NCBI GenBank assembly: GCA_021732745.1
Contig: JAKFUK010000001.1
Span: 942,931-1,006,930 of the forward strand
Direction: 5' to 3'
Length of the DNA: 64,000 nucleotides
Source of the DNA: Nevskia sp.
GTDB taxonomy: Bacteria > Pseudomonadota > Gammaproteobacteria > Nevskiales > Nevskiaceae
Position numbers and translations under genes: made by a program. Below, one piece after another: positions 1-64,000 of the stretch (the stretch's first letter is position 1; every line of letters starts with the position of its first letter). Under the pieces are notes generated by a model. It was not told the origin of the DNA. It saw only the letters and a program-made list of their open reading frames with translations, and searched no databases.

Positions 1-419
1 GCCGGATCGCGCGCCGCCTGGTCGGTGAACGAGGTGACGTCGATCTCGTCTTCCTTGGCCAGCAAGTTCGGAGCACTGGCCAGCGAATGGACTTCGGTGA
101 CTTCCGGCAACTGCTTGAAGGCCTCCGCGATCTTCGCGATGCGCGCCATGTTGTCGGCCGTGTAGACGGTCGGCTCGAAGCGCACGGCGACGATCAGCGG
201 ATCGTCGATGCCGAAGGTCTTGCGCACCTGTTCGAGCACCGCGCGTCCGGGATCGTGCTCCGGCAGCAGGGCTTCGGCGCTGGGGTCGATCGAGAAGCGC
301 ACTTCGCGAGTCAGCGGATTCACGCACAGCAGCAGCGCGATCACGGTCGCGACAGCCACCGCCGCCAGCACGCTGCGCGGCCGCTTGGCGACGACGCCGA
401 GCCAGGCGACGGTATTCAT
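1..419 (-). CDS. RND/MMPL-family exporter, N-terminal part (runs off the window)
   Basis: The ATG at 417-419 shares one base with the stop of the LolA-like gene, so the two are translationally coupled. About 139 residues lie in the window. They begin MNTVAWLGVVAKRPRSVL and continue with one membrane helix (about residues 17-35). A periplasmic stretch follows, with SIDPSAEALLPEHD and then FGIDDPLIVAV, the usual start of MMPL transporters, where helix 1 is followed by a large periplasmic domain. Such proteins export lipids or hydrophobic compounds by proton motive force. The pairing with an outer-membrane lipoprotein-sorting-like protein is common and suggests lipid transfer to the outer membrane. 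The substrate is unknown and the rest of the gene is outside the window. Confidence 0.85.
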   Translation of the reverse strand, partial: MNTVAWLGVVAKRPRSVLAAVAVATVIALLLCVNPLTREVRFSIDPSAEALLPEHDPGRAVLEQVRKTFGIDDPLIVAVRFEPTVYTADNMARIAKIAEAFKQLPEVTEVHSLASAPNLLAKEDEIDVTSFTDQAARDP

Positions 420-1201
420 CAGTTGCCGCGATAAAACGAGGTGGGATTGAACAACCGCGCCGGCAATTCATCCGAGGTGCCGCTGACCCCGGTCACCTTG
501 AGCCGCGTGCTGGTGCCTTCCTTCAAGTCGCGCATGGTCAGATCTGACAGATACCAGTAGCCATCGGCGCGCTTGAGGCTTTCCGCCGTCGCGCTGAGTT
601 CCTTGCGCAGGGTCTTGCCTTCGTAGAACTCGGCTTTCAGCGCCACGCAGGACTTGCGGTCGACATAGGCGAGCACCCGGCTGTAGCGCGTCGAACCGCC
701 GGCCGCCGGCAGCAGGCGCAGCACGTCGACCGGCCGGTCGCCGAGCATCGACGGCTTTTCCAGCGCCGCCTGCGCATCACCGAAAGCGGCCTGCAGCTGC
801 TTCATGTCGTTGTAGCTGAAGTCGGTGCCGAGCAGCGAGCCGTCGATCGAGGCACCGCTGATCTTGCGCACCCGCTGGATCGCCGGCAGGTACAGAAAGA
901 TTTCGTCCTTCTTTTCAGCCCCGCCTTCGCGCATCAGGTAGGACGCGCCGTCGAGATCGCGCGGCTTGGCGATGCGCAGCAGCACGCGGATCAGACCGTC
1001 GATCCGGGTCGCGTAGACCTTGCCCTTGAGCAGCCGCTCCATTCCGCCGCGATCGACGGCGGTCAGTTCGACTTCCTTGATCTGCAGCGACGGCGGCACG
1101 TTGGCCCGCATGCAATCGAGCACTTTCCGCGTTGCATCATCGGCTTGCACCGTGCCGGCCACCGCGATCAGCGCCGCGTACAGCCATCGTCTTGCCTTCA
1201 T
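419..1201 (-). CDS. LolA-like outer membrane lipoprotein-sorting family protein
   Basis: This 260-residue protein has a clear Sec signal (MKARRWLYAALIAVAGTVQA, then DD). The mature part is a lipid-binding barrel-type sequence with the KGKVYATRIDGL and DEIFLYLPAIQRVRKISG stretches. These are typical of the LolA/LppX-like proteins encoded next to MMPL exporters. It ends with the stop overlapping the start of the MMPL gene, so the two probably form one periplasmic transfer route. The family match is by overall pattern; the ligand is not predictable. The ATG at 1199-1201 is the only good start before the repeat-filled upstream gap. Confidence 0.8.
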   Translation of the reverse strand: MKARRWLYAALIAVAGTVQADDATRKVLDCMRANVPPSLQIKEVELTAVDRGGMERLLKGKVYATRIDGLIRVLLRIAKPRDLDGASYLMREGGAEKKDEIFLYLPAIQRVRKISGASIDGSLLGTDFSYNDMKQLQAAFGDAQAALEKPSMLGDRPVDVLRLLPAAGGSTRYSRVLAYVDRKSCVALKAEFYEGKTLRKELSATAESLKRADGYWYLSDLTMRDLKEGTSTRLKVTGVSGTSDELPARLFNPTSFYRGN

Positions 1202-1268
1202 GAACGTCCCCGAAACCCTGACCTCAAGACTATCGCGACGCGGGTTGCCAAAAGCGGATCTCTCGCGA

Positions 1269-1418
1269 AGACGCGGAGAAAAGCCCTCGACCGTAGGGCG
1301 GCAATCCCTTGCCGCCGCGCTTTTAGGTCAAGCGTTCAAGGCGGCAAGGGATTGCCGCCCTACGGTTTTATCTCGCATTGGCTTTTCTCCGCGTGCTCCG
1401 CGTTCTCTGCGTGAGCAA
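1269..1418. repeat. Nested inverted repeat (GGCAA-type palindrome inside a larger hairpin)
   Basis: The core at 1293-1363 starts GTAGGGCGGCAATCCC and ends with its inverse GGATTGCCGCCCTAC. It is wrapped by an outer inverted repeat (ACGCGGAGAAAAGCC at about 1270, GGCTTTTCTCCGCGT at about 1380). It fills most of the gap between the LolA-like gene and the DUF1244 gene. Related cores occur at 35416, 55385 and 61448. Confidence 0.85.
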
Positions 1419-1433
1419 GCTTTTCCGCAAATC

Positions 1434-1730
<297 letters not shown>

Positions 1731-1828
1731 GGTCGTGGCGGTGGCTTTTGGAGGAATCGCGATTGTGCGCGATGCCCCGGAGCGCCGCGACACCCTGCCC
1801 TTCAACCCTCGCTCTCAAGAGACAGCAA

Positions 1829-3100
1829 ATGTCCCCGCTCCCCCGCATTGTCATCGTCGGTGCCGGCTTCGGCGGCTTGACCGCCGCCCGCGCGCTCGAT
1901 GGTCTGGCCGTTGATCTCACCGTCGTCGACCGCCGGAATTTCCATCTTTTTCAACCACTTCTGTATCAGGTCGCGACCGCCGGCCTGAATCCTTCGGACG
2001 TCGCCTGGCCGGTGCGCGGCATTCTGAGCCGGCAGAAAAACGCTCGCGTGCTGCTCGGCGAAGTCACTTCGATCGACGCCACAACGCGCGAAGTGCTGCT
2101 CTCCGACGGCCGCAAGCTGGCCTACGACTGGCTGATTCTGGCCACCGGGGCGACCCACACCTATTTCGGCAACGATCAGTGGGAGCGTCACGCTCCGGGA
2201 CTCAAGCGTGTCGACGACGCCACACTGATCCGTCGCCGCCTGTTGCTGGCGCTGGAACGCGCCGAGAACAGCGGCGACCCTGCCGAGCAGAAAAAGCTGA
2301 TGACTTTCGCCATCGTCGGTGCCGGGCCGACGGGCGTCGAACTGGCGGGCGCGATCGCCGAATTGTCGAAGAAAGTGTTGATCCACGACTTCCGCGCAAT
2401 CAATACCCGCGATGTCCGCGTGGTGCTGGTCGAAGGCGCTGATAGGGTGCTGCTGTCGTTCCCGCCGACGCTGTCGGCATTCGCGCTCGCGGAGCTGGAA
2501 AAGAAGGGCGTGGATGTGATGCTGAACACCCGGGTCACCGGCTGCGATGCCGACGGCCTGAGCTTCGGCGACGGCAGCAATCTAGACGCGGCAACGGTGC
2601 TCTGGGCGGCCGGTGTTGCCGCCTCGCCCGCCGCACGATGGCTCGACGTGCCCGCCGACCGCGCCGGCCGCGTGCAGGTGCTGCCGGACCTGGGCGTGCC
2701 CGGTCACGAACGGGTGTTCGTGATCGGCGACACCGCCGCCATCGTCCAGAACGGCAAGCAGGTGCCGGGCGTGGCCCCGGCGGCCAAGCAGCAGGGCCAG
2801 CATGTCGCGAAGACCATTCGCGCAGCACTGGCCGGAAAAAAGTCACCCGGGCCGTTCAAGTACCGGGATTTCGGCAATCTGGCGACCATCGGCCGCCATT
2901 CGGCGGTGATCGACTTCGGCTTCCTGCGCATGAAAGGTCTGATCGCCTGGTGGCTGTGGGGCATCGCCCACGTCTATTTCCTGATCGGCGCGCGCAACCG
3001 TAGCTTGGTCGCGACACAATGGTTCTTCAATTACCTGTCCTATAGCCGCGCGGCGCGGCTGATCGTCGGCACCGACGAGGACTACAAAGAGATCCGATGA
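1829..3100 (+). CDS. ndh: Type II NADH:quinone oxidoreductase (NDH-2 / NAD(P)/FAD-dependent oxidoreductase)
   Basis: This 423-residue flavoprotein carries two Rossmann dinucleotide motifs: GAGFGG at residues 11-16 for FAD and GAGPTGVELAG near residue 164 for NADH. It also has the LYQVATAGL stretch and the late FAD motif VFVIGDTA. The last 60 residues (LIAWWLWGIAHVYFLIG, then ATQWFFNYLS) form the membrane-anchoring end seen in NDH-2. It oxidises NADH and reduces quinone on the cytoplasmic face of the inner membrane without pumping protons. The stop overlaps the start of selO by four bases (ATGA at 3097-3100). The ATG at 1829 gives normal length. Confidence 0.9.
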   Translation: MSPLPRIVIVGAGFGGLTAARALDGLAVDLTVVDRRNFHLFQPLLYQVATAGLNPSDVAWPVRGILSRQKNARVLLGEVTSIDATTREVLLSDGRKLAYDWLILATGATHTYFGNDQWERHAPGLKRVDDATLIRRRLLLALERAENSGDPAEQKKLMTFAIVGAGPTGVELAGAIAELSKKVLIHDFRAINTRDVRVVLVEGADRVLLSFPPTLSAFALAELEKKGVDVMLNTRVTGCDADGLSFGDGSNLDAATVLWAAGVAASPAARWLDVPADRAGRVQVLPDLGVPGHERVFVIGDTAAIVQNGKQVPGVAPAAKQQGQHVAKTIRAALAGKKSPGPFKYRDFGNLATIGRHSAVIDFGFLRMKGLIAWWLWGIAHVYFLIGARNRSLVATQWFFNYLSYSRAARLIVGTDEDYKEIR

Positions 3101-4572
3101 CCCTGCCTGCCATCACGCCGCGCTTCGCGGCCCTCGGCGAACCGTATTCGCTGCCGATTCCGGCTCGTCCGCTGCCGACGCCGACGCTGTTGCACGTCAA
3201 TTCAGCCCTGGCGCGCGAACTGGGTGTCGACCCGGCTGACACCGCCTCGCCAAGCTTCGCCGCGATCATGGCCGGCAACGCGCCGTGGCTGGACTACGAA
3301 GCCCGAGCCTCGGTCTACGCCGGCCATCAGTTCGGCCAGTTCGTGCCGCAACTGGGCGATGGCCGGGCGCTGTCGATCGCCGAAATCCTCGACGCCGCCG
3401 GCCAGCCGCAGGAACTGCAACTGAAGGGCGCAGGGCCGACGCCATATTCGCGCGGCTCCGACGGCCGCGCCGTGCTGCGCTCGTCGATCCGCGAATACCT
3501 GAGCTCGGAAGCGATGCACGCACTCGGCATTCCCACCACCCGGGCGCTGGCGCTGGTCGGCTCGCCGCAGCCGGTGCGCCGCGAAACCATCGAGACCGCG
3601 GCCGTGGTCTGTCGGGTGGCACCAAGCTTCATCCGCTTCGGCCATTTCGAGTTCTGGTACTACCGGCGCGAGCACGAGCGGCTGGCACCGCTGGCCGATC
3701 AGCTGATCGCCCAGCATTTTCCTGAGTTCGACGGCCACCCCGACCGCCACGCGCTGTGGCTGACCGAAGTCGTCGAGCGCACGGCGCGTCTCATGGCGGG
3801 CTGGCAAGCCGTGGGCTTCTGCCACGGCGTGATGAACACCGACAATTTTTCCGCCCTGGGTCTGACCATCGACTACGGCCCGTTTGGCTTCCTCGATGCC
3901 TTCGACCCGCATCACATCTGCAATCACACCGATCAGGGCGGCCGCTACGCCTGGGATCGCCAGCCGATGATCGGCCACTGGAACTGCACGAAATTGTTGC
4001 AAGCCTGCCTGCCGCTGCTGGGCGATACGCCGGAGGCAGCGGTGGCACGCGCGCAGCCGATCGCCGATCGCTATCCCGCCACTTATTCAGCCGCGATGAC
4101 GGCACGCTGGGCCGCCAAGCTGGGCCTGCGCGCGTTCCGCGACGGCGACGAAACGCTGGTCAACCGCTGGCTGGCCCTGCTGGCATCCAGCAAGGCCGAC
4201 TTCACGCGAAGCTGGCGGCACCTGGCGCGGATCAAGGCGCTGGATGACGGCCCTGGAACCGGCGTTCGCGAAGAAATCCTCGACCTTGCCGCTTTCGACG
4301 CCTGGCTGCCCGATTACCGCGCCCGGCTGCGCAGCGAACAAAGCGACGACGCCGAACGCACTGCCCGGATGAATGCCGCCAACCCGAAGTACGTGCTGCG
4401 CAACCATCTGGCGCAAGCGGCAATCGCCCGCGCCGAAACGGGCGACTACAACGAAATCGACCGCCTGTTCGCGCTGCTGTCACACCCGTACGCGGAGCAG
4501 CCGGAGCACGAGCGCTACGCCGCCGAACCGCCGCCGGAAGCGCGACATATCGAAGTCAGTTGCTCCTCGTGA
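3097..4572 (+). CDS. selO: Protein adenylyltransferase SelO (YdiU family)
   Basis: This is a pseudokinase-fold enzyme of 491 residues, normal for bacterial SelO. Visible landmarks are YAGHQFGQF, LGDGRA (about residue 87), LQLKGAGPTPYSR, the metal and nucleotide motifs CHGVMNTDN (about 241) and DYGPFGFLD, and WNCTKLLQ. It ends VSCSS, the tail that carries selenocysteine in eukaryotic homologues and is cysteine here. SelO transfers AMP from ATP to Ser/Thr/Tyr of target proteins and is linked to redox control, including glutaredoxin. The ATGA overlap with the NDH-2 gene implies co-translation. Confidence 0.95.
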   Translation: MTLPAITPRFAALGEPYSLPIPARPLPTPTLLHVNSALARELGVDPADTASPSFAAIMAGNAPWLDYEARASVYAGHQFGQFVPQLGDGRALSIAEILDAAGQPQELQLKGAGPTPYSRGSDGRAVLRSSIREYLSSEAMHALGIPTTRALALVGSPQPVRRETIETAAVVCRVAPSFIRFGHFEFWYYRREHERLAPLADQLIAQHFPEFDGHPDRHALWLTEVVERTARLMAGWQAVGFCHGVMNTDNFSALGLTIDYGPFGFLDAFDPHHICNHTDQGGRYAWDRQPMIGHWNCTKLLQACLPLLGDTPEAAVARAQPIADRYPATYSAAMTARWAAKLGLRAFRDGDETLVNRWLALLASSKADFTRSWRHLARIKALDDGPGTGVREEILDLAAFDAWLPDYRARLRSEQSDDAERTARMNAANPKYVLRNHLAQAAIARAETGDYNEIDRLFALLSHPYAEQPEHERYAAEPPPEARHIEVSCSS

Positions 4573-4614
4573 TCGCGGCTTGCCCGCTGCGCGCAAGCGG
4601 AAGCTGAGCCGCCC

Positions 4615-6795
<2,181 letters not shown>

Positions 6796-6824
6796 TTATG
6801 CCGGAATTGGCGGCTGCCGCCTAC

Positions 6825-7751
6825 TCATTCGCAGCCGACATTACGGCGATCACCCACGTCATCGCCTGCGTCGCAGTTATCGACACCGAGGCCGCCGATC
6901 AGCGCGTCGCCGCCGTCATCGCCCTCAAGATCGTCATCGCCGCTGCCACCAGACAACATGTCGTCGCCCACACCGCCGGACAAGCGATCGCGGCCGCCGC
7001 CGCCGCGCACGGTATCGCGGCCGGCATCGCCGCAGATCACGTCATCACCGCCGCGACCATCAATGACGTCGTTGCCGCCGAGGCCCGTAATCACATCGGC
7101 ACCGGCAGTGCCATTGAGCCGATCATTGCCTTCGCTGCCGATGATCGTTGCCGGCAATCCCTGGCAGGAAAAGACCGGCGTGCCGCCTACCGCCGCGAAA
7201 TTGACAAAGGTGCCGTCGGCACCCGTGCCGATGATCACGAAAGCATCCTCGATCCGCAGCGCTGTGGTCGGCAGCGCGTCGCTTCTGATCAGCGTCATGT
7301 CGCCGTCGATGCTGAGAAAGTCGACCTCAACCGAGTTGATGGTGTCACCGCCGAGCAGGCGGTTGGCGGTCGTCGGTCCACCAAAGAAAAACACCTGATC
7401 GGGGGCATCGACATTTCCGGCGTCGTCGAAAGTCTGGACATTGCCACTCGGCGTGGCAGAAATGCGAAGCCCCAGTGCCGGCATCTCGACAATCATGGAC
7501 GCTACGGCACCGAAAAAAATGCCGGCCCCGCCTTCCGGTTCGCTGTCAGGAACCGAGGTGTTGAGCCGGTAAACGATGCTCAGCGGCGTTCCAGCGGGAA
7601 ACTCGCCCGCGTGCCGACCGGAGGATCGGACGACTTCGGCGGCGTAACGGACTTCGACAGACGCTTCGGCAAACACCGGCCATACCAGCAAGGCCGACAG
7701 GGCAGCCGGGGCCAGCGAACGACGACGCAGCAGATCCATTGAGATAGGCAC
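6825..7751 (-). CDS. Exported RTX (calcium-binding) repeat protein
   Basis: This protein has 308 residues. The GTG at 7749-7751 is chosen because AGGAG (7759-7763) lies exactly seven bases upstream; the next ATG four codons in has no such site. The N-terminus is a Sec-type signal (basic LLRRR, then APAALSALLVWPVFAEA). Residues about 30-200 form an unrecognised beta-rich domain. From about 205 to the end run nonapeptide RTX repeats (GNDRLNG, GADVITG, GGNDVIDG, GGDDVICG, GRDRLSG, GDDMLSG), which bind calcium outside the cell. RTX proteins normally leave by a type I system with a C-terminal signal; a Sec signal here is unusual. Function unknown. Confidence 0.8.
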   Translation of the reverse strand: MPISMDLLRRRSLAPAALSALLVWPVFAEASVEVRYAAEVVRSSGRHAGEFPAGTPLSIVYRLNTSVPDSEPEGGAGIFFGAVASMIVEMPALGLRISATPSGNVQTFDDAGNVDAPDQVFFFGGPTTANRLLGGDTINSVEVDFLSIDGDMTLIRSDALPTTALRIEDAFVIIGTGADGTFVNFAAVGGTPVFSCQGLPATIIGSEGNDRLNGTAGADVITGLGGNDVIDGRGGDDVICGDAGRDTVRGGGGRDRLSGGVGDDMLSGGSGDDDLEGDDGGDALIGGLGVDNCDAGDDVGDRRNVGCE

Positions 7752-8073
7752 GGCAATACTCCTGAGAGAGAGAGGCAGGCTTCTTGGCAGCTCGAGCGAT
7801 ATGCCGGATGAACACCGGCCCACCGGAAGCTAGCGACTGCCCGTCAGGAAATCCCATCGGATTTCTAACGAATTTCGATCGAACGTCGTCCGACGCTGTC
7901 GTTCCTCGCGTTCGATGGCTCTGTGCCTGCTTTGCTGCTGCTGTCTGAACCGACCCTCTACTCCCCGTCGACCAAAAATACACACGCTGTGCAAACTGGC
8001 AGAATCCACGCAAGCCAGCCGGGCAAAGCGACCCGGGCGCATCGGCCATGACAAGAACCAAGGGGAGCAGCAG
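7752..8073. other. Divergent intergenic region
   Basis: This 322-base gap separates the RTX gene (leftward) from the membrane-protein gene (rightward) and must hold both promoters. The only clear signals are the RTX ribosome binding site at 7759-7763 and AGGGGAG at 8061-8067 for the rightward gene. No repeat element or RNA gene was recognised. Confidence 0.5.
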
Positions 8074-8811
8074 GTGAGCGACGCATCGAAACCCGGCAAC
8101 TTCCTCGCCCGCGATGTCGCGGTGGCCAAGCTGCTGGCCTGGTCGGGCATCATTCTGGTGATCTCGCTGGGCATCACCCAGGGCTTGATGATGGGTTTCA
8201 TCCCGCCGCCCTCGCCCAGCTTGAGTGCCGAGGAACTGGCGCAGATCTTCATCGACCGCAAGATCGGCATCCGCGTCGGCACCCTGATCCAGTGCATCTG
8301 CTACTCGTTCTGGGGCACCTGGGCGATCTCGATCGTCGCCTGCATGCGGCGCATGGAGCGCGGTATCCCGATCCTGAGCTATGCCGCGATCGCCAATGCC
8401 GGCGGTGCCTACGTGTTCTTCATGATGATGCCGATCACCTGGGCGATGATCGCGTTCCGGCCGGAAACCATGGACCCGAAGTTCATCCAGATCATGAACG
8501 ACTACGTCTGGTTCATCTTCATCCTGAGCTGGCCGCCGTTCGCGCTGTTCATGATCATGATCGCCACCGCGATCTTTCGTGATCACAACCTCCCCACCAT
8601 CTACCCGCGCTGGCTGGCCTTCTTCAATCTGTGGTGCGCGGTGCTGATCACGCCAGCCGGCCTGATCGAATTCGTCAAGACCGGGCCGTTCGCCTACGAC
8701 GGCGCAATCTCGTTCTGGTTCATCTACCTGGTGTTCTTCGGCTGGATCATGGTGATGAGCGTGGAAACCCTGAAATCGCTTAACCGAGTGGCGCTCAAGG
8801 CCGTCGCCTGA
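8074..8811 (+). CDS. Polytopic membrane protein of unknown function
   Basis: This 245-residue protein is read from the GTG at 8074, preceded by AGGGGAG with six-base spacing. A longer in-frame reading from 7915 would begin with an implausible cysteine-rich leader. Six or so hydrophobic segments are evident (LLAWSGIILVISLGITQGL, the YSFWGTWAISIV region, AYVFFMMMPITWAMIAF, FIFILSWPPFALFMIMIA, LWCAVLITPAGLI, FWFIYLVFFGWIMVM). No catalytic or metal-binding motif was recognised. It is followed at once by NorE-like and NorF-like genes, suggesting a membrane complex related to heme-copper oxidases, but it is not itself an oxidase catalytic subunit. Confidence 0.7.
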   Translation: MSDASKPGNFLARDVAVAKLLAWSGIILVISLGITQGLMMGFIPPPSPSLSAEELAQIFIDRKIGIRVGTLIQCICYSFWGTWAISIVACMRRMERGIPILSYAAIANAGGAYVFFMMMPITWAMIAFRPETMDPKFIQIMNDYVWFIFILSWPPFALFMIMIATAIFRDHNLPTIYPRWLAFFNLWCAVLITPAGLIEFVKTGPFAYDGAISFWFIYLVFFGWIMVMSVETLKSLNRVALKAVA

Positions 8812-8828
8812 TCGTGACGGGCGCGGCG

Positions 8829-9416
8829 ATGACCGACCCAGCCACGCACAAGCCCGACGGCCACATGCCCGGCGAGGAAGGCATCTGGCTGTTCATTGCC
8901 GGCGATCTGCTGATGTTTTCGCTGCTGTTCGTGATCTTTCTGGTCTACCGCGCTGGCGATCTGGCGCTGTTCCAGGCGGGTCATGCGCAGCTCAACCAGA
9001 CCTGGGGGCTGGTCAATACCATGCTGATGCTGAGCAGCTCCTGGCTGGTGGCCACCGCCATCCAGGCCGCGCGGCGGCAGATGACGCAGGTGGTGGTCGC
9101 CTGCTTCGGATTGGCGCTGATGTGCGGGGCCGGCTTCATCGTGGTCAAGGTCTTCGAGTACAGCGAAAAGATCGCCGCCGACCTGACGCTGACCACCAAT
9201 GATTTCTTCATGCTGTATTTCAGCTACACCGGCATCCACCTGATCCATGTGCTGATCGGCATGGGCGTGCTAACCACCCTGATGCTCTACAGCCGCTCGG
9301 GCGCGTTCACGGCCGCGAAAATGCAGCACCTGGAATCCGGCGCCAGCTTCTGGCATCTGGTCGACCTGCTGTGGATCGTGCTGTTCGCGCTGCTGTATCT
9401 CGTCGGTGGGCGATGA
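8829..9416 (+). CDS. Heme-copper oxidase subunit III family protein (NorE-like)
   Basis: This 195-residue protein has five membrane helices and the subunit III signature: GEEGIWLFIAGDLLMFSLLF, then FFMLYFSYTGIHLIHVLIG and SGASFWHLVDLLWIVLFALLY. Its five-helix length matches NorE rather than full CoxC. NorE is an accessory protein of nitric oxide reductase, and similar proteins accompany other respiratory complexes. No catalytic subunit is encoded nearby, so its partner is unknown. A GTG five codons upstream (8814) is an alternative start. It overlaps the next gene by four bases. Confidence 0.85.
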   Translation: MTDPATHKPDGHMPGEEGIWLFIAGDLLMFSLLFVIFLVYRAGDLALFQAGHAQLNQTWGLVNTMLMLSSSWLVATAIQAARRQMTQVVVACFGLALMCGAGFIVVKVFEYSEKIAADLTLTTNDFFMLYFSYTGIHLIHVLIGMGVLTTLMLYSRSGAFTAAKMQHLESGASFWHLVDLLWIVLFALLYLVGGR

Positions 9417-9682
9417 AGGCGCTGCTGCTGTCGCGCGTCACGGTGGTCTGGGGCCTGCTGATCGCGGCCACCCTGCTGTCCTGGCAGCTCGGCCACGGCG
9501 TCGGCTTCGACGATGCCCGGCTCGCAGGTGCGGCGATCCTGATCGTCACCTTCATCAAGGTGCGCTTCGTGATCCGCGATTTCATGGAAATCCGCCACGC
9601 GCCGCGCTGGATGCGCCGAGTCGGCGATGGCTGGATCCTCCTGATCGTGGCGCTGCTGGTGGGTCTTTTCCTCTCCGCGTAG
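9413..9682 (+). CDS. Cytochrome c oxidase subunit IV / NorF-like small membrane protein
   Basis: This 89-residue protein has three hydrophobic segments (VVWGLLIAATLLSWQLGHG, GAAILIVTFIKVRFVIRDFMEI, WILLIVALLVGLFLS). The FIKVRFVIRDFMEIRHAP stretch is characteristic of the bacterial subunit IV/NorF family, partners of NorE. The start overlaps the NorE-like stop (ATGA). The TAG stop at 9680-9682 lies inside the GTAGGGCGGG edge of the palindromic element that follows. Confidence 0.8.
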   Translation: MKALLLSRVTVVWGLLIAATLLSWQLGHGVGFDDARLAGAAILIVTFIKVRFVIRDFMEIRHAPRWMRRVGDGWILLIVALLVGLFLSA

Positions 9683-9747
9683 GGCGGGCCGTGCCCGCCG
9701 CGCACCTCGATCGGTCGTCGCGATGTGGCGGCCACGGGCCGCCCTAC
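9679..9747. repeat. GTAGGGCGGG-type palindromic element
   Basis: It starts GTAGGGCGGGCCGTGCCCGCC and ends with the inverse, GGCGGCCACGGGCCGCCCTAC. It lies between two convergent genes and supplies the TAG stop codon of both (9680-9682 on plus, 9744-9746 on minus). Related elements are at 16675, 26493 and 55301. Confidence 0.85.
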
Positions 9748-11429
9748 GCGGCGCGTTCGCGCCACCAGAGCAGGCCGGCGACGATCAGCCAGGCGAGGAA
9801 CCACGGCCAGCGCGGCAGGCGGACTTGCACGCGGGTCTGCGGCAGGCTTGTCGACGCTTCGCGTTGCAGCTTGCGCGTCGCTTCACGATCGCGCGCTGCA
9901 TGCAGGCCGCGGGCATCGTTGGCCGCGCGCACGAACATCGGCCAAGTGTCAGCAGCGGTTTGCAGCCGATGCCAGCCGGCTTCTCCCGGCCAGACGGCGG
10001 CGCAGCCATCGGCGCGAACACTCAGGGCCAGTGCCACACCATCCGGCGACAGCAGGCTGGCCGCTGCTCCCAATCCGCACAGCACCGCGCGTTCATCGAC
10101 CCAGGCCTCGCCCGGCAACTGCGGCCCGGCTTCAGGCGGCGGGACCGGCCGGCTGAGCACCGCCAGCGCATCGCCCCATAGCGCGCCGTGACGCGCCGCG
10201 TCGCCGGCCAGCACCAGCCGGTAACTGTCGAGCAGGGTCCAGATCGCGATCCGGCCCGCACCGCGCGCGCGCCAGGCAGCGAGCACGGTGCCGTCGTCTG
10301 CACGCAGCAAGGGCGTGATGTCCGAAGACGCCGCGATCACCACCGGCGCGGCCGTGAAACCGTCGCGTTCGCGCATCGCCAGCCGGCGATCGAGCGTCAG
10401 CGACAGCGGCGCATCGGCAGCGGTGGTCGGGAAACCGAGCGCCGCCCAATCGGCCGCGACGGCCGGTTCCAGCGGCCCGGTCGCTTTCAGGATCAGGCCC
10501 AGGCCGCTGTCGACTGCGGCCAGCAGCGCGGCTTTTTCATCGGCTGTGAGCAGCGCCCAGGCGCGTTCGTCGATGACCAGCAGATCGCTGGCCGCGAGCG
10601 TTTCCGGCGTCAGCGTCGTGTTGTCGGCAGATAGCGCGACACCTTCGCTCAAGCCCGCGCGATAGGCCACGGCCAGCCCGGCGTCCTGCGCCCAGCGCCG
10701 CCAGTACTTGGCATCGGCATCCGGCGTGCCGGCGAGGAAGCGCAGCGACAGGCGCTCGCCGGCTTCGACGATCAGCGGCACGGCGGCAACATCGAGCAGC
10801 GCATCGGCAGCATCGAAGGCGCGCAACGCGAAGGCCGTTGCACCGGCGGCGCGGGCCATCATCGACAACTGGAAGCCGCCTTCACCGTCGACGGCGGCGA
10901 CTTCGACCTGCGCGCCGCTCGGGTCGTGCAGCGCGACCCGGACGGCAGGCGTCGCCACCCGGCCGCGAATGACGATCTGGCTGCCGAGCTTCACCGTCGA
11001 AGGCGCATCAAGCGCCACGATGCCGCTTTCAGCCGCTGCATCGAAGCGCAGCGCACGTTCGCCGACCATAGCTTGATCGCGCAGCGGCAAACCGTTGCCG
11101 ACGATGTGCAGCGCGCGTGCCTGCGGATGACGGCGCAAGGCGGTCGCCAAGTCCGGCACGGCGTCCGCGCGCAGCGGCGCATCGGCACCGGGCAAGGCGA
11201 CCAGCGGCGCGAACCAGGGCAGCGCGCGCCTTTGCTCGGTGCTGGCTCCGGGCGTCAGCACGGTGAGGGTGCTGCCATCGACCGGGACCGACGGCGGCAA
11301 CAGGGTCGCGGCCAGCAAGGCGGCCGCGATCGGCTGCAACCAGAACGCCGGATCGCGCCAGGGTCGACGGCGCGCGCGCCACAGGCCGATCAGGGTCGCA
11401 GCCGCGATCAGCAGCAGGGCGGCGTTCAT
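9744..11429 (-). CDS. Large membrane-anchored protein closing the TldD-MoxR operon
   Basis: This 561-residue protein starts MNAALLLIAAATLIGLW, overlapping the upstream stop (ATGA at 11426-11429). Two helices lie at the N-terminus (about 1-17 and 28-45), and one at the C-terminus (PWFLAWLIVAGLLWW). In between is a long extracytoplasmic or cytoplasmic region. Around residue 270-300 it contains DLLVIDERAWALLTADE followed by AAVDSGLGLILKATG, reminiscent of the glutamine-amidotransferase-like fold found in BatA/DUF4159-type proteins. No catalytic cysteine is evident in that stretch. Such proteins end MoxR-vWA operons. The stop codon lies in the adjacent palindrome. Function unknown. Confidence 0.75.
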   Translation of the reverse strand: MNAALLLIAAATLIGLWRARRRPWRDPAFWLQPIAAALLAATLLPPSVPVDGSTLTVLTPGASTEQRRALPWFAPLVALPGADAPLRADAVPDLATALRRHPQARALHIVGNGLPLRDQAMVGERALRFDAAAESGIVALDAPSTVKLGSQIVIRGRVATPAVRVALHDPSGAQVEVAAVDGEGGFQLSMMARAAGATAFALRAFDAADALLDVAAVPLIVEAGERLSLRFLAGTPDADAKYWRRWAQDAGLAVAYRAGLSEGVALSADNTTLTPETLAASDLLVIDERAWALLTADEKAALLAAVDSGLGLILKATGPLEPAVAADWAALGFPTTAADAPLSLTLDRRLAMRERDGFTAAPVVIAASSDITPLLRADDGTVLAAWRARGAGRIAIWTLLDSYRLVLAGDAARHGALWGDALAVLSRPVPPPEAGPQLPGEAWVDERAVLCGLGAAASLLSPDGVALALSVRADGCAAVWPGEAGWHRLQTAADTWPMFVRAANDARGLHAARDREATRKLQREASTSLPQTRVQVRLPRWPWFLAWLIVAGLLWWRERAA

Positions 11430-13501
11430 CGCCCCGCCTCTGACAGACCATCCAGCCAGGCCTGCCCGGCCGCATCCGGCAAGCGACGCGCCTTCACGGC
11501 CGACGGCGGCGCCGGCAGCAGCGGCCACAGCCGCGCCGCGAGCGCGCGACGGCAAGCCGCGCAATCCACCTCGCGCTGCACGCGGTCGGCGTCGGCGAGC
11601 AAGCCGAGCGCGTCCGCTGTCTCCGGATGTGTTTTCACCCAGGCGAGCAACGGCGCGACATCGGCGCGTCCATCGCCATCGAGTTGCCGCAGCAGTTGCG
11701 GGAACGGCGTGCTGTCGTCGATGCGCGGGTCCAGCAGGCGGCTGCGATCGGTCAAGCTGTCGCGCTCGCCGCTCAGGCGACGGGTGGCATCGAACGGCGG
11801 CAGTTCCAGGCCGGTGCGCGCCAGGTAAATCCGCTCGGCCTGCTGCACCTGCTTGATCAGGTCGAGCGCCTTGTACTCGTAGGGCAACGCGGCATCGGGC
11901 TGCGCCTGACGCAGTTGCAGCTCCGCTTGCCACATCTCGTTGAGAGCGGCGCGCAGCAGCACCTTGGTCGCCGGGTCCATGAGCGTGGCGGCTTCGGATT
12001 CGTTGTGCTCGTGGCCGAATTCGGCCAGCACATTCTCTTCGCGGCCGAAGCCGGCGGGCGCGGCCGCTGCGGCTTCGCCTTCGTGCGGCGCGCCGTTCTC
12101 GAACTCCTCGCCGAGGAATTCGCCGTAGCGCAGGCGCAGGATCTTCTGGTCGACGCCCAGCGTGTCGGCGTCTTCCTGAAGCTGGTCGGCGCTGATCGAA
12201 GGTCGCGCCGCGATCAGCGCTTCGGTGTCGATGATGATCTGCCGCTGGCTGCGGAAATAGGCCGGGGCCACTTTCTGCACCGTGCCTTCAAGGCCTTCGC
12301 CGATCGGGCCGCTGTCCGGCGGCCAGCGCAGGATCAGGCTCGGGCTTGTGCTGTTTTGCGCAGCCGGTTCGCGGCGGTCGGCAACGCTCAGCCGCACGAT
12401 CAGGTCGTCGCCCTGCGCAAAACCGAGCGCCTTCAGATCGAGCGCGGTGCGATAGCGGCGCGCCTTGCCGTCACCCTCGCCGGCAAGCTTCACCTGCTGC
12501 TCGCTGAGCTTGACCTGGTCACCCGCGCCCTGCGCGAGGCCGATGCTCAGCTCGGCCTCGCCAAGGCCGTAATCGTCCCTGGCCTCGAAGCGCAGATTCC
12601 ACTGGTCTTGTGCGGCGTGGATCACGGTCAGCGTCTGCTCCGGCTCGCGGACCAGGATTTCCGGCGGCTGATCGGCGATCACATCAAGGCGGCTGGCGCG
12701 GTCATCGGCCAGTGCGGCCGCGCCACGCAATTCGATGCGGTAGAGCGTTGCCGTGTCGATCACCCGGCTGCCGCGCCAGTCGTCGCCGCTGCGGGTCAGC
12801 GCAAGGCGGGCATCGTCGTGGAAGCGCAGTTCGACGGCTTCCGCCGTGCGATCGAGCCTGAGCCGCCATTCCACCGTACTGCCAGCGGCAAACTTGGCAT
12901 CGAGCCTGTCCAGCCGGGACTCCGGCAGACCGGTGTAGGCCGGCGGCGTGATCGCCAGTCGGACGGCCGTGATTTGCGTGCCCGAGGCATCTGCTCGTGC
13001 CGCGCTGGCGGTGATCGCTTCCGGCGCGGGCAGCACGGCGCGCAGGCTGGGCAGCAACTGCGCAAAGCCAACCAGCGCAAGCCCGGCAAGCCACAGCTTT
13101 TGCAAGCGGCGACGCGGCCACGGTGCGCGCAGATCAGGGGCATCGTTTGCCAGCCGGGACGCCATGCGGCTGCGGATGCGCGCCTGCTGGAAGGCAGCCA
13201 AGGCGCTGGCAGGCAGACCCGGCTGCACGGCCAGCGCGCTGCTGTCCTCGAAATCCGGACAGGTGGCGTCCAGTTGCCGCAGCAGCCAGCCCGGATCGTG
13301 CCGCCGCGCGTGGCGAATCGCAGCGGCGATCACGCCGATGAGGGCGGCGATCAGCACCGCGATGGCCGACGGCGGGCCTGCCAGCGAATCGCCCAGCACG
13401 GCGAAGCCGACCGCCAGCGGCAGCACGGCAGCCACGTCGATCAGCACGGCGCGCGCACTGGCGCTGCGGCGCAGGCGCGTCAGAGCCGCTTCGATGCTCA
13501 T
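11426..13501 (-). CDS. Large membrane protein of MoxR/vWA operon (DUF4175-like)
   Basis: This 691-residue protein begins MSIEAALTRLRRSASARAVLID. It has two early helices (ACVLPLA-type segment near 20-35 and AIAVLIAALIGVIAAAI near 45-60), then LLRQLDATCPDFEDSSALAV and a third helix near 130. Beta-rich repeats follow (AVRLAITPPAYTGLPES, PPEILVREPEQTLTVIHA, LRFEARDDYGLGEAELSIG) and then a charged helical tail. The TPPAYTG and DDYGL patterns are those of DUF4175-type membrane proteins. The family call is by pattern only. It overlaps its neighbours by four bases at both ends, so it is part of the same translation-coupled operon. Confidence 0.75.
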   Translation of the reverse strand: MSIEAALTRLRRSASARAVLIDVAAVLPLAVGFAVLGDSLAGPPSAIAVLIAALIGVIAAAIRHARRHDPGWLLRQLDATCPDFEDSSALAVQPGLPASALAAFQQARIRSRMASRLANDAPDLRAPWPRRRLQKLWLAGLALVGFAQLLPSLRAVLPAPEAITASAARADASGTQITAVRLAITPPAYTGLPESRLDRLDAKFAAGSTVEWRLRLDRTAEAVELRFHDDARLALTRSGDDWRGSRVIDTATLYRIELRGAAALADDRASRLDVIADQPPEILVREPEQTLTVIHAAQDQWNLRFEARDDYGLGEAELSIGLAQGAGDQVKLSEQQVKLAGEGDGKARRYRTALDLKALGFAQGDDLIVRLSVADRREPAAQNSTSPSLILRWPPDSGPIGEGLEGTVQKVAPAYFRSQRQIIIDTEALIAARPSISADQLQEDADTLGVDQKILRLRYGEFLGEEFENGAPHEGEAAAAAPAGFGREENVLAEFGHEHNESEAATLMDPATKVLLRAALNEMWQAELQLRQAQPDAALPYEYKALDLIKQVQQAERIYLARTGLELPPFDATRRLSGERDSLTDRSRLLDPRIDDSTPFPQLLRQLDGDGRADVAPLLAWVKTHPETADALGLLADADRVQREVDCAACRRALAARLWPLLPAPPSAVKARRLPDAAGQAWLDGLSEAGR

Positions 13502-14637
13502 GAGGCCGCGCTCCGCTGCCGTGTCGCCAGCCCGCGCTCGATCAGCCACAGCAGCGCGATCAGCAGCACCAGCCAGGGCGCGAGCGGCGTCGCCGGACCT
13601 TCCGAATCTGCCATCGAACGCACAGGCGCAACGCTGGCCGCAGGTACGCGATCCGGTGGCGATACTGCGGGGCGCAGGTATTTCAGCAGCGCCAGCGGCA
13701 CTTGCGGATCGCGCAGCGCCGGCCAGGCGGCAGGATCGAGCGGGCCGGCCAGCGTGTAGATCTGACCGCGTCCTGACGTTTGCCGACGCAGCAGCGGCTG
13801 GCTGTCGGTATCGCGCAGCAGCACCTCGCCCTTGGTCGCTTTCGGATCACCGATCAGCAGGTTCAGGCCGCCGACGACACTCGCTTGCGTGGCTGCGTCC
13901 AGCGTCGTCGTGGCGGCGATCAGCAGCGCGCTGTCCTGGGCGATCGGCGTGCCGGGCGGCGCGTCGTCGACGGTGATCGCGACACCGGCGGCTTGCCAGG
14001 CCGCGACCAGCGCGCGCGCGACATCGGCGGCCGTGGATTCCGCACGGATCGCGATGCGGAACGGCGGCGCAGCGGGCGCGCTGGCTTCCGGCAATGCCGC
14101 AGCCGGCAGAGCTTTCCAGACCACTTCGCGACCGATGCGCAGGCGCTCGCCGTCCAGCCCCGCCAGCGTGTCGGGCACCACCAGCGTCAGCTTCGTGGCC
14201 GCCGGAAGCGCGCGATCCAGTTCGCGGATCAAGCTGCTCAGCGCGCTTGGATCAGCCGCCGGGGGTGGCTGATTGAGCGCCGGATAGCCCTCGGCGAGCC
14301 AGCGCCAATCGGCCAGCGGCGCGTCGACCGCAGCCCGTGCCACATCGGCCTGGATGCCCGATGCGACATAAACCGCTGCCGCATCCGGTTCCGCTTCCGG
14401 ACGCCAGAACGGTTGCGCGAGCAAGGCCGCCAGCAGCGCGATCAGCAGCAGGCGCAGGGCCAGCAGCAGTGGCTCATCGAGCCGCCATTGCCGGCGCGGT
14501 GGCGTGCGCGCAGCCAGCCATTCGAGCGCAGCGAAAGGAATGTCGCGGGCGGCGCGGCGGCGAATCAGGTGGATGGCGATCGGCACGATGACGGCGGCGA
14601 GCGCAAGCCAGCCGAGCGCTGCGGCAAAGCCGATCAC
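13498..14637 (-). CDS. BatA-type membrane protein (aerotolerance N-terminal domain)
   Basis: This 379-residue protein starts MIGFAAALGWLALAAVIVPIAIHLI, then RRRAARDIPFAALEWL and a second helix LLLALRLLLIALLAALLAQPFW. This N-terminal hairpin (helix, HLIRRRxxxxxxFxxLxWL, helix) is the BatA signature. The central part resembles a vWA-like or GATase-like fold, with TKLTLVVPDTLAGL and LNLLIGDPKATKGEVLLRD. A C-terminal helix (WLVLLIALLWLIERGL) anchors it again. BatA proteins work with MoxR ATPases in periplasmic stress or assembly functions. ATGA overlaps link it to the genes before and after. Confidence 0.8.
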   Translation of the reverse strand: MIGFAAALGWLALAAVIVPIAIHLIRRRAARDIPFAALEWLAARTPPRRQWRLDEPLLLALRLLLIALLAALLAQPFWRPEAEPDAAAVYVASGIQADVARAAVDAPLADWRWLAEGYPALNQPPPAADPSALSSLIRELDRALPAATKLTLVVPDTLAGLDGERLRIGREVVWKALPAAALPEASAPAAPPFRIAIRAESTAADVARALVAAWQAAGVAITVDDAPPGTPIAQDSALLIAATTTLDAATQASVVGGLNLLIGDPKATKGEVLLRDTDSQPLLRRQTSGRGQIYTLAGPLDPAAWPALRDPQVPLALLKYLRPAVSPPDRVPAASVAPVRSMADSEGPATPLAPWLVLLIALLWLIERGLATRQRSAAS

Positions 14638-15521
14638 GCGCGGCTCGCCCGGGACGAAAACAGCGCACGCAAAGGCGCGTCGGCCGGCTCATCGAGTGGA
14701 TGTTCGACGCCGATCACCCCGTGCTTCGCCAGCCGTCGCAGATGCTCGCGTCGCACCTCGCCGAAGCGGCTCAGGAAGCCGTCTCGCGCGCCATCGGCAT
14801 CGAGCGTGCGCTCGCGGCCGCTTTCCGGGTCGATGAAACGCTGGCTGCCGCTGAATGCGAAGCGCAGTTCGCCAAGCGTCAGGATGCGGATGGCGCGGAC
14901 ATCGCGGCGGGCAGCAGCGAGGCGTTCGCAGGACGCGGTCAGCGCTTCGTCGAAGCCGTCGCTGATGCTGACGACCAGGGCATCCGGGGCGATCTGCGCG
15001 GACAGCAGCGGCGGCGTGGCGCGTGCGCCGTCGCGGCCATCGGCGGTCAGGCTTTCGATCAGCAGCAACAGGCGATCGCGATGACGGGCACCGGCTGCCG
15101 CCGGCAGGCCCTGCGTGCTCGCGCCGCCGACGGTGATCAGGCCGACGCTGTCGCCCTGGGCGACCGCGCGCTCGGTGATGCAGGCGGCGAGCACTTTGGC
15201 GGCGTCGAGGCGGCTGTAGTCGGGGCGTTCGGGATCGGCCTGGGCCATCGAGGCCGAGCAGTCGATGACCAGCCAGACGCTTAAAGGACTGTCGCGGGTG
15301 GCATCGCGGACGAAGTAGCGATCCGAGCGGGCGAACAGCTTCCAGTCGATGCTGCGCGGCTCGTCGCCCTGGCCGTAGGACCGGTATTGCGCGAATTCCA
15401 GCCCCGCGCCGCGGCCGCGTCCGGCATGCAGGCCCAGACCCTGGCCGTTCGGCGTCAGACGGGTGCTCAAGCGCAGGCTTTTGAGGCGAGCGCGGATGGC
15501 GGGGGGGATGAGGCTGCTCAT
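14634..15521 (-). CDS. DUF58 family protein with vWA domain
   Basis: This 295-residue protein starts MSSLIPPAIRARLKSLRL. The DUF58 signature YRSYGQGDEPRSIDWKLFAR occupies residues 46-65. The vWA metal site DCSAS at 87-91 has the DxSxS spacing intact, and VVSISDGF comes later. Such proteins are the vWA partner of MoxR AAA+ ATPases and lie at the membrane face. Upstream in the same frame the sequence is palindromic-repeat DNA (15531-15638), which encodes a spurious leader; the ATG at 15519-15521 is therefore preferred. Confidence 0.88.
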   Translation of the reverse strand: MSSLIPPAIRARLKSLRLSTRLTPNGQGLGLHAGRGRGAGLEFAQYRSYGQGDEPRSIDWKLFARSDRYFVRDATRDSPLSVWLVIDCSASMAQADPERPDYSRLDAAKVLAACITERAVAQGDSVGLITVGGASTQGLPAAAGARHRDRLLLLIESLTADGRDGARATPPLLSAQIAPDALVVSISDGFDEALTASCERLAAARRDVRAIRILTLGELRFAFSGSQRFIDPESGRERTLDADGARDGFLSRFGEVRREHLRRLAKHGVIGVEHPLDEPADAPLRALFSSRASRA

Positions 15522-15530
15522 CTCGGGCTC

Positions 15531-15638
15531 CCCTCTCCCCCTGGGAGAGGGGATGGGGGTGAGGGGCGCTGCTGGATCAGGCCGCCCCCGATCTCGATGA
15601 GTGCGTCCCTCACCCAACCCTCTCCCGGGGGGAGAGGG
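15531..15638. repeat. CCCTCTCCC/GGGAGAGGG palindromic element between moxR and DUF58 gene
   Basis: The left arm is CCCTCTCCCCCTGGGAGAGG with GGGGGTGAGGGG. The right arm is CCCTCACCCAACCC, then TCTCCCGGGGGGAGAGGG. It is the same family as at 43730, 54759, 57373 and 62765. It lies inside an operon, so it is presumably transcribed as a large hairpin and could set the ratio of the two gene products. Confidence 0.85.
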
Positions 15639-15654
15639 CTTGCGGCGCGCTTCG

Positions 15655-16650
15655 TCAAAGCTTGACCGCCTCGAGCACCGCAGCCACCACCTCATCCGCC
15701 GTACGCGCTTCGGCCTCGGCGGCGAATGACAGCAGCAGGCGGTGGCGCAGCACCGGGGCGGCCAGTGCGCGCACGTCGTCGCGAGTCGCAGCGAAGCGGC
15801 CGTGCAGCAGCGCACGCGCCTTCGCCGCCAGCGCCAGCGATTGCCCGGCACGCGGGCCGGCGCCCCAGCGCAGCCATTCGCACACTTCGGGCACCGGCGT
15901 GTCCTGCGGCCGCGTGGCGCGCACCAGACGGGTGATCCAGTTGAGCAGTTCGTTGCTCAGCGGCACGTCGCGGGTGAGCTTTTGCAGCGCCAGCACTTCG
16001 TCGCCACGCATCGCGGCAGTGATCGCCTGCGCCGCCGCGCCGGTGGTCTGGCTGATGATGGCGCGCTCCTCGGCTTCGCTCGGGTAGTCGACGCGGATGT
16101 GCAGCAGGAAGCGGTCGAGCTGCGCTTCCGGCAGCGGATAGGTGCCGGCCTGTTCCAGCGGGTTCTGGGTCGCCAGCACGAAGAACGGCTCGGGCAGCGC
16201 CCAGGTGGTGCCGGCATAGGAGACGGTGTGCTCCTGCATCGCTTCGAGCAGCGCGGCCTGGGTTTTCGGCGGCGTGCGGTTCAGCTCGTCGGCGAGCAGC
16301 AGGTTGGTGAACACCGGGCCTTTCTGGAACTTGAAGCTGCGGCGGCCGGTGCCGTGGTCCTCCTCCAGTATTTCGGTGCCGAGGATGTCGCTGGGCATCA
16401 AGTCCGGCGTGAACTGGATGCGCCGGAAATCGAGCTTCAGCGCCTGCGAAAGCGAGCGCACCAGCAAGGTCTTGCCGAGACCCGGCACGCCTTCGAGCAG
16501 GCAGTGCCCGCCCGCCAGCAAGCCGACCAGCAACTGCTCGACCACCGCATCCTGGCCGACGATGACCCGGGCAATGGCCTTGCGAACCTCGCCGAGGCGG
16601 GCGAGCTGGGTGGTGATGGCGGCTTCGGTCAGCGTGGCGGTATCGGGCAT
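15655..16650 (-). CDS. MoxR family AAA+ ATPase
   Basis: This 331-residue protein has Walker A GVPGLGKT at 54-61, Walker [10 protein letters not shown] at about 118-124, and the MoxR signatures [24 protein letters not shown] and [24 protein letters not shown]. MoxR ATPases act as chaperones that use ATP to activate or assemble partner complexes, usually with vWA proteins. Here those are the DUF58 and BatA-like products just downstream. The ATG at 16648-16650 is chosen; longer readings enter the palindrome at 16675-16761. Confidence 0.93.
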
Positions 16651-16674
16651 TTCGAAAGCGGGCTGTAGGTGTTC

Positions 16675-16761
16675 GTAGGGTGGGCAGGCTTCACTTGCCC
16701 ACCGATTCGCAACCGTTCGACCGTGACGCACGCGTGGGCAGATGAAGCCTGCCCACCCTAC
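16675..16761. repeat. GTAGGGTGGGCAGGC palindromic element
   Basis: It begins GTAGGGTGGGCAGGCTTCAC and ends with the inverse, GATGAAGCCTGCCCACCCTAC. It separates the DUF4159 gene from moxR in an otherwise compact operon. Its ends have the same GTAGGG/CCCTAC design as the other families. Confidence 0.85.
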
Positions 16762-16771
16762 GGAAGAACGA

Positions 16772-17404
16772 TCAGGCGGTCAGCGCGTAGACCACGATGT
16801 TGACCGCGAACTTGGTGTTGTCCTCGGCATTGAAGCGCTTGTTGCGCCAGTCGTAGTCCCATTCGCAGCCGTAATCCTTGTTGCTGTACAGCAGGCCCAG
16901 GCGGCCGTTGATCTCGATGCCCTTGAGATAGTCGTGGACCAGATCGTCGCCCCAGCCGTTCAGTTCGATGGTGTTGGCGGGCGGGCCATCGAACGTGAAG
17001 AAGCTCGAATAGACCGCGTGCTCCTTGGGCAGCTTCTTCAGCGCATCGGCACCGAAGATGGCCGTCATTTCCAGTTCAAAGCTTTTCGAGAACAGGCCGT
17101 CGATATCGTGATTGCAGTCATCGGCAAACACGAAACCGCCGTTCCGAACATAAGCCTCGAAGTTGCGCCGCTCGTCCGGCGTGAACTCCACCAGCTTGTT
17201 GCCGGCGATGTAGACGAACGGCGCAGTGAGCATCCGTGGATCAGCGAGCGGAATGACCTTTTCTTCGGGGTCCACGCGCAGGGTCGTGTATTGCAACAGC
17301 GTGTCGATGATGTTCGACGGCATCCGCTGGTCCACGTCCCAGTTGCCGGATTCGTACTGCAAGCGGGTGAACCAGAAATCGTAGACCGCTGCGGATGCCG
17401 TCAT
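16772..17404 (-). CDS. DUF4159 domain protein, stand-alone
   Basis: This 210-residue soluble protein starts [20 protein letters not shown]. The family pattern is visible: W(D)[19 protein letters not shown], then [57 protein letters not shown] and [15 protein letters not shown]4159 has a class I glutamine amidotransferase-like fold and is often fused to BatA-like membrane proteins; here it stands alone without a signal peptide or helix. It sits seven bases after the TldE-like gene and upstream of moxR. Function unknown. Confidence 0.85.
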
Positions 17405-17411
17405 CGCCTGC

Positions 17412-18746
17412 CTACACCGCGTCGGAAAGCGAGGTGAACGTGAACTCGCGAATCTTCATCGGCGGAATCAGCATCACGAACGGCGATTCGTCATCGCCCA
17501 CCCGCTCCGGCTTGCCCAGTTCATCGACGTTGTTGAGCATGATCACCGGCGACTCGTTCCAGCGGAAGTTCTTGATCGGATACTTGATTTCGCCGTTCTC
17601 GATGTAGAACGTGCCGTCGCGCGTCAGGCCGGTCAGCAGCACCGTCTGCGGGTCCACCGAGCGGATGTACCAGGTGCGGGTGACCAGAATGCCCTTCTTG
17701 GTGCCTTTCACCAGATCCATCGTCGATTTCGTGCCGCCGACCATGATCAGGTTGCCCGGCTGGCCCAGCGCCTTGGCCTTTTTCAGCTGCGCCCAGTAGC
17801 GCGAATACTGAAGGCTGTCGACCTTGCCGTTGGTGATGATCGGCTGGCGCTCGCGCTTCAAGCCGTCGTTATCCCAGGGCAGCACGGCGGCACCGGGATA
17901 GGCCGGATCGGCGAACAGGGTGACCTTGTCGTCGAACACCTTTTCGCCCAGACGATTGCCGCCGCCCTTCTTGGTCAGAAAGCTGCGGCCTTCGTCGGCT
18001 GAGCGGGCATCGAAGCCCTGCATCATGAAGCTGATCAGGCCGGCACTGGCCGCCGGTTCGAGGATCACCGTGTACTTGCCCGGTTCCAGCGCCTTGGCGT
18101 CCGATGAGGCCTTGGCCTTGCCGATCGCGGTCTGGATGTCGCTCTTGGCGTTGAACTGCGACACGTCCGAGACATTGCGCGCCACCCAGCCCGAGCCGCG
18201 GGCGTCGTCGGTGCGCACGGTGCAGGTGAAATCGACATTGGTCGATTTCTGATAACCGAAATTGCCCTTGGAGTTGGCGACCGCCGAAAAGCGCACCGCG
18301 TCGCTGAAGAAACCGGCGGCCACCAGCTTGCCGGCCTTCGAGGGGTTGATGCTGTCGGCGGCAACCTGCGCCCGGTATTCCGGGGTGATGCCGGCGGTGG
18401 CTTCGGCAAACGTCGGGGTGGCCGTGTACGCCTGCTTGCCGATGGCCGGGATGAATTCCGGGTTGTCCGGAGCCAGCTTGGCCAGATCTTCGGCGCGCTT
18501 GACCACGCGGGCAAGGGCTGCGTCATCGAACTCGTTGATGGTGGCCGTGCCGACCTTCTTGCCGAAGGCCACCTGCACCGACAGTTCGCAGTTGCTGACG
18601 ATGCCGGAGGTCGACACCGAGTTCAGCGCGTAGCGGATGTTGCCGGCCACCGAACCTTCGAGGCTGGCCACGCATTCGTCGGCCTTCGACAGCTTGATGA
18701 CCTTGTCGAGAATCGCCTTGGCCTGTGCTTCAGTGAATATGCTCAT
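17412..18746 (-). CDS. TldE/PmbA-like member of the TldD family (non-catalytic partner)
   Basis: This 444-residue protein starts MSIFTEAQAKAILDKVIKLS. It belongs to the TldD/PmbA family (ALNSVSTSGIVSNCELSVQVAFGKKVG near the start; YTVILEPAASAGLISFM and the late MVGGTKSTMDLVKGTKKGILVTRTWYIRSVDP). It lacks any HExxxH metal site, as do TldE/PmbA subunits. TldD and TldE form a heterodimeric metalloprotease that trims peptides such as microcin B17 and antitoxin CcdA. No signal peptide is visible, although its partner upstream has a Tat signal. The gap to tldD is only 15 bases. Confidence 0.9.
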   Translation of the reverse strand: MSIFTEAQAKAILDKVIKLSKADECVASLEGSVAGNIRYALNSVSTSGIVSNCELSVQVAFGKKVGTATINEFDDAALARVVKRAEDLAKLAPDNPEFIPAIGKQAYTATPTFAEATAGITPEYRAQVAADSINPSKAGKLVAAGFFSDAVRFSAVANSKGNFGYQKSTNVDFTCTVRTDDARGSGWVARNVSDVSQFNAKSDIQTAIGKAKASSDAKALEPGKYTVILEPAASAGLISFMMQGFDARSADEGRSFLTKKGGGNRLGEKVFDDKVTLFADPAYPGAAVLPWDNDGLKRERQPIITNGKVDSLQYSRYWAQLKKAKALGQPGNLIMVGGTKSTMDLVKGTKKGILVTRTWYIRSVDPQTVLLTGLTRDGTFYIENGEIKYPIKNFRWNESPVIMLNNVDELGKPERVGDDESPFVMLIPPMKIREFTFTSLSDAV

Positions 18747-18761
18747 GATTTCAAGGGTTCC

Positions 18762-20396
18762 TTAGCCGAGGCTTCGCGCGGTATTGATGACATTGATGCC
18801 GTTGAAACGGGTCGTCGAAGACCCGTGCGACACCGCCGATACCTGGCTGGGCTGGCCCTTGCCATCGAAGAACGAACCGCCGAAGCGGTAGTCGCGCTCA
18901 TCGCAGATGGCCGCACAGGCACCCCAGAATTCCGGCGTGCGGATCTGGTAAGCCACGTCCTCAATCTGCTCGGTGATCTTGCCTTCCTTGATCTCGAAGA
19001 ACAGCTGGCCGCCGAACTGCGCGTTGTAGCGCTGCTGGTCGATGGAAAACGAGCCGTCGCCCACGATGTAGATGCCGTTCTCGACGTCCTTGATCATCTC
19101 GTCGACCGTGAGCTTCGCCTTGCCCGGTGCCAGCGACACATTGGCCATGCGCTGGAACTGCACGTTGGACCAGGAATCGGCGTAGCAGCAGCCCTGGGAC
19201 GCCTTCTCGCCGATGATGTGGACCTGATCGCGGATCGCCTGGTAGTTCACCAGCACGCCGTCCTTGACCAGATCCCAGCGCTGGGTGGCGATGCCTTCGT
19301 CGTCATAGCCCACGGCACCGAGGGTAGTCGGCTGCTGCTTGTCGGCGAACAGCTGGACGATGGGGCTGCCGTACTTGAAGTCCTTGCCCTTCCACTTGTC
19401 GAGCGTGGCGAAGCTGGTACCGGCGAAGTTGGCTTCGTAGCCGAGCACGCGGTCGAGTTCCAGCGGATGGCCGACCGATTCATGAATCGTCAGCCAGAGG
19501 TGCGAGGGATCGAGCACCAGATCGTACTTGCCGGGCTTGACCGAGCGCGCAGTAAGCTTGGCCCGCGCCTGCTTGGCGGCGGCCACCGCGTCTTCGACCA
19601 TGTCGTAGGAGTTGGTATAACCCACCACCCCGCCCGGCAGCTTGACCTTGCCGGAAGCCTTGGCATCGAGATACTCGTAGCCCATGCCCATCGGCGAGGA
19701 AAACTCGCTGCGGGTGCGGAACTTGCCGCTTTTCTTGTCGATGGCGGTGACCGTCATCGGCGTCCAGATGCGATGCACGTCCTGGTCGATGTAGCTGTTG
19801 TCGGTCGAGGCGAAATACTTCTGCTCGTTGACCAGGAACATGATCGAGTTGACGTAGTCCGCCCCCGCTTTCAGTGCGGCATTGTTGACCGCCAGCAGCA
19901 GATCGACCTTTTCCTTGATCGGCACTTCCATCGAGTTCTTCTTGATCGGCGTGGCCCAGGCCACTTCGCCGACGCCCTTGGTCGGGGCGAGCTGCACCGG
20001 CGCGGTCTGGAACTTGGAGTTGGCCTTGGCGATGGCAGCCGCCTGCTGCGCGGCCTTGGCGATGGCGTCCGGCGACAAGTCGCTGGTGGCAGCGAAGCCC
20101 CAGGTGCCGTTGACGATCACGCGAATGCCGATGCCGGTCGATTCGGTGTTGACCACGTTCTCGACCCGGGTTTCGCGGGTGATCACGAACTGGCGCAGAT
20201 AGCGGCCGATGCGGGCATCGGCATAGGTGGCACCGGCCTTGGTGGCGGCGTTCAGGGCGATGTCGGCAAGCACCTTGCGCATCGCCTTGTCAGCCGGGGT
20301 GGCGAGCACTTCGGCCGCTACTGCATGGCCGTACACCGGCAGCATCAGCGCGCCGACGCTGGTGCTGGTTCGTTTCAGGAAGTCGCGTCTGTCCAT
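18762..20396 (-). CDS. TldD-family metalloprotease with Tat signal peptide
   Basis: This 544-residue protein begins MDRRDFLKRTSTSVGALMLP, a twin-arginine signal (RRDFLK), with cleavage probably after HAVAA near residue 28. The catalytic zinc motif HESVGH lies at 305-310, followed by LELDRVLGYEANFAGTSFA. Near the end are RMANVSLAPG, ENGIYIVGDGSFSIDQQRYNAQFGGQLF and FWGACAAICDE. It is therefore the active subunit of a TldD/TldE protease, predicted to be exported folded to the periplasm. E. coli TldD is cytoplasmic and has no such signal. It is the first gene of the operon that runs to 9744. Confidence 0.92.
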   Translation of the reverse strand: MDRRDFLKRTSTSVGALMLPVYGHAVAAEVLATPADKAMRKVLADIALNAATKAGATYADARIGRYLRQFVITRETRVENVVNTESTGIGIRVIVNGTWGFAATSDLSPDAIAKAAQQAAAIAKANSKFQTAPVQLAPTKGVGEVAWATPIKKNSMEVPIKEKVDLLLAVNNAALKAGADYVNSIMFLVNEQKYFASTDNSYIDQDVHRIWTPMTVTAIDKKSGKFRTRSEFSSPMGMGYEYLDAKASGKVKLPGGVVGYTNSYDMVEDAVAAAKQARAKLTARSVKPGKYDLVLDPSHLWLTIHESVGHPLELDRVLGYEANFAGTSFATLDKWKGKDFKYGSPIVQLFADKQQPTTLGAVGYDDEGIATQRWDLVKDGVLVNYQAIRDQVHIIGEKASQGCCYADSWSNVQFQRMANVSLAPGKAKLTVDEMIKDVENGIYIVGDGSFSIDQQRYNAQFGGQLFFEIKEGKITEQIEDVAYQIRTPEFWGACAAICDERDYRFGGSFFDGKGQPSQVSAVSHGSSTTRFNGINVINTARSLG

Positions 20397-20617
20397 CGGG
20401 GTCGCCGTCTCCAGGGTTCGATTCGGGGCGCGGCTGCGGTGATATCGACGTGCCGTCGGTCGGTTTGCGCAGTCGCGATAAGTTGCTAGGACGGCATCAT
20501 GGCCAGATTCGTTTGAATCGACTTTTCGCGCCGTCGGAATGGTGAATCCGCCGCACGAATCGCGCCTGAAATCAGCAGGTCATGGGCACTTGAGAACAGC
20601 AGCCGGGGATTTCCGTC

Positions 20618-22474
20618 CTATCGGGCAGCGTAGATTTCGCTGCCCGCAGCCTTCGTCGCCCGCTTGAACAGAGACTTGAGATCGCCGCTGTGCAGGGCGA
20701 CGGTCAGGGTGTCGGCCAGATCCAGCGCCTGCCGCAACTCGGCTTCCGCCTGCGCGCGCTTGATTCGCTTGTACCAGCGTGGCTTGGCCAGCAGCAGGTA
20801 GGCCGGCTGCTCCGGGAACACGTCGACCTGCTTGCGCACCAGCCAGACCTTGGCCAGCCAGCCGAGCCCGGCGCAGGCCTCGCGCAGGCGGGTTCGCTGT
20901 GCGTCGTCGATATCCGGGCTCAGATAATGGTCCTTAGGGCTGAACTCGGCGCGTTCGGCGGCCGCGCGCTGTTCCAGCTCGTCGCGCGCCTGCCAGGCGT
21001 CGATATAGGGTTTGGCCTCGGCGGCACGGCCGCGCTCCATCAGGAATTCGTGGATCAGCACCGCACCCGGCTTGATCGCGTTCGGGTCCTGCTGCATCAC
21101 CTTGTCGATGATCGCGATGCCGCGCTCGTCACCTTGCCGCAGCAAGATCTGGCCGATCGCGTAGCGCGCTTCGGCGATCTCCGGATGCGCTTCGGCGAAA
21201 GCCTGGAAGCGCGGCAGCGCGGTCGCCGAGTCGTGCACGGTTTCGGTCAGCACCGCCTGCCGCCAGCTCTCGCCGGTATCGAGGCCGGTATCGCTGGCGG
21301 CCTTCTCGTCGAGCGTGATCAGTTCGCGCCGTTCCTGCTGGCGCTGCTCGTGACGCTCGCGCCAGGGCTGGGCGACACCGGCCCGCCAGCGATCGTCGAA
21401 TTCCTTCGCCAGCACCTCGGCAGTCGGCCCCAGAAACACGGCGGCAGCGGACTGTCCGGCGGCCGGCGGCACCGCAGCGGTCTTGCCGAGGGCCGCCAGC
21501 CGATCGTTCAGCGCCGGATGGGTGTCGGACCAGTTGGTGCGGTGCTGCATCGCCCGTTGCAGGCGCGCTTCGGCATCGTTCCAGTCGCCGTAGCGATGGC
21601 CACCTTCGAGCAGTTGCGCGAACGGCCGCGCGGTCGGTTCCGGATCGTGCGGCACGCGCTGCCAGACCGGCTTCCAGACCTGGCTTTCCTGGTAGTCGTG
21701 GCCGATCTGGGCGATCACCAGCGCCTGCGCCGCTGGATCGGCACCGACCAGCCTGGCGCTCGCGGCATCGGCCGCGTATTCCTGCGCCCGCGCCAGCACG
21801 AAGGAATAGGCGTTGAATTTCGGCCCGAACCAGGCGAAGAAGCGCTTGAAGAAAAAGCCGCCGCGTTCGCTGAACTGCTGCTGCAAGCGCCCCCAGAGCA
21901 CCCGCATGCGGTAGATGCGACCGGTCATCCGCGAGTCACCGGCACCGAAATGGCCGAATTCGTGGGCGAGCACGGCGCGGAACTGGTCCGGCGACATCGC
22001 CGACATCATCGGCAGCCCCAGGATCAGGTAGTTGCGCCACCAGCCGAGCGCTCCGAGGCGCGCGTGCTCGGCAACCGCGGCGTTGTAATCGTCGGTGACC
22101 AGCACCTGATGCGGTTTCGGGCCGGGAATCGCGGCGCGGATGCGGTCGATCTCGGCGAACAGCGCCGGCGCTTCCGCTTTGCTCAGCGGCCGGCCCTGCG
22201 GCGGATCGAAGCGCACCCAGATCGACTTCAGCACCGACCACGCGAACCAGATCGGCAGCCAGATGATCTTCAGCAGCTTGACCAGCAGGATCGGCTGCAC
22301 GAAGCAGATCACCACCAGCACGGCGCTGACCAGCAAGGCACCGAGCACCAGCAGCAGCACGTACAGATAGCCGACCGCTGCCAGCGCGAAGACTTCCAGG
22401 CGAAAGCGTTGCGGCTGGCGCTGCGCACGCTCGGTGAGCCGCTGGACCAGTTCCGTGAATCCCTGTTCGGTCAT
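20618..22474 (-). CDS. M48 family (HtpX/Ste24-like) membrane metalloprotease
   Basis: This 618-residue protein starts MTEQGFTELVQRLTERAQRQ. There are two long N-terminal helices (about 30-58 and 60-90), then the zinc motif HEFGH at 171-175 within FRAVLAHEFGHFGAG. The third ligand is probably in RAQEYAADAASARLVG. The C-terminal half contains TPR-like helical sequence (RFQAFAEAHPEIAEARYAIGQILL). Peptidases of this type degrade or trim membrane or secreted proteins. It is much longer than HtpX (about 290 residues). An upstream in-frame extension to 22543 is not supported by a better start. Confidence 0.85.
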   Translation of the reverse strand: MTEQGFTELVQRLTERAQRQPQRFRLEVFALAAVGYLYVLLLVLGALLVSAVLVVICFVQPILLVKLLKIIWLPIWFAWSVLKSIWVRFDPPQGRPLSKAEAPALFAEIDRIRAAIPGPKPHQVLVTDDYNAAVAEHARLGALGWWRNYLILGLPMMSAMSPDQFRAVLAHEFGHFGAGDSRMTGRIYRMRVLWGRLQQQFSERGGFFFKRFFAWFGPKFNAYSFVLARAQEYAADAASARLVGADPAAQALVIAQIGHDYQESQVWKPVWQRVPHDPEPTARPFAQLLEGGHRYGDWNDAEARLQRAMQHRTNWSDTHPALNDRLAALGKTAAVPPAAGQSAAAVFLGPTAEVLAKEFDDRWRAGVAQPWRERHEQRQQERRELITLDEKAASDTGLDTGESWRQAVLTETVHDSATALPRFQAFAEAHPEIAEARYAIGQILLRQGDERGIAIIDKVMQQDPNAIKPGAVLIHEFLMERGRAAEAKPYIDAWQARDELEQRAAAERAEFSPKDHYLSPDIDDAQRTRLREACAGLGWLAKVWLVRKQVDVFPEQPAYLLLAKPRWYKRIKRAQAEAELRQALDLADTLTVALHSGDLKSLFKRATKAAGSEIYAAR

Positions 22475-22562
22475 GCCTTGCCTCGTTGCATTGAGTGGTG
22501 ATCGCCAGCCCAGCCTTGCGGCTAAACTCGGCTCGCACCCCAATTATCCCTACAGGACGGCC

Positions 22563-23339
22563 ATGGCGACTCAACTTTTTGACCTGACCGGCAAGGTCGC
22601 GCTGATCACCGGCGCCTCGCGCGGCATCGGCGAAGCCACTGCCCGCCTGCTCGCCGAACAGGGCGCGCATGTGGTGATTTCCAGCCGCAAGCAGGAAGAC
22701 CTCGATGTGGTCGCTGCGAGCATCATCGCGGCCGGCGGCAAGGCCACGGCGATCGCGGCGCATCAGGGTGAATCGGCGGCACTGAAGGCGCTGATCGGCG
22801 AGATCGAATCGGGCTTGGGACGCCTCGACATCCTGGTCAACAACGCCGCCACCAACCCCTACTTCGGCCACATCAGCGATACCGAGATGTCGATGGTCGA
22901 CAAGACCATGCAGGTCAACATCAAGGGCTATTTCGAGCTGGCAGCACTCGCCTCGAAACTGATGAAGAAGGGCGGCGGCGGTGCCATCGTCAACATCGCC
23001 TCGATCAACGGCGTGAAGCCGGGCATGTACCAGGGCATCTACTCGATCACCAAGGCGGCGGTGATCAACATGACCCAGGCCTTCGCCAAGGAATGCGCGC
23101 CGTGGAAAGTACGCTGCAATGCCGTGCTGCCGGGGCTCACCGAAACCAAGTTTGCCTCCGCCCTGACCAAGAACGAGCAGTTGATGAAGCAGGTGCTGCC
23201 GCAGATTCCGCTGGGCCGTGCCGCACAGCCGAACGAGATCGCCCCGGCGATCCTCTATCTGGTGTCGCCGGCATCAAGCTACGTGACCGGCACCACGCTC
23301 ACCGTCGACGGCGGCCTGATCGGCTGCGGCGGGCTCTGA
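22563..23339 (+). CDS. Short-chain dehydrogenase/reductase (SDR)
   Basis: This 258-residue classical SDR carries cofactor motif TGASRGIG (residues 16-23), NNAA at about 91-94, catalytic Ser in IVNIASING and the YSITK active-site pair. It ends with the GxxxTVDGGLIGCGGL tail. It uses NAD(P)H on an unknown alcohol or ketone. It diverges from the M48 gene (88 bases apart) and is followed 14 bases later by the Lon-N gene, so it probably leads a three-gene operon. Confidence 0.9.
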   Translation: MATQLFDLTGKVALITGASRGIGEATARLLAEQGAHVVISSRKQEDLDVVAASIIAAGGKATAIAAHQGESAALKALIGEIESGLGRLDILVNNAATNPYFGHISDTEMSMVDKTMQVNIKGYFELAALASKLMKKGGGGAIVNIASINGVKPGMYQGIYSITKAAVINMTQAFAKECAPWKVRCNAVLPGLTETKFASALTKNEQLMKQVLPQIPLGRAAQPNEIAPAILYLVSPASSYVTGTTLTVDGGLIGCGGL

Positions 23340-23353
23340 GCGGAGGCGCGGCG

Positions 23354-23944
23354 ATGGCGATGGAAATCCCGATCTTCCCGCTCGGCACCGTGCTGTTTCC
23401 CGGCGGCCGCCTGCCGCTGCGCATCTTCGAGCCGCGCTACGTGGAGATGACCAAGGCCTGCATCCGCGACAACACCCTGTTCGGCGTGGCCTTGATCGTC
23501 GGCGGCTTCGAGGTCGGCACGCCGGCGGTACCGGCCAAGGTGGGCTGCACCGCGCGGATCATTGACTGGGATGTGCCGAATCCGGGGCTGTTCACGCTCA
23601 ATTCGCAGGGCGAAACCGCGTTCCGGCTGCTCGATCGCCGCACGCAGCCCGACGGCCTGATCGTCGGCACCGTTGAACTGATCGAGCCGCCCGACCCCAC
23701 CGGCGTGCCCGAACGCTATGCCCCGATGCAGCAACTGCTGGCCGACCTGATCCAGGAAATCGGCGAAGACAACTTCGCCAAGCCGCCCCGTTTCGATGAC
23801 GCCGCCTGGGTCGCCTGCCGGCTCGCCGAGCTGCTGCCGATTCCGCCGGAGCGCAAGCAGAAGCTGCTGGAAGCGACGCGGCCGCTGGCGATGCTGTCCG
23901 ATGTCGAAACCCTGCTGCGCGATCTTCGGGACGACCGCTCGTGA
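23354..23944 (+). CDS. Lon-N (LON substrate-binding) domain protein
   Basis: This 196-residue protein consists only of a Lon N-terminal domain: IPIFPLGTVLFPGGRLPLRIFEPRY at residues 5-29 is the family signature. There is no ATPase or protease part. Such free-standing proteins are common; their job is unproven, perhaps substrate recognition. A second ATG two codons downstream is an alternative start. The stop overlaps the GTG of the DUF1415 gene by four bases. Confidence 0.88.
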   Translation: MAMEIPIFPLGTVLFPGGRLPLRIFEPRYVEMTKACIRDNTLFGVALIVGGFEVGTPAVPAKVGCTARIIDWDVPNPGLFTLNSQGETAFRLLDRRTQPDGLIVGTVELIEPPDPTGVPERYAPMQQLLADLIQEIGEDNFAKPPRFDDAAWVACRLAELLPIPPERKQKLLEATRPLAMLSDVETLLRDLRDDRS

Positions 23945-24498
23945 GCGAGGCGGTGATTCATCCGGTCGAGGTCGCTGTGCGGTCATGGCTGGAAATGGTC
24001 GTCATCGGCCTGAACCTGTGCCCATTCGCGTCCAAGCCATTTCGCGATGGCCGCGTGCGGGTGCTGGTCAGCGAAGCGAAAACCGGCATCGAGCTGCTGA
24101 CCGATCTGCAGCTGGAACTGGCGCGGCTTGCCGATACGCCGGTCACCACGCTGGAAACGACCCTGATCGCGATTCCGCAGATGCTCGCCGACTTCGCCGA
24201 CTACAACGATTTCCTCGACGACGTCGACGCCCTGCTCGACGAATACGAGTGGTCCGGCGAGTACCAGGTGGCGAGCTTTCATCCGGACTACCAGTTCGCC
24301 GGCACCCTGCCGACCGAAGCCGGCAACTACACCAACCGCTCGCCGGTGCCGATCCTGCACCTGCTGCGCGAGGACAGCGTCGAAGCGGCCGTCGACAGCC
24401 ATCCCGATCCGGATGGCATTCCGGATGCCAATGTCGCGAAGCTCGAAGCGATGTCGCTAGCGCAGCGGCGGGCGCTGTTTTCGTTCTTGTCGCGCTGA
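23941..24498 (+). CDS. DUF1415 family protein
   Basis: This 185-residue protein starts with GTG inside the upstream stop (GTGA). It has the family core VVIGLNLCPFASKPF near residue 20, then FNDFLDDVDALL-type sequence, EYQVASFHPDYQFAGT and NRSPVPILHLLREDSV. It is a soluble protein of unknown function, common in gamma- and betaproteobacteria. Coupling to the Lon-N gene suggests shared expression. Confidence 0.85.
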   Translation: MSEAVIHPVEVAVRSWLEMVVIGLNLCPFASKPFRDGRVRVLVSEAKTGIELLTDLQLELARLADTPVTTLETTLIAIPQMLADFADYNDFLDDVDALLDEYEWSGEYQVASFHPDYQFAGTLPTEAGNYTNRSPVPILHLLREDSVEAAVDSHPDPDGIPDANVAKLEAMSLAQRRALFSFLSR

Positions 24499-24510
24499 TT
24501 CAGAGGCTGG

Positions 24511-24688
24511 TCTCACGCGGAGGCCGCAGAGAAAAGCTTGAAGCGGAAGCGGTTTCGCACGAAGCACACGAAGTTCACCAGGAAAATCAGAAGCGCGTTC
24601 AGCGATCGCAGGTCTTCGTGGACTTTGTGTTCTTTGTGTGAAATCGCTTTTGCCGTTCTCCGCGTCCTCCGCGTTCTCTGCGTGAGAC
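24511..24688. repeat. Large composite inverted repeat filling the gap before the acyl-CoA synthetase
   Basis: The outer arms are TCTCACGCGGAGG-type sequence at 24511 and CCGCGTTCTCTGCGTGAGAC ending 24688. Inner arms are CACGAAGCACACGAAGTTCA and its imperfect inverse TTCGTGGACTTTGTGTTC. The outer arms resemble the outer arms at 1270-1418. The 330-base gap from 24499 to 24828 holds this and the promoter of the next gene, and nothing else recognisable. Confidence 0.75.
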
Positions 24689-24828
24689 AGGTTTCGGCAG
24701 GCATCACCCGCCATCGTCGCCCCGATGCCCGGCCGCTATAGTTCGCCGCATCTTGACCACAACGATCCGTCCGCCGCATTGACGCGGAATTGACGGACAA
24801 GCCAGACAACAAACCAGGAGAACCCAGC

Positions 24829-26487
24829 GTGACCCCACTGCCGCCGATCGACCGCACGCCGTCCGCCTACAACTACCAGCTGCTGATCAAGCACCTGCTG
24901 ACCAGCCCGATCAATCGCGCCTCGAAGCACGAGATCGTCTACCGCGACAAGGCCCGCTTCACCTATCCGCAATTCGTCGAGCGCGTGCACCGTGCCGCCA
25001 ACCTGCTGAGTGCCCTTGGTGCCAAGCCGGGCATGACCATCGCGGTGATGGAATGGGACAGCCAGCGCTATCTGGACCTCTACTTCGCGATCCCGATGCT
25101 CGGTTGCGTGATGCAAACGGTGAACATCCGCCTGAGCCCGGAGCAGATGCTGTACACGCTGAACCACGCGGCGGCCGACATCGTGCTCTGCAATGCCGAC
25201 TTCGTGCCGATGCTCGAACCGCTGCTCGGCCAGCTTGAATCGGTCAAGCACTACATCGCCATTTCCGAAGACGGCAGCACCCCGGCCTGCAAGATTCCCT
25301 TCGTAGGCGAGTACGAAACCCTGCTCGCCCAGGCCGCGCCCTGCTTCGACTTCCCGGAGTTCGACGAGAACGCGCGGATGTCGACCTTCTACACCTCCGG
25401 CACCACCGGCCTGCCGAAGGGCGTGTACTACAGCCATCGCCAGATGATGCTGCACACCCTGGCCGTGGCCTCCACCTTCGGCACGGCACCGGTGCAGGGC
25501 CGCATCCATCAGGACGACGTGTACATGGCGATCACGCCGATGTTCCACGTTCACGCCTGGGGCATGCCGTATGTCGCGACGATGCTCGGCATCAAGCAGG
25601 TCTACGCCGGCCGCTACACGCCGGACATGCTGCTGCAGCTGATCGCCACCGAGAACGTCACCTACTCGCACTGCGTGCCGACCATCCTGCACATGATCCT
25701 GAGCCACCCGATGGCCAAGGAAGTGGACCTGTCGAAGTGGAAGGTGCTGGTTGGCGGCTCGGCCTTGCCGAAGGGTCTGGCCAGGGCAGCTCTGGATCGC
25801 GGCATCGACGTGTTCACCGGCTACGGCATGTCCGAAACCGGCCCGCTGCAAGTCATCAACCACATCCCCACCGACCAGCTCGGCGGCGACACCGACCACC
25901 AGGCCAGCCTTCGCGTCCGTACCGGCCGTCCCGCGCTGCTCTGCGACGTGCGTGCAGTGGATGCCAACGTCAAACCACTGCGGAACGACGGCAAGTCGAC
26001 CGGCGAAATCGTCTTCCGCTCGATCTGGACCACGCAGGGCTACTACAAGAATCCAACCGCGTCCGAAGAACTCTGGCAGGGCGGCTGGATGCACTCCGGC
26101 GACATCGGCAGCTTCGGCCCGGACGGCGTGCTGGTGATCTCCGATCGCGTCAAGGACGTGATCAAGACCGGCGGCGAATGGGTGTCGTCACTCGATCTGG
26201 AAAACCTGATCTCCGCGCATCCCTGCGTCAGCGAAGTCGCCGTGATCGGCATCAAGGACGCGAAGTGGGGCGAACGCCCGGTCGCCCTCATCGTGCTCAA
26301 GCCCGACCAGACCGGCGACGAAGCCGAGATCAAGCGCTACATGATGAGCTTCGCCGACAAAGGCCTGATCTCCAAGTACGGCGTGCCGGAGCGGGTACTG
26401 TTCGTCGATGCGCTGGACAAGACCAGCGTTGGCAAGCTGGACAAGAAGGTGTTGCGGGTGAAGTTCGCGGAGGTTGGGGCGGCTTGA
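24829..26487 (+). CDS. Fatty acyl-CoA synthetase (AMP-forming, AlkK-like)
   Basis: This 552-residue enzyme is read from the GTG at 24829, which has AGGAG at 24816-24820; an upstream TTG (24790) is weaker. ANL-superfamily motifs: AMP-binding STFYTSGTTGLPKGVYYSH (about 182-200), ITPMFHVHAWG, TGYGMSETGP, GWMHSGDIG and the hinge VKDVIKTGGEWVSSLDLEN. Near the C-terminus DKTSVGKLDKKVLR carries the catalytic lysine. It activates medium or long-chain carboxylic acids to CoA thioesters for beta-oxidation. The gene appears monocistronic, with repeats on both sides. Confidence 0.9.
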   Translation: MTPLPPIDRTPSAYNYQLLIKHLLTSPINRASKHEIVYRDKARFTYPQFVERVHRAANLLSALGAKPGMTIAVMEWDSQRYLDLYFAIPMLGCVMQTVNIRLSPEQMLYTLNHAAADIVLCNADFVPMLEPLLGQLESVKHYIAISEDGSTPACKIPFVGEYETLLAQAAPCFDFPEFDENARMSTFYTSGTTGLPKGVYYSHRQMMLHTLAVASTFGTAPVQGRIHQDDVYMAITPMFHVHAWGMPYVATMLGIKQVYAGRYTPDMLLQLIATENVTYSHCVPTILHMILSHPMAKEVDLSKWKVLVGGSALPKGLARAALDRGIDVFTGYGMSETGPLQVINHIPTDQLGGDTDHQASLRVRTGRPALLCDVRAVDANVKPLRNDGKSTGEIVFRSIWTTQGYYKNPTASEELWQGGWMHSGDIGSFGPDGVLVISDRVKDVIKTGGEWVSSLDLENLISAHPCVSEVAVIGIKDAKWGERPVALIVLKPDQTGDEAEIKRYMMSFADKGLISKYGVPERVLFVDALDKTSVGKLDKKVLRVKFAEVGAA

Positions 26488-26492
26488 GAAAC

Positions 26493-26626
26493 GTAGGGCG
26501 GGTCACGACCCGCCATTGACGATGCGCCTCGGCCAGCTCGTCGCTTGTCGCTGGCCGAGGCGGCGCGCGGGGTTGACTGATGTCGCAATGGCTTCCTGGA
26601 AAGCGGCGGGTCGCGACCCGCCCTAC
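26493..26626. repeat. GTAGGGCGGGTCGCGACCC palindromic element (extended)
   Basis: It starts GTAGGGCGGGTCACGACCCG and ends GGGTCGCGACCCGCCCTAC. The interior (26527-26570) contains a second, smaller inverted pair, CTCGGCCAGC/GCTGGCCGAG. It abuts the broken DUF4160 gene and may have truncated it. Confidence 0.85.
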
Positions 26627-26634
26627 TCAGGCTG

Positions 26635-26769
26635 GCAGGGCGTTCACCGATTCGGCAGACTCGCCTTGTGCAGGCTTGGATCGAGCTTCGACGCGAACAC
26701 CTGCTGTTTGCTGACTGGACGCTGGCTACACAAGGCGAACCCTTGTTCAAGCTCGAACCGCTGAGGTGA
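26635..26769 (+). pseudogene. DUF4160 C-terminal fragment
   Basis: In the frame beginning at 26641 the sequence reads VQAWIELRREHLLFADWTLA and ends EPLFKLEPLR with TGA at 26767-26769. This is the usual C-terminus of DUF4160 proteins (helix with WIExxRxxLLxxW, ending FKIxPL). There is no start codon and no N-terminal domain; upstream the frame runs into the palindrome and a stop at 26578. The intact DUF2442 gene follows at once. DUF4160 and DUF2442 genes are frequent neighbours, so this is a decayed partner. Confidence 0.75.
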
Positions 26770-26773
26770 AATG

Positions 26774-27043
26774 ATGAACCCGAAAGCCGTCGGAGTACAT
26801 CCGCTTCTGGATTATCAGCTTGATGTGGTGTTCGCCAATGGAGAGCGGCGCATCTTTGATGTGCGGCCGTACCTTGAGCGAGGTGTGTTTCGGTTGCTCA
26901 AGGATGCGGAGCGCTTCGCGTCGGCGCGCGTTGTCGCCGGCTCGGTGGAATGGCTTGGAGAGATCGACTTGAGCTACGACACCTTGTATGTCGAAGGAGC
27001 TGCGGTTCGTGTGGCGGATCATAAGTTGAGCCTGGCCTCTTAA
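26774..27043 (+). CDS. DUF2442 family protein
   Basis: This 89-residue protein starts MNPKAVGVHPLLDYQLDVVF. The pattern GERRIFDVRPYLERGVFRLLKD then WLGEIDLSYDTLYVEG matches DUF2442, small proteins usually paired with DUF4160 and often considered toxin-antitoxin-like. Of the tandem ATGs the second (26774) is better spaced from GAGGTG. Its upstream partner is truncated, so any pair function is lost here. The 3' third of the gene is copied at 28101-28192. Confidence 0.8.
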   Translation: MNPKAVGVHPLLDYQLDVVFANGERRIFDVRPYLERGVFRLLKDAERFASARVVAGSVEWLGEIDLSYDTLYVEGAAVRVADHKLSLAS

Positions 27044-27112
27044 ATTCCACCGAGCATTTCGAAGTCATGTTATTGAAATCAAAACCACTTTATTGCTGCG
27101 TTTAAGATTGAT

Positions 27113-27979
27113 ATGAAACAGCGAACACGAGGTTTCATACAAGTGCTTTCGGCAATTCCGACCACCGTCACATTGACTGCTGCTCTGGTGGCCACATCAG
27201 CTTGTTGGGCAGCCCCCCCAGCAAAAGAACTCATTGGAACGTGGGATATCGTGCAAGTGGCTGTAGACGGGTCTGATCAGCCGCGTTGGCTCCTGACTCC
27301 AGACGATCCAGAACTGAAGTACCGTGAACTGAGAATCGATGAAACTACGCTTGAGCTCAACTTCGGCTACCTGTCCTGCCAGCAGGCCACATGGGTGACT
27401 GATCGCTCTATACGCCTCAGCGACTGGCTTCGCCACACTTACCCACGACTTGAGGGCGTGACTGGAGGAAGTTCGATCCTGGAAGATTTCGAGCTTTCTA
27501 TAACAGATCAGACGGTTACACCGCTTCATGTAATTTGTCGGTCTAGCCGGCACGACAAAACTGAGTGGGAGGATGAAACTCTACTGCTGCTCTCGCCTGA
27601 CGACCTAATCATGAGTTTCCACCACTCGGCCGTATTCGTCCTGAAGCGACGAGATCAAAATGCCGCGCCGTCTCCGAGCTTCGACTGCAAGCGCGCGAAG
27701 TCGCCCAGCGAAAATTCGATCTGCGAGTCCTATAACCTCGCCGGCCGGGATTTGAACGTGGCTGAAACCTATCGCGAGCTGTTGCGGATTCAGCCAGATG
27801 ATGTCGAGGCAATACGTGCAGGGCAACGAGCCTGGCTTAAAGAGCGCGATGCTTGTGGAACTGATGTGCAATGTCTAGACGACAGCCTGCGTGAGCGTGT
27901 ATCAGATCTTGTGAATGCGATTAGAACAGGCGTACGTTTCGGTGGGCGTGCTCAAGTACGAAGTGCAGCACCTGACTGA
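27113..27979 (+). CDS. Secreted protein with LprI-like C-terminal domain
   Basis: This 288-residue protein has a signal peptide (MKQRTRGFIQVLSAIPTTVT, then LTAALVATSACWA). Residues 35-180 form an unrecognised lipocalin-like region (ELIGTWDIVQVAVDG, FVLKRRD). Residues about 190-270 carry the lysozyme-inhibitor LprI/DUF1311 pattern: FDCKRAKSPSENSICES, LNVAETYRELL, AGQRAWLKERDACG and CLDDSLRERVSDL with paired cysteines. GC content appears lower than in the neighbours, suggesting acquisition. Probable periplasmic or surface protein; target unknown. Confidence 0.75.
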   Translation: MKQRTRGFIQVLSAIPTTVTLTAALVATSACWAAPPAKELIGTWDIVQVAVDGSDQPRWLLTPDDPELKYRELRIDETTLELNFGYLSCQQATWVTDRSIRLSDWLRHTYPRLEGVTGGSSILEDFELSITDQTVTPLHVICRSSRHDKTEWEDETLLLLSPDDLIMSFHHSAVFVLKRRDQNAAPSPSFDCKRAKSPSENSICESYNLAGRDLNVAETYRELLRIQPDDVEAIRAGQRAWLKERDACGTDVQCLDDSLRERVSDLVNAIRTGVRFGGRAQVRSAAPD

Positions 27980-28007
27980 AAGTAGGGAAATTAGGAATTA
28001 CAGCCCG

Positions 28008-28099
28008 GTAGGGCGGGAAAGCCGTAGGCGCATCCCGCCGCGTTCGATGCAGCCCACCAGATCACGGAAGGCGGGATGCGCTTCGCTTTCCCGCCCTAC
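28008..28099. repeat. GTAGGGCGGGAAAGC palindromic element (RAYT-associated family)
   Basis: It begins GTAGGGCGGGAAAGCCGTAG and ends GCTTCGCTTTCCCGCCCTAC. Two further copies flank the RAYT gene (29678-29779 and a half copy at 30358-30389). The sequence right after it is a copied end of the DUF2442 gene. Confidence 0.85.
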
Positions 28100-28100
28100 T

Positions 28101-28192
28101 GGCCTGGAGAGATCGATTTGAGCTACGACACTTTGTATCTCGAAGGAGCTGAGGTTCGCGTCGCGGATCGTAAGTTGAGCCTGGCCCCTTAA
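28101..28192 (+). pseudogene. Duplicated 3' end of the DUF2442 gene
   Basis: Reading LERSI-shifted out of the palindrome, the frame gives WPGEIDLSYDTLYLEGAEV and then KLSLAP with TAA at 28190-28192. It repeats, with a few substitutions, the last 30 codons of the intact DUF2442 gene (26951-27043). The match begins directly at the palindrome boundary. Confidence 0.8.
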
Positions 28193-28353
28193 ATTTCGCC
28201 CAGCCTCGCGGCTGGCTTGCCGCCGATCAGCACCTTGAACGAGCCCAAGGCGATGGTGTCCGGTAGTCCGGCACAAACCGCCAGATCGCCGACGCAGGCA
28301 GCGGGCATGCCGCCGATCACGCCATGGCACACATCCTTGTGTGGGTGAATCAT
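28189..28353 (-). pseudogene. PAAR-repeat protein fragment
   Basis: The ATG at 28351-28353 opens 54 codons reading MIHPHKDVCHGVIGGMPAAC, then VGDLAVCAGLPDTIALGS and VLIGGKPAARLGEI, stop. PAAR proteins have repeated VLIGGxPAARxGD and GDxAxCxGPPDTIxxGS units and cap the type VI secretion spike. The usual first unit and the C-terminal HGGxIxxG part are missing, so this is probably a remnant, though a short ORF remains open. Its stop overlaps the stop of the DUF2442 fragment on the other strand. Confidence 0.7.
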
Positions 28354-28379
28354 GATCCTACCTCTTCGCCGGAAATTGG

Positions 28380-28514
28380 GGAATTAGTAAGGTGTCACCG
28401 TAATTCCCACAATTACGTGGCAAGCGAGCCGGGGCACGCGTCTTTGTGTGAAACCACTTCGACGCTACAGCTTCACCTGAAACTAGGGAATGGGTAAGGT
28501 GTCACCGTAATTCC
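28380..28514. repeat. Direct repeat pair around GGTGTCACCGTAATTCC
   Basis: Two 28-base copies (28380-28407 and 28487-28514) share AAGGTGTCACCGTAATTCC and differ only around the third to seventh bases. The second copy forms the last codons of the AT-rich gene (reading NYGDTLPIP on minus). Such short motifs bounding a gene suggest a mobile or recombined segment. Confidence 0.7.
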
Positions 28515-29007
28515 AGTTTTGTATCTCACCGTAATGCGCAATCTTCATGCGCGTAAAAACATCTTTTACACTTTTTTTCACTACCGCTTCTGGAAGATCG
28601 ATTGGGAAGACTCCCAGCTTTTTAATATCCAGAATCAATAGATTTATCCTTGGCGCAGATTCGATACTAACAACAAACCAATACCCTTTAATTTTTTCTG
28701 AAGAATAATCACAGCTTCCGATTCTTATTTTTTTAATGTCTTCATCAACTAAAAACGGACCTAGATACATTAGAATATTGATAAATGTTATAAAAAAAGC
28801 GAGCCATCCTGATAAGATAAGAGCAACCCAGAATGGTATGGAATTATCTTCGTAATTCTTTGAGACTAACCATGTAATAAAAACCAAAAAAAACGCGAAT
28901 AATCCAATAGTCTTTAAGAATATTAGAAAAAGCTCTCGTAGCGTTCCAAAGCGCCACATTAACTTTAAACGCGACGATGCACTCTCATTCCAAGTCATAG
29001 TACTCAT
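28483..29007 (-). CDS. AT-rich orphan membrane protein
   Basis: This 174-residue protein has two strong helices (FLKTIGLFAFFLVFITWLVS near 30-50 and FWVALILSGWLAFFITFINI near 60-80). A hydrophilic C-terminal domain follows (IKKIRIGSCDYSSEKIKGYW, then LDIKKLGVFPIDLPEAVVKK). No family was recognised. Base composition is strikingly AT-rich compared with all neighbours, with many AAA, ATT and TTT codons, a clear sign of recent transfer. Lying next to a PAAR remnant, it could be an immunity protein left from a type VI effector locus; that is speculation. Its last codons lie in a direct repeat. Confidence 0.7.
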   Translation of the reverse strand: MSTMTWNESASSRLKLMWRFGTLRELFLIFLKTIGLFAFFLVFITWLVSKNYEDNSIPFWVALILSGWLAFFITFINILMYLGPFLVDEDIKKIRIGSCDYSSEKIKGYWFVVSIESAPRINLLILDIKKLGVFPIDLPEAVVKKSVKDVFTRMKIAHYGEIQNWNYGDTLPIP

Positions 29008-29085
29008 TATTATTACTCAACTACTTTATTAGAATTTCCGTAAAATTGCTTTTTATGCGTTGACTAAAGGGGCCAGGCTCAACGG

Positions 29086-29150
29086 GTAGCCCGGATGAAA
29101 TCCGGGGATTGCCCCACCAGGCGCAAAATCCAGGATTGCATCCGGGCTAC
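29086..29150. repeat. GTAGCCCGGATGAAATCCGGGG palindromic element
   Basis: The left arm is GTAGCCCGGATGAAATCCGG and the right arm GGATTGCATCCGGGCTAC. Just before it, at 29061-29083, lies GGGGCCAGGCTCAAC, the inverse of the last bases of the DUF2442 gene copies. Confidence 0.8.
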
Positions 29151-29155
29151 TGGTT

Positions 29156-29578
29156 CTAGAAGACGCCGACCTGTTCGCCGTCGCCTGCGCTGAATTCCAG
29201 CGCCTGGACCGGACAGGTGTGGAAGCGATCAGCATTGGCCATGATGTAGGCGCGGACCTTGCCCTGCGCCAGTTCCAGGCTGCCCGGGGAAACCAGTACC
29301 TGGTGCGCGGGAAGCCGCAGCGAAGACCGGCCGAAATTCGTCACGACAGCGGTCTTCACTGTCGCCGCCATCGGTTCGAATTCGAGGCCGAAGAAGAACG
29401 CACCGATCGGAGATACCACCTTGCAAGCATTCGGTCCGCCCGGATAAAGGCTCCGGGTCAGGCAAATCACCTGCCATCCGTCTTCGGTCACCGGCCAAAG
29501 TCCGGAAGCGTCGTAGGTGTTATCCGCAGATTGGGGGCTAGCCAATTCATCCTCCAGGTCGATGTTGCGTTTGCGCAC
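29156..29578 (-). CDS. Hypothetical protein
   Basis: This 140-residue protein starts MRKRNIDLEDELASPQSADN. Composition is normal for the genome and the sequence is well folded in appearance (DGWQVICLTRSLYPGGPNAC, then SPIGAFFFGLEFEPMA and LRLPAHQVLVSPGSLELAQG). There is no signal peptide, helix or recognised motif. It ends at TAG six bases beyond a palindromic element. The coding potential is supported by GC-rich third positions but by no family match. Confidence 0.55.
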   Translation of the reverse strand: MRKRNIDLEDELASPQSADNTYDASGLWPVTEDGWQVICLTRSLYPGGPNACKVVSPIGAFFFGLEFEPMAATVKTAVVTNFGRSSLRLPAHQVLVSPGSLELAQGKVRAYIMANADRFHTCPVQALEFSAGDGEQVGVF

Positions 29579-29677
29579 GGCGGGCTTGAAGCGTAACGAC
29601 CGTAGTTTGCTCGGGCAATATCGGCCCAGCGTCGGTCAGCGAACGAATCGGACGAGGTAGGCTCGACTTGAAGCTCG

Positions 29678-29779
29678 GTAGGGCGGGAAAGCCGCAGGCG
29701 CATCCCGCCTTTCCTGACGGATCGACCTTCGCCGGTGGCGGGATGCGCGGCCAAACTGCTGGCCGCTTTCCCGCCCTAC
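29678..29779. repeat. GTAGGGCGGGAAAGC palindromic element, left of the RAYT gene
   Basis: It starts GTAGGGCGGGAAAGCCGCAG and ends GCCGCTTTCCCGCCCTAC, lying 40 bases before the RAYT start. It is the same family as 28008-28099 and 30358-30389. Confidence 0.9.
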
Positions 29780-29819
29780 TTTGATTCCCCGACGGACACT
29801 GCGGGCGTAATCTGTCCGC

Positions 29820-30347
29820 ATGCCGCATTACATCCGCGCTTTCGTTCCAGGTGGCACTTTCTTTTTCACCGTGGCGTTGCTGGAACGCCAGCGAACGCTG
29901 CTGACCGACCACATCGACAACCTGCGCACGGCATTCGTCGACGCGCGACGGCGGCGTCCTTTCACGATCGACGCCATCGTTGTACTGCCGGATCACCTTC
30001 ACTGCATCTGGACACTGCCGCCGGACGATGCAAATTTCTCGGCCCGCTGGCACGACATCAAATCGCGCTTTTCGGCGCGAATCCGGCCTGGCGAGCGATT
30101 GTCCGCCCGACGAATCAAGAAAGGAGAACGCGGCATCTGGCAACGCCGATTCTGGGAGCACTGCATTCGCGACGAGCGGGACTTTGTCCACCACGCGGAT
30201 TACCTGCATTTCAATCCCGTCAAGCATGGTCATGTTTTACGTGTGCTTGACTGGCCGCTTTCGACCTTTCATCGCTCCGTGAAGGATGGCGCTTGTCCCT
30301 CTGATTGGGGCGGTAACGCGCACGTCACGGATTGGCATCTGGAATGA
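29820..30347 (+). CDS. REP-associated tyrosine transposase (RAYT, Y1 family)
   Basis: This 175-residue protein starts MPHYIRAFVPGGTFFFTVAL, typical of RAYTs. It has the HUH pair in VLPDHLHCIWTLP (H59, H61), WQRRFWEH near 107-114, and the catalytic tyrosine in DYLHFNPVKHG (Y128). RAYTs are IS200-like single-strand nucleases that bind and move REP palindromes. The gene is flanked on both sides by palindromes of one family (29678-29779, 30358-30389), as expected for a RAYT and its cognate REPs. All key residues are present, so it is probably active. Confidence 0.93.
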   Translation: MPHYIRAFVPGGTFFFTVALLERQRTLLTDHIDNLRTAFVDARRRRPFTIDAIVVLPDHLHCIWTLPPDDANFSARWHDIKSRFSARIRPGERLSARRIKKGERGIWQRRFWEHCIRDERDFVHHADYLHFNPVKHGHVLRVLDWPLSTFHRSVKDGACPSDWGGNAHVTDWHLE

Positions 30348-30357
30348 GCGGTGCGGG

Positions 30358-30389
30358 GTGGCGGGATGCGCTTCGCTTTCCCGCCCTAC
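30358..30389. repeat. Half copy of the RAYT-associated palindrome
   Basis: It reads GGCGGGATGCGCTTCGC then TTTCCCGCCCTAC, ten bases after the RAYT stop. Only the right arm and inner stem are present. The rest of the gap to 30562 holds no recognisable element apart from the promoter region of the next gene. Confidence 0.8.
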
Positions 30390-30562
30390 CGCTAGCGGAT
30401 GAACTGTAGGCAATTTTTGCCACCCCCAAAACATCGACCTCGCCCACAAAACCGCCGCGCACTCCGCCGGGTGACCGATGGAATTGCCGGATTCGCGTGC
30501 TACGGTGAATTACACATCATCTTGGCGATTGATCATCGCCACCGGCTTGGGGGCGGACGGTC

Positions 30563-31945
30563 ATGAAACAGAGCGTGCAGGTCACGGCAGCAGCGAAGAT
30601 TTTCTCGGCGGGTCTGGTTGCAGTGATGGCCGCAGCGGCGTCGATGCCGGTTCGGGCGCAACTCGGCATTCCCGGGCTCGAATTGCCGGTGCAGGTGCCG
30701 GTGCGCCAGACGCTGACCTATCCCTGCAACTGGGTGGAGGCGATCCATCACGAACGGCGCAACACCGGATATCCGGACGTCAATGCGAACTATCAGGTGT
30801 CGGCCATGCCGATCCTGCCGCCGCCCGGCACGGTGATCCGGGTCAGCGGCCAGTATCCGAAGGCGCGCTATTTCACCTTTTCGGTCTACGACGGTTTCCG
30901 CCCCGGCAACCTGCTCGACACCATCGACGACTGGGAGCTGACGCCGCGTCTGAACGGCGTGCCGCTGGCGCCGCCGCTGCGCTTCCCGGCGCAGATTCCG
31001 GACAGCGGCAACGAGACCTACACCTGGCAGATCACGCTGAAATACCTGCCGCCGCCGGCCAATGACGCCGATCGCGAGCGCGACACGGTCTACATGAGCG
31101 ATGACCAGGTGCGCTACTTCGGCTTCACCATCCCGAACGTCTTCGGCAACAAGCAGTTCGGTCTGCGCACCTATCTGCCGGATGCCGGCCAGAACGAGTT
31201 CGGTGGCGTGCCGCTACCGGTGATCACCTACACGATGCCGGACGGCACCGTGATCGACTCGCGCAACAACCCGGAACAGGACGAGTGCGACACCTTGAGC
31301 CGCGGCCAGGACGTGCTGCTGACGGTGTTCCCGCAGGTGCGCCAGAGCGGCACCGGCAATACCGACTGGGAGCCGGACACCACCAACGAAACCTTCCATT
31401 TCTACCCCAACGGTGCCACCAACTATTTCCGTGGCCCGGCCTCGAAGTTCAATGCCGACATGGTCATCGCCCGCTTCCGGGCACCGCTGCATCCGGACGC
31501 CTTCCCGGATACCGCGCAGGTGCGCTACACCTCCCTGTGCCAGAACCAGTACAACAACACGGCGGTGGTCGACTGCATTGCCGACCGCGAATTCGTCATC
31601 CAGCCCGACGGTTCGGCGATCACCGTGATTTCGACCAATGCCCGCCGGCCGGTGCGCGCCCAGGCCGCGTTCGGCTACAACTGGCTGCCTTGGGGGCCGG
31701 CGTCCGAAGCGCTGATCTACCTGCGCCAGATCACCCCGAACCCGCTGTTCGTCGGCAACTACGACCAGGCGATTGCCCAGCCGAATCGGCCGCTGGTGGA
31801 AACGCTCGGCATATGGGCCCCGGAGCTGACCTACTGCGATCGCCAGACTTTCGAGGCAATGGCCAACGTGGGCGGCGCAGCACTGATCCAGGCCTGCCGC
31901 GCCAATTACCGGCCGTATCGCAATGGCATCAATCTGAGCAATTGA
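30563..31945 (+). CDS. Secreted conserved protein of unknown function
   Basis: This 460-residue protein has a Sec signal (AAKIFSAGLVAVMAAAASMPVRA, cleaved near 33). The mature part is rich in aromatic and proline residues and reads like a beta-sandwich or envelope protein: TLTYPCNWVEAIHHERRNTG, RYFTFSVYDGFRPGNLLDTI, YTWQITLKYLPPP and FGYNWLPWGPASEALIYLRQ. Six or so cysteines suggest disulfides in the periplasm. No family or catalytic motif was recognised. It is followed by a strong hairpin. Confidence 0.7.
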   Translation: MKQSVQVTAAAKIFSAGLVAVMAAAASMPVRAQLGIPGLELPVQVPVRQTLTYPCNWVEAIHHERRNTGYPDVNANYQVSAMPILPPPGTVIRVSGQYPKARYFTFSVYDGFRPGNLLDTIDDWELTPRLNGVPLAPPLRFPAQIPDSGNETYTWQITLKYLPPPANDADRERDTVYMSDDQVRYFGFTIPNVFGNKQFGLRTYLPDAGQNEFGGVPLPVITYTMPDGTVIDSRNNPEQDECDTLSRGQDVLLTVFPQVRQSGTGNTDWEPDTTNETFHFYPNGATNYFRGPASKFNADMVIARFRAPLHPDAFPDTAQVRYTSLCQNQYNNTAVVDCIADREFVIQPDGSAITVISTNARRPVRAQAAFGYNWLPWGPASEALIYLRQITPNPLFVGNYDQAIAQPNRPLVETLGIWAPELTYCDRQTFEAMANVGGAALIQACRANYRPYRNGINLSN

Positions 31946-32426
31946 GGGCCGGTGCTGGCGCTAAAGCCAGCGCCAGCACCATGTCGCAGCGATCAATCCC
32001 CGGCGAAAAGCCACCCGGCACCAGCTTGACGGTGACGAAGCCGAAGCGTTGATAGAAACCGGCGGCGTGCTGGCTGGTACTCAGGCGCACTTCCCGCACG
32101 CTGCCTTCGGCGCGGATTGCTGCCAGACGCGCTTCCAGCAGCACACGGCCGTAGCCGCTGCGATGCTGTTCGCGCTGCACCATCGCCCAGCAGAAATCGG
32201 CGCTGTCGCCGCGTTCGTTCAGTGCGTAGCCGGCGCTGCCCTGCACTGCTGCATTGCCATCGACAACGACGAAATAGCGGCCCGGCTGACGATCCGGCAG
32301 GCCGTCGAGGTAGTCCTCGAAATCGTCGCGCTCGGAAACATCGAAGTACTTCGGCACGTTGCTGTCGAAGGCGCGCAGGCAGGCGGCGCGGTCATCGGGC
32401 TGATACGGCCTTGCCGTGCCGCTCAT
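31929..32426 (-). CDS. GNAT family N-acetyltransferase
   Basis: This 165-residue protein has the acetyl-CoA-binding pattern EQHRSGYGRVLLEARLAAI (about 90-108, motif A in the form QxxGxG/A) and the late AAGFYQRFGFVTVK. The substrate is unknown. The start overlaps the acyl-CoA synthetase stop (ATGA). The last six codons overlap the 3' end of the convergent secreted-protein gene, and the stem at 31951-31980 is coding here (ALALAPAPAL). Confidence 0.85.
   Translation of the reverse strand: MSGTARPYQPDDRAACLRAFDSNVPKYFDVSERDDFEDYLDGLPDRQPGRYFVVVDGNAAVQGSAGYALNERGDSADFCWAMVQREQHRSGYGRVLLEARLAAIRAEGSVREVRLSTSQHAAGFYQRFGFVTVKLVPGGFSPGIDRCDMVLALALAPAPALNCSD
31951..31980. terminator. Twelve-base-pair perfect hairpin between convergent genes
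   Basis: GGTGCTGGCGCT at 31951-31962 pairs with AGCGCCAGCACC at 31969-31980 around a six-base loop. It lies five bases past the stop of the secreted-protein gene. No T tract follows, so intrinsic termination is uncertain. Confidence 0.45.
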
Positions 32427-34120
32427 GCGCCGAGCTGCCAGACCACGGCCTTGCGCTGCCGTGCCCAACCCTCGAAGTGCTTGGTGTAAGCGCTTTCGAC
32501 GACGTTGCGCTTGATCTTCAAGGTTGGCGTGATGAAGCCGTTTTCGACCGTCCACGAGCCCGGCACCACGGCGACGAAGGCCAGGTGCTCGTGCGGATCG
32601 GCAGACTCGTTGGCGGTGGCCATGGTCGCGGCAAGCGAGGCGGTGAGGCTGTCACGCATCGCCAGATCGGCACCGAAAGCCGCCTGTGCATCGGGGCTCA
32701 GGATGACGATCGCGAACGGCTGCGGGAAATCCGGGCCGGTGACGCAGACCGCTTCGATTGCCGGATGCGCCGCCAGCCGGCTTTCGATCGGCGCCGGTGC
32801 CACGTACTTGCCTTTGCCGGTCTTGAACAGTTCCTTGACCCGGCCGGTGATGCGTAGCCGCTGCTGCTCGTCGATCTCGCCGCGATCACCGGTGTGCAGC
32901 CAGCCGTCGACGGTCAGCGCTTCGCGGGTTTTCTCGGGCTCCTTGAAGTAACCCATCATGTTGCACATCGAGCGGACCAGGATTTCGCCATCCGCCGCGA
33001 TCTTCTGATCGACCCCTTCATACGGCGCGCCGACATAGCCGACCCGGCCCTTGCCCGGTGTCGAGCCATGCGACACGCCGAAGTTCTCGGTCATGCCATA
33101 GCCTTCGAGCAGTTCCAGGCCGAGGCTGCGATACCACTCCAGCAGCGGCTTGGGCATCGGTGCGGCACCGCCGCCGGCGATGCGCACGGTGTCGAGCCCG
33201 AGCTGCTTGAGAATCTTGTTCTTCACATAGCGGCCGAAGAACGGAATGCGGAACAGTCGGTCGAGCTTTTCCTTTGGTGCCTTCGAGAACACGCCCTGCT
33301 GGAACTTCACCCAGAGGCGCGGCACCGAGAAAAAGATCGTCGGCCGCGCGCGGCGCAGGTCGGCGAGAAAGGTTTCCTGCGATTCGGCGAAGAACACCTG
33401 ATAACCGACATGGATCGACGCCGATTCGACGATCAGTCGCTCGGCGACATGGCTCAGCGGCAGATAGGACAGCATCCGGTCGTCCGGCGTGTTGCCGAAC
33501 AGGTCGGCAAGCGCGGTCGGTGCCAGGCCGATGTTGGCGAAGCTGTGCATCACGCCTTTCGGCATGCCGGTGGTGCCGGAGGTGTAGATGATGGTGGCGA
33601 GGTCGTCGGCCTCGCGGCGGGTTTCGCCCAGCATCGGCGGGTTTGACGCGACGATGTCCTCCCAGGTCCGATGGTCATCGTCCGGCGACAGCGCGCAACC
33701 GAAGCGCAGCAGCTCGTCCGGAATGCCGGGCCGCATCATCGCGTAGTCATCGAGCTTGCCGACGAAGACGGCTTTCGATTCGCTGTGATCGAGGATCTGC
33801 TTGACCGAGGCGGCGGTCAGCGTCGGATACAGCGGCACGCTGACATAGCCGGCCATCCAGATCGCGAGGTCGGCCATGATCCAGTGCGCGCAGTTCTTCG
33901 ACAGGATCGCGACCTTGGCGTTGCTCGGCCACTGATGGATGCGACCGTAGGACTGCAACCACTCGGCGATGCGCCGCGATTCGTCGACCGCTTCGGCCCA
34001 GGTCCAGCTGCGGACCACGCCGCCGCCCATCGGCTGGGTCAGCCAGGTCTTGTCGGCGCGCTCCTTTTCCCAGCGATAGACGCGGGCCAGCGGAAGGATG
34101 TCGGGTGCGATCTGAGCCAT
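32423..34120 (-). CDS. Long-chain acyl-CoA synthetase (AMP-dependent)
   Basis: This 565-residue protein starts MAQIAPDILPLARVYRWEKE. ANL motifs: TIIYTSGTTGMPKGVMHSF (about 171-189), YLPLSHVAERL, PTIFFSVPRLWVKF, EGYGMTENFGVSHG, GWLHTGDRGEID and ELFKTGKGKYVAPAPIE. The latter part is the long-chain FACS type rather than the FadD type of E. coli. The catalytic lysine near the end is in ITPTLKIKRNVVE. It probably activates long-chain fatty acids or related carboxylates. It diverges from an acyl-CoA dehydrogenase gene across 121 bases, so both likely respond to the same signal. Confidence 0.9.
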   Translation of the reverse strand: MAQIAPDILPLARVYRWEKERADKTWLTQPMGGGVVRSWTWAEAVDESRRIAEWLQSYGRIHQWPSNAKVAILSKNCAHWIMADLAIWMAGYVSVPLYPTLTAASVKQILDHSESKAVFVGKLDDYAMMRPGIPDELLRFGCALSPDDDHRTWEDIVASNPPMLGETRREADDLATIIYTSGTTGMPKGVMHSFANIGLAPTALADLFGNTPDDRMLSYLPLSHVAERLIVESASIHVGYQVFFAESQETFLADLRRARPTIFFSVPRLWVKFQQGVFSKAPKEKLDRLFRIPFFGRYVKNKILKQLGLDTVRIAGGGAAPMPKPLLEWYRSLGLELLEGYGMTENFGVSHGSTPGKGRVGYVGAPYEGVDQKIAADGEILVRSMCNMMGYFKEPEKTREALTVDGWLHTGDRGEIDEQQRLRITGRVKELFKTGKGKYVAPAPIESRLAAHPAIEAVCVTGPDFPQPFAIVILSPDAQAAFGADLAMRDSLTASLAATMATANESADPHEHLAFVAVVPGSWTVENGFITPTLKIKRNVVESAYTKHFEGWARQRKAVVWQLGA

Positions 34121-34241
34121 TCTGAGCGGTCCTTTTACAGGCTTCGGGTAATGATGCTTGTCGTAACGAATATTCTTGTGGCGTGATGGTACGCCGAGCA
34201 CTACAGTCTGCGAAACCGCTGCAACAGACAGGATGATTACC

Positions 34242-35405
<1,164 letters not shown>

Positions 35406-35415
35406 TGGTGCAGAC

Positions 35416-35487
35416 GTAGGTCGGCAATCCTTTGCCGACACGCGCACTTGATCAAAGCGCAGCGGCGGCAAGGGTTTGCCGCCCTAC
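35416..35487. repeat. GTAGGTCGGCAATCC palindromic element
   Basis: It starts GTAGGTCGGCAATCCTTTGC and ends GCAAGGGTTTGCCGCCCTAC, same family as 1293, 55385 and 61448. It lies between the acyl-CoA dehydrogenase and transglutaminase-like genes. Confidence 0.85.
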
Positions 35488-35522
35488 GGATTTGGCAACC
35501 GCACGATGCGACAATCGAACCC

Positions 35523-36194
35523 ATGAACAAGACTGACGAATTCCTCGCCCCCGCCGCCTGCATCGACGCCGACCATCCGGCCATCACCGCCTTCGCTGCC
35601 GAAGTCGTCGGGGACCGAACCGATCCGCGCGACAAAGCCGTCGCCCTGTACTACGCAGTGCGTGATCGCATCCGCTACGACCCGTACCAGATCGACCTGT
35701 CCGACGACGGTCTTAAAGCCAGCACCACGCTGCTCGCCGGCCGAGGCTGGTGCGTACCGAAGGCGGCACTGCTCGCGGCCGTCTGCCGTGCGGCCGGCGT
35801 ACCGGCCAAGGTCGGCTTCGCGGACGTGAAGAATCATCTGTCGACAGAGCGCCTGCGCCAGAGCATGCAGACCGATGTCTTCCACTGGCACGGCTACACC
35901 TCGATCCTGCTCGACGGCCAGTGGCTCAAGGCAACACCGGCTTTCAACATCGAGCTGTGCGAGAAATTCGCGCTGAAAGCCCTGGAATTCGACGGCCGCG
36001 AGGATTCGATCTACCACCCGTTCGATCTGAACGGCAATCGCCACATGGAGTATCTGAAGCTGCGCGGCGAGATGGCCGATGTCCCGGCCGCGCTGCTGCG
36101 CAGCGAGTTCGAGCGGCTGTATCCGCAGATGCAGCGGCTGGATCGCGATGCCGATTTCACAGCGGATGTAGCTGCAGAAATCGCGCGCGGCTAA
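35523..36194 (+). CDS. Transglutaminase-like cysteine protease family protein
   Basis: This 223-residue soluble protein has the transglutaminase core: cysteine in LAGRGWCVPKAALLAAVCRAAGVPAKVGF (about residue 77), histidine in DVFHWHGYTSILLDG (about 122-125) and an acidic residue just beyond (LKATPAFN). Bacterial members are proteases or amidases; the substrate is unknown. The 3' end overlaps the convergent fic gene by four bases. Confidence 0.85.
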   Translation: MNKTDEFLAPAACIDADHPAITAFAAEVVGDRTDPRDKAVALYYAVRDRIRYDPYQIDLSDDGLKASTTLLAGRGWCVPKAALLAAVCRAAGVPAKVGFADVKNHLSTERLRQSMQTDVFHWHGYTSILLDGQWLKATPAFNIELCEKFALKALEFDGREDSIYHPFDLNGNRHMEYLKLRGEMADVPAALLRSEFERLYPQMQRLDRDADFTADVAAEIARG

Positions 36195-37387
36195 TCGCTG
36201 TCCGCTTCCGCCTCCGGCCACAGACGCGGGAACAGGAAGCGCAGGCTCGACAGCGGCACCGCAAACGCCACCGGTGCCCGTGAACTGGTGCTGGCCAGCA
36301 CGCCGTAGTCGAGCAGGGTCGCAAGTACCCGCCGCGCAGTGCGCGCTTCCAGCCCGGTCATCGCCATGAAACGCGCACGCTCCACCGGCCCGGTGATCGC
36401 CGTGTAATGCAGCGCTTCGAGCGCATCCATGCGGATCGTCGATTTCTCGCTGCCGAAGCTCCAGGGCCGCGCCGCGAGGTAGTTCAGGAGATCGGCGATG
36501 CGCTCGCGCAGGCTGCGCAGTTGCAGCAGGGTGCCGATGAAACGCGCCTGATCGAGACAGACATCGAGGAAGAAGCCGGCGAAAGCCAGCAACTCTTCCT
36601 GCGACAGCGGCCCGCGCCCATCGAGATCGTTGCGGCGCGGCAGGTCGGCATTGTTGAGCAGCGCGTAGTAGCGCTCATGGCTCCGCGCCAGCCCGCGCAT
36701 CGGCGACCACAGGCCTTGGGTGAGCCCGAGGCCGTGCAACACCAGATGCGAATGCAGGCGCGCGCTGCGGCCGTTGCCGTCGATGAACGGATGCACCCAG
36801 TTCAGCCGCTGGTGTGCGCAGGCGACGCCGATCAGCGGCAGTTCCAGGCCCTGCAAACCTGAATAGGCGCGCGACCATTCGGCCAGCAGTCGCGGTACTT
36901 CGTCCGGCGGCGGTGCCAGATGCTGGCCAACCGCGCGGGCATCGTCACGCCAGGCACCGGGCACGATGATCCGGCCGTCGTCGCTGAGCCGTTCGGCTTC
37001 CGGCACGCGGCTGTACAGCGCTGCGTGAATCTCGCGGACGCGATCGGGCGAATAGGCAGCCGCCGGGTCGGCGCTGCCTTCCAGCGCCAGTTCGGCATCC
37101 ATGTGGGCGATCGCCAGCCGCTGCTTCACGGCTTCGCGATGATCGCCGCTCCATTGCTGCGCGAGCGCCAAGTCGATATCGGCCGGCCGCGTGTGCTGAC
37201 CCTCGATCTTGTTCGTGTAATAGGAATTCATCGCCCGCAGGCGCGGCGCAAGGCTGGCCGCCAGCCCCGGCCCGGCCTGTGCGGCCAGCGCATGGCTTTC
37301 GCGGATCAGCGCCGCCGCCCGCTCCAGCAGCGGCCCAAGCACGCGGGCTTCGGGCATCAGCGGGTGGAAGGAGCGGGGGACGGTCAT
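36191..37387 (-). CDS. Fic family protein (class II, N-terminal inhibitory helix)
   Basis: This 398-residue protein has the complete Fic active-site motif HPFIDGNGRSAR at 199-210, and the flap LSDDGRIIVPG. The inhibitory motif TNKIEG at 58-63 puts the glutamate (E62) on an N-terminal helix, which defines class II auto-inhibited Fic enzymes. These AMPylate or otherwise modify target proteins. The C-terminus (about 300-390) contains a winged-helix-like region (ALHYTAITGPVERARFMAMT, then RRVLATLLDYGVL), as in other FicDOC regulators, so it may bind DNA. The tandem repeats just upstream would suit autoregulation. Confidence 0.92.
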   Translation of the reverse strand: MTVPRSFHPLMPEARVLGPLLERAAALIRESHALAAQAGPGLAASLAPRLRAMNSYYTNKIEGQHTRPADIDLALAQQWSGDHREAVKQRLAIAHMDAELALEGSADPAAAYSPDRVREIHAALYSRVPEAERLSDDGRIIVPGAWRDDARAVGQHLAPPPDEVPRLLAEWSRAYSGLQGLELPLIGVACAHQRLNWVHPFIDGNGRSARLHSHLVLHGLGLTQGLWSPMRGLARSHERYYALLNNADLPRRNDLDGRGPLSQEELLAFAGFFLDVCLDQARFIGTLLQLRSLRERIADLLNYLAARPWSFGSEKSTIRMDALEALHYTAITGPVERARFMAMTGLEARTARRVLATLLDYGVLASTSSRAPVAFAVPLSSLRFLFPRLWPEAEADSD

Positions 37388-37406
37388 GGCGTCAGAAATT
37401 CTTCTC

Positions 37407-37511
37407 AGGACAGTTTTAAGGACAGTTTTAAGGACATTTAAACTATCTTTAATTCAATGAATAAAATAAGAAAATTTACTTCAGTATAAATTTCAAAGGA
37501 CAGTTTTAAAC
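37407..37511 (-). promoter_or_regulatory. Iterated AGGACAGTTTTA repeats upstream of the fic gene
   Basis: AGGACAGTTTTA occurs at 37407-37418 and 37419-37430, a shortened copy AGGACATTTA at 37431-37440, and a fourth AGGACAGTTTTA at 37497-37508. The 12-base period of the first three, close to one helical turn, and the position 20 bases before the fic start suggest protein binding in the fic promoter. The intervening 37441-37496 is strongly AT-rich. Confidence 0.55.
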
Positions 37512-37517
37512 TAGCGT

Positions 37518-37550
37518 AAAAAAGCCCGGTCAGCTTACGCTGTCCGGGCT
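37518..37550 (-). terminator. Intrinsic terminator downstream of prpF
   Basis: Read leftward, the stem AGCCCGG-A-CAGC / GCTG-A-CCGGGCT with a four-base loop is followed by TTTTTT (37523-37518). It would stop leftward transcripts from prpF before the fic promoter. Confidence 0.75.
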
Positions 37551-37571
37551 TGGTTGCAAATCTGAGAGACA

Positions 37572-37676
37572 AACCCCGGAGCACAAAGGCACAAAGAACA
37601 GCTAAGGCAAGGACACAAAGGAAAGCGTCTCTTTGTGCCCTTGCTGTTCACCTTTGTGCCTTTGTGCTCCGGGGTG
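37572..37676. repeat. Large inverted repeat (CCCCGGAGCACAAAGG family)
   Basis: ACCCCGGAGCACAAAGGCAC is mirrored by GTGCCTTTGTGCTCCGGGGT, with inner arms AAGGACACAAAGG and CTTTGTGCCCTT. It lies between prpF and its terminator, so the prpF mRNA would end in a large hairpin. A similar design occurs at 50064-50187. Confidence 0.8.
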
Positions 37677-37742
37677 CTTTTCGTCGACCTTCAAGCGCGC
37701 GCTTGAATCAAGCAGCGGCGGCCCATTTCATCGCTGAACCCC

Positions 37743-38936
37743 TCAGAAGCAGTCGCCGGGAACCCGGACAAAGCCTTCCATCAGCACCCGCGCCGAGCGC
37801 GACATGATCGCCTTCTTGACCACCCACTGACCGTTCTCGAGCGTCGCTTCCGCACCCACCCGCAAGCTGCCGGACGGATGGCCGAAGCGCACCGCGGTGC
37901 GCGCGCCGCCACCGGCTGCGAGGTTGACCAGCGTCAACGGAATCGCGGCGGCAGTGCCGATCGCAACCGCGCAGGTGCCCATCATCGCGTGATGCAGCTT
38001 GCCCATCGACAGCGCGCGGACGTTGAGGTCGATCTCGCTCGCCTTGATCGGCTTGCCGCTCGACGACAGGTAATCGGCCGGCGGCGCGACAAACGCCACC
38101 TTCGGCGTGTGCTGGCGCTTGGCCGCTTCGGACACGTCCTTGATCAGACCCATGCGCAGCGCGCCATGGGCGCGGATGGTCTCGAACTTCGCGAGCCATT
38201 CCGGGCTGGTGTTGATCGCTTCGCGCAGCTCGGTGCCGGTGCAGCCGATCTCGGCGGCGTTGATGAACACGGTCGGGATGCCGGCGTTGATCATCGTCGC
38301 CTTCAAGGTGCCGATGCCCGGCACCACGAGGTCGTCGACGAGATTGCCGGTCGGGAACATGGAACCACCGCCGTCGCCATCGCCTTCATCGGCCGGATCG
38401 AGAAATTCGATCTGTACTTCGGCGGCCGGGAAAGTCACGCCGTCCAGCTCGAAATCACCGGTTTCCTGCACCGCGCCGTTGCTGATCGGCACATGGGCGA
38501 CGATGGTTTTCTGAATCTGCACCTGCCAGATGCGCACCGTGCAGATGCCGTCCTTCGGGATACGGTCAGGCGCGACCATGCCGTTGCTGATCGCGAACGA
38601 ACCGACAGCGGCCGTCAGGTTGCCGCAGTTGCCGGACCAGTCGACGAAGGCCTTGTCGATCGACACCTGGCCGAACATGTAATCGACGTCGTGATCGGCC
38701 TTCGAGCTCGGCGCGAGGATCACGGTCTTCGAGGTCGACGAGGTCGCTCCGCCCATGCCGTCGATCTGCGCGCCGTAGGGATCGGGCGAGCCGATCACCC
38801 GCAGCAGCAGCTTGTCGCGCGCCTCACCTGCCACTTGGCAGCGCTCGGGCAGGTCGGCGAGTTTGAAAAACACGCCTTTCGAGGTGCCGCCGCGGACGTA
38901 GGTGGCTGGGATCTTGATTTGGGGAATGTGGGTCAT
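37743..38936 (-). CDS. prpF: 2-methylaconitate cis-trans isomerase PrpF
   Basis: This 397-residue enzyme of the diaminopimelate-epimerase fold reads IKIPATYVRGGTSKGVFFKL at the start, then GATSSTSKTVILAPS, DYMFGQVSIDKAFVDWSGNC and GNLTAAVGSFAI, all PrpF signatures. It isomerises the product of AcnD so that it can enter the rest of the methylcitrate cycle. In most AcnD-type operons prpF follows acnD directly; here it lies 2.1 kb downstream, behind two toxin-antitoxin pairs and a LigT-like gene, and may have its own promoter in 38937-39075. Confidence 0.95.
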   Translation of the reverse strand: MTHIPQIKIPATYVRGGTSKGVFFKLADLPERCQVAGEARDKLLLRVIGSPDPYGAQIDGMGGATSSTSKTVILAPSSKADHDVDYMFGQVSIDKAFVDWSGNCGNLTAAVGSFAISNGMVAPDRIPKDGICTVRIWQVQIQKTIVAHVPISNGAVQETGDFELDGVTFPAAEVQIEFLDPADEGDGDGGGSMFPTGNLVDDLVVPGIGTLKATMINAGIPTVFINAAEIGCTGTELREAINTSPEWLAKFETIRAHGALRMGLIKDVSEAAKRQHTPKVAFVAPPADYLSSSGKPIKASEIDLNVRALSMGKLHHAMMGTCAVAIGTAAAIPLTLVNLAAGGGARTAVRFGHPSGSLRVGAEATLENGQWVVKKAIMSRSARVLMEGFVRVPGDCF

Positions 38937-38996
38937 GGAGTCGGACTTGGATGATTGAGTGACGGCCGGTCGTTGATCGCAGCATGCAGCACGGAT

Positions 38997-39053
38997 GGAA
39001 TCCGGGATTTACGCGGTCGCGCTGAAAACACCGGATTTCATGCGGGCTACGCG
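38997..39053. repeat. Degenerate ATCCGGGATTT / CCGGATTTCATGCGGGCTAC element
   Basis: An imperfect member of the family at 29086 and 39704, it occupies the gap upstream of prpF. The right arm ends CATGCGGGCTAC. It may mark the junction where prpF was separated from acnD. Confidence 0.55.
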
Positions 39054-39075
39054 GGCTGGGAGCTTGTCGGTGCCA

Positions 39076-39372
39076 TCAGTCGGCAATGTTCCGCTGCCAC
39101 CCGCCGGGCTTGCGCCGATGATGAAAGAACGAGACCACAAGCAGCTCGACTTCATCGGCGTGGTAGATGACCGAGTACGGAAACTTGCGCATGACGACAT
39201 GTCGAAACTCAGCCTCGATGCACGGGAAAGCCAGCGGCATGCGCAGCGCGCGCGTCATCGCAGCATCGACTGCGCGGGCGAACTCGAAACCGAGGCCGGG
39301 CGAACGCTGCTCGTACCAACGCTGAGCGTCCAGCAGCTCCGCCTGAGCTTCCGGACGGACCAGCAACCGCAT
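39076..39372 (-). CDS. RelE/ParE-family toxin
   Basis: This 98-residue protein starts MRLLVRPEAQAELLDAQRWY. The ParE/RelE pattern is clear: AxxEllDAxxWYEQRSPGLGFEFARAVDAAM, then FPYSVIYHADEVELLVVSFFHHRRKPGGW. RelE-like members cleave mRNA and ParE-like members inhibit gyrase; sequence alone does not decide. It is coupled to the antitoxin gene by a one-base stop/start overlap. Confidence 0.85.
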   Translation of the reverse strand: MRLLVRPEAQAELLDAQRWYEQRSPGLGFEFARAVDAAMTRALRMPLAFPCIEAEFRHVVMRKFPYSVIYHADEVELLVVSFFHHRRKPGGWQRNIAD

Positions 39373-39596
39373 CAGGGGCGTCCCTTGAACAGGCTTGCAC
39401 GAACCTGATCCCAAGGGATGCTGGATGAGGGATCGGCGTGGTGCGCTGCAAGCCTGCGGTGCAGCTCGGCACGCTGCTCGGGCGAAAGTTCAAGTGACCC
39501 GCCCGTTTCCTCGGCAATGCTGTCCCAGATGTCCTCGACCAGCTCGATGCGTTCCGAGATGGGAAGTGATCTGAAGTTCGCGGCGGACATACTCAT
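39372..39596 (-). CDS. Antitoxin of the addiction-module component family
   Basis: This 74-residue protein starts MSMSAANFRSLPISERIELV. It has EDIWDSIAEETGGSLELSPE, then ELHRRLAAHHADPSSSIPWD, the pattern of the small helical antitoxins paired with RelE/ParE toxins. It is encoded upstream of the toxin, as usual, and the pair looks intact. Confidence 0.85.
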   Translation of the reverse strand: MSMSAANFRSLPISERIELVEDIWDSIAEETGGSLELSPEQRAELHRRLAAHHADPSSSIPWDQVRASLFKGRP

Positions 39597-39703
39597 GGAC
39601 AGAAATATAGCAGCGGACGCTGGTGGTCAGGCCGCCTTCGTTAGAAGTCAAAAAAGCACGGCGAACCGGCACGAAAGCCACTCGCTTGATCAATCAGTAT
39701 GCA

Positions 39704-39726
39704 GCCCCGGATTTCATCCGGGCTAC
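39704..39726. repeat. GCCCCGGATTTCATCCGGGCTAC element
   Basis: This is a single short palindrome of the family at 29086. It provides the TAG stop (39723-39725, minus) of the LigT-like gene. Confidence 0.75.
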
Positions 39727-40304
39727 GTGGGTGGTTCCAGCAGGCCCAGCTGCGGATTCAACTTTGGAGGAGTTGCCGCAAGCGGCCAGCGCCCGACCAC
39801 CTCGTACCGATACGGCTGACCGCCGCCCCGCACCAGCAGCAGTTCATCGACCATCCACTCGATCGGTTCGATGACCACCGACGGCAAAGGCGTCGGGGCC
39901 TTGTAGCTGATCGTCACCTGCGGGCCGTGGCCGCTGTCGTCGAGGATGCCTTCGGCCAGCAGTGCTGCCCGGACCGCGCTCAGCATGACCTCCAGCCCCT
40001 TGGGTTTGCCCAGGGTGCGGAACGCCCAGTGAATGCCTCGGGGCCCGACACCGGTGCCGTTGATGCGATTGAGCGTCATCACGAAGGATGGTGCCGCAAC
40101 CCGGGCACCGGCACGCAGCATGGCGGCCCGAATCTTCGGCTGGTCGTCCTGGCGGTCGGAAAACGACTGATGCCAGTTGCCCGGCTCGAACTGCGCTGCG
40201 CCCAGCCGCTCGTCGAGACCATTGGCGGCAACCGCCGCTTCCATCCGCGCGCGGATCGCAGGCGGCGGCTGCGCCATGAAGATCAGTGGATCGAGCCTGG
40301 CCAC
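39723..40304 (-). CDS. 2'-5' RNA ligase / LigT-like 2H phosphoesterase
   Basis: This 193-residue protein starts MARLDPLIFMAQPPPAIRAR, a common opening for 2'-5' RNA ligase family proteins. The first HxS/T motif is WHQSF near residue 45. Where the second HxT should be, the sequence reads GPQVTISY, with glutamine in place of histidine, so phosphodiesterase activity may be lost or altered. Its physiological job is unknown. It lies between two toxin-antitoxin pairs in the block that separates acnD from prpF. Confidence 0.75.
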   Translation of the reverse strand: MARLDPLIFMAQPPPAIRARMEAAVAANGLDERLGAAQFEPGNWHQSFSDRQDDQPKIRAAMLRAGARVAAPSFVMTLNRINGTGVGPRGIHWAFRTLGKPKGLEVMLSAVRAALLAEGILDDSGHGPQVTISYKAPTPLPSVVIEPIEWMVDELLLVRGGGQPYRYEVVGRWPLAATPPKLNPQLGLLEPPT

Positions 40305-40320
40305 TACGAAGTCTCATTCA

Positions 40321-40336
40321 TTGTGATACGTCACAA
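40321..40336. promoter_or_regulatory. Short dyad TTGTGA-N4-TCACAA upstream of the LigT-like gene
   Basis: A perfect 6+6 inverted repeat with a four-base centre lies 17 bases before the LigT-like start. The half-site resembles CRP/FNR-type sites, but the centre is two bases shorter than CRP's. Regulatory meaning is uncertain. Confidence 0.3.
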
Positions 40337-40398
40337 GCCACTGATTTAACGAAGAAAGATAACGAGATGAAGCACCATCCCGCCGCTGGGCATCAAGA

Positions 40399-40722
40399 TC
40401 ATTCGAGCGCTCCCATCCAGGCCGGGATATCCCGTTCGGCGTGCAGAACACGGCTGACATCCACTTGCTGGTCGCGTTCGATGTAGAAGATCAAGTACGG
40501 GAATCCTCTGATCGGCCAGAAGCGGATTTCTCGAAGCTTCAGTGGCGCTGCATAGCGTGCGCTGCCGCTCGCCGGGTGAGCTCCGATGTGTCGCACCGCG
40601 CTTTCGACGGCGGCGACCCAGCGCCGCGCCAGCGTTGGCCCGCCTTCGTTCCGGTACCAGGCCGTTGCCTGCCTGACTTCCGCCCGGGCTTGCGCCGTCA
40701 GCACGACGCGCTTGACCGTCAC
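40399..40722 (-). CDS. parE: ParE-family toxin
   Basis: This 107-residue protein contains the ParE pattern LTAQARAEVRQATAWYRNEG, RRWVAAVESAVRHIGAHPASG and the late FPYLIFYIERDQQVDVSRVLHAERD. ParE toxins poison DNA gyrase. The start overlaps the ParD stop by four bases, giving the usual antitoxin-toxin order. No truncation is apparent. Confidence 0.88.
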   Translation of the reverse strand: MTVKRVVLTAQARAEVRQATAWYRNEGGPTLARRWVAAVESAVRHIGAHPASGSARYAAPLKLREIRFWPIRGFPYLIFYIERDQQVDVSRVLHAERDIPAWMGALE

Positions 40723-40958
40723 GGTTCGGCTTTGCCTTCAGCGATTTCCCGCAACCCGGCGAAAAAAGCATCGTCGGCCACCTGCGCCGGCCCGGAATTG
40801 AAGCCGTCCAGCAGCATGCCCCGCAGCTTGGCGATGTCCCGCTGATTGCGGATCAGTTCGCGCAAATATTCGCTGGTGGAACCATAAGCATGCTCGGCGA
40901 CCTGGGCATCGACAAACGTCTTCAAGTCATCGGGCAGGGAGATGTTCATCGTGGCCAT
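40719..40958 (-). CDS. parD: ParD-family antitoxin
   Basis: This 79-residue ribbon-helix-helix protein starts MATMNISLPDDLKTFVDAQV, with AEHAYGSTSEYLRELIRNQR as the helix pair, then a C-terminal toxin-binding tail. It would repress its own promoter. An alternative start three codons in (MNISL) is equally good for the fold. AGAGAGG precedes the first ATG. Confidence 0.9.
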   Translation of the reverse strand: MATMNISLPDDLKTFVDAQVAEHAYGSTSEYLRELIRNQRDIAKLRGMLLDGFNSGPAQVADDAFFAGLREIAEGKAEP

Positions 40959-41043
40959 GCGCGCCTCTCTGAATGGCAAAGAATGCCAAGGATTGTCGAT
41001 CTGAAGCGCGGGTCGCGCAAGCACCGAATCAACGACTACCACG

Positions 41044-41068
41044 AAAAAGCCCGCCGCAGCGGGCTTTC
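41044..41068 (-). terminator. Intrinsic terminator after acnD
   Basis: AAAGCCCGC-CGCA-GCGGGCTTT is a nine-pair stem followed on the minus strand by TTTTT. It lies 23 bases after the acnD stop, so the prpB-prpC-acnD transcript probably ends here and does not reach prpF. Confidence 0.8.
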
Positions 41069-41090
41069 TAGTCCTGTGCTGCGCAGGCGA

Positions 41091-43688
41091 TCAAGCCGCC
41101 TTGGTCTGCGCGAGGAAATCCATCGCAAAGCGCTGCAACACGCCGCCCGCTTCGTAGACCAGCACTTCCTCGTCCGAATCCAGACGGCAGGTCATCGGCA
41201 CTTCGAGCTTTTCGCCGCTCTTGCGGGTGATCACCAGGCTCAAGGTGGTGCGCGGTGCCAGCTTGCCCTCGACGTCGTAGGTTTCCGTGCCGTCCAGCCC
41301 CAGGGTCAGGCGGGTGGTGCCGGGTTTGAACTCCAGCGGCAGCACGCCCATGCCAATGAGATTAGTACGGTGAATGCGCTCGAAACCTTCGGCGGCGATC
41401 ACTTCCACACCCGCCAGACGCACGCCCTTCGCCGCCCAGTCACGCGAGCTGCCCTGACCGTAGTCGGCACCGGCGACGATGATCAACGGCTGCTTGCGTT
41501 CCATGTAGGTTTCGATCGCTTCCCACATGCGCACGACCTTGCCTTCCGGCTCGATGCGCGCCAGCGATCCCTTCCTGACCTTGCCGTCGACGATCGCCAT
41601 CTCGTTGACCAGCTGCGGATTGGCAAAGGTCGCGCGCTGCGCGGTGAGATGGTCACCGCGATGGGTCGCGTAACTGTTGAAGTCCTCTTCCGGCACGCCC
41701 ATCTTGTGCAGGTACTCGCCTGCGGCGCTGTCCATCATGATCGCGTTCGACGGGCTCAAGTGGTCGGTCGTGATGTTGTCCGGCAGCACCGCCAGCGGGC
41801 GCAGACCTTTCAGCGTCCGGGCACCGGCCAAGGCACCTTCCCAATACGGCGGACGGCGGATGTAGGTGCTCATCTCGCGCCAGGCGTACAGCGGGCTGAT
41901 CGACTTGCCGTCATCGGCTTCCTTTTTGAACATCGGCTCGTAGACAGCGCGGAACTGCGTCGGATTGACGGACTTGGCCACCACCGCATTGATCTCGGCA
42001 TCGGTCGGCCAGATGTCCTTCAGCCGAACCGGCTGACCATCCTTGTCGAGACCGAGCACGTCCTTCTCGATGTCGAAGCGCACGGTGCCGGCGATCGCAT
42101 AGGCGACGACCAGCGGCGGGCTCGCGAGGAACGCCTGCTTGGCATACGGATGAATGCGGCCGTCGAAGTTGCGGTTGCCAGACAGCACGGCCGTCGCGTA
42201 CAGATCGCGGTCGATGATTTCCTGCTGGATCACAGGGTCCAGCGCGCCACTCATGCCGTTGCAGGTGGTGCAGGCGAAGGCGACGATGCCGAAGCCCAGC
42301 GCTTCAAGCTCGCTCAGCAGCTCGGCGTCCTTCAGATAGCTTTCGACCACCTTCGAGCCGGGCGCCAGCGAAGACTTCACCCAGGGCTTGCGGGTGAGGC
42401 CACGGGCGTTGGCGTTGCGCGCCAGCAGGCCGGCGGCGATGACGTTGCGCGGGTTCGAGGTGTTGGTGCAGGACGTGATCGCAGCGATGATCACCGCACC
42501 GTCCGGCATCTTGCCGTCCGCCGGCAGTTCCCACGGAGCTGCGATACCGCGCTCGGCGAGTGCCGAGGTCGGCAGGCGCTTGTGCGGGTTCGACGGGCCG
42601 GCCATATTGCGGACCACGGTGGACAGATCGAACTTCAGGACGCGCTCGTAGACGGCGGTCTTGAGGTCATCGGCCCACAGGCCGGTGTGCTTCGCATACA
42701 GCTCGACCAGCTTGACCTGCTCGTCTTCCCGGCCGGTGAGCTTGAGGTAGTCGATGGTGTTCTTGTCGATGAAGAACATCGCCGCGGTGGCACCGTATTC
42801 AGGGGCCATGTTGGAGATGGTGGCGCGATCACCGAGCGTGAGTGCCGAAGCACCTTCGCCGTAGAACTCCAGATAGGCACCGACGACCTTTTGCTGACGC
42901 AGAAATTCAGTCAGCGCCAGCACCATGTCGGTGGCGGTGATGCCTTCGTTGAGACGACCCGACAACTCCACTCCGAAAATGTCCGGCAGGCGCATCCACG
43001 AGGCGCGACCGAGCATCACGTTCTCGGCTTCAAGACCACCGACGCCGATGGCGATGACGCCGAGGGCATCGACGTGCGGGGTGTGGCTGTCGGTGCCGAC
43101 GCAGGTGTCCGGGAACGCGACGCCGTCAAGCGTGTAGACCACCGGGCTCATTCTTTCGAGGTTGATCTGATGCATGATCCCGTTGCCTGGCGGGATCACT
43201 TCCATGTTCTTGAAGGCCTTCTTGGTCCAGTCGATGAAGTGGAATCGGTCATCGTTGCGGCGATCTTCCACCGCACGATTCTTGGCGAAGGCGTCCTTGT
43301 CGAAACCACCGTATTCCACCGCCAGCGAGTGGTCGACGATCAACTGCACCGGCACCACCGGATTCACCTTCGCCGGGTCGCCGCCCATGTCGGCAATCGC
43401 GTCTCGCAGGCCGGCGAGATCGACCAGTGCCGTCTGACCGAGGATGTCGTGGCAGACCACGCGCACCGGGAACCACGGGAAGTCCAGATCGCGCTTGCGC
43501 TCGATCAGCTGGCCCAGATAGGCCGCGACCCTCTCAGGCTCGCCCTTGCGCACCAGGTTCTCGGCATGGACGCGTGCGGTGTACGGCAGCGTTGCGTACG
43601 CGCCGGGCTTGATGGCATCGACGGCCGCGCGGGCGTCGAAGTAGTCGAGAGACGTGCCGGGTAGGTTCTTGCGGTAGGCGGTGTTCAT
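41091..43688 (-). CDS. acnD: Fe/S-dependent 2-methylisocitrate dehydratase AcnD
   Basis: This 865-residue aconitase-family enzyme starts MNTAYRKNLPGTSLDYFDARAAV (first 20 shown in part), characteristic of AcnD. Iron-sulfur ligands are in AAITSCTNTSNP (near residue 405) and FACTTCNGMSG (near 470). GADYGQGSSRDWAAKG lies in the swivelling C-terminal domain. It dehydrates 2-methylcitrate, and together with PrpF replaces the cofactor-free dehydratase PrpD, which is absent here. It is third in the prpB-prpC-acnD operon, with a palindromic element between it and prpC. Confidence 0.95.
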   Translation of the reverse strand: MNTAYRKNLPGTSLDYFDARAAVDAIKPGAYATLPYTARVHAENLVRKGEPERVAAYLGQLIERKRDLDFPWFPVRVVCHDILGQTALVDLAGLRDAIADMGGDPAKVNPVVPVQLIVDHSLAVEYGGFDKDAFAKNRAVEDRRNDDRFHFIDWTKKAFKNMEVIPPGNGIMHQINLERMSPVVYTLDGVAFPDTCVGTDSHTPHVDALGVIAIGVGGLEAENVMLGRASWMRLPDIFGVELSGRLNEGITATDMVLALTEFLRQQKVVGAYLEFYGEGASALTLGDRATISNMAPEYGATAAMFFIDKNTIDYLKLTGREDEQVKLVELYAKHTGLWADDLKTAVYERVLKFDLSTVVRNMAGPSNPHKRLPTSALAERGIAAPWELPADGKMPDGAVIIAAITSCTNTSNPRNVIAAGLLARNANARGLTRKPWVKSSLAPGSKVVESYLKDAELLSELEALGFGIVAFACTTCNGMSGALDPVIQQEIIDRDLYATAVLSGNRNFDGRIHPYAKQAFLASPPLVVAYAIAGTVRFDIEKDVLGLDKDGQPVRLKDIWPTDAEINAVVAKSVNPTQFRAVYEPMFKKEADDGKSISPLYAWREMSTYIRRPPYWEGALAGARTLKGLRPLAVLPDNITTDHLSPSNAIMMDSAAGEYLHKMGVPEEDFNSYATHRGDHLTAQRATFANPQLVNEMAIVDGKVRKGSLARIEPEGKVVRMWEAIETYMERKQPLIIVAGADYGQGSSRDWAAKGVRLAGVEVIAAEGFERIHRTNLIGMGVLPLEFKPGTTRLTLGLDGTETYDVEGKLAPRTTLSLVITRKSGEKLEVPMTCRLDSDEEVLVYEAGGVLQRFAMDFLAQTKAA

Positions 43689-43729
43689 GGCGTTTTGATA
43701 TCCGGTGCAGCCGAAATCGGGGAGCTAAG

Positions 43730-43841
43730 CCCTCTCCCCGCGGGAGAGGGTTGGGTGAAGGTCTTTCCGGCTGTACGGATGCACAACTGGAGAGACCCTC
43801 ACCCTGGACGTATACGTCCAGCCTCTCCCGGGGGGAGAGGG
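43730..43841. repeat. CCCTCTCCC/GGGAGAGGG palindromic element between prpC and acnD
   Basis: The left arm is CCCTCTCCCCGCGGGAGAGG. The right arm, around GGACGTATACGTCC, is CCTCTCCCGGGGGGAGAGG. It is the same family as at 15531, 54759, 57373 and 62765. It lies within the operon mRNA. Confidence 0.85.
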
Positions 43842-43852
43842 AGAACAGCGGC

Positions 43853-45007
43853 TTACTTGCGATCCTTGATCGGCACGAACGTCAGATCTTCTGGCCCGAC
43901 ATAGTTCGCGCTCGGGCGAATGATCTTGCCGTCGATGCGCTGCTCGATGACGTGCGCGCTCCAGCCGCTGGTACGCGCGATCACGAACAGCGGCGTGAAC
44001 ATCGCGGTCGGCACGCCCATCACGTGGTAGCTGACGGCGGAGAACCAGTCGAGGTTCGGGAACATTTTCTTGATGTCCCACATCACCGTTTCCAGCCGTT
44101 CGGCGATGTCGAACATCTTGGTGCTGCCGGCTTCGATCGACAGATCCTTGGCGACCTGCTTGATCACCTTGTTGCGCGGATCGCTGACCGTGTAGACCGG
44201 GTGGCCGAAGCCGATGACCACTTCCTTCTTCTCGACGCGGGCCTTGATGTCCGCTTCCGCTTCATCCGGCGAGTCGTAGCGCTTCTGGATCTCGAAGGCC
44301 ACTTCGTTGGCACCGCCGTGCTTCGGGCCACGCAGTGCGCCAATGCCGCCGACGATGCAGGAATACAGATCCGAACCGGTGCCAGCGACCACACGGCTGG
44401 CGAAGGTGGAGGCATTGAACTCGTGCTCCGCGTACAGCACCAGCGAGGTGTGCATCGCCTTGACCCACGAATCCTGCGGCTTCACACCATGCAGCAGGTG
44501 CAGGAAGTGACCGCCAATAGAGTCGTCATCGGTTTCGACGTCGATGATGTTGCCGTTGTGGCTGTAGTGGTACCAGTACAGCAGCATCGAACCGAGCGAG
44601 GCCATCAGCTTGTCGGCGATGTCGCGGGCACCCGGATGGTTGTGGTCGTCCTTCTCGGGCAGCACGCAGCCGAGTGCGGAAACGCCGGTGCGCATCACGT
44701 CCATCGGGTGCGATGCGGCCGGAAGCTGTTCCAGCACGGCCTTGACCGCCGCCGGCAGGCCGCGCAGCGCCTTGAGCTTGGTCTTGTAGGCCTTCAGCTC
44801 GGCGGCGTTCGGCAGCTTGCCGTGGACCAGCAGGTGGGCGATTTCTTCAAATTCGCAGGCGGAGGCGACATCGAGGATGTCGTAGCCACGGTAGTGCAGG
44901 TCGTTGCCGGTACGGCCGACGGTGCACAGCGCGGTGTTGCCGGCGGTGGTGCCGCTGAGGGCGACGGACTTCTTCGGCTTGAAGCCGGGGGCGGCGGTTT
45001 CGCTCAT
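43853..45007 (-). CDS. prpC: 2-methylcitrate synthase PrpC
   Basis: This 384-residue citrate-synthase-family enzyme starts [20 protein letters not shown], with the PrpC-type opening KSVALSGxxAGxTALCTVG. Catalytic regions include [23 protein letters not shown] and the [18 protein letters not shown] stretch. It condenses propionyl-CoA with oxaloacetate. GGAGAG upstream of the ATG at 45005-45007 supports this start. It is second in the operon. Confidence 0.95.
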
Positions 45008-45073
45008 CTCATCTCTCCGTTTTGGTTGTTGTTCCCGCAGCAGCGGGCATCTGACTTTTGATTTGACGGTGCA

Positions 45074-45101
45074 ACTGGATCCCGGCTTTCGCCGGGATGA
45101 C
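45074..45101. repeat. GGATCCCGGCTTTCGCCGGGAT element
   Basis: A single short palindrome of the family also seen at 57911 and 58754 lies in the 103-base prpB-prpC gap. Confidence 0.75.
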
Positions 45102-45110
45102 GCTATCGCG

Positions 45111-45995
45111 TCACTTCTTCTTCGCGGCGAATAGCGCATCGAGACGGTTCTCGAACGCGTGATAGCCGATGCGGTCGTACAACTCCATGCGGGTCTGCAT
45201 GGTGTCGATGACATCCTTCTGATGGCCGTTGGCGCGCACCGATTCGTAGACCGCTTCCGCCGCCTTGTTCGCTGCGCGGAAGGCGCTCAGCGGGTATAGC
45301 TGGATGGCCACACCGACCGAGGCCAGTTCGTCACGCGTAAACAGCGGGGTTGCACCGAACTCGGTGATGTTGGCCAGCACCGGCACTTTCACGGCGTCGA
45401 CGAAGCGCTGGTAGGTCGGCAGGTCGTAGGCGGCTTCGGCAAAGATCGCGTCGGCACCGGCTTCGACACAGGCGATCGAGCGTTCGATGGCGGCATCGAC
45501 CCCTTCGGCCTGGATGGCGTCGGTGCGGGCGATCAGGAAGAAAGCTTCATCGGTGCGGGCGTCGGCGGCAGCCTTGACCCGGTCCGCCATTTCGCCCTGT
45601 GACACGATTTCCTTGCCCGGACGATGGCCGCAGCGCTTGGCACCCACCTGATCCTCGATATGGCAGGCGGCAGCACCGGCCTTGATCAGCGACTTCACCG
45701 TGCGCTCGATGTTGAAGGCGCTGGCCCCGAATCCGGTGTCGATGTCGACGAGCAGCGGCAGGTCGCAGACATCGGTGATCCGGCGGGTGTCGATCAGCAC
45801 GTCGTCCATCGTGTTGATGCCGAGGTCCGGCATGCCGAGCGAACCGGCGGCGACGCCGCCGCCCGACAGGTAGATCGCCTTGAAACCGGCGCGCTTGGCC
45901 AGCAGCGCGTGGTTGGCGTTGATCGCGCCGATGATCTGCAGCGGCGACTCGGCAGCGAGAGCGGCGCGGAAACGGGCACCGGCGGAAGACGTCAT
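45111..45995 (-). CDS. prpB: 2-methylisocitrate lyase PrpB
   Basis: This 294-residue protein of the isocitrate-lyase superfamily carries the catalytic loop KRCGH at 120-124, preceded by [10 protein letters not shown], plus [20 protein letters not shown] and LVDIDTGFG for metal binding. It cleaves 2-methylisocitrate to pyruvate and succinate, the last step of the cycle. AGGAG with seven-base spacing precedes the ATG. It is first gene of the operon, facing prpR. Confidence 0.95.
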
Positions 45996-46082
45996 GAGCA
46001 GCTCCTCGAAGATCAGGCGGGCGACAGGGCCGCTAGCTGCGGACCTCAGCGGCCCGCCGGTGGTGACGGGCGGGTCTCTTAC

Positions 46083-46097
46083 TCAAGACGCGTGCCA
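46083..46097 (-). promoter_or_regulatory. Sigma-54 (RpoN) promoter for prpB-prpC-acnD
   Basis: On the minus strand TGGCAC (46097-46092), five bases, then TTGA (46086-46083). It matches the -24/-12 consensus TGGCAC-N5-TTGC except for one base in the -12 element. It lies 88 bases upstream of prpB, in the region opposite prpR, a known sigma-54 activator. Confidence 0.7.
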
Positions 46098-46185
46098 TCG
46101 CCGAAGCGGCCCTATCCGTGGTTCGATCATCCATTCAAGCAACTGAAAATATTGATTTTTCTGACATTTAGCCCGAATGCATGGC

Positions 46186-46230
46186 GATGTCGAATCGACA
46201 TCCGGACGTTTCATGCAACATCTGAAACGT
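46186..46230. promoter_or_regulatory. Two dyads in the prpB-prpR intergenic region, probable PrpR sites
   Basis: GATGTCGA-A-TCGACATC (46186-46202) and ACGTTTCA-N9-TGAAACGT (46206-46213 with 46223-46230) are perfect inverted repeats. They lie about 90-145 bases upstream of the sigma-54 promoter, a typical enhancer distance, and 22-67 bases before prpR. Binding by PrpR is inferred from position. Confidence 0.55.
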
Positions 46231-46252
46231 CGCATGGAACATAATCCGCGAC

Positions 46253-47833
46253 ATGCAAAACACCGAATCCGCCCTGCCCGCGATCTGGACCGTCAGCGTC
46301 ACCCGGCTGTCGCGGCTGATGCAGGAAGTCTCGCCGGAATTCGACGGCCGCGCGCTGATCGACCCCATCGACCTCGGCTTCGAGGAAGCGGTCAGCCACA
46401 TCCGCGAGCGGCTGATCACCGATGACTGCGATGTCGTGCTGTCGGCCGGTTCCAACGGCGAATACCTGCGCAACCGCATCGACAAGCCGATCGTGCTGGT
46501 CCGCCCCGACGGCTTCGACCTGATGCAGGCGCTAACCCGAGCGCGCCGCCATTCGAGCCGCATCGGCATCGTCAGCTACGGGGTCGAGTTGCCGGCGTTC
46601 AGCGCTTTCAAGCAGGAATTCGGGCTCAGCATCGAGCAGCGCGCCTACACCCACACCGAGGAAGCGCGCGACCGGGTTGCGGAATTGGTCGGTCTGGGAT
46701 GTGGCGCGATCGTCGGCACCGGCTATGTCTCCGAACTGGCCGACCGCGCCGGAGCCGTCGGCATCCTGATGTACTCGCCGGACTCGATCCGCCGCGCCTT
46801 CGAGCAGGCCATCGACCTCGCCCGCATGCTGACCAATGCCCGCAGCGGTGTCCGCCGCGCGGCGACCGCGCCCGATTCCCGTTACAGCCTGCGGCGATTG
46901 ATCGGCAACAGCGAAACGATGGTGGCGCTACGCGATCAGGTGCGGCTGTTCGGTGCCAGCGACCGCACCGTGCTGATCACCGGCGAAACCGGCACCGGCA
47001 AGGAACTGGTCGCCCAGGCGCTGCATGGCGCGAGCCCCAGGCGAAGTGCTGCGTTCGTGGCGATCAACTGCGGCGCGGTTGCGGAATCGCTGCTCGAATC
47101 GGAACTGTTCGGCTATGCCGATGGCGCTTTCACCGGCTCGCGCCGGGGTGGCCGGGTGGGCCTGATCGAAGCAGCCAACGGCGGCACGCTGTTTCTCGAC
47201 GAGATCGGCGAAATGCCGCTGGCGCTTCAGACCCGGCTGCTGCGGGTGCTGGAGGAGCGCGAGGTGCTGAGGGTCGGCAGCGTGCGGGCAACACCGATCG
47301 ACGTGCGGGTAATCGCCGCCACCCATTGCGAGCTCGACAACCTTGTCCGCGAAGGCCGCTTCCGTCGCGATCTGTACTACCGGCTCAACGTGTTGCGTAT
47401 GTCGCTGGCACCGCTGCGCGAGCATGCCGACGACGTGCCGCTGCTGCTGATGGGCTTCCTGCGCGCAGCCGGTGCCGGCGCGATGGTCATCGACGGCCCG
47501 GCGCAAGCCACGCTGCTGCGCCACGACTGGCCCGGCAACATCCGCGAACTGCGCAACCTGGCCGAACGGATCGCGGTGCTGGGGCATGCGGCGTCGCCGC
47601 TGTCGGCGCTGACCCGGCCGCTGCTGCTGCGCTGTGCGCCGGAGATGTTCGCGGCCCTGTCCGCACCGATCGCCGAAACACTCGTCAGCGGCGAGCACGC
47701 CGTTTCGCGCCAACGCCCCGAGCCGGCAGCCTTGCAAGCGCTGCTGCAACAGCATCGCGGCCAGCGCGGCGCAATGGCTGCGGCACTCGGAGTGTCGCGC
47801 AGCACGCTGTGGCGGTGGATGCAGGACGGATAG
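46253..47833 (+). CDS. prpR: Sigma-54-dependent propionate catabolism activator PrpR
   Basis: This 526-residue protein has an N-terminal PrpR sensory domain (about 1-190, TVSVTRLSRLMQEVSPEFDG near the start; binds 2-methylcitrate in characterised homologues). A sigma-54 AAA+ domain follows, with Walker A GETGTGKE near 243-250 and the sigma-contact loop GAFTGS near 291-296. PrpR proteins keep S in place of the usual final A. The C-terminal HTH is GAMAAALGVSRSTLWRWMQ. It should activate the divergent prp operon from the promoter at 46083. Confidence 0.95.
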   Translation: MQNTESALPAIWTVSVTRLSRLMQEVSPEFDGRALIDPIDLGFEEAVSHIRERLITDDCDVVLSAGSNGEYLRNRIDKPIVLVRPDGFDLMQALTRARRHSSRIGIVSYGVELPAFSAFKQEFGLSIEQRAYTHTEEARDRVAELVGLGCGAIVGTGYVSELADRAGAVGILMYSPDSIRRAFEQAIDLARMLTNARSGVRRAATAPDSRYSLRRLIGNSETMVALRDQVRLFGASDRTVLITGETGTGKELVAQALHGASPRRSAAFVAINCGAVAESLLESELFGYADGAFTGSRRGGRVGLIEAANGGTLFLDEIGEMPLALQTRLLRVLEEREVLRVGSVRATPIDVRVIAATHCELDNLVREGRFRRDLYYRLNVLRMSLAPLREHADDVPLLLMGFLRAAGAGAMVIDGPAQATLLRHDWPGNIRELRNLAERIAVLGHAASPLSALTRPLLLRCAPEMFAALSAPIAETLVSGEHAVSRQRPEPAALQALLQQHRGQRGAMAAALGVSRSTLWRWMQDG

Positions 47834-47892
47834 ACGACGCGCCGCATGCGAACATCCGCCATCCCCCGAAAGCCTCCGAAAGCTCCCGAAAG

Positions 47893-48462
47893 ATGGCCAA
47901 GCTGTACTTCCGCTACGCCGCCATGAACGCCGGCAAATCCACGGCGCTGCTCCAGGTGGCCCACAACTACGAGGAGCGCGGCCAGCGCGTGGATCTGTTC
48001 ACGTCCGCGCTCGATGTCCGTTCCGGCTACGGCCGGATCGCGTCAAGGCTCGGCATGACCCGCGAAGCGGAAGCCTATTCGGCGACCACCGACTTCGCGT
48101 CGATCTACCGGGTTCGCCCCGCACCCGCCTGCATCCTGATCGACGAAGCACAGTTCCTGACCGAGGCGCAGGTGATCCAGCTGCATCGCAACGCGCATCT
48201 GAACGGCATTCCGGCGATCTGCTACGGCATCCGTAGCGATTTTCGCGGCGAGGCCTTTCCAGGATCGCGCGCCCTGCTGACCATTGCTGACGACCTCGAA
48301 GAAATGAAAACCGTCTGCCGCTGCGGCCGCAAGGCGACCATGAACCTGCGATTCGACTCAACCGGCCAGCAGGCGCTGTTCGGCGAACAGGTCGAGATCG
48401 GTGGCGAGGATCGCTACGAGGCGGTCTGTGCGCGGCGTTTCTATACCGGCACCTGCACGTAG
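47893..48462 (+). CDS. tdk: Thymidine kinase
   Basis: This 189-residue protein starts MAKLYFRYAAMNAGKSTALL. P-loop MNAGKST is at about 11-17, Walker B CILIDEAQF near 80, and substrate-lasso residues are FRGEAFPGSRALLTIAD. Zinc cysteines are visible in VCRCGRKA, with a further one in VCARRF. It salvages thymidine to dTMP. The stop TAG (48460-48462) belongs to the palindromic element that follows. It is 59 bases after prpR but functionally unrelated. Confidence 0.92.
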   Translation: MAKLYFRYAAMNAGKSTALLQVAHNYEERGQRVDLFTSALDVRSGYGRIASRLGMTREAEAYSATTDFASIYRVRPAPACILIDEAQFLTEAQVIQLHRNAHLNGIPAICYGIRSDFRGEAFPGSRALLTIADDLEEMKTVCRCGRKATMNLRFDSTGQQALFGEQVEIGGEDRYEAVCARRFYTGTCT

Positions 48463-48525
48463 GTCCGAATTGATCCGGACGCTTTTCGGGTCGACAAGGG
48501 CGCAGTCCGGATGAATCCGGACCTA
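48459..48525. repeat. GTAGGTCCGAATTGATCCGGAC palindromic element
   Basis: The left arm is GTAGGTCCGAATTGATCCGG and the right arm GTCCGGATGAATCCGGACCTAC. A short related half copy (AGGTCCGGATGAACC) is at 51319-51333, after the old yellow enzyme gene. Confidence 0.8.
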
Positions 48526-48535
48526 CGTGCAGCGT

Positions 48536-49144
48536 TCAGGCCCCGTGGGCATCCATCAAGGTCCGCGCCGCGACCAAGGCGCTGGTCACCGGCCCGCCTT
48601 TCGGAAAGGTGAGGCGCGCCAGGTAGCCGCCTTCCATCAGCAGCATCAGCGCATCGCCCAACTGCTCGGGATCGCGTGCCTGCATGGCGCTGGCCAGCGC
48701 CCGGAAGCGGCGGCGGATCTCGCTCTTGTGGCTGACCACCACGGCGCGGCCGGGATGATCGTCCTCGACGATCTCGACCGCTGCATTGGCCAGCCCGCAG
48801 CCGCGCGATTCCTTCGAGCAGGTCTTGTTGACGTGAGCGGCGAACAACGCTTCCACCTGCTGGCGCGGCGCACCGTCGAAGGGCGCGACGACGCCATCCC
48901 ACCAGGTCCAGAAGTGCGCGTCCTTGTAGCGCAGATAGTCGGCGACCAGCTCGTCCTTCGACGGGAAGCTGCGGTAGAAGCTCATCTTGTTGGTGCCGGC
49001 GGCGCAGACGATGGCGTCGATGCCGACCGCGCGAATGCCGTGCCGGTAGAACAGCTCGCAGGCGGTTTCGAAGATGCGGTCGCGCACGCGCGGCTTGGCC
49101 GCCGGTTCGCAAAGGCTTAAGTCTTCGGGTCTGACGACGCTCAT
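48536..49144 (-). CDS. TetR family transcriptional repressor
   Basis: This 202-residue protein has the TetR helix-turn-helix at about 22-65 (RVRDRIFETACELFYRHGIR, then VCAAGTNKMSFYRSFPSKDEL). The C-terminal ligand domain has ETCSKESRGCGLAN-like sequence with two cysteines (KTCSKESRGCGLANAAVEI). It is divergent from an SDR and an old yellow enzyme gene. Two palindromes in the shared promoter (49188-49230) are the likely operators. The effector is unknown, perhaps an electrophile. Confidence 0.9.
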   Translation of the reverse strand: MSVVRPEDLSLCEPAAKPRVRDRIFETACELFYRHGIRAVGIDAIVCAAGTNKMSFYRSFPSKDELVADYLRYKDAHFWTWWDGVVAPFDGAPRQQVEALFAAHVNKTCSKESRGCGLANAAVEIVEDDHPGRAVVVSHKSEIRRRFRALASAMQARDPEQLGDALMLLMEGGYLARLTFPKGGPVTSALVAARTLMDAHGA

Positions 49145-49187
49145 CTCGTGACACTCGATTCCGGATCAGGATTTGCTTGACAGCGAT

Positions 49188-49230
49188 GTTACCGATCAGT
49201 AACGTACGGTCACTGTTACCGATCGGTAAC
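49188..49230. promoter_or_regulatory. Paired TetR operators
   Basis: GTTACCGATCGGTAAC at 49215-49230 is a perfect 16-base palindrome. GTTACCGATCAGTAAC at 49188-49203 differs by one base. Their centres are 27 bases apart. They lie between the TetR gene and the SDR gene. Confidence 0.85.
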
Positions 49231-49307
49231 AAGGCGTAGGGTCGCGGTGTTGCAGCTTCGTGTCAAGCCGAAGACACCGAACCACGCCCCCTTCAGGAGA
49301 ATGACAG

Positions 49308-50033
49308 ATGAGCAAGATTGCCCTGATCACCGGTGCTGCCAAAGGCATCGGCTTCGAAACCGCCCGCCAGCTCGCCCAGACCGGCGTCCATGTGATCGTC
49401 GCCGCGCGCAGCCAGGCCAAGGCCGATGAAGCCGCCGCCGCGCTGAAAGCCGAAGGTCTGACCGTCGAAGCGCTGGCGCTGGAAGTGACCGACGCTGCCA
49501 GCATCGCCGCCGCCGTGACCAGCGTCACCGCCAGGCACGGACGACTCGACATCCTGATCAACAACGCCGGCGTGATGCAGGACGATGGCTCGAAGAAGGT
49601 CAGCGAGCAGAGCCTCGCGGTCTGGCACAGCACTTTCGACACCAACGTGTTCGGCGTGATTGCCGTGACCCAGGCTTTCCTGCCGCTGCTGCACAAGTCT
49701 GCGGCCGGGCGGATCGTGAACCTGTCGAGCATCCTCGGCTCCAACACCCTGCATTCGATCCCCGGCTCGCCGATCTACGACTTCAAGATCCCGGCCTACA
49801 ACGTCTCCAAGACCGCGCTGAACGGCTGGACTGTGCAGCTGGCCTACGAACTGCGCGACACCACGATCAAGGTCAACGCCGCACACCCGGGCCATGTCCA
49901 GACCGACATGGGCGGCGCCAGCGCGCCGATGGCCATCCCCGATGGCGCCAAGACCAGCGTGCAACTGGCGCTGCTGCCGGCCGATGGCCCGAACGGCGGC
50001 TACTTCCACATGGGCGAAACGCTGCCCTGGTAA
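49308..50033 (+). CDS. Short-chain dehydrogenase/reductase (SDR)
   Basis: This 241-residue classical SDR carries TGAAKGIG at 8-15, NNAGVMQ near 83, catalytic Ser in RIVNLSSILGS and YNVSK further on. AGGAGA precedes the ATG at normal spacing. It probably reduces a carbonyl compound. Its operators imply TetR control, shared with the old yellow enzyme gene downstream. A large palindrome lies between those two genes. Confidence 0.9.
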   Translation: MSKIALITGAAKGIGFETARQLAQTGVHVIVAARSQAKADEAAAALKAEGLTVEALALEVTDAASIAAAVTSVTARHGRLDILINNAGVMQDDGSKKVSEQSLAVWHSTFDTNVFGVIAVTQAFLPLLHKSAAGRIVNLSSILGSNTLHSIPGSPIYDFKIPAYNVSKTALNGWTVQLAYELRDTTIKVNAAHPGHVQTDMGGASAPMAIPDGAKTSVQLALLPADGPNGGYFHMGETLPW

Positions 50034-50063
50034 CGGGGCGCTCAGCAGACAGATAACCGCAAC

Positions 50064-50187
50064 GGTTAAACGCAAAGGCGCGAAGGGAAAAGAAAGGACG
50101 CAAAGAACAACTCAAGGAAAGCCCGAAGAGTCTTCGCTTTCCCTTTGCGTCCTTTCTTGGCTGTTCCTTTGCGCCTTTGCGTTTAAC
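50064..50187. repeat. Large inverted repeat (GTTAAACGCAAAGGCGC family)
   Basis: GGTTAAACGCAAAGGCGC is mirrored by GCGCCTTTGCGTTTAAC, with inner arms AGAAAGGACGCAAAGAAC and CCTTTGCGTCCTTTCTTGG. The whole folds into one long hairpin in the SDR-old yellow enzyme gap, a design like 37572-37676. Confidence 0.85.
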
Positions 50188-50234
50188 TTTTGATTTTCCT
50201 TGAAAACTTCAGACTCAAATACCGGAGACACCGC

Positions 50235-51311
50235 ATGACCCAGAAACTGCTCACCCCGATCAAGGTCGGCCACCTGACCCTGCCGAACCGCCTGGTGATG
50301 GCGCCGCTGACCCGCGCTCGCGCTGGCCGCAGCCATGTGCCGCATGCGCTGATGGCCGAGTACTACAGCCAGCGCGCCAGCGCCGGGCTGATCATGACCG
50401 AGTGCACGATGGTGGCTGGCGATGCCAGCGCATTCATCGGCGAAGGCGGCATCTTCAGCGATGACACCGTCGCCGGCTGGAAGCTGGTCACCGATGCGGT
50501 CCACGCCAAGGGCGGCCGGATCATCATGCAGATCTGGCATCCGGGCCGCGCCGCCCATTCCGGCATCAACGACGTCCAGCCGATTTCCTCGGCCGCCGTC
50601 GCGATTCCCGATGAAACCCACACGCTCAAGGGCAAGCTGCCCTACGAAGTGCCGCGCGTGCTGGAAGAATCCGAGATGCCCGGCATCGTCGAACTGTTCC
50701 GCAAGGCCGCAGAACGTGCCAAGGCCGCCGGCTTCGACGGCGTGCAGATTCACGGTGCCCACGGCTATCTGATCGACCAGTTCCTGCGCGACAGCCACAA
50801 CACCCGCACCGACAGCTACGGCGGCACGCTCGAAAAGCGCGCCCGCCTGCTGCTGGAAGTGACCGATGCCGCGATCAGCGTGTTCGGTGCCGATGGCGTG
50901 TCGATCCGCATCTCGCCGATCGTGCAGTTCAACAACATGAGCGATTCGAATCCGAAGGCGCTGGTCGAGTACGTCGCCAAGCAGATGTCCGCGCGCAAGA
51001 TCGCTTTCTTCGAACTGCGCCACGACCAGTGGGATCGCCCGGAAGAACTGGAACTGGCCAAGATCGCCCGCGAGCACTTCAAGGGTGTGCTGATGCTCAA
51101 CGGCGGCTTCGATCAGGCGGCAGGCGAAGCGGCGGTGGCGGAAGGTCGGGCCGACGCCATCGTCTACGGCAAGCTGTTCATCGCCAATCCGGATCTGGTC
51201 GAGCGGTTTGCCGTCCGCGGCCCGCTGAACGCGCTCGATTTCAAGACGCTTTACGGCGGCGACGGGCACGGTTACACCGATTATCCGGCGCTGGAAACGG
51301 CCGAGGCCTGA
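50235..51311 (+). CDS. Old yellow enzyme family FMN reductase (NemA-like)
   Basis: This 358-residue barrel protein has the OYE motifs VGHLTLPNRLVMAPLTRAR, GGRIIMQIWHPGRAAH, VQIHGAHGYLIDQFLRDSHN and TRTDSYGGTLEKRARLL. It reduces activated alkenes, nitro compounds or quinones with NAD(P)H. In E. coli, nemA is controlled by a TetR-type electrophile sensor, a useful parallel to the arrangement here. The gene probably shares the TetR-regulated transcript with the SDR. Confidence 0.9.
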   Translation: MTQKLLTPIKVGHLTLPNRLVMAPLTRARAGRSHVPHALMAEYYSQRASAGLIMTECTMVAGDASAFIGEGGIFSDDTVAGWKLVTDAVHAKGGRIIMQIWHPGRAAHSGINDVQPISSAAVAIPDETHTLKGKLPYEVPRVLEESEMPGIVELFRKAAERAKAAGFDGVQIHGAHGYLIDQFLRDSHNTRTDSYGGTLEKRARLLLEVTDAAISVFGADGVSIRISPIVQFNNMSDSNPKALVEYVAKQMSARKIAFFELRHDQWDRPEELELAKIAREHFKGVLMLNGGFDQAAGEAAVAEGRADAIVYGKLFIANPDLVERFAVRGPLNALDFKTLYGGDGHGYTDYPALETAEA

Positions 51312-51337
51312 GCGGCGCAGGTCCGGATGAACCTGGA

Positions 51338-54331
51338 TTAGCCCTTGACCAAAGCCGTCACACCTTCATGCCCGGCGATGGCGCCGGCCATGCACACGCG
51401 GTTGCGGCCGGTGCGTTTGGCGGCGTAGAGCGCGGCGTCGGCTCGCTGCAAGGGGCTGGCGCCGTGCGGCACGTCTTTCGGATAGCGGGCGAGGCCGATC
51501 GAGACGGTGATCGGCGGCAGCAGGCGGTCGCGACGCTGCACGCGCATCGCTTCGATTTCGCGGCGCACCCGCTCGGCGCAGCCGGCGGCCTGACCGTTGC
51601 GCCCGCCGCTGTCGTCGACCAGCATCACGAATTCCTCGCCACCGAGGCGGAACGCCGCTTCGTCGCTGCGCACGGTGCGGGCGAGCAGGCTGGCGGTCTC
51701 GCGCAGCACTTCGTCGCCGATGTCGTGGCCGTGTTCGTCGTTGATGCGCTTGAAGTGGTCGATGTCGATCATCAGCAGCGCGAAACCACGGCCGTTGCGG
51801 GCCTGTTCGGCAATGCGGTTCTTGAGCGTTTCATCGAAATGGCGACGGTTGTAGAGGCCGGTCAGCGGATCGCGCACCGCTTGCCGGCGCAGTTCCTCGC
51901 GCAACCGCACATTGCCGATCGCCAGCCCCACCTGCTCGGCGACGTTGCGCATCAGCACCGGGTCCGGCGGCATTTCGGCGGCGTCGACATGCTCGCTCCA
52001 TTCCAGATGGATCAGGCCAACGGTTTCGCCCAGCGCCACCACCGGCACGCAGGCATGCGGGCGCTGGCTCAGCGGATCGTGACTGCCGTGCAGATGCGGG
52101 CAGAGCAGCGGATCGGCCGGGTCTTCCACGCGCAGGGTCTGGCCCCGGCGGATGCCCCAGCAGTCGTCGTGCATCAGGCTCAGCGGCGATTTCCGCACCC
52201 GGCCCCAATGGCCGAGCAGGCTCATCCGTTGCGGCTCGTCAACGCCTTCCAGCCACACCGCGCCACCGCAGCGGGCAAAGATCTGCGGCAGATAGCATTC
52301 GATGATGCGGCTTGATTCGGCGATGTCCCGCGCGGCCGGCAGCAGCGCCATCATCTCGCCGAGCAGCCTGAGTTCCTGATTGCGATGCGCCCAGTTGCGC
52401 ACCGTGTCGTTGAGCTGGTCGGTGCGCAGCGCCACCCGGCGTTCGAGATCGGCGTTGAGCTTGCGGATTTCCGCTTCGGCCTTGCGCCGCTCGGTGATGT
52501 CGACCACCACCAGCGACAGCCGCACTTCCGCCGATTGCCCGCCGCTGGCGTCCAGATCATCGAGCCGGCGCGCGTGCAGCGACACCCAGACCGGCTTGCC
52601 GTCGCGCCGCCGGTAGCGCTTCTCGAAGTTGTAGTCGCTGATCTCGCCCGCGATCAGCCGGGTGCGCAGCACGGCTTCGGCAGCGCGGTCGCGGGCTTCG
52701 GTGATGTCTTCGCAACTGTGCTGCCTCAGCTCCTCGGCGTCATAGCCGACGATTTCGCGGAAGCGCTGGTTGACCATCAGCCAGTTGCCCTGTGCGTCGA
52801 TCATCACGATGCCGACCGCCGCCTGCTCGAAAATGCTCTGGAATCGGGTCTGGCTGTCGCGGAGTGCGGCGATGTGAAAATCGCGCACCTGCTGGTGGGC
52901 CAGCGCCTCGTGCTCGGCGCGCTTCTGCTCGCTGATGTCCTCGACCACCGACACGTAGCGCATCGGCGTGTTGGCGGTGGCGTCGATGCGGGCAACGTGC
53001 AGACGCACCCAGACGATGCTCGCGTCCGGACGCAGGTAGCGCTTTTCCATCGTGTAGCCGGGAATTTCGCCCGCAGCGACCTGACCTGCCTGAACCAGAT
53101 CGAGTTCGAGATCGTCGGGGTGGGTCAGGGTCTGGAAATCGGTGCGCAGCAACTCGGCTTCGCTGCGGCCGACGATGGCGCAGATGCGCCGGTTGACGGT
53201 CAGCCAGCGGCCGTCTTCGTCAAGCATGGCGATGCCGACACCGGCCTGCTCGAAGATGGCGCGCATTTCCCGCTGCTTGAGCGCGGCGGCGGCTTCGGCC
53301 TGGCGGCGGTCGCTGATGTCGATCGACATCAGCAGGGCGGTGGCCGGCTGGCCAGCCGCCGCCGGAATCCGCCGCAGATGATTGGCCACCCAGACCGTGC
53401 TGCCGTCGCGCTTCAGCCAGCGCCGCTCGATGGTGATCTGCGCCGGGGCCGCGTTGTCCTGCATGAATACGGTCATCCGTTCGACGCCGGCGTCGCGGTC
53501 TTCGGCCGGCAGAATCTGGCACAGGCTCATGCCGCGCAGCTCCGCGACCGGGTAGCCGGTGAGTTCCGCCATCCGCTCGTTGACGTCGATCCAGCAGCGA
53601 TCCGGCCCCACCAGCCCGATACCGGCCGTGGCCTGCTCGAAAATGGTCCGGAAGCGCAGCTCGGAAGTGGCGCTGGCGATGCGCACCGCCTGTTCGCTGG
53701 CCGCCAGCCGCGCCTGGGTTTCCAGCAGTTCGCGCTGCTGGCGGGTCCACAGCGCGAGCAGCGCCAGATAGATCGCCATCAGCAGCCAGACGAACACCAG
53801 CGTGCCGTAGAGGTAAGGACGCGGCTGGGCATCATCGAGGAACGGCCACAGCGTGGCGGTGACGATCGACGCCTGTACCAGCCAGGCCCCGAAGGCCAGC
53901 CGGATCGAACGCGGATAGGGCTGCACCACGACAAACAGCAGCGACAGCAGCGGCAGCGCCCCGTGCACCGGCAGGAAGGTCGCCACCGCCGGATCGGCGT
54001 AGGCGTCGCCGAAGGCAATCAGCAGCAGCCGCTCGGTGATCAGCAGCCAGACCACGCCGGCCGCCAGATTCGCGGCAACGCCGGTATCGAGCCGGTTGCG
54101 GAGTACGGCCAAGGTTGCCGCCAGCAGCGCCGCACCGCAGATCGCGAACAGCGTCGGCTCCCAGCCTGCGACGCCCGGCTGACTCATCAGGCTGATCGCC
54201 CAGGCGATGGCGGTCAGCGCGATCAAGGTCGATACCGCCGCCACGCTGTTGCGGCGGCGCGGCAGATCGAACGCCGACACGGCCGGCTCATTGGCCAACG
54301 GCCGCTCGCGGTGCTGCTGGTGCCCGATCAT
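51338..54331 (-). CDS. Membrane diguanylate cyclase with three PAS, one GAF and a GGDEF domain
   Basis: This 997-residue protein opens with six or so N-terminal helices (about 30-200). Three PAS/PAC units follow, recognisable by repeated [31 protein letters not shown] and [16 protein letters not shown] with PAC ends [22 protein letters not shown] and [11 protein letters not shown]. Then comes a short coiled coil, a GAF-like domain (about 640-810, [17 protein letters not shown]), and GGDEF ([16 protein letters not shown]; active site GGEEF near 896-900). It should make cyclic di-GMP. The inhibitory site reads RSDE in place of RxxD, so feedback may be weak. Confidence 0.9.
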
Positions 54332-54411
54332 GCGTCCCCCGTGCCGTATTTCCGGCGTCATCGGGGCAGCGGTGCAGGATTTGTTCCCGTTGCGCCAGGC
54401 TCATAGCCAGG

Positions 54412-55304
54412 CCGATCACCGGCGAAGACATCCCCGACGACAGCGCCCGCGTGCCGCTGGATCGCTACATCAGCCCGCGCAAGGCCGAATGGCCGGTGGC
54501 GGATTTCGTGGTGGGGAATCCGCCGTTTCTCGGCAAGGGCGAATCCATGCGCAGCGCGCTCGGCGACGGTTATCTCGGCGCGCTGCGCAGCACTTGGCCG
54601 GCCGCGCCGGAATCCGCCGATTTCGTGATGGTCTGGTGGCACAAGGCCGCCTCGCTGACTCGCAGCGGTCAGCTCGAACGCTTCGGCTTCATCACCACCA
54701 ACTCGATCAAGCAGACCTTCAACCGCCGCGCCATCGAAACCGCGATGGCCGCTTTGCCCCCCTCTCCCCCCGGGAGAGGGGTTGGGGGTGAGGGACTCCG
54801 CTTACGACGTAGCGGCATCTCATCGAGCAGCGCCCCTCACCCAACCCTCTCCCGGGGGGAGAGGGCTATTCGGTGGCGTTGTCGGGGGGAGAGGGCTTTG
54901 CCGCGCAAACATCGGCGAGCGCCGCGCTGATCGCCCGCATCGGCCAACTTGGCGAAGCGATCGACGCCCATCGCAAGCGCCAGCAGGCCACGCATCCGGG
55001 CCTGACCCTGACCGGCATGTACAACGTGCTGGAACAACTGCGGCGCGGCATGGCGCTGACGCATAAGGAAAAGCTCATCCGCGAGCAGGGGCTGGTGTCG
55101 GTGCCGGCCAGCCTGCACGACGAACTCGACGCGGCCGTGCTCCACATCTACGGCTGGGACGATCTGGCCGCAGCACTGGTCGGCAAACCCGGCGGCACGC
55201 TGTCGTATCCGGAAGCGGGTGAAGCGCAAGTGGCGGCCGAAGCCGAACTGCTGTCGCGGCTCGTGGCCCTGAACGCCGAACGCGCCGCCGAAGGAGCAAG
55301 GTAG
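54412..55304 (+). pseudogene. Broken SAM-dependent DNA methyltransferase (MmeI/type IIG-like)
   Basis: The 5' part reads [15 protein letters not shown] (catalytic NPPF motif of N6-adenine methylases), then [26 protein letters not shown] and [19 protein letters not shown]. The reading is cut by the palindrome at 54759-54895. After it, in a different frame, the C-terminal part continues with [40 protein letters not shown] and [14 protein letters not shown], ending AERAAEGAR. The SAM-binding N-terminal region, the target-recognition part and the extreme C-terminus are missing. The TAG stop is in the following palindrome. No active product is expected. Confidence 0.8.
54759..54895. repeat. CCCTCTCCC/GGGAGAGGG element inside the broken methyltransferase
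   Basis: CCCTCTCCCCCCGGGAGAGG with GGGGGTGAGGG at left and CTCACCCAACCC, then TCTCCCGGGGGGAGAGGG at right, followed by a partial extra arm to 54895. It joins two methyltransferase pieces that are in different frames. Confidence 0.85.
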
Positions 55305-55370
55305 GGCGGGTCGCGACCCGTCATGATCGCAGCGCAACCGTCAAAAGCGGCGGGTCGCGACCCGCCCTAC
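55301..55370. repeat. GTAGGGCGGGTCGCGACCC palindromic element
   Basis: It starts GTAGGGCGGGTCGCGACCCG and ends GGGTCGCGACCCGCCCTAC. It cuts off the last part of the methyltransferase remnant and supplies its stop codon. Confidence 0.85.
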
Positions 55371-55384
55371 AAACGTGAAACACA

Positions 55385-55455
55385 GTAGGTCGGCAATCCT
55401 TTGCCGACATCCGCCCTCGCCCGAAAGGCCCGGCGGCAAGGGATTGCCGCCCTAC
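55385..55455. repeat. GTAGGTCGGCAATCC palindromic element
   Basis: It starts GTAGGTCGGCAATCCTTTGC and ends GCAAGGGATTGCCGCCCTAC. The right edge supplies the TAG stop of flhB (55452-55454). It stands 14 bases from the preceding element, so two different families are in tandem. Confidence 0.85.
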
Positions 55456-56585
55456 GAAGGCGGCAGCGGATCGGGCTCGCCGCCCGGCACATCGCCGACC
55501 TTCGGCAGCAGCGGACGATCACCGCCGCGCCAGGCGCGCAGCTGGAACACGTAGGTCAGCACCTGGGCGACGGCGGCGTAGAGCTGGGCGGGGATTTCGT
55601 CGTCGAGATCGCAGCCGCGATACAGGGCGCGGGCCAGCGGCGGGGCTTCGATCATCGGGATGCGGTGTTCGCCGGCCAGCTCGCGGATCGCCGCGGCTAC
55701 CGTGTCGACGCCCTTGGCGATCACCACCGGCGCGCGGTTCTTGCCAGCGGTGTATTTGAGCGCCACGGCGTAGTGCGTGGGGTTGGTGACGATGACATCC
55801 GCCCCTGGCACCTTGTCCATCATCCGCCGCTGCGACAGCTCGGCCTGCATGCGTCGGATGCGGCCCTTGACCTCGGGGTTGCCTTCGCTCTGCTTGTATT
55901 CCTGCTTCACTTCCTGGCGCGACATCTTCAGTTGCTTGGCGTAGCTGAACAGCTGCCAGGGCACGTCGATGAAGGCGATCAAGCCCAAGGCGGCGCACAT
56001 CCAGATGAAGCTCGACGCGACCAAGCCCAGGCCGTGGCCGATCGCCTGACCCGATGGTTCGACCCCCAGCCCCAGCAGCTCGCCGCGCGCGCCCCACCAG
56101 CTGATGAAGGCCACGAGACCCACGATCAGGAACTTGGCGATGCTCTTGCCCAGCTCGACCAGGCTGTTGGTCGAGAACATGCGGCCCAAGCCGGTGATCG
56201 GGTTCAGGCGGCTGAAATCCGGTTGCAGCGCCTTGGAACTCAGGTTCCAGCCGCCGATCAGCATCGGCGCGACCAGTGCTGCGAAGAAGGTGGCGAGCAT
56301 GATCGGAGCCACGATCAGCAGGCCGGACAGCATGGCGTTGCCGATCGTCGACGCCATGCGCGACGGGTCGACGAGCGCTGCTGCATCGAAGCGCAAGCCG
56401 CTCTGCATGAAGCTGAACGCGCGACGGCCGAGGGTGTCGCCCCAGGCGATCATCAGCGCCGCACCGGCGCCCATCACCACGGCAGTCGAGAGTTCGCGCG
56501 AGCGCGGGAGCTGGCCTTTTTCCCGCGCGTCGCGCTTGCGTTTTTCGGTCGCGGGTAAGGTTTTTTCTTCAGTGCTGTCAGACAC
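55452..56585 (-). CDS. flhB: Flagellar biosynthesis protein FlhB
   Basis: This 377-residue protein has the FlhB N-terminus (EEKTLPATEKRKRDAREKGQ), four helices between about 30 and 215, then the cytoplasmic domain with the self-cleaving NPTH motif near residues 266-269 (ADVIVTNPTHYAVALKY). It controls the export switch from rod-hook to filament substrates. The last 20 residues are followed by a stop in a palindrome. It overlaps fliR by eight bases and ends the flagellar operon. Confidence 0.95.
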   Translation of the reverse strand: MSDSTEEKTLPATEKRKRDAREKGQLPRSRELSTAVVMGAGAALMIAWGDTLGRRAFSFMQSGLRFDAAALVDPSRMASTIGNAMLSGLLIVAPIMLATFFAALVAPMLIGGWNLSSKALQPDFSRLNPITGLGRMFSTNSLVELGKSIAKFLIVGLVAFISWWGARGELLGLGVEPSGQAIGHGLGLVASSFIWMCAALGLIAFIDVPWQLFSYAKQLKMSRQEVKQEYKQSEGNPEVKGRIRRMQAELSQRRMMDKVPGADVIVTNPTHYAVALKYTAGKNRAPVVIAKGVDTVAAAIRELAGEHRIPMIEAPPLARALYRGCDLDDEIPAQLYAAVAQVLTYVFQLRAWRGGDRPLLPKVGDVPGGEPDPLPPS

Positions 56586-57363
56586 TGGCGCGGCTCCTGA
56601 ACAGTTCGCCGATCAGCGTGAACGCCTGATCGAGCATGTGATTGAGCACCGCAGCGAGCGTCGGCAGGCTGTAGCTGAGCAGCACCAGGCCCGCCCCGAG
56701 GGCGATCGGAAAGCCGACCGACAAGGCACTCAAGGCCGGTGCCGAACGGCTCATCACGCCAAACGCCAGATTGACCAGCAGCAGCGCGATCATCACTGGA
56801 AGTGCGATCTGCACGCCGCCGACAAACAGGTTCGAGCCCCAGCGAGCGAGCATCGAAAAGGCTTCGGCATCCAGCCCCGCGCCGCCGACCGGCAGCGTCT
56901 GAAAGCTCACCGCCAGCGCTTCGATCAGCCGCAGATGACCGCCGACCGACAGAAACAGCAGCGTCGCCATCACCATCAGCAACTGACCGACAACCGGCGT
57001 GCCGGCGCCCCGCAGCGGATCGACCAGCTGCGCGAAGCTCAAGCCCATGCCGTAGGAAATCAGTTCGCCGGCCAGCACCACGGCCTCGAAGACGATCATC
57101 AGCACGAAGCCCATCGCGATACCGATGAGCAGTTGCTGGCCGACTTCCAGCCACCATTCGGCCTTGAAGGTTTCCAGGTAAGGCGCGGCGGGCAGCAGCG
57201 GGGCGATGACCATGGTCAACAGCACCATCAGCACCACGCGAATGCGTACCGGCACCACCCGCCCGCCGAGCACAGGTGCCGTGGCCAGCACGCCACCGAT
57301 CCGGACCATCGGCCAGAACCAGTCTTCGAGCCAGGCGATCAGTTGGGTGTCGGTGAAGGTCAT
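56578..57363 (-). CDS. fliR: Flagellar biosynthesis protein FliR
   Basis: This 261-residue protein has the expected five or six helices and the FliR patterns WFWPMVRIGGVLATAPVLGG near the start, then VPVRIRVVLMVLLTMVIAPL and GELISYGMGLSFAQLVDP. It is part of the FliPQR export gate of the flagellar type III secretion system. The stop lies inside flhB's start. A large palindrome (57373-57491) sits immediately upstream of its ATG. Confidence 0.95.
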   Translation of the reverse strand: MTFTDTQLIAWLEDWFWPMVRIGGVLATAPVLGGRVVPVRIRVVLMVLLTMVIAPLLPAAPYLETFKAEWWLEVGQQLLIGIAMGFVLMIVFEAVVLAGELISYGMGLSFAQLVDPLRGAGTPVVGQLLMVMATLLFLSVGGHLRLIEALAVSFQTLPVGGAGLDAEAFSMLARWGSNLFVGGVQIALPVMIALLLVNLAFGVMSRSAPALSALSVGFPIALGAGLVLLSYSLPTLAAVLNHMLDQAFTLIGELFRSRASV

Positions 57364-57372
57364 GATGGTCTC

Positions 57373-57491
57373 CCCTCTCCCCCCGGGAGAGGGGTCGGGG
57401 GTGAGGGCGCGCGGCTTGACGTGAAGCGCTCCCCATCCAGCGGCGCTCCCTCACCCGGCGCTATCGCGCCGACCTCTCCCGGGGGGAGAGG
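57373..57491. repeat. CCCTCTCCC/GGGAGAGGG palindromic element between fliQ and fliR
   Basis: CCCTCTCCCCCCGGGAGAGG with GGGGGTGAGGGC at left and CCCTCACCCGG, then CCTCTCCCGGGGGGAGAGG at right. It starts only ten bases before the fliR start codon and so lies over or near its ribosome binding site. Confidence 0.85.
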
Positions 57492-57531
57492 CAAGCGACT
57501 GCGCTTCGCGTTCGGACTCATCAGCGATGGC

Positions 57532-57801
57532 TTAGTGCAACAACGCCGGAATGCTCTCGAACAGTCGCTTCGTGTACTCCACCAGCAGGCGCAGCATCCA
57601 CGGCCCGCCGATGACGATCACGGCGGCGCAGGCGGCGAGCTTGGGGATGAAGCTCAGGGTCTGCTCGTTGATTTGGGTCGCGGCCTGGAATACGCCGATC
57701 AGCACACCGACGGCCAGCGCGGTCAGCAGCAGCGGAGCGGCCAGCATCAGCACCAGTTGCAAGGCCTGGCTGCCAATGGTGAGGACGGTTTCGGGGGTCA
57801 T
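57532..57801 (-). CDS. fliQ: Flagellar biosynthesis protein FliQ
   Basis: This 89-residue protein with two helices starts MTPETVLTIGSQALQLVLML. It contains the family pattern LLLTALAVGVLIGVFQAATQINEQTLSFIPK (first 20 residues are the helix-loop). It forms part of the FliPQR export gate. The gap to fliP (210 bases) contains short palindromes. Confidence 0.95.
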   Translation of the reverse strand: MTPETVLTIGSQALQLVLMLAAPLLLTALAVGVLIGVFQAATQINEQTLSFIPKLAACAAVIVIGGPWMLRLLVEYTKRLFESIPALLH

Positions 57802-57910
57802 GAGCGATCGGCACTGGCGGGGTATGCCGAGGAGATTGCAAGCGCCGTGCTAGACAGCAGGCCCGGGGTGGTGACGGAAATGCGTCACGTCGGGCTGCCG
57901 CTTGTAGGGC

Positions 57911-57996
57911 TCTGGATCCCGGCGTTCGCCGGGATGACCCGTTGTATTGAGCCCCCTTCTCAAATCCGTCACCCCGGCGCAGGCCGGTGTCCAGAG
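57911..57996. repeat. Degenerate GGATCCCGGCGTTCGCCGGGAT elements between fliP and fliQ
   Basis: One good palindrome (GGATCCCGGCGTTCGCCGGG near 57914-57935) and a degenerate partner (CACCCCGGCGCAGGCCGGTG near 57970) lie 50 bases apart. They belong to the same family as 45074 and 58754. Confidence 0.65.
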
Positions 57997-58011
57997 TCGC
58001 CGGCGAAAACC

Positions 58012-58863
58012 TCAACCGGTCACGAAACTCGCCGCCAGCGTCCCCATCACCAGCGACCAGCCATCAACCAGCACGAACAGCATCAGCTTGAACGGCAGCG
58101 AGATGATCACGGGCGAGAGCATCATCATGCCGAGGCTCATCAGCACGCTGGCCACCACCAGATCAATGACCACGAACGGGATGAACAGCAGGAAGCCGAT
58201 CTGGAACGCGGTGGTCAGTTCGCTGGTGAGAAACGCGGCGGCCAGCACGGTGAACGGCACCGCATCGGCATCGGCATACGGCCCGTTGCCAGCAATCTTC
58301 GCGAAGGTCATCAGGTCCGCTTCGCGGGTCTGCGCCATCATGAAACTGCGGATCGGTTTGGCGGCCGCCGCCAACGCTGGTTCGAACTGCATCTGGCCGT
58401 CCAGATAGGGCTTGGCAGCGTCGGTGTAAACCCGATCGAATACCGGTTGCATCACGAAAAAGGTCAGAAACAGCGCCAGGCCAATCAGAATCTGGTTCGA
58501 CGGCGTGCCGCCGGTGCCCAGCGCCTGGCGCAGCAGACCTAGCACCACGACGATGCGGGTGAACGCGGTCATCGCCAGCAGCCCGGCCGGCAGCAGGGTC
58601 AGTGCCGTCATCATCAACAGCACTTGCAGGCTCAAGCTGTAGCTCTGCCCGCCGCCCGGGGTCGGGCTGACGTTCAGGGCAGGCAGGCCGCTGGTTTGGG
58701 CGAAGACTTCTGCCATCGGCAGCATCAACAGCAGCGCGACGCCAAAAGTCCTGGTCATTCCGGCGAAAGCCGGAATCCAGTTGCCTACCCGCAGCGCAGC
58801 CGTCGAGACTGGATTCCGGCTTTCGCCGGAATGACGGGATTCAAGGTTCATCGAATGCCTCAT
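58012..58863 (-). CDS. fliP: Flagellar biosynthesis protein FliP with palindrome inserted in its 5' end
   Basis: The protein has 283 residues if the ATG at 58861-58863 is used, which overlaps the fliO stop (ATGA). The first 35 residues (RHSGESRNPV, then [10 protein letters not shown]) are translated palindrome, and the normal signal peptide TRTFGVALLLMLPMAEVFAQ follows. ATG at 58756-58758 would give 248 residues, the usual FliP length. The core has SLQVLLMMTALTLLPAGLLAM, TAFTRIVVVLGLLRQALG and IPFVVIDLVVASVLMSLGM, the standard FliP signatures. It forms the pentameric ring of the export gate. Confidence 0.92.
   Translation of the reverse strand: MRHSMNLESRHSGESRNPVSTAALRVGNWIPAFAGMTRTFGVALLLMLPMAEVFAQTSGLPALNVSPTPGGGQSYSLSLQVLLMMTALTLLPAGLLAMTAFTRIVVVLGLLRQALGTGGTPSNQILIGLALFLTFFVMQPVFDRVYTDAAKPYLDGQMQFEPALAAAAKPIRSFMMAQTREADLMTFAKIAGNGPYADADAVPFTVLAAAFLTSELTTAFQIGFLLFIPFVVIDLVVASVLMSLGMMMLSPVIISLPFKLMLFVLVDGWSLVMGTLAASFVTG
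58754..58835. repeat. TCATTCCGGCGAAAGCCGGAAT palindromic element inside fliP
   Basis: TCATTCCGGCGAAAGCCGGA at left and its inverse TTCCGGCTTTCGCCGGAATGA at right, 30 bases apart. It encodes the repeat peptides SRHSGESRNPV and WIPAFAGM in the FliP frame. It keeps the frame open. Confidence 0.9.
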
Positions 58864-59246
58864 GACGCTTTCCCCAGCGACTTCTTCAGCGCTTCGCGGA
58901 AAGCGGTGGCAAACGGCGGCAGCTCTGACGACGCCGTTTCCGGCAGATTTGCGACAGGCGGCTCGGCATAGACATGCAGCGTATTGACGCCACCGGCCGA
59001 CACGCCGATCAGCAGATGCTGGCCGCCGGCTTCGATCAGCAGCACCCGCTCCTTGGCACCGACCTGCAAGCCGCCGTGGATGCGCATCGATGCGCCACCG
59101 CCCACCCGCAGGCCCTGCATGCGCTTCAAACCCCAGCCGAGCAGGAAGATCAGGCCCAGCACCACCAGTAGCGACAAGGCGGTCTGGCCCAGGCCCGGCA
59201 AGGCGCTGGGCATGCTGGACGCGGTTTCGGCAGCGGCTGCGTTCAT
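58860..59246 (-). CDS. fliO: Flagellar biosynthesis protein FliO
   Basis: This 128-residue protein has one helix (TALSLLVVLGLIFLLGWGLK at about 23-42) and a cytoplasmic domain with GGLQVGAKERVLLIEAGGQHLLIGVSAGGVNTLH, the FliO/MopB pattern (two stretches of about 17). It helps FliP assembly. The ATG at 59244-59246 is preferred over a TTG five codons upstream. The stop overlaps the fliP ATG. Confidence 0.9.
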   Translation of the reverse strand: MNAAAAETASSMPSALPGLGQTALSLLVVLGLIFLLGWGLKRMQGLRVGGGASMRIHGGLQVGAKERVLLIEAGGQHLLIGVSAGGVNTLHVYAEPPVANLPETASSELPPFATAFREALKKSLGKAS

Positions 59247-59266
59247 TGTCGGCAGGTCCAAGCGGC

Positions 59267-59620
59267 TTACTTGAGCTTGCGGATGCGTTCGGCCGGGCTG
59301 ACCACGTCGGTCAGGCGGATGCCGAATTTTTCATTGACCACCACCACTTCGCCGTGGGCGATCAGGGTGCCGTTGGCATAAACATCGAGCGGCTCGCCGG
59401 CCGCGCGTTCCAGTTCGACGACCGAGCCCTGGTTGAGCTGCAAGAGATTCCTGATCGGAATCCGCGCCCGGCCGACTTCCATCGACAGGGTGACGGCGAC
59501 ATCGAGGATGACGTCGAGATTGAAATCGCCGGTCGCCGCAGCGGCCGCGCCTTCGAGGTTGTCGAAACTGGCGCGGGCGTATTCCTTGGCGGCACCGGGG
59601 GCGTTGGTGGCGGTGGTCAT
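59267..59620 (-). CDS. fliN: Flagellar motor switch protein FliN
   Basis: This 117-residue protein has an N-terminal spacer followed by the SpoA/FliN domain: ILDVAVTLSMEVGRARIPIR, LLQLNQGSVVELERAAGEPL and VYANGTLIAHGEVVVVNEKF. It forms the bottom of the C ring with FliM and takes part in switching and export. It lies 40 bases after fliM and 20 before fliO. Confidence 0.95.
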   Translation of the reverse strand: MTTATNAPGAAKEYARASFDNLEGAAAAATGDFNLDVILDVAVTLSMEVGRARIPIRNLLQLNQGSVVELERAAGEPLDVYANGTLIAHGEVVVVNEKFGIRLTDVVSPAERIRKLK

Positions 59621-59660
59621 GTCGGAGTCCTGAGTGCTGTGGGTACGAAAAATGAGGGGA

Positions 59661-60650
59661 TCAGTGCAGCGCGGCGCTGCGCGGGCCGCGGCGGATCACT
59701 TCGGTGATCTTCACGGCGTTCTTGCCGTGGGACACGCCGAAGCTGCCCTTGAACACCGGCATGTCCTCGACGCAGAGGTCGATGGTCTTCGGCAGGTTCA
59801 TCGGCAGCACGTCGCCAGCTTTCAGTTGCAGCAGCTGGCGAACGCTCAGATTCATGGTGCCGAGCTGGCTGCTGATGTCGACTTCGGCGTCCTGCAGCTG
59901 CTCTCTGAGCGCGATGGTCCAGCGCTCGTCCTTCTCGACGCGGTCGGACTGCAAGCCGGTGTCGAGCTGATCGCGGATCGGCTCGATCATCGAATACGGG
60001 AACGTGATGTGCAGATCGCCGCCGCCGCCTTCGAGCTCGATCTTGAAGCGCGACACCACGACGATTTCCGACGGGCTGACGATGTTCGCGAAGTGCGGAT
60101 TGACTTCGGAGTTCATGTACTCGAACTCCATGTCCATCACCGGCGACCAGGCTTCGGTGAGATCGGCGAACGCCTGCTTGAGCAGCAATTGCACGACGCG
60201 CATCTCGGTCGGCGTGAATTCGCGGCCTTCGATGCGGGTGTGGATCTTGCCGTCGCCGCCGAAGAAGTTTTCGACCACCGAATACACCAGGCGCGGCTCG
60301 AAGATGAACAGCGCGGTGCCTCTGAGCGGCTTGACCCGGACCAGATTCAGGCTGGTCGGCACGAACAGCGAATGGGTGTATTCGCTGAACTTGGCCATCT
60401 CGATGCCGACCACCGACAGTTCAGGGGAGCGGCGCAGCATGTTGAACAGGCCGATGCGGAACAGGCGCGCGAAGCGCTCGTTGATCATCTCCAGGGTCGG
60501 CAAACGGCCACGGACGATGCGGTCCTGAGTCGCGAAATTGAAGTTGCGCGCTTCGCCCGGGGCCGCCGGCGGCGTCTCGGTTTCGACCGCACCGCTGTCG
60601 ACGCCGTTGAGGAGGGCGTCGATCTCGTCCTGGGAAAGCAGATCCTGCAT
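59661..60650 (-). CDS. fliM: Flagellar motor switch protein FliM
   Basis: This 329-residue protein starts MQDLLSQDEIDALLNGVDSG, the N-terminal peptide LSQDEIDALL that binds phosphorylated CheY. The middle domain has GRLPTLEMINERFARLFRIG, then YSVVENFFGGDG. The C-terminal FliN-like domain has LRVQ-type SpoA sequence (ISSQLGTMNLSVRQLLQLKAG). It is of normal length and complete. Confidence 0.96.
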   Translation of the reverse strand: MQDLLSQDEIDALLNGVDSGAVETETPPAAPGEARNFNFATQDRIVRGRLPTLEMINERFARLFRIGLFNMLRRSPELSVVGIEMAKFSEYTHSLFVPTSLNLVRVKPLRGTALFIFEPRLVYSVVENFFGGDGKIHTRIEGREFTPTEMRVVQLLLKQAFADLTEAWSPVMDMEFEYMNSEVNPHFANIVSPSEIVVVSRFKIELEGGGGDLHITFPYSMIEPIRDQLDTGLQSDRVEKDERWTIALREQLQDAEVDISSQLGTMNLSVRQLLQLKAGDVLPMNLPKTIDLCVEDMPVFKGSFGVSHGKNAVKITEVIRRGPRSAALH

Positions 60651-60680
60651 GGCGTGCTCCGGGTCCGGTCGAGGTGGCGC

Positions 60681-61241
60681 TTACTGCATGACGAAGCTGG
60701 TGAAGTAGACGGCGTCGATGCCGGTCTTGCCGGTCTCCGCCTTGAGGATTCGCTGGATTTCCTCCAGCACCTTCTTCTGCAGCACTTCCTTGGCTTCGCG
60801 CGAGCTGATGTCGGGGAGCGTCTGGGCACCGAGCAGCATCAGCAGGGCGTTGCGAATCTGCGGGTCGTGCAGCTTCAGCGCTTCAACGGCGGCAGCATTG
60901 CGCGCCCGCAGCTGCATCTCGATCTGCAGGAAATGCGAGGACTCGCTGTCGCCGATGTTGACCACGAAGGACGGGGTCATCGGGTGATAGATGGCCGGGC
61001 CTTTCTTGGCGTCTTCGCCTTCCGCTTCGCCCGCTTCACCTTCGGCAGCGGCACCGTGCTCGCCGGCGGCGGCTTCGTCGCCTTCCGCCGCTGGCGCGTG
61101 CTTGGCCGGCTTCGCCGACGGCATCAGGAAGAACATGCCGCCGCCGGTCAGCGCTGCGGTCACCACCACGGCACCGACGATCGGGATCAGCAGGGCTTTC
61201 TTGCCGCTCGGTGCTTTCGGTGCTTCGGCTGCTGCGGACAT
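60681..61241 (-). CDS. fliL: Flagellar basal-body protein FliL
   Basis: This 186-residue protein has one helix near the N-terminus (ALLIPIVGAVVVTAALTGGG at 16-35), an Ala/Glu-rich linker (about 48-80), and the periplasmic FliL domain (YHPMTPSFVVNIG, then RNALLMLLGAQTLPDISSRE). It supports stator function and swarming. AGGAG lies six bases before the ATG at 61239-61241. It is the first gene of the operon. Confidence 0.95.
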   Translation of the reverse strand: MSAAAEAPKAPSGKKALLIPIVGAVVVTAALTGGGMFFLMPSAKPAKHAPAAEGDEAAAGEHGAAAEGEAGEAEGEDAKKGPAIYHPMTPSFVVNIGDSESSHFLQIEMQLRARNAAAVEALKLHDPQIRNALLMLLGAQTLPDISSREAKEVLQKKVLEEIQRILKAETGKTGIDAVYFTSFVMQ

Positions 61242-61285
61242 GGACGGCTCCTGAGGGATCGGTACTCGCGTTTGCAAGCCGGGGA

Positions 61286-61300
61286 GCAAGCCATGTGCCA
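61286..61300 (-). promoter_or_regulatory. Sigma-54 (RpoN) promoter for the fliL operon
   Basis: On the minus strand TGGCAC (61300-61295), five bases, then TTGC (61289-61286), followed by T. This is an exact -24/-12 match. Transcription would start near 61274, 33 bases before fliL. In Pseudomonas the same genes are driven by RpoN and FleQ. Confidence 0.85.
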
Positions 61301-61447
61301 CGCCGTTACCGGCTCAGGAACCTGTTTGAGGTCAATGCTTTGGACGCAGCCAACGAGGGCCGACGGGATTCTGTCACGACGATTTCCGCGATCGCCGCAG
61401 TTGCTGCGACGGAAATGCGGCGCGGGTTTCGATCCGCTCGCTTCGCC

Positions 61448-61518
61448 GTAGGTCGGCAATCCTTTGCCGACATGCTTTCTTGTTCGAAGGTGTCGGCGGC
61501 AAGGGTTTGCCGCCCTAC
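61448..61518. repeat. GTAGGTCGGCAATCC palindromic element
   Basis: It starts GTAGGTCGGCAATCCTTTGC and ends GCAAGGGTTTGCCGCCCTAC. The right edge supplies the TAG stop (61515-61517) of the gene next to bchD. The rest of the gap from 61242 holds the fliL promoter and nothing else recognised. Confidence 0.85.
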
Positions 61519-62105
61519 GGGGTGCTGGCCGTCGGTGTCCGCACAAACCCGAACTCCGCTGCCACATCCGCTTCATCGATCCGCTCGACCGCCACCGCCA
61601 CACCATCGAGCGCCAGCCGCAATGCAGTCGCCGTGCCGGAAGCCTGCGCCAGCGCCGCCGCCATCGCCTCCTCGATACTGGCACCGTCGGCGGTGCTGAG
61701 CCGATCCAGCGCCCAGTCGAGATCGCGATCGGTCAGCCAGCCCGACCCGCGCGCAGTGACCAGCCACAGCCCGCCGCCTTCGTCGAGCGCCGCTCGCAAC
61801 ACCGCGCCGGCCGGCTTGCCGAGGTGCGTGCTCAGCGCATCGCCGGAATCCGGCGCGAACAGGATCAAGGGCGCGGCATCCAGCGCCACGTAGCCGCGCT
61901 GCGGCCCGTTCTGGAAGTACCAGCAGCCGCGCGCATCGACCGTGTAGTTGGCGGCGATGGTTTCGATGATCTGCGGCCGGGTGATCAGCTCGCCGCGAAT
62001 CAGCCAGCGGCCGCGCCTATCCAGCCGCAGCCAGCCATACAGATGCGGCACATTCGGCCAGCGTTCCAGTGCCCGCCGCGCCCAGTCCTCGATATCCGGA
62101 TTCAT
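61515..62105 (-). CDS. Conserved hypothetical protein coupled to bchD
   Basis: This 196-residue soluble protein starts MNPDIEDWARRALERWPNVP. It is followed by YGWLRLDRRGRWLIRGELIT, NYTVDARGCWYFQNGPQRGY and VALDAAPLILFAPD. The pattern (GWLxLDxRGxWxxR, then DxxGxWxFQNGPQ) is a conserved proteobacterial domain of unknown function as I recall it; no name is asserted. The start overlaps the bchD stop by four bases (ATGA), which is strong evidence for co-translation with the chelatase subunit. The stop is in a palindrome. Confidence 0.7.
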   Translation of the reverse strand: MNPDIEDWARRALERWPNVPHLYGWLRLDRRGRWLIRGELITRPQIIETIAANYTVDARGCWYFQNGPQRGYVALDAAPLILFAPDSGDALSTHLGKPAGAVLRAALDEGGGLWLVTARGSGWLTDRDLDWALDRLSTADGASIEEAMAAALAQASGTATALRLALDGVAVAVERIDEADVAAEFGFVRTPTASTP

Positions 62106-64000
62106 CCTCGTGCCTTGCCTGATGCGTTGACCGTTTTCACCGCCGCCGACAGCGCCCGTGCATCCGCGAACGGCAGCGGCAGGTAGATCGCCCGCATGTC
62201 GCCGGCCAGCTTGGCGGCGCTCGGTTGCGGGCGCGGCGAGGTATCGACGAAAAGTGTTGCGTGGCCGGACGCTGCCAGCCGCTTCGCAGCCGCCAGCGCA
62301 TCGCTTTCCGCCTGCACGCGGCCCGGCTTGCCATCCCGTGCAATGTTGGCGCGGCCATCGGTCATCAGCACGATGCCCGGCGTTTCGCCGCGACGGCGGA
62401 TGGCGTCGGCTAGTTCGATGGCGGCATCGAGTGCCGTGGCCAGCGGCGTGCCGCCACCGCCAGGCAAGCCGGCCAGACTGCGCTTGGCGCGGACCAGCGA
62501 GCGGGTCGGCGGCAGCAGCAGTTCGGCAGCAGCACCCCGGAAGCCGATCACCGCGACGCGATCACGGCGCACGTAGCAGTCGGCGAGCAGCAGTTCGACA
62601 GCACCTTTCGCTTCGGCCAGCCGGTTCAAAGCAGAGGAGCCGGAGGCGTCGACGACGAAGATGGTGGTGGTCTCGCGCCGCTGTTCGAGGCGGGTGATGT
62701 GGAAGTCTTCGCGGCGGACCAGCACGCGCGGGCCTTGATCGGGTGCGTCGGTCCGTTGGGCCGAGTCCCTCACCCCTGCCCCTCTCCCGGGGGGAGAGGG
62801 GTTCTGAAGGCGCTGGTCTCCCCTCTCCCCCCGGGAGAGGGTCGGACGTATACGTTCGACGGGTGAGGGAACACTGGTGCAAGCATCGCGCTCCGCCCGC
62901 CGCAAGCGCTGCCAAGGTGCCGCAGCCCGAAGCGTGTCGATCAGCGCCAGCCGCTGCCCAGCACGCGGCTCACCGCGCCGCGATCCAGACGGCCGGCCGC
63001 GCGTCGCGGCTTTCTGCACGGCACCGGACTTGCCCGAGGCGCGCGCCTTGCCGGCCTGCGCGCCGGCTTTCAATTGCGCCAGCAGACCTGGCGGAATCGC
63101 GGCGGTGGCGGCGGCCAGCAGCACGTCCTGCATCATCTGGTCGAGGTCGATCGGCGGCTGTTCGGCGTTGTCCTCGGGCGGCGGTGTGTCCTGCGATGAA
63201 GCATCCGGCGGTGGCGCGTTTTCTGGCTCGGGCGGCGATTCCCCGGCTTCCGGTGGCGGCTCGGCCGTCGGCAGCCGGGTGGCGCGCGGGGCCAGCACCA
63301 GGCGCGCGGCGATGGTGCCATCGACTTCGGTCACCACTTCGCGACCATCGAGTGCCGCCGCCGCCCGCGCCGCCCGCGTGGCCAGCCAGATCGCGCGCAG
63401 CGAGGCGATTCCGAGCAGGTCGGCGGTCGCGGTCAGTGCGGTGATCACCGCTTCCGGCAGTTCGACCTTGACCAGTCGCTCGCGCGCCGCCGCAATGCTC
63501 GCGGCATCGAGCCCGCTGGCTTCAGGGTCGAGACGCCGCAGGCCGTCGAGATCGAGCCGGAACGCGAGGCGATCGAGCAGCGGCGCGGCCAGTCCTTCGT
63601 CCGGCTCGATGCCCTCGTCGAGCGCGATCACCGCCAGCCGCGCCGGCACGGTGCCCGCGACACCATCGCGCGCCAGCCGCAGTTCGCCGTCGTCGAGCAC
63701 CGCAGCAATCCGCGCCACGGTGCCGGCGCTCAGCCGTTCCGCCATCGCCAGCAGCACGACGCCGCCATCGCTTTCCGCCAGCAGGCCGCGTTCAGCAATC
63801 GGCCGGCCAGCGGACAAGGTGGCCGACAGGTCAAGCCCGCCAAGCAAGCGGCCGTCGGCGATGTTCAGCGGCACTCGCCGCCAGGGGCGATCAGGCGGAA
63901 GCCAGCCGCGCACCAGCGCCAGCCATTGATCGCGAACCGGCCCGGCCAGCGCGCGGATCGCCACACCGACTAGCGCCTGCGGATCGACCGCGAACAGCGC
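62102..64000 (-). CDS. bchD: Magnesium chelatase subunit D, BchD (5' end outside the window)
   Basis: The frame stays open to the window edge: the codons before an apparent GTG at 63962 read ALFAVDPQALVGVAIRAL, typical BchD sequence, so the true start lies further on. In the window are 632 residues. An AAA-like N-terminal domain without visible Walker motifs is followed by an acidic proline-rich linker (EPPPEAGESPPEPENAPPPD). A vWA domain has an intact metal site (DASGS, GGTP, TDGRAN). Characteristic BchD stretches are LLADCYVRRDRVAVIGFRG and LVRAKRSLAGLPGGGGTP. It works with BchI and BchH to insert Mg into protoporphyrin IX. A palindrome lies within the region after the linker. Confidence 0.88.
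   Translation of the reverse strand, partial: ALFAVDPQALVGVAIRALAGPVRDQWLALVRGWLPPDRPWRRVPLNIADGRLLGGLDLSATLSAGRPIAERGLLAESDGGVVLLAMAERLSAGTVARIAAVLDDGELRLARDGVAGTVPARLAVIALDEGIEPDEGLAAPLLDRLAFRLDLDGLRRLDPEASGLDAASIAAARERLVKVELPEAVITALTATADLLGIASLRAIWLATRAARAAAALDGREVVTEVDGTIAARLVLAPRATRLPTAEPPPEAGESPPEPENAPPPDASSQDTPPPEDNAEQPPIDLDQMMQDVLLAAATAAIPPGLLAQLKAGAQAGKARASGKSGAVQKAATRGRPSGSRRGEPRAGQRLALIDTLRAAAPWQRLRRAERDACTSVPSPVERIRPTLSRGERGDQRLQNPSPPGRGAGVRDSAQRTDAPDQGPRVLVRREDFHITRLEQRRETTTIFVVDASGSSALNRLAEAKGAVELLLADCYVRRDRVAVIGFRGAAAELLLPPTRSLVRAKRSLAGLPGGGGTPLATALDAAIELADAIRRRGETPGIVLMTDGRANIARDGKPGRVQAESDALAAAKRLAASGHATLFVDTSPRPQPSAAKLAGDMRAIYLPLPFADARALSAAVKTVNASGKARG
62765..62870. repeat. 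CCCTCTCCC/GGGAGAGGG palindromic element inside bchD
   Basis: CCTCACCCCTGCCCC, then TCTCCCGGGGGGAGAGGGG at left, CCCTCTCCCCCCGGGAGAGG at right, then GGACGTATACGTTC and GGTGAGGG. In the bchD frame it encodes PTLSRGERG and PSPPGRGAGVRDS, so it is translated without breaking the frame. Confidence 0.88.

What the first reader, a model, noticed from the sequence alone, without database searches (positions are those of the whole stretch)
9679..61518. Palindromic elements supply the TAG stop codon of seven genes
Seven gene ends fall on the TAG of a GTAG.../...CTAC element edge: NorF-like (9680-9682), the 561-residue membrane protein (9744-9746), the LigT-like gene (39723-39725), tdk (48460-48462), the methyltransferase remnant (55302-55304), flhB (55452-55454) and the bchD-linked gene (61515-61517). 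Four different element families share this edge. Either the elements insert preferentially at TAG stop codons or they have replaced native gene ends while bringing a stop. The outer GTAG seems selected for exactly this.
Basis: seen in the sequence. Interest (0 to 1): 0.75.

Follow-up and report, generated by a model that had tools for sequence, protein, structure and literature searches.

The report
Mobile palindromes sitting on TAG stops
In this bacterium, small mobile DNA palindromes that start with GTAG lie exactly on the TAG stop codons of many genes, and related genomes with few such elements suggest they often arrived at stop codons that were already TAG, leaving the proteins almost unchanged.

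Summary
In detail: all seven window ends fall on the TAG of a GTAG-headed palindrome. In a 1.264 Mb sample of the 3.99 Mb genome (1,050 called genes), 28 of 141 heads coincide exactly with a same-strand stop; none has its nearest stop 1 to 60 nt inside the element, and just downstream the rate is about 1.7 per position. The elements are GTAG-type REP dimers (REPINs) with resident RAYT transposases. That GTAG REP ends often supply TAG stops was published in 2013; the count of the register and the comparison with REP-poor relatives are added here. For 20 of 28 affected genes, the closest relative without a recognised REP there ends in TAG in 10 (other genes 20 of 149), has equal length in 10 and is within one residue in 14. 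One further gene is truly truncated. Best reading: REP dimers insert in register at gene ends, with a bias to pre-existing TAG stops, where they do little harm; GTAG is the transposase's motif, not a stop-codon device. Against a pure version: CGTAG stops are too many (34, about 9.5 expected), half of the closest relatives have another stop, and a Stenotrophomonas-like genome shows only 1 of 35.

The parts
9679..9747 (.). REP dimer (GGCGGGCC/GGCGGCCC) between convergent genes; left TAG ends 9413-9682(+), right TAG ends 9744-11429(-)
39706..39726 (-). single REP (CCCGGATG type); its TAG ends 39723-40244(-)
48459..48526 (.). REP dimer (GTCCGGAT); left TAG ends thymidine kinase gene 47809-48462(+)
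55301..55370 (.). REP dimer (GGCGGGTC); left TAG ends the truncated gene 54873-55304(+)
55385..55455 (.). REP dimer (GTCGGCAA/GGCGGCAA); right TAG ends the FlhB-family gene 55452-56474(-)
61448..61518 (.). REP dimer (GTCGGCAA/GGCGGCAA); right TAG ends DUF2944 gene 61515-62105(-); two relatives have CCG TAG here without a recognised REP
1293..1363 (.). REP dimer (GGCGGCAA) not at a stop codon
16675..16761 (.). REP dimer (GGTGGGCA) not at a stop codon
26493..26626 (.). REP pair (GGCGGGTC) not at a stop codon
29086..29150 (.). REP dimer (CCCGGATG) not at a stop codon
35416..35487 (.). REP dimer (GTCGGCAA/GGCGGCAA) not at a stop codon
29820..30347 (+). RAYT gene (NF047646 REP-associated tyrosine transposase, 193 bits), with GTAGGGCGGGAAAG heads on both sides

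Best explanation
The elements are GTAG-tagged REP dimers (REPINs/BIMEs) of several families, spread in this lineage by resident RAYT (TnpA-REP) single-strand transposases. They enter at the 3' ends of genes in exact register with the stop codon, with a bias towards stops that are already TAG. Inferred step: TnpA-REP cuts at C|T, and TAG is the only stop codon whose complement (CTA) holds that dinucleotide, next to sequence that can match the GTAG guide. After insertion the gene still ends in TAG at or near its old end, so the event is almost neutral and survives, whereas insertions elsewhere in genes are removed. Dimers that end both genes of a convergent pair probably arose by joining two such ends (recombination or deletion between elements) or by insertion into tightly packed or overlapping gene ends. 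Shown: the in-register excess, near-native ends, TAG enrichment in REP-poor relatives, RAYT genes bracketed by REPs. Inferred: the C|T/CTA target rule, later upkeep of the TAG by selection, and the recombination step.
For: 28 of 141 heads at offset 0, none at +1 to +60. REP heads lie on 28 of 127 TAG stops; none lies directly behind any of the 923 TGA or TAA stops (offset -4 empty; test). 25 of 34 CGTAG stops are REP-headed, against 66 of 270 intergenic and 7 of 1,669 coding CGTAG sites. Closest relative without a recognised REP there: TAG 10/20 against 20/149, CGTAG 6/20 against 2/149 (strict 7/17 and 3/17). G005, with 2 heads of these families in 280 kb (7 per Mb against 107 per Mb here), has TAG at 7 of 16 affected genes against 7 of 60 others. 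At 61515, G005 and G011 have CCG TAG with no recognised REP; a downstream motif lies 29 nt beyond the dimer here and 30, 31 and 24 nt beyond the stop in G005, G015 and G011. In none of the 24 stop ends that belong to dimers does an in-register stop follow the far side of the element, so the native stop was not pushed downstream (the other 4 of 28 ends are single heads, not examined). Seven Y1_Tnp loci, all matching the REP-associated tyrosine transposase model, 5 of 7 above its cut-off; L071 and L069 have heads of one REP group on both sides.
Against: CGTAG stops number 34 where the rate in non-REP genes and two relatives predicts about 9.5 (P about 5e-10), so most cannot have been native CGTAG; the element must supply the G, perhaps the C too, at many sites. 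The closest relative has TGA or TAA at 10 of 20 genes. Lengths match less often than for other genes (10/20 against 111/149, p = 0.03). At the seven intergenic or stop elements of L054 and L034 checked against relatives the sites were too diverged to read a target, and one G015 site (L054 10657) shows no GTAG. 4 of 12 relatives' ends tested can fold a 7-8 pair hairpin behind the stop and may hold decayed elements. In a Stenotrophomonas-like genome only 1 of 35 heads is at a stop. The C|T rule predicts C outside the far end of every stop dimer; it is there in 6 of 12 one-stop dimers.
Confidence: 0.55

Rival explanations
1. Random insertion plus selection only: elements land anywhere near gene ends and bring their own TAG; only those that happen to terminate the frame within a residue or so of the old end survive.
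For: C-termini differ by 1-3 residues in several cases; CGTAG stops exceed the native pool; coding insertions are rare (7 of 1,669 coding CGTAG sites); half of the closest relatives have TGA or TAA.
Against: Landing at native length plus or minus one residue offers about three positions, so about 5 events at the downstream rate of 1.7 per position, against 28 seen (the estimate is mine). No out-of-frame case. No displaced native stop in 24 of 24 dimer ends. TAG is enriched in relatives without a REP there.
Confidence: 0.25
2. The elements replaced native gene ends and their TAG is a new, often truncating stop.
For: True for 54873-55304, whose orthologues continue 113-131 residues, and partly for L034_835- (7 residues longer in G005).
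Against: 14 of 20 genes end within one residue of the closest relative; 54873-55304 itself was left out of those 20 by the length rule.
Confidence: 0.08
3. Selection keeps REPs directly at stop codons because the hairpin serves termination, mRNA stability or translation control.
For: Occupancy of CGTAG is higher at stops (25 of 34) than in intergenic DNA (66 of 270), p = 3e-8. A 2025 paper cites work that REPs within 15 nt of a stop lower translation in E. coli (passages of PMC12306157; the cited work itself not seen).
Against: Heads at 6-20 nt downstream should serve as well yet are spread thinly (25 over 15 positions); REP-poor relatives have the same genes without a REP there.
Confidence: 0.12

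Closest known systems
GTAG-tagged REPs (Di Nocera et al. 2013, PMC3733652)
   Same: GTAG head, short GC-rich stem-loop, head-out dimers, location at gene 3' ends; the paper itself says GTAG REP termini often provide the TAG stop to flanking ORFs
   Different: In the parts I read (abstract, section 15, first half of the discussion) the paper gives no count of these stops, no frame test and no comparison with empty sites; here the register is counted and relatives compared
REPINs and RAYTs (Bertels and Rainey 2011, PMC3116915; Nunvar et al. 2010, PMC2817692; Nunvar et al. 2013, PMC3686654)
   Same: Dimers of inverted REPs with a tyrosine transposase gene flanked by REPs; in PMC2817692 REPs lie close to or right behind the rayt stop codon (passages)
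   Different: 14 of 22 fluorescent pseudomonad families listed in PMC3686654 are GTGG-headed, which cannot give a stop (passages); the words stop codon do not occur in the main texts of PMC3116915 and PMC3686654
IS200/IS605 transposons
   Same: Related single-strand transposase; target chosen by a guide sequence 5' of a palindrome (passages of PMC8266576)
   Different: The elements carry no transposase gene and their target is only inferred here

Membership tests
GTAG REP / REPIN | GTAG tetranucleotide 5' of an imperfect palindrome | tested here: met
   134 of 341 body hits (palindromes read in both directions) carry exact GTAG; commonest near variants GTGG 7, GCAG 6
GTAG REP / REPIN | Many copies per genome, several families | tested here: met
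   141 heads in 1.264 Mb; one 22-mer has 25 exact copies in the whole genome
GTAG REP / REPIN | Paired inverted REPs with heads outward | tested here: met
   48 dimers and 45 single heads
GTAG REP / REPIN | Cognate RAYT gene flanked by the same REPs | tested here: met
   7 PF01797 loci, 5 of 7 above the NF047646 REP-associated tyrosine transposase cut-off, the other two at 67 bits of 80; L071 and L069 have heads of one REP group on both sides, the window RAYT (L072) another type; L066, L067 and L070 show no head within about 1.5 kb, L068 only on one side
GTAG REP / REPIN | Mobility in the present-day strain | not testable with these tools
   one genome per species; presence/absence against relatives only
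IS200/IS605-like targeting | Insertion next to a fixed short target sequence present before insertion | tested here: inconclusive
   TAG and CGTAG enriched in relatives without a REP there, but CGTAG total exceeds the native pool and the intergenic sites were unreadable

The most novel reading that the evidence does not exclude
The TAG stop codon itself is an insertion target of RAYT-driven elements: because CTA, its complement, holds the C|T cut site matched to the GTAG guide, the transposase finds harmless ports at gene ends, which spares the host and keeps the frame.
Probability: 0.4. Interest if true: 0.68.

Novelty: new variant of a known kind. Interest (0 to 1): 0.47.

Why it matters
The dissemination of REPs is called poorly understood in the abstract of PMC8266576 (seen in the listing). 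An in-register excess at TAG stops, with TAG already present in REP-poor relatives at half of the genes compared, gives a concrete target-site hypothesis that can be tested in vitro with purified TnpA-REP and single-stranded targets, and would explain how such elements can multiply in dense genomes without breaking genes.

Tried and rejected
A TA target-site duplication (GTA|G...C|TAC from a GTAC target) was considered and dropped because relatives carry GTAG, not GTAC, at the sites that could be read. Flank palindromes outside the dimers are only weakly in excess (sum 46 against 35.7 after shuffling, p = 0.03) and were not pursued. Sites in L054 and L034 relatives were too diverged to read a target. 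Generality: with one rule, heads of these families number 2 in 280 kb of G005, 8 in 400 kb of G002, 4 in 232 kb of G011 and 6 in 200 kb of G014 (searches used other seed rules and gave 0, 4, 4 and 6), too few to test; the Stenotrophomonas-like G312 gave 1 of 35. A pure pre-existing CGTAG target model was rejected by the count of CGTAG stops. Rows dropped: 8 of 28 affected genes have no usable orthologue end, one of them (54873-55304) only because its orthologues are far longer; in the strict test I dropped L046, L051_3367 and 9413 as possible decayed elements or neighbours of another repeat. In one search I reset one relative (G015 at L050_4282) from REP to no REP by hand; G011, not G015, was the closest relative used there. 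The 69 pairs added from L198-L217 were not screened for REPs.

Full report
What was checked. The window is G000:C1:942931-1006930 of a 3.99 Mb, six-contig genome; named relatives of one window protein are metagenome genomes filed as Nevskia, Lysobacteraceae, Lysobacterales and Gammaproteobacteria. The seven claimed gene ends are all there and all use the TAG of a GTAG head.

Is it more than chance. I took 60 stretches of 20 kb plus the window, 1.264 Mb, and called 1,050 genes with a simple hexamer model. GTAG followed by a stem-loop or exact prefix of a repeated family occurs 141 times. Measuring from the head's TAG to the nearest same-strand stop gives 28 at offset 0, none at -1 to -5, none from +1 to +60, and 25 spread over -6 to -20. 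If elements cut gene ends in random frame, about two thirds should read into the element. Heads sit on 28 of 127 TAG stops; none directly follows any of the 923 other stops. Of 34 CGTAG stops 25 carry a REP, against 66 of 270 intergenic and 7 of 1,669 coding CGTAG sites. A body search that ignores the head finds the same set plus one TTAG end.

What the elements are. They form 48 head-out dimers and 45 single heads. The genome has seven Y1_Tnp loci; all seven proteins match NCBI's REP-associated tyrosine transposase model, five above its cut-off. L071 and L069 have heads of one REP group on both sides, and the one inside the window (29820-30347) has another GTAG type around it. These are GTAG REPs/REPINs with RAYTs. 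Di Nocera et al. 2013 already write that GTAG REP termini often provide the TAG stop to flanking ORFs (passages, section 15 and part 1 of 2 of section 17 read).

Are the ends native. Orthologous ends were fetched from relatives found by synteny. In the first look 17 of 28 affected genes had an orthologous end, and one, 54873-55304, was clearly truncated. With further loci, 20 of 28 have a usable orthologue without a recognised REP at the stop; the closest one has equal length in 10 of 20 and is within one residue in 14 of 20, against 111 and 125 of 149 for other genes. So ends are near native but shifted more often than usual.

What stood there before. Heads of these families number 107 per Mb here and 7, 20, 17 and 30 per Mb in the samples of G005, G002, G011 and G014, so their ends should mostly be pre-insertion states. 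The closest relative without a recognised REP has TAG in 10 of 20 affected genes and 20 of 149 others (p = 4e-4), CGTAG in 6 of 20 and 2 of 149; leaving out three doubtful rows, 7 of 17 and 3 of 17 (p = 0.009 and 0.008). For comparison, non-REP TAG genes have TAG in 6 of 15 closest relatives and TGA genes in 9 of 110, so the affected genes behave like ordinary TAG genes. The clearest site is 61515: G005 and G011 have CCG TAG without an element, G015 CCG TAA, and a downstream motif stays at a similar distance (29 nt here, 30, 24 and 31 nt there). In 24 of 24 stop ends of dimers no in-register stop follows the far side of the element. At several stops a relative carries a different REP prefix, for example 55452 (G011) and L045_1 (G014).

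What does not fit. CGTAG stops total 34 where about 9.5 are expected, so the element must contribute the G and perhaps the C at many sites. Half of the closest relatives have TGA or TAA. Six of 48 dimers end both genes of a convergent pair. For L048 the two genes lie 1.4 to 5.3 kb apart in G011, G015 and G005; for window 9679 the one relative with strong matches to both genes, G010, has them on different contigs; this suggests recombination between elements, but for L017 and L051 the neighbours are conserved. C stands before the stop head in 10 of 12 one-stop dimers but before the far head in only 6 of 12, which the C|T rule does not predict. In a Stenotrophomonas-like genome the excess is weak, 1 of 35.

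Mechanism. Corneloup et al. 2021 report that E. coli TnpA-REP cuts at C|T, 5' or 3' of the REP, that the S. maltophilia enzyme also cuts at CT, and suppose that GTAG selects the CT site; a third enzyme cuts CT and CA (passages and section 28 read). TAG is the only stop codon whose complement contains CT. I infer that this makes TAG stops acceptable targets, and that insertion there is tolerated because the stop is kept. The exact cut (GTA|G or after GTAG) could not be resolved.

On print. The stop-codon overlap is in print. Searches and 67 of the held library, and the passages read, showed no test of TAG stops as REP insertion targets; subscription papers are mostly not held.

Noticed in passing
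L110 (G005), opposite the L051 site: Both convergent genes end on TAG followed by GGAATCTC, apparently the two ends of another inverted repeat, so a second kind of element may do the same.
   Followed up: no
window 54873-55304: Gene ended early by a REP dimer; orthologues continue for 113-131 residues.
   Followed up: partly
L088, L118, L122: In these relatives a hairpin between convergent gene ends carries a TGA at each side of its base.
   Followed up: no
G312 sample (L178-L197): REP heads there are preceded by T (20 of 35) instead of the C seen in this genome.
   Followed up: no
window 15518-15640, 54747-54867, 57360-57407, 62765-62841: Repeats of the type CCCTCTCCC...GGGAGAGGG, a separate palindromic family.
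   Followed up: no
window 45074-45102, 57911-57939, 58808-58836: Repeats CTGGATCCCGGC-TTCGCCGGGATGAC, another dispersed family.
   Followed up: no
L017 8486-8587: Three REP heads in one cluster, with both outer edges serving as stops.
   Followed up: partly
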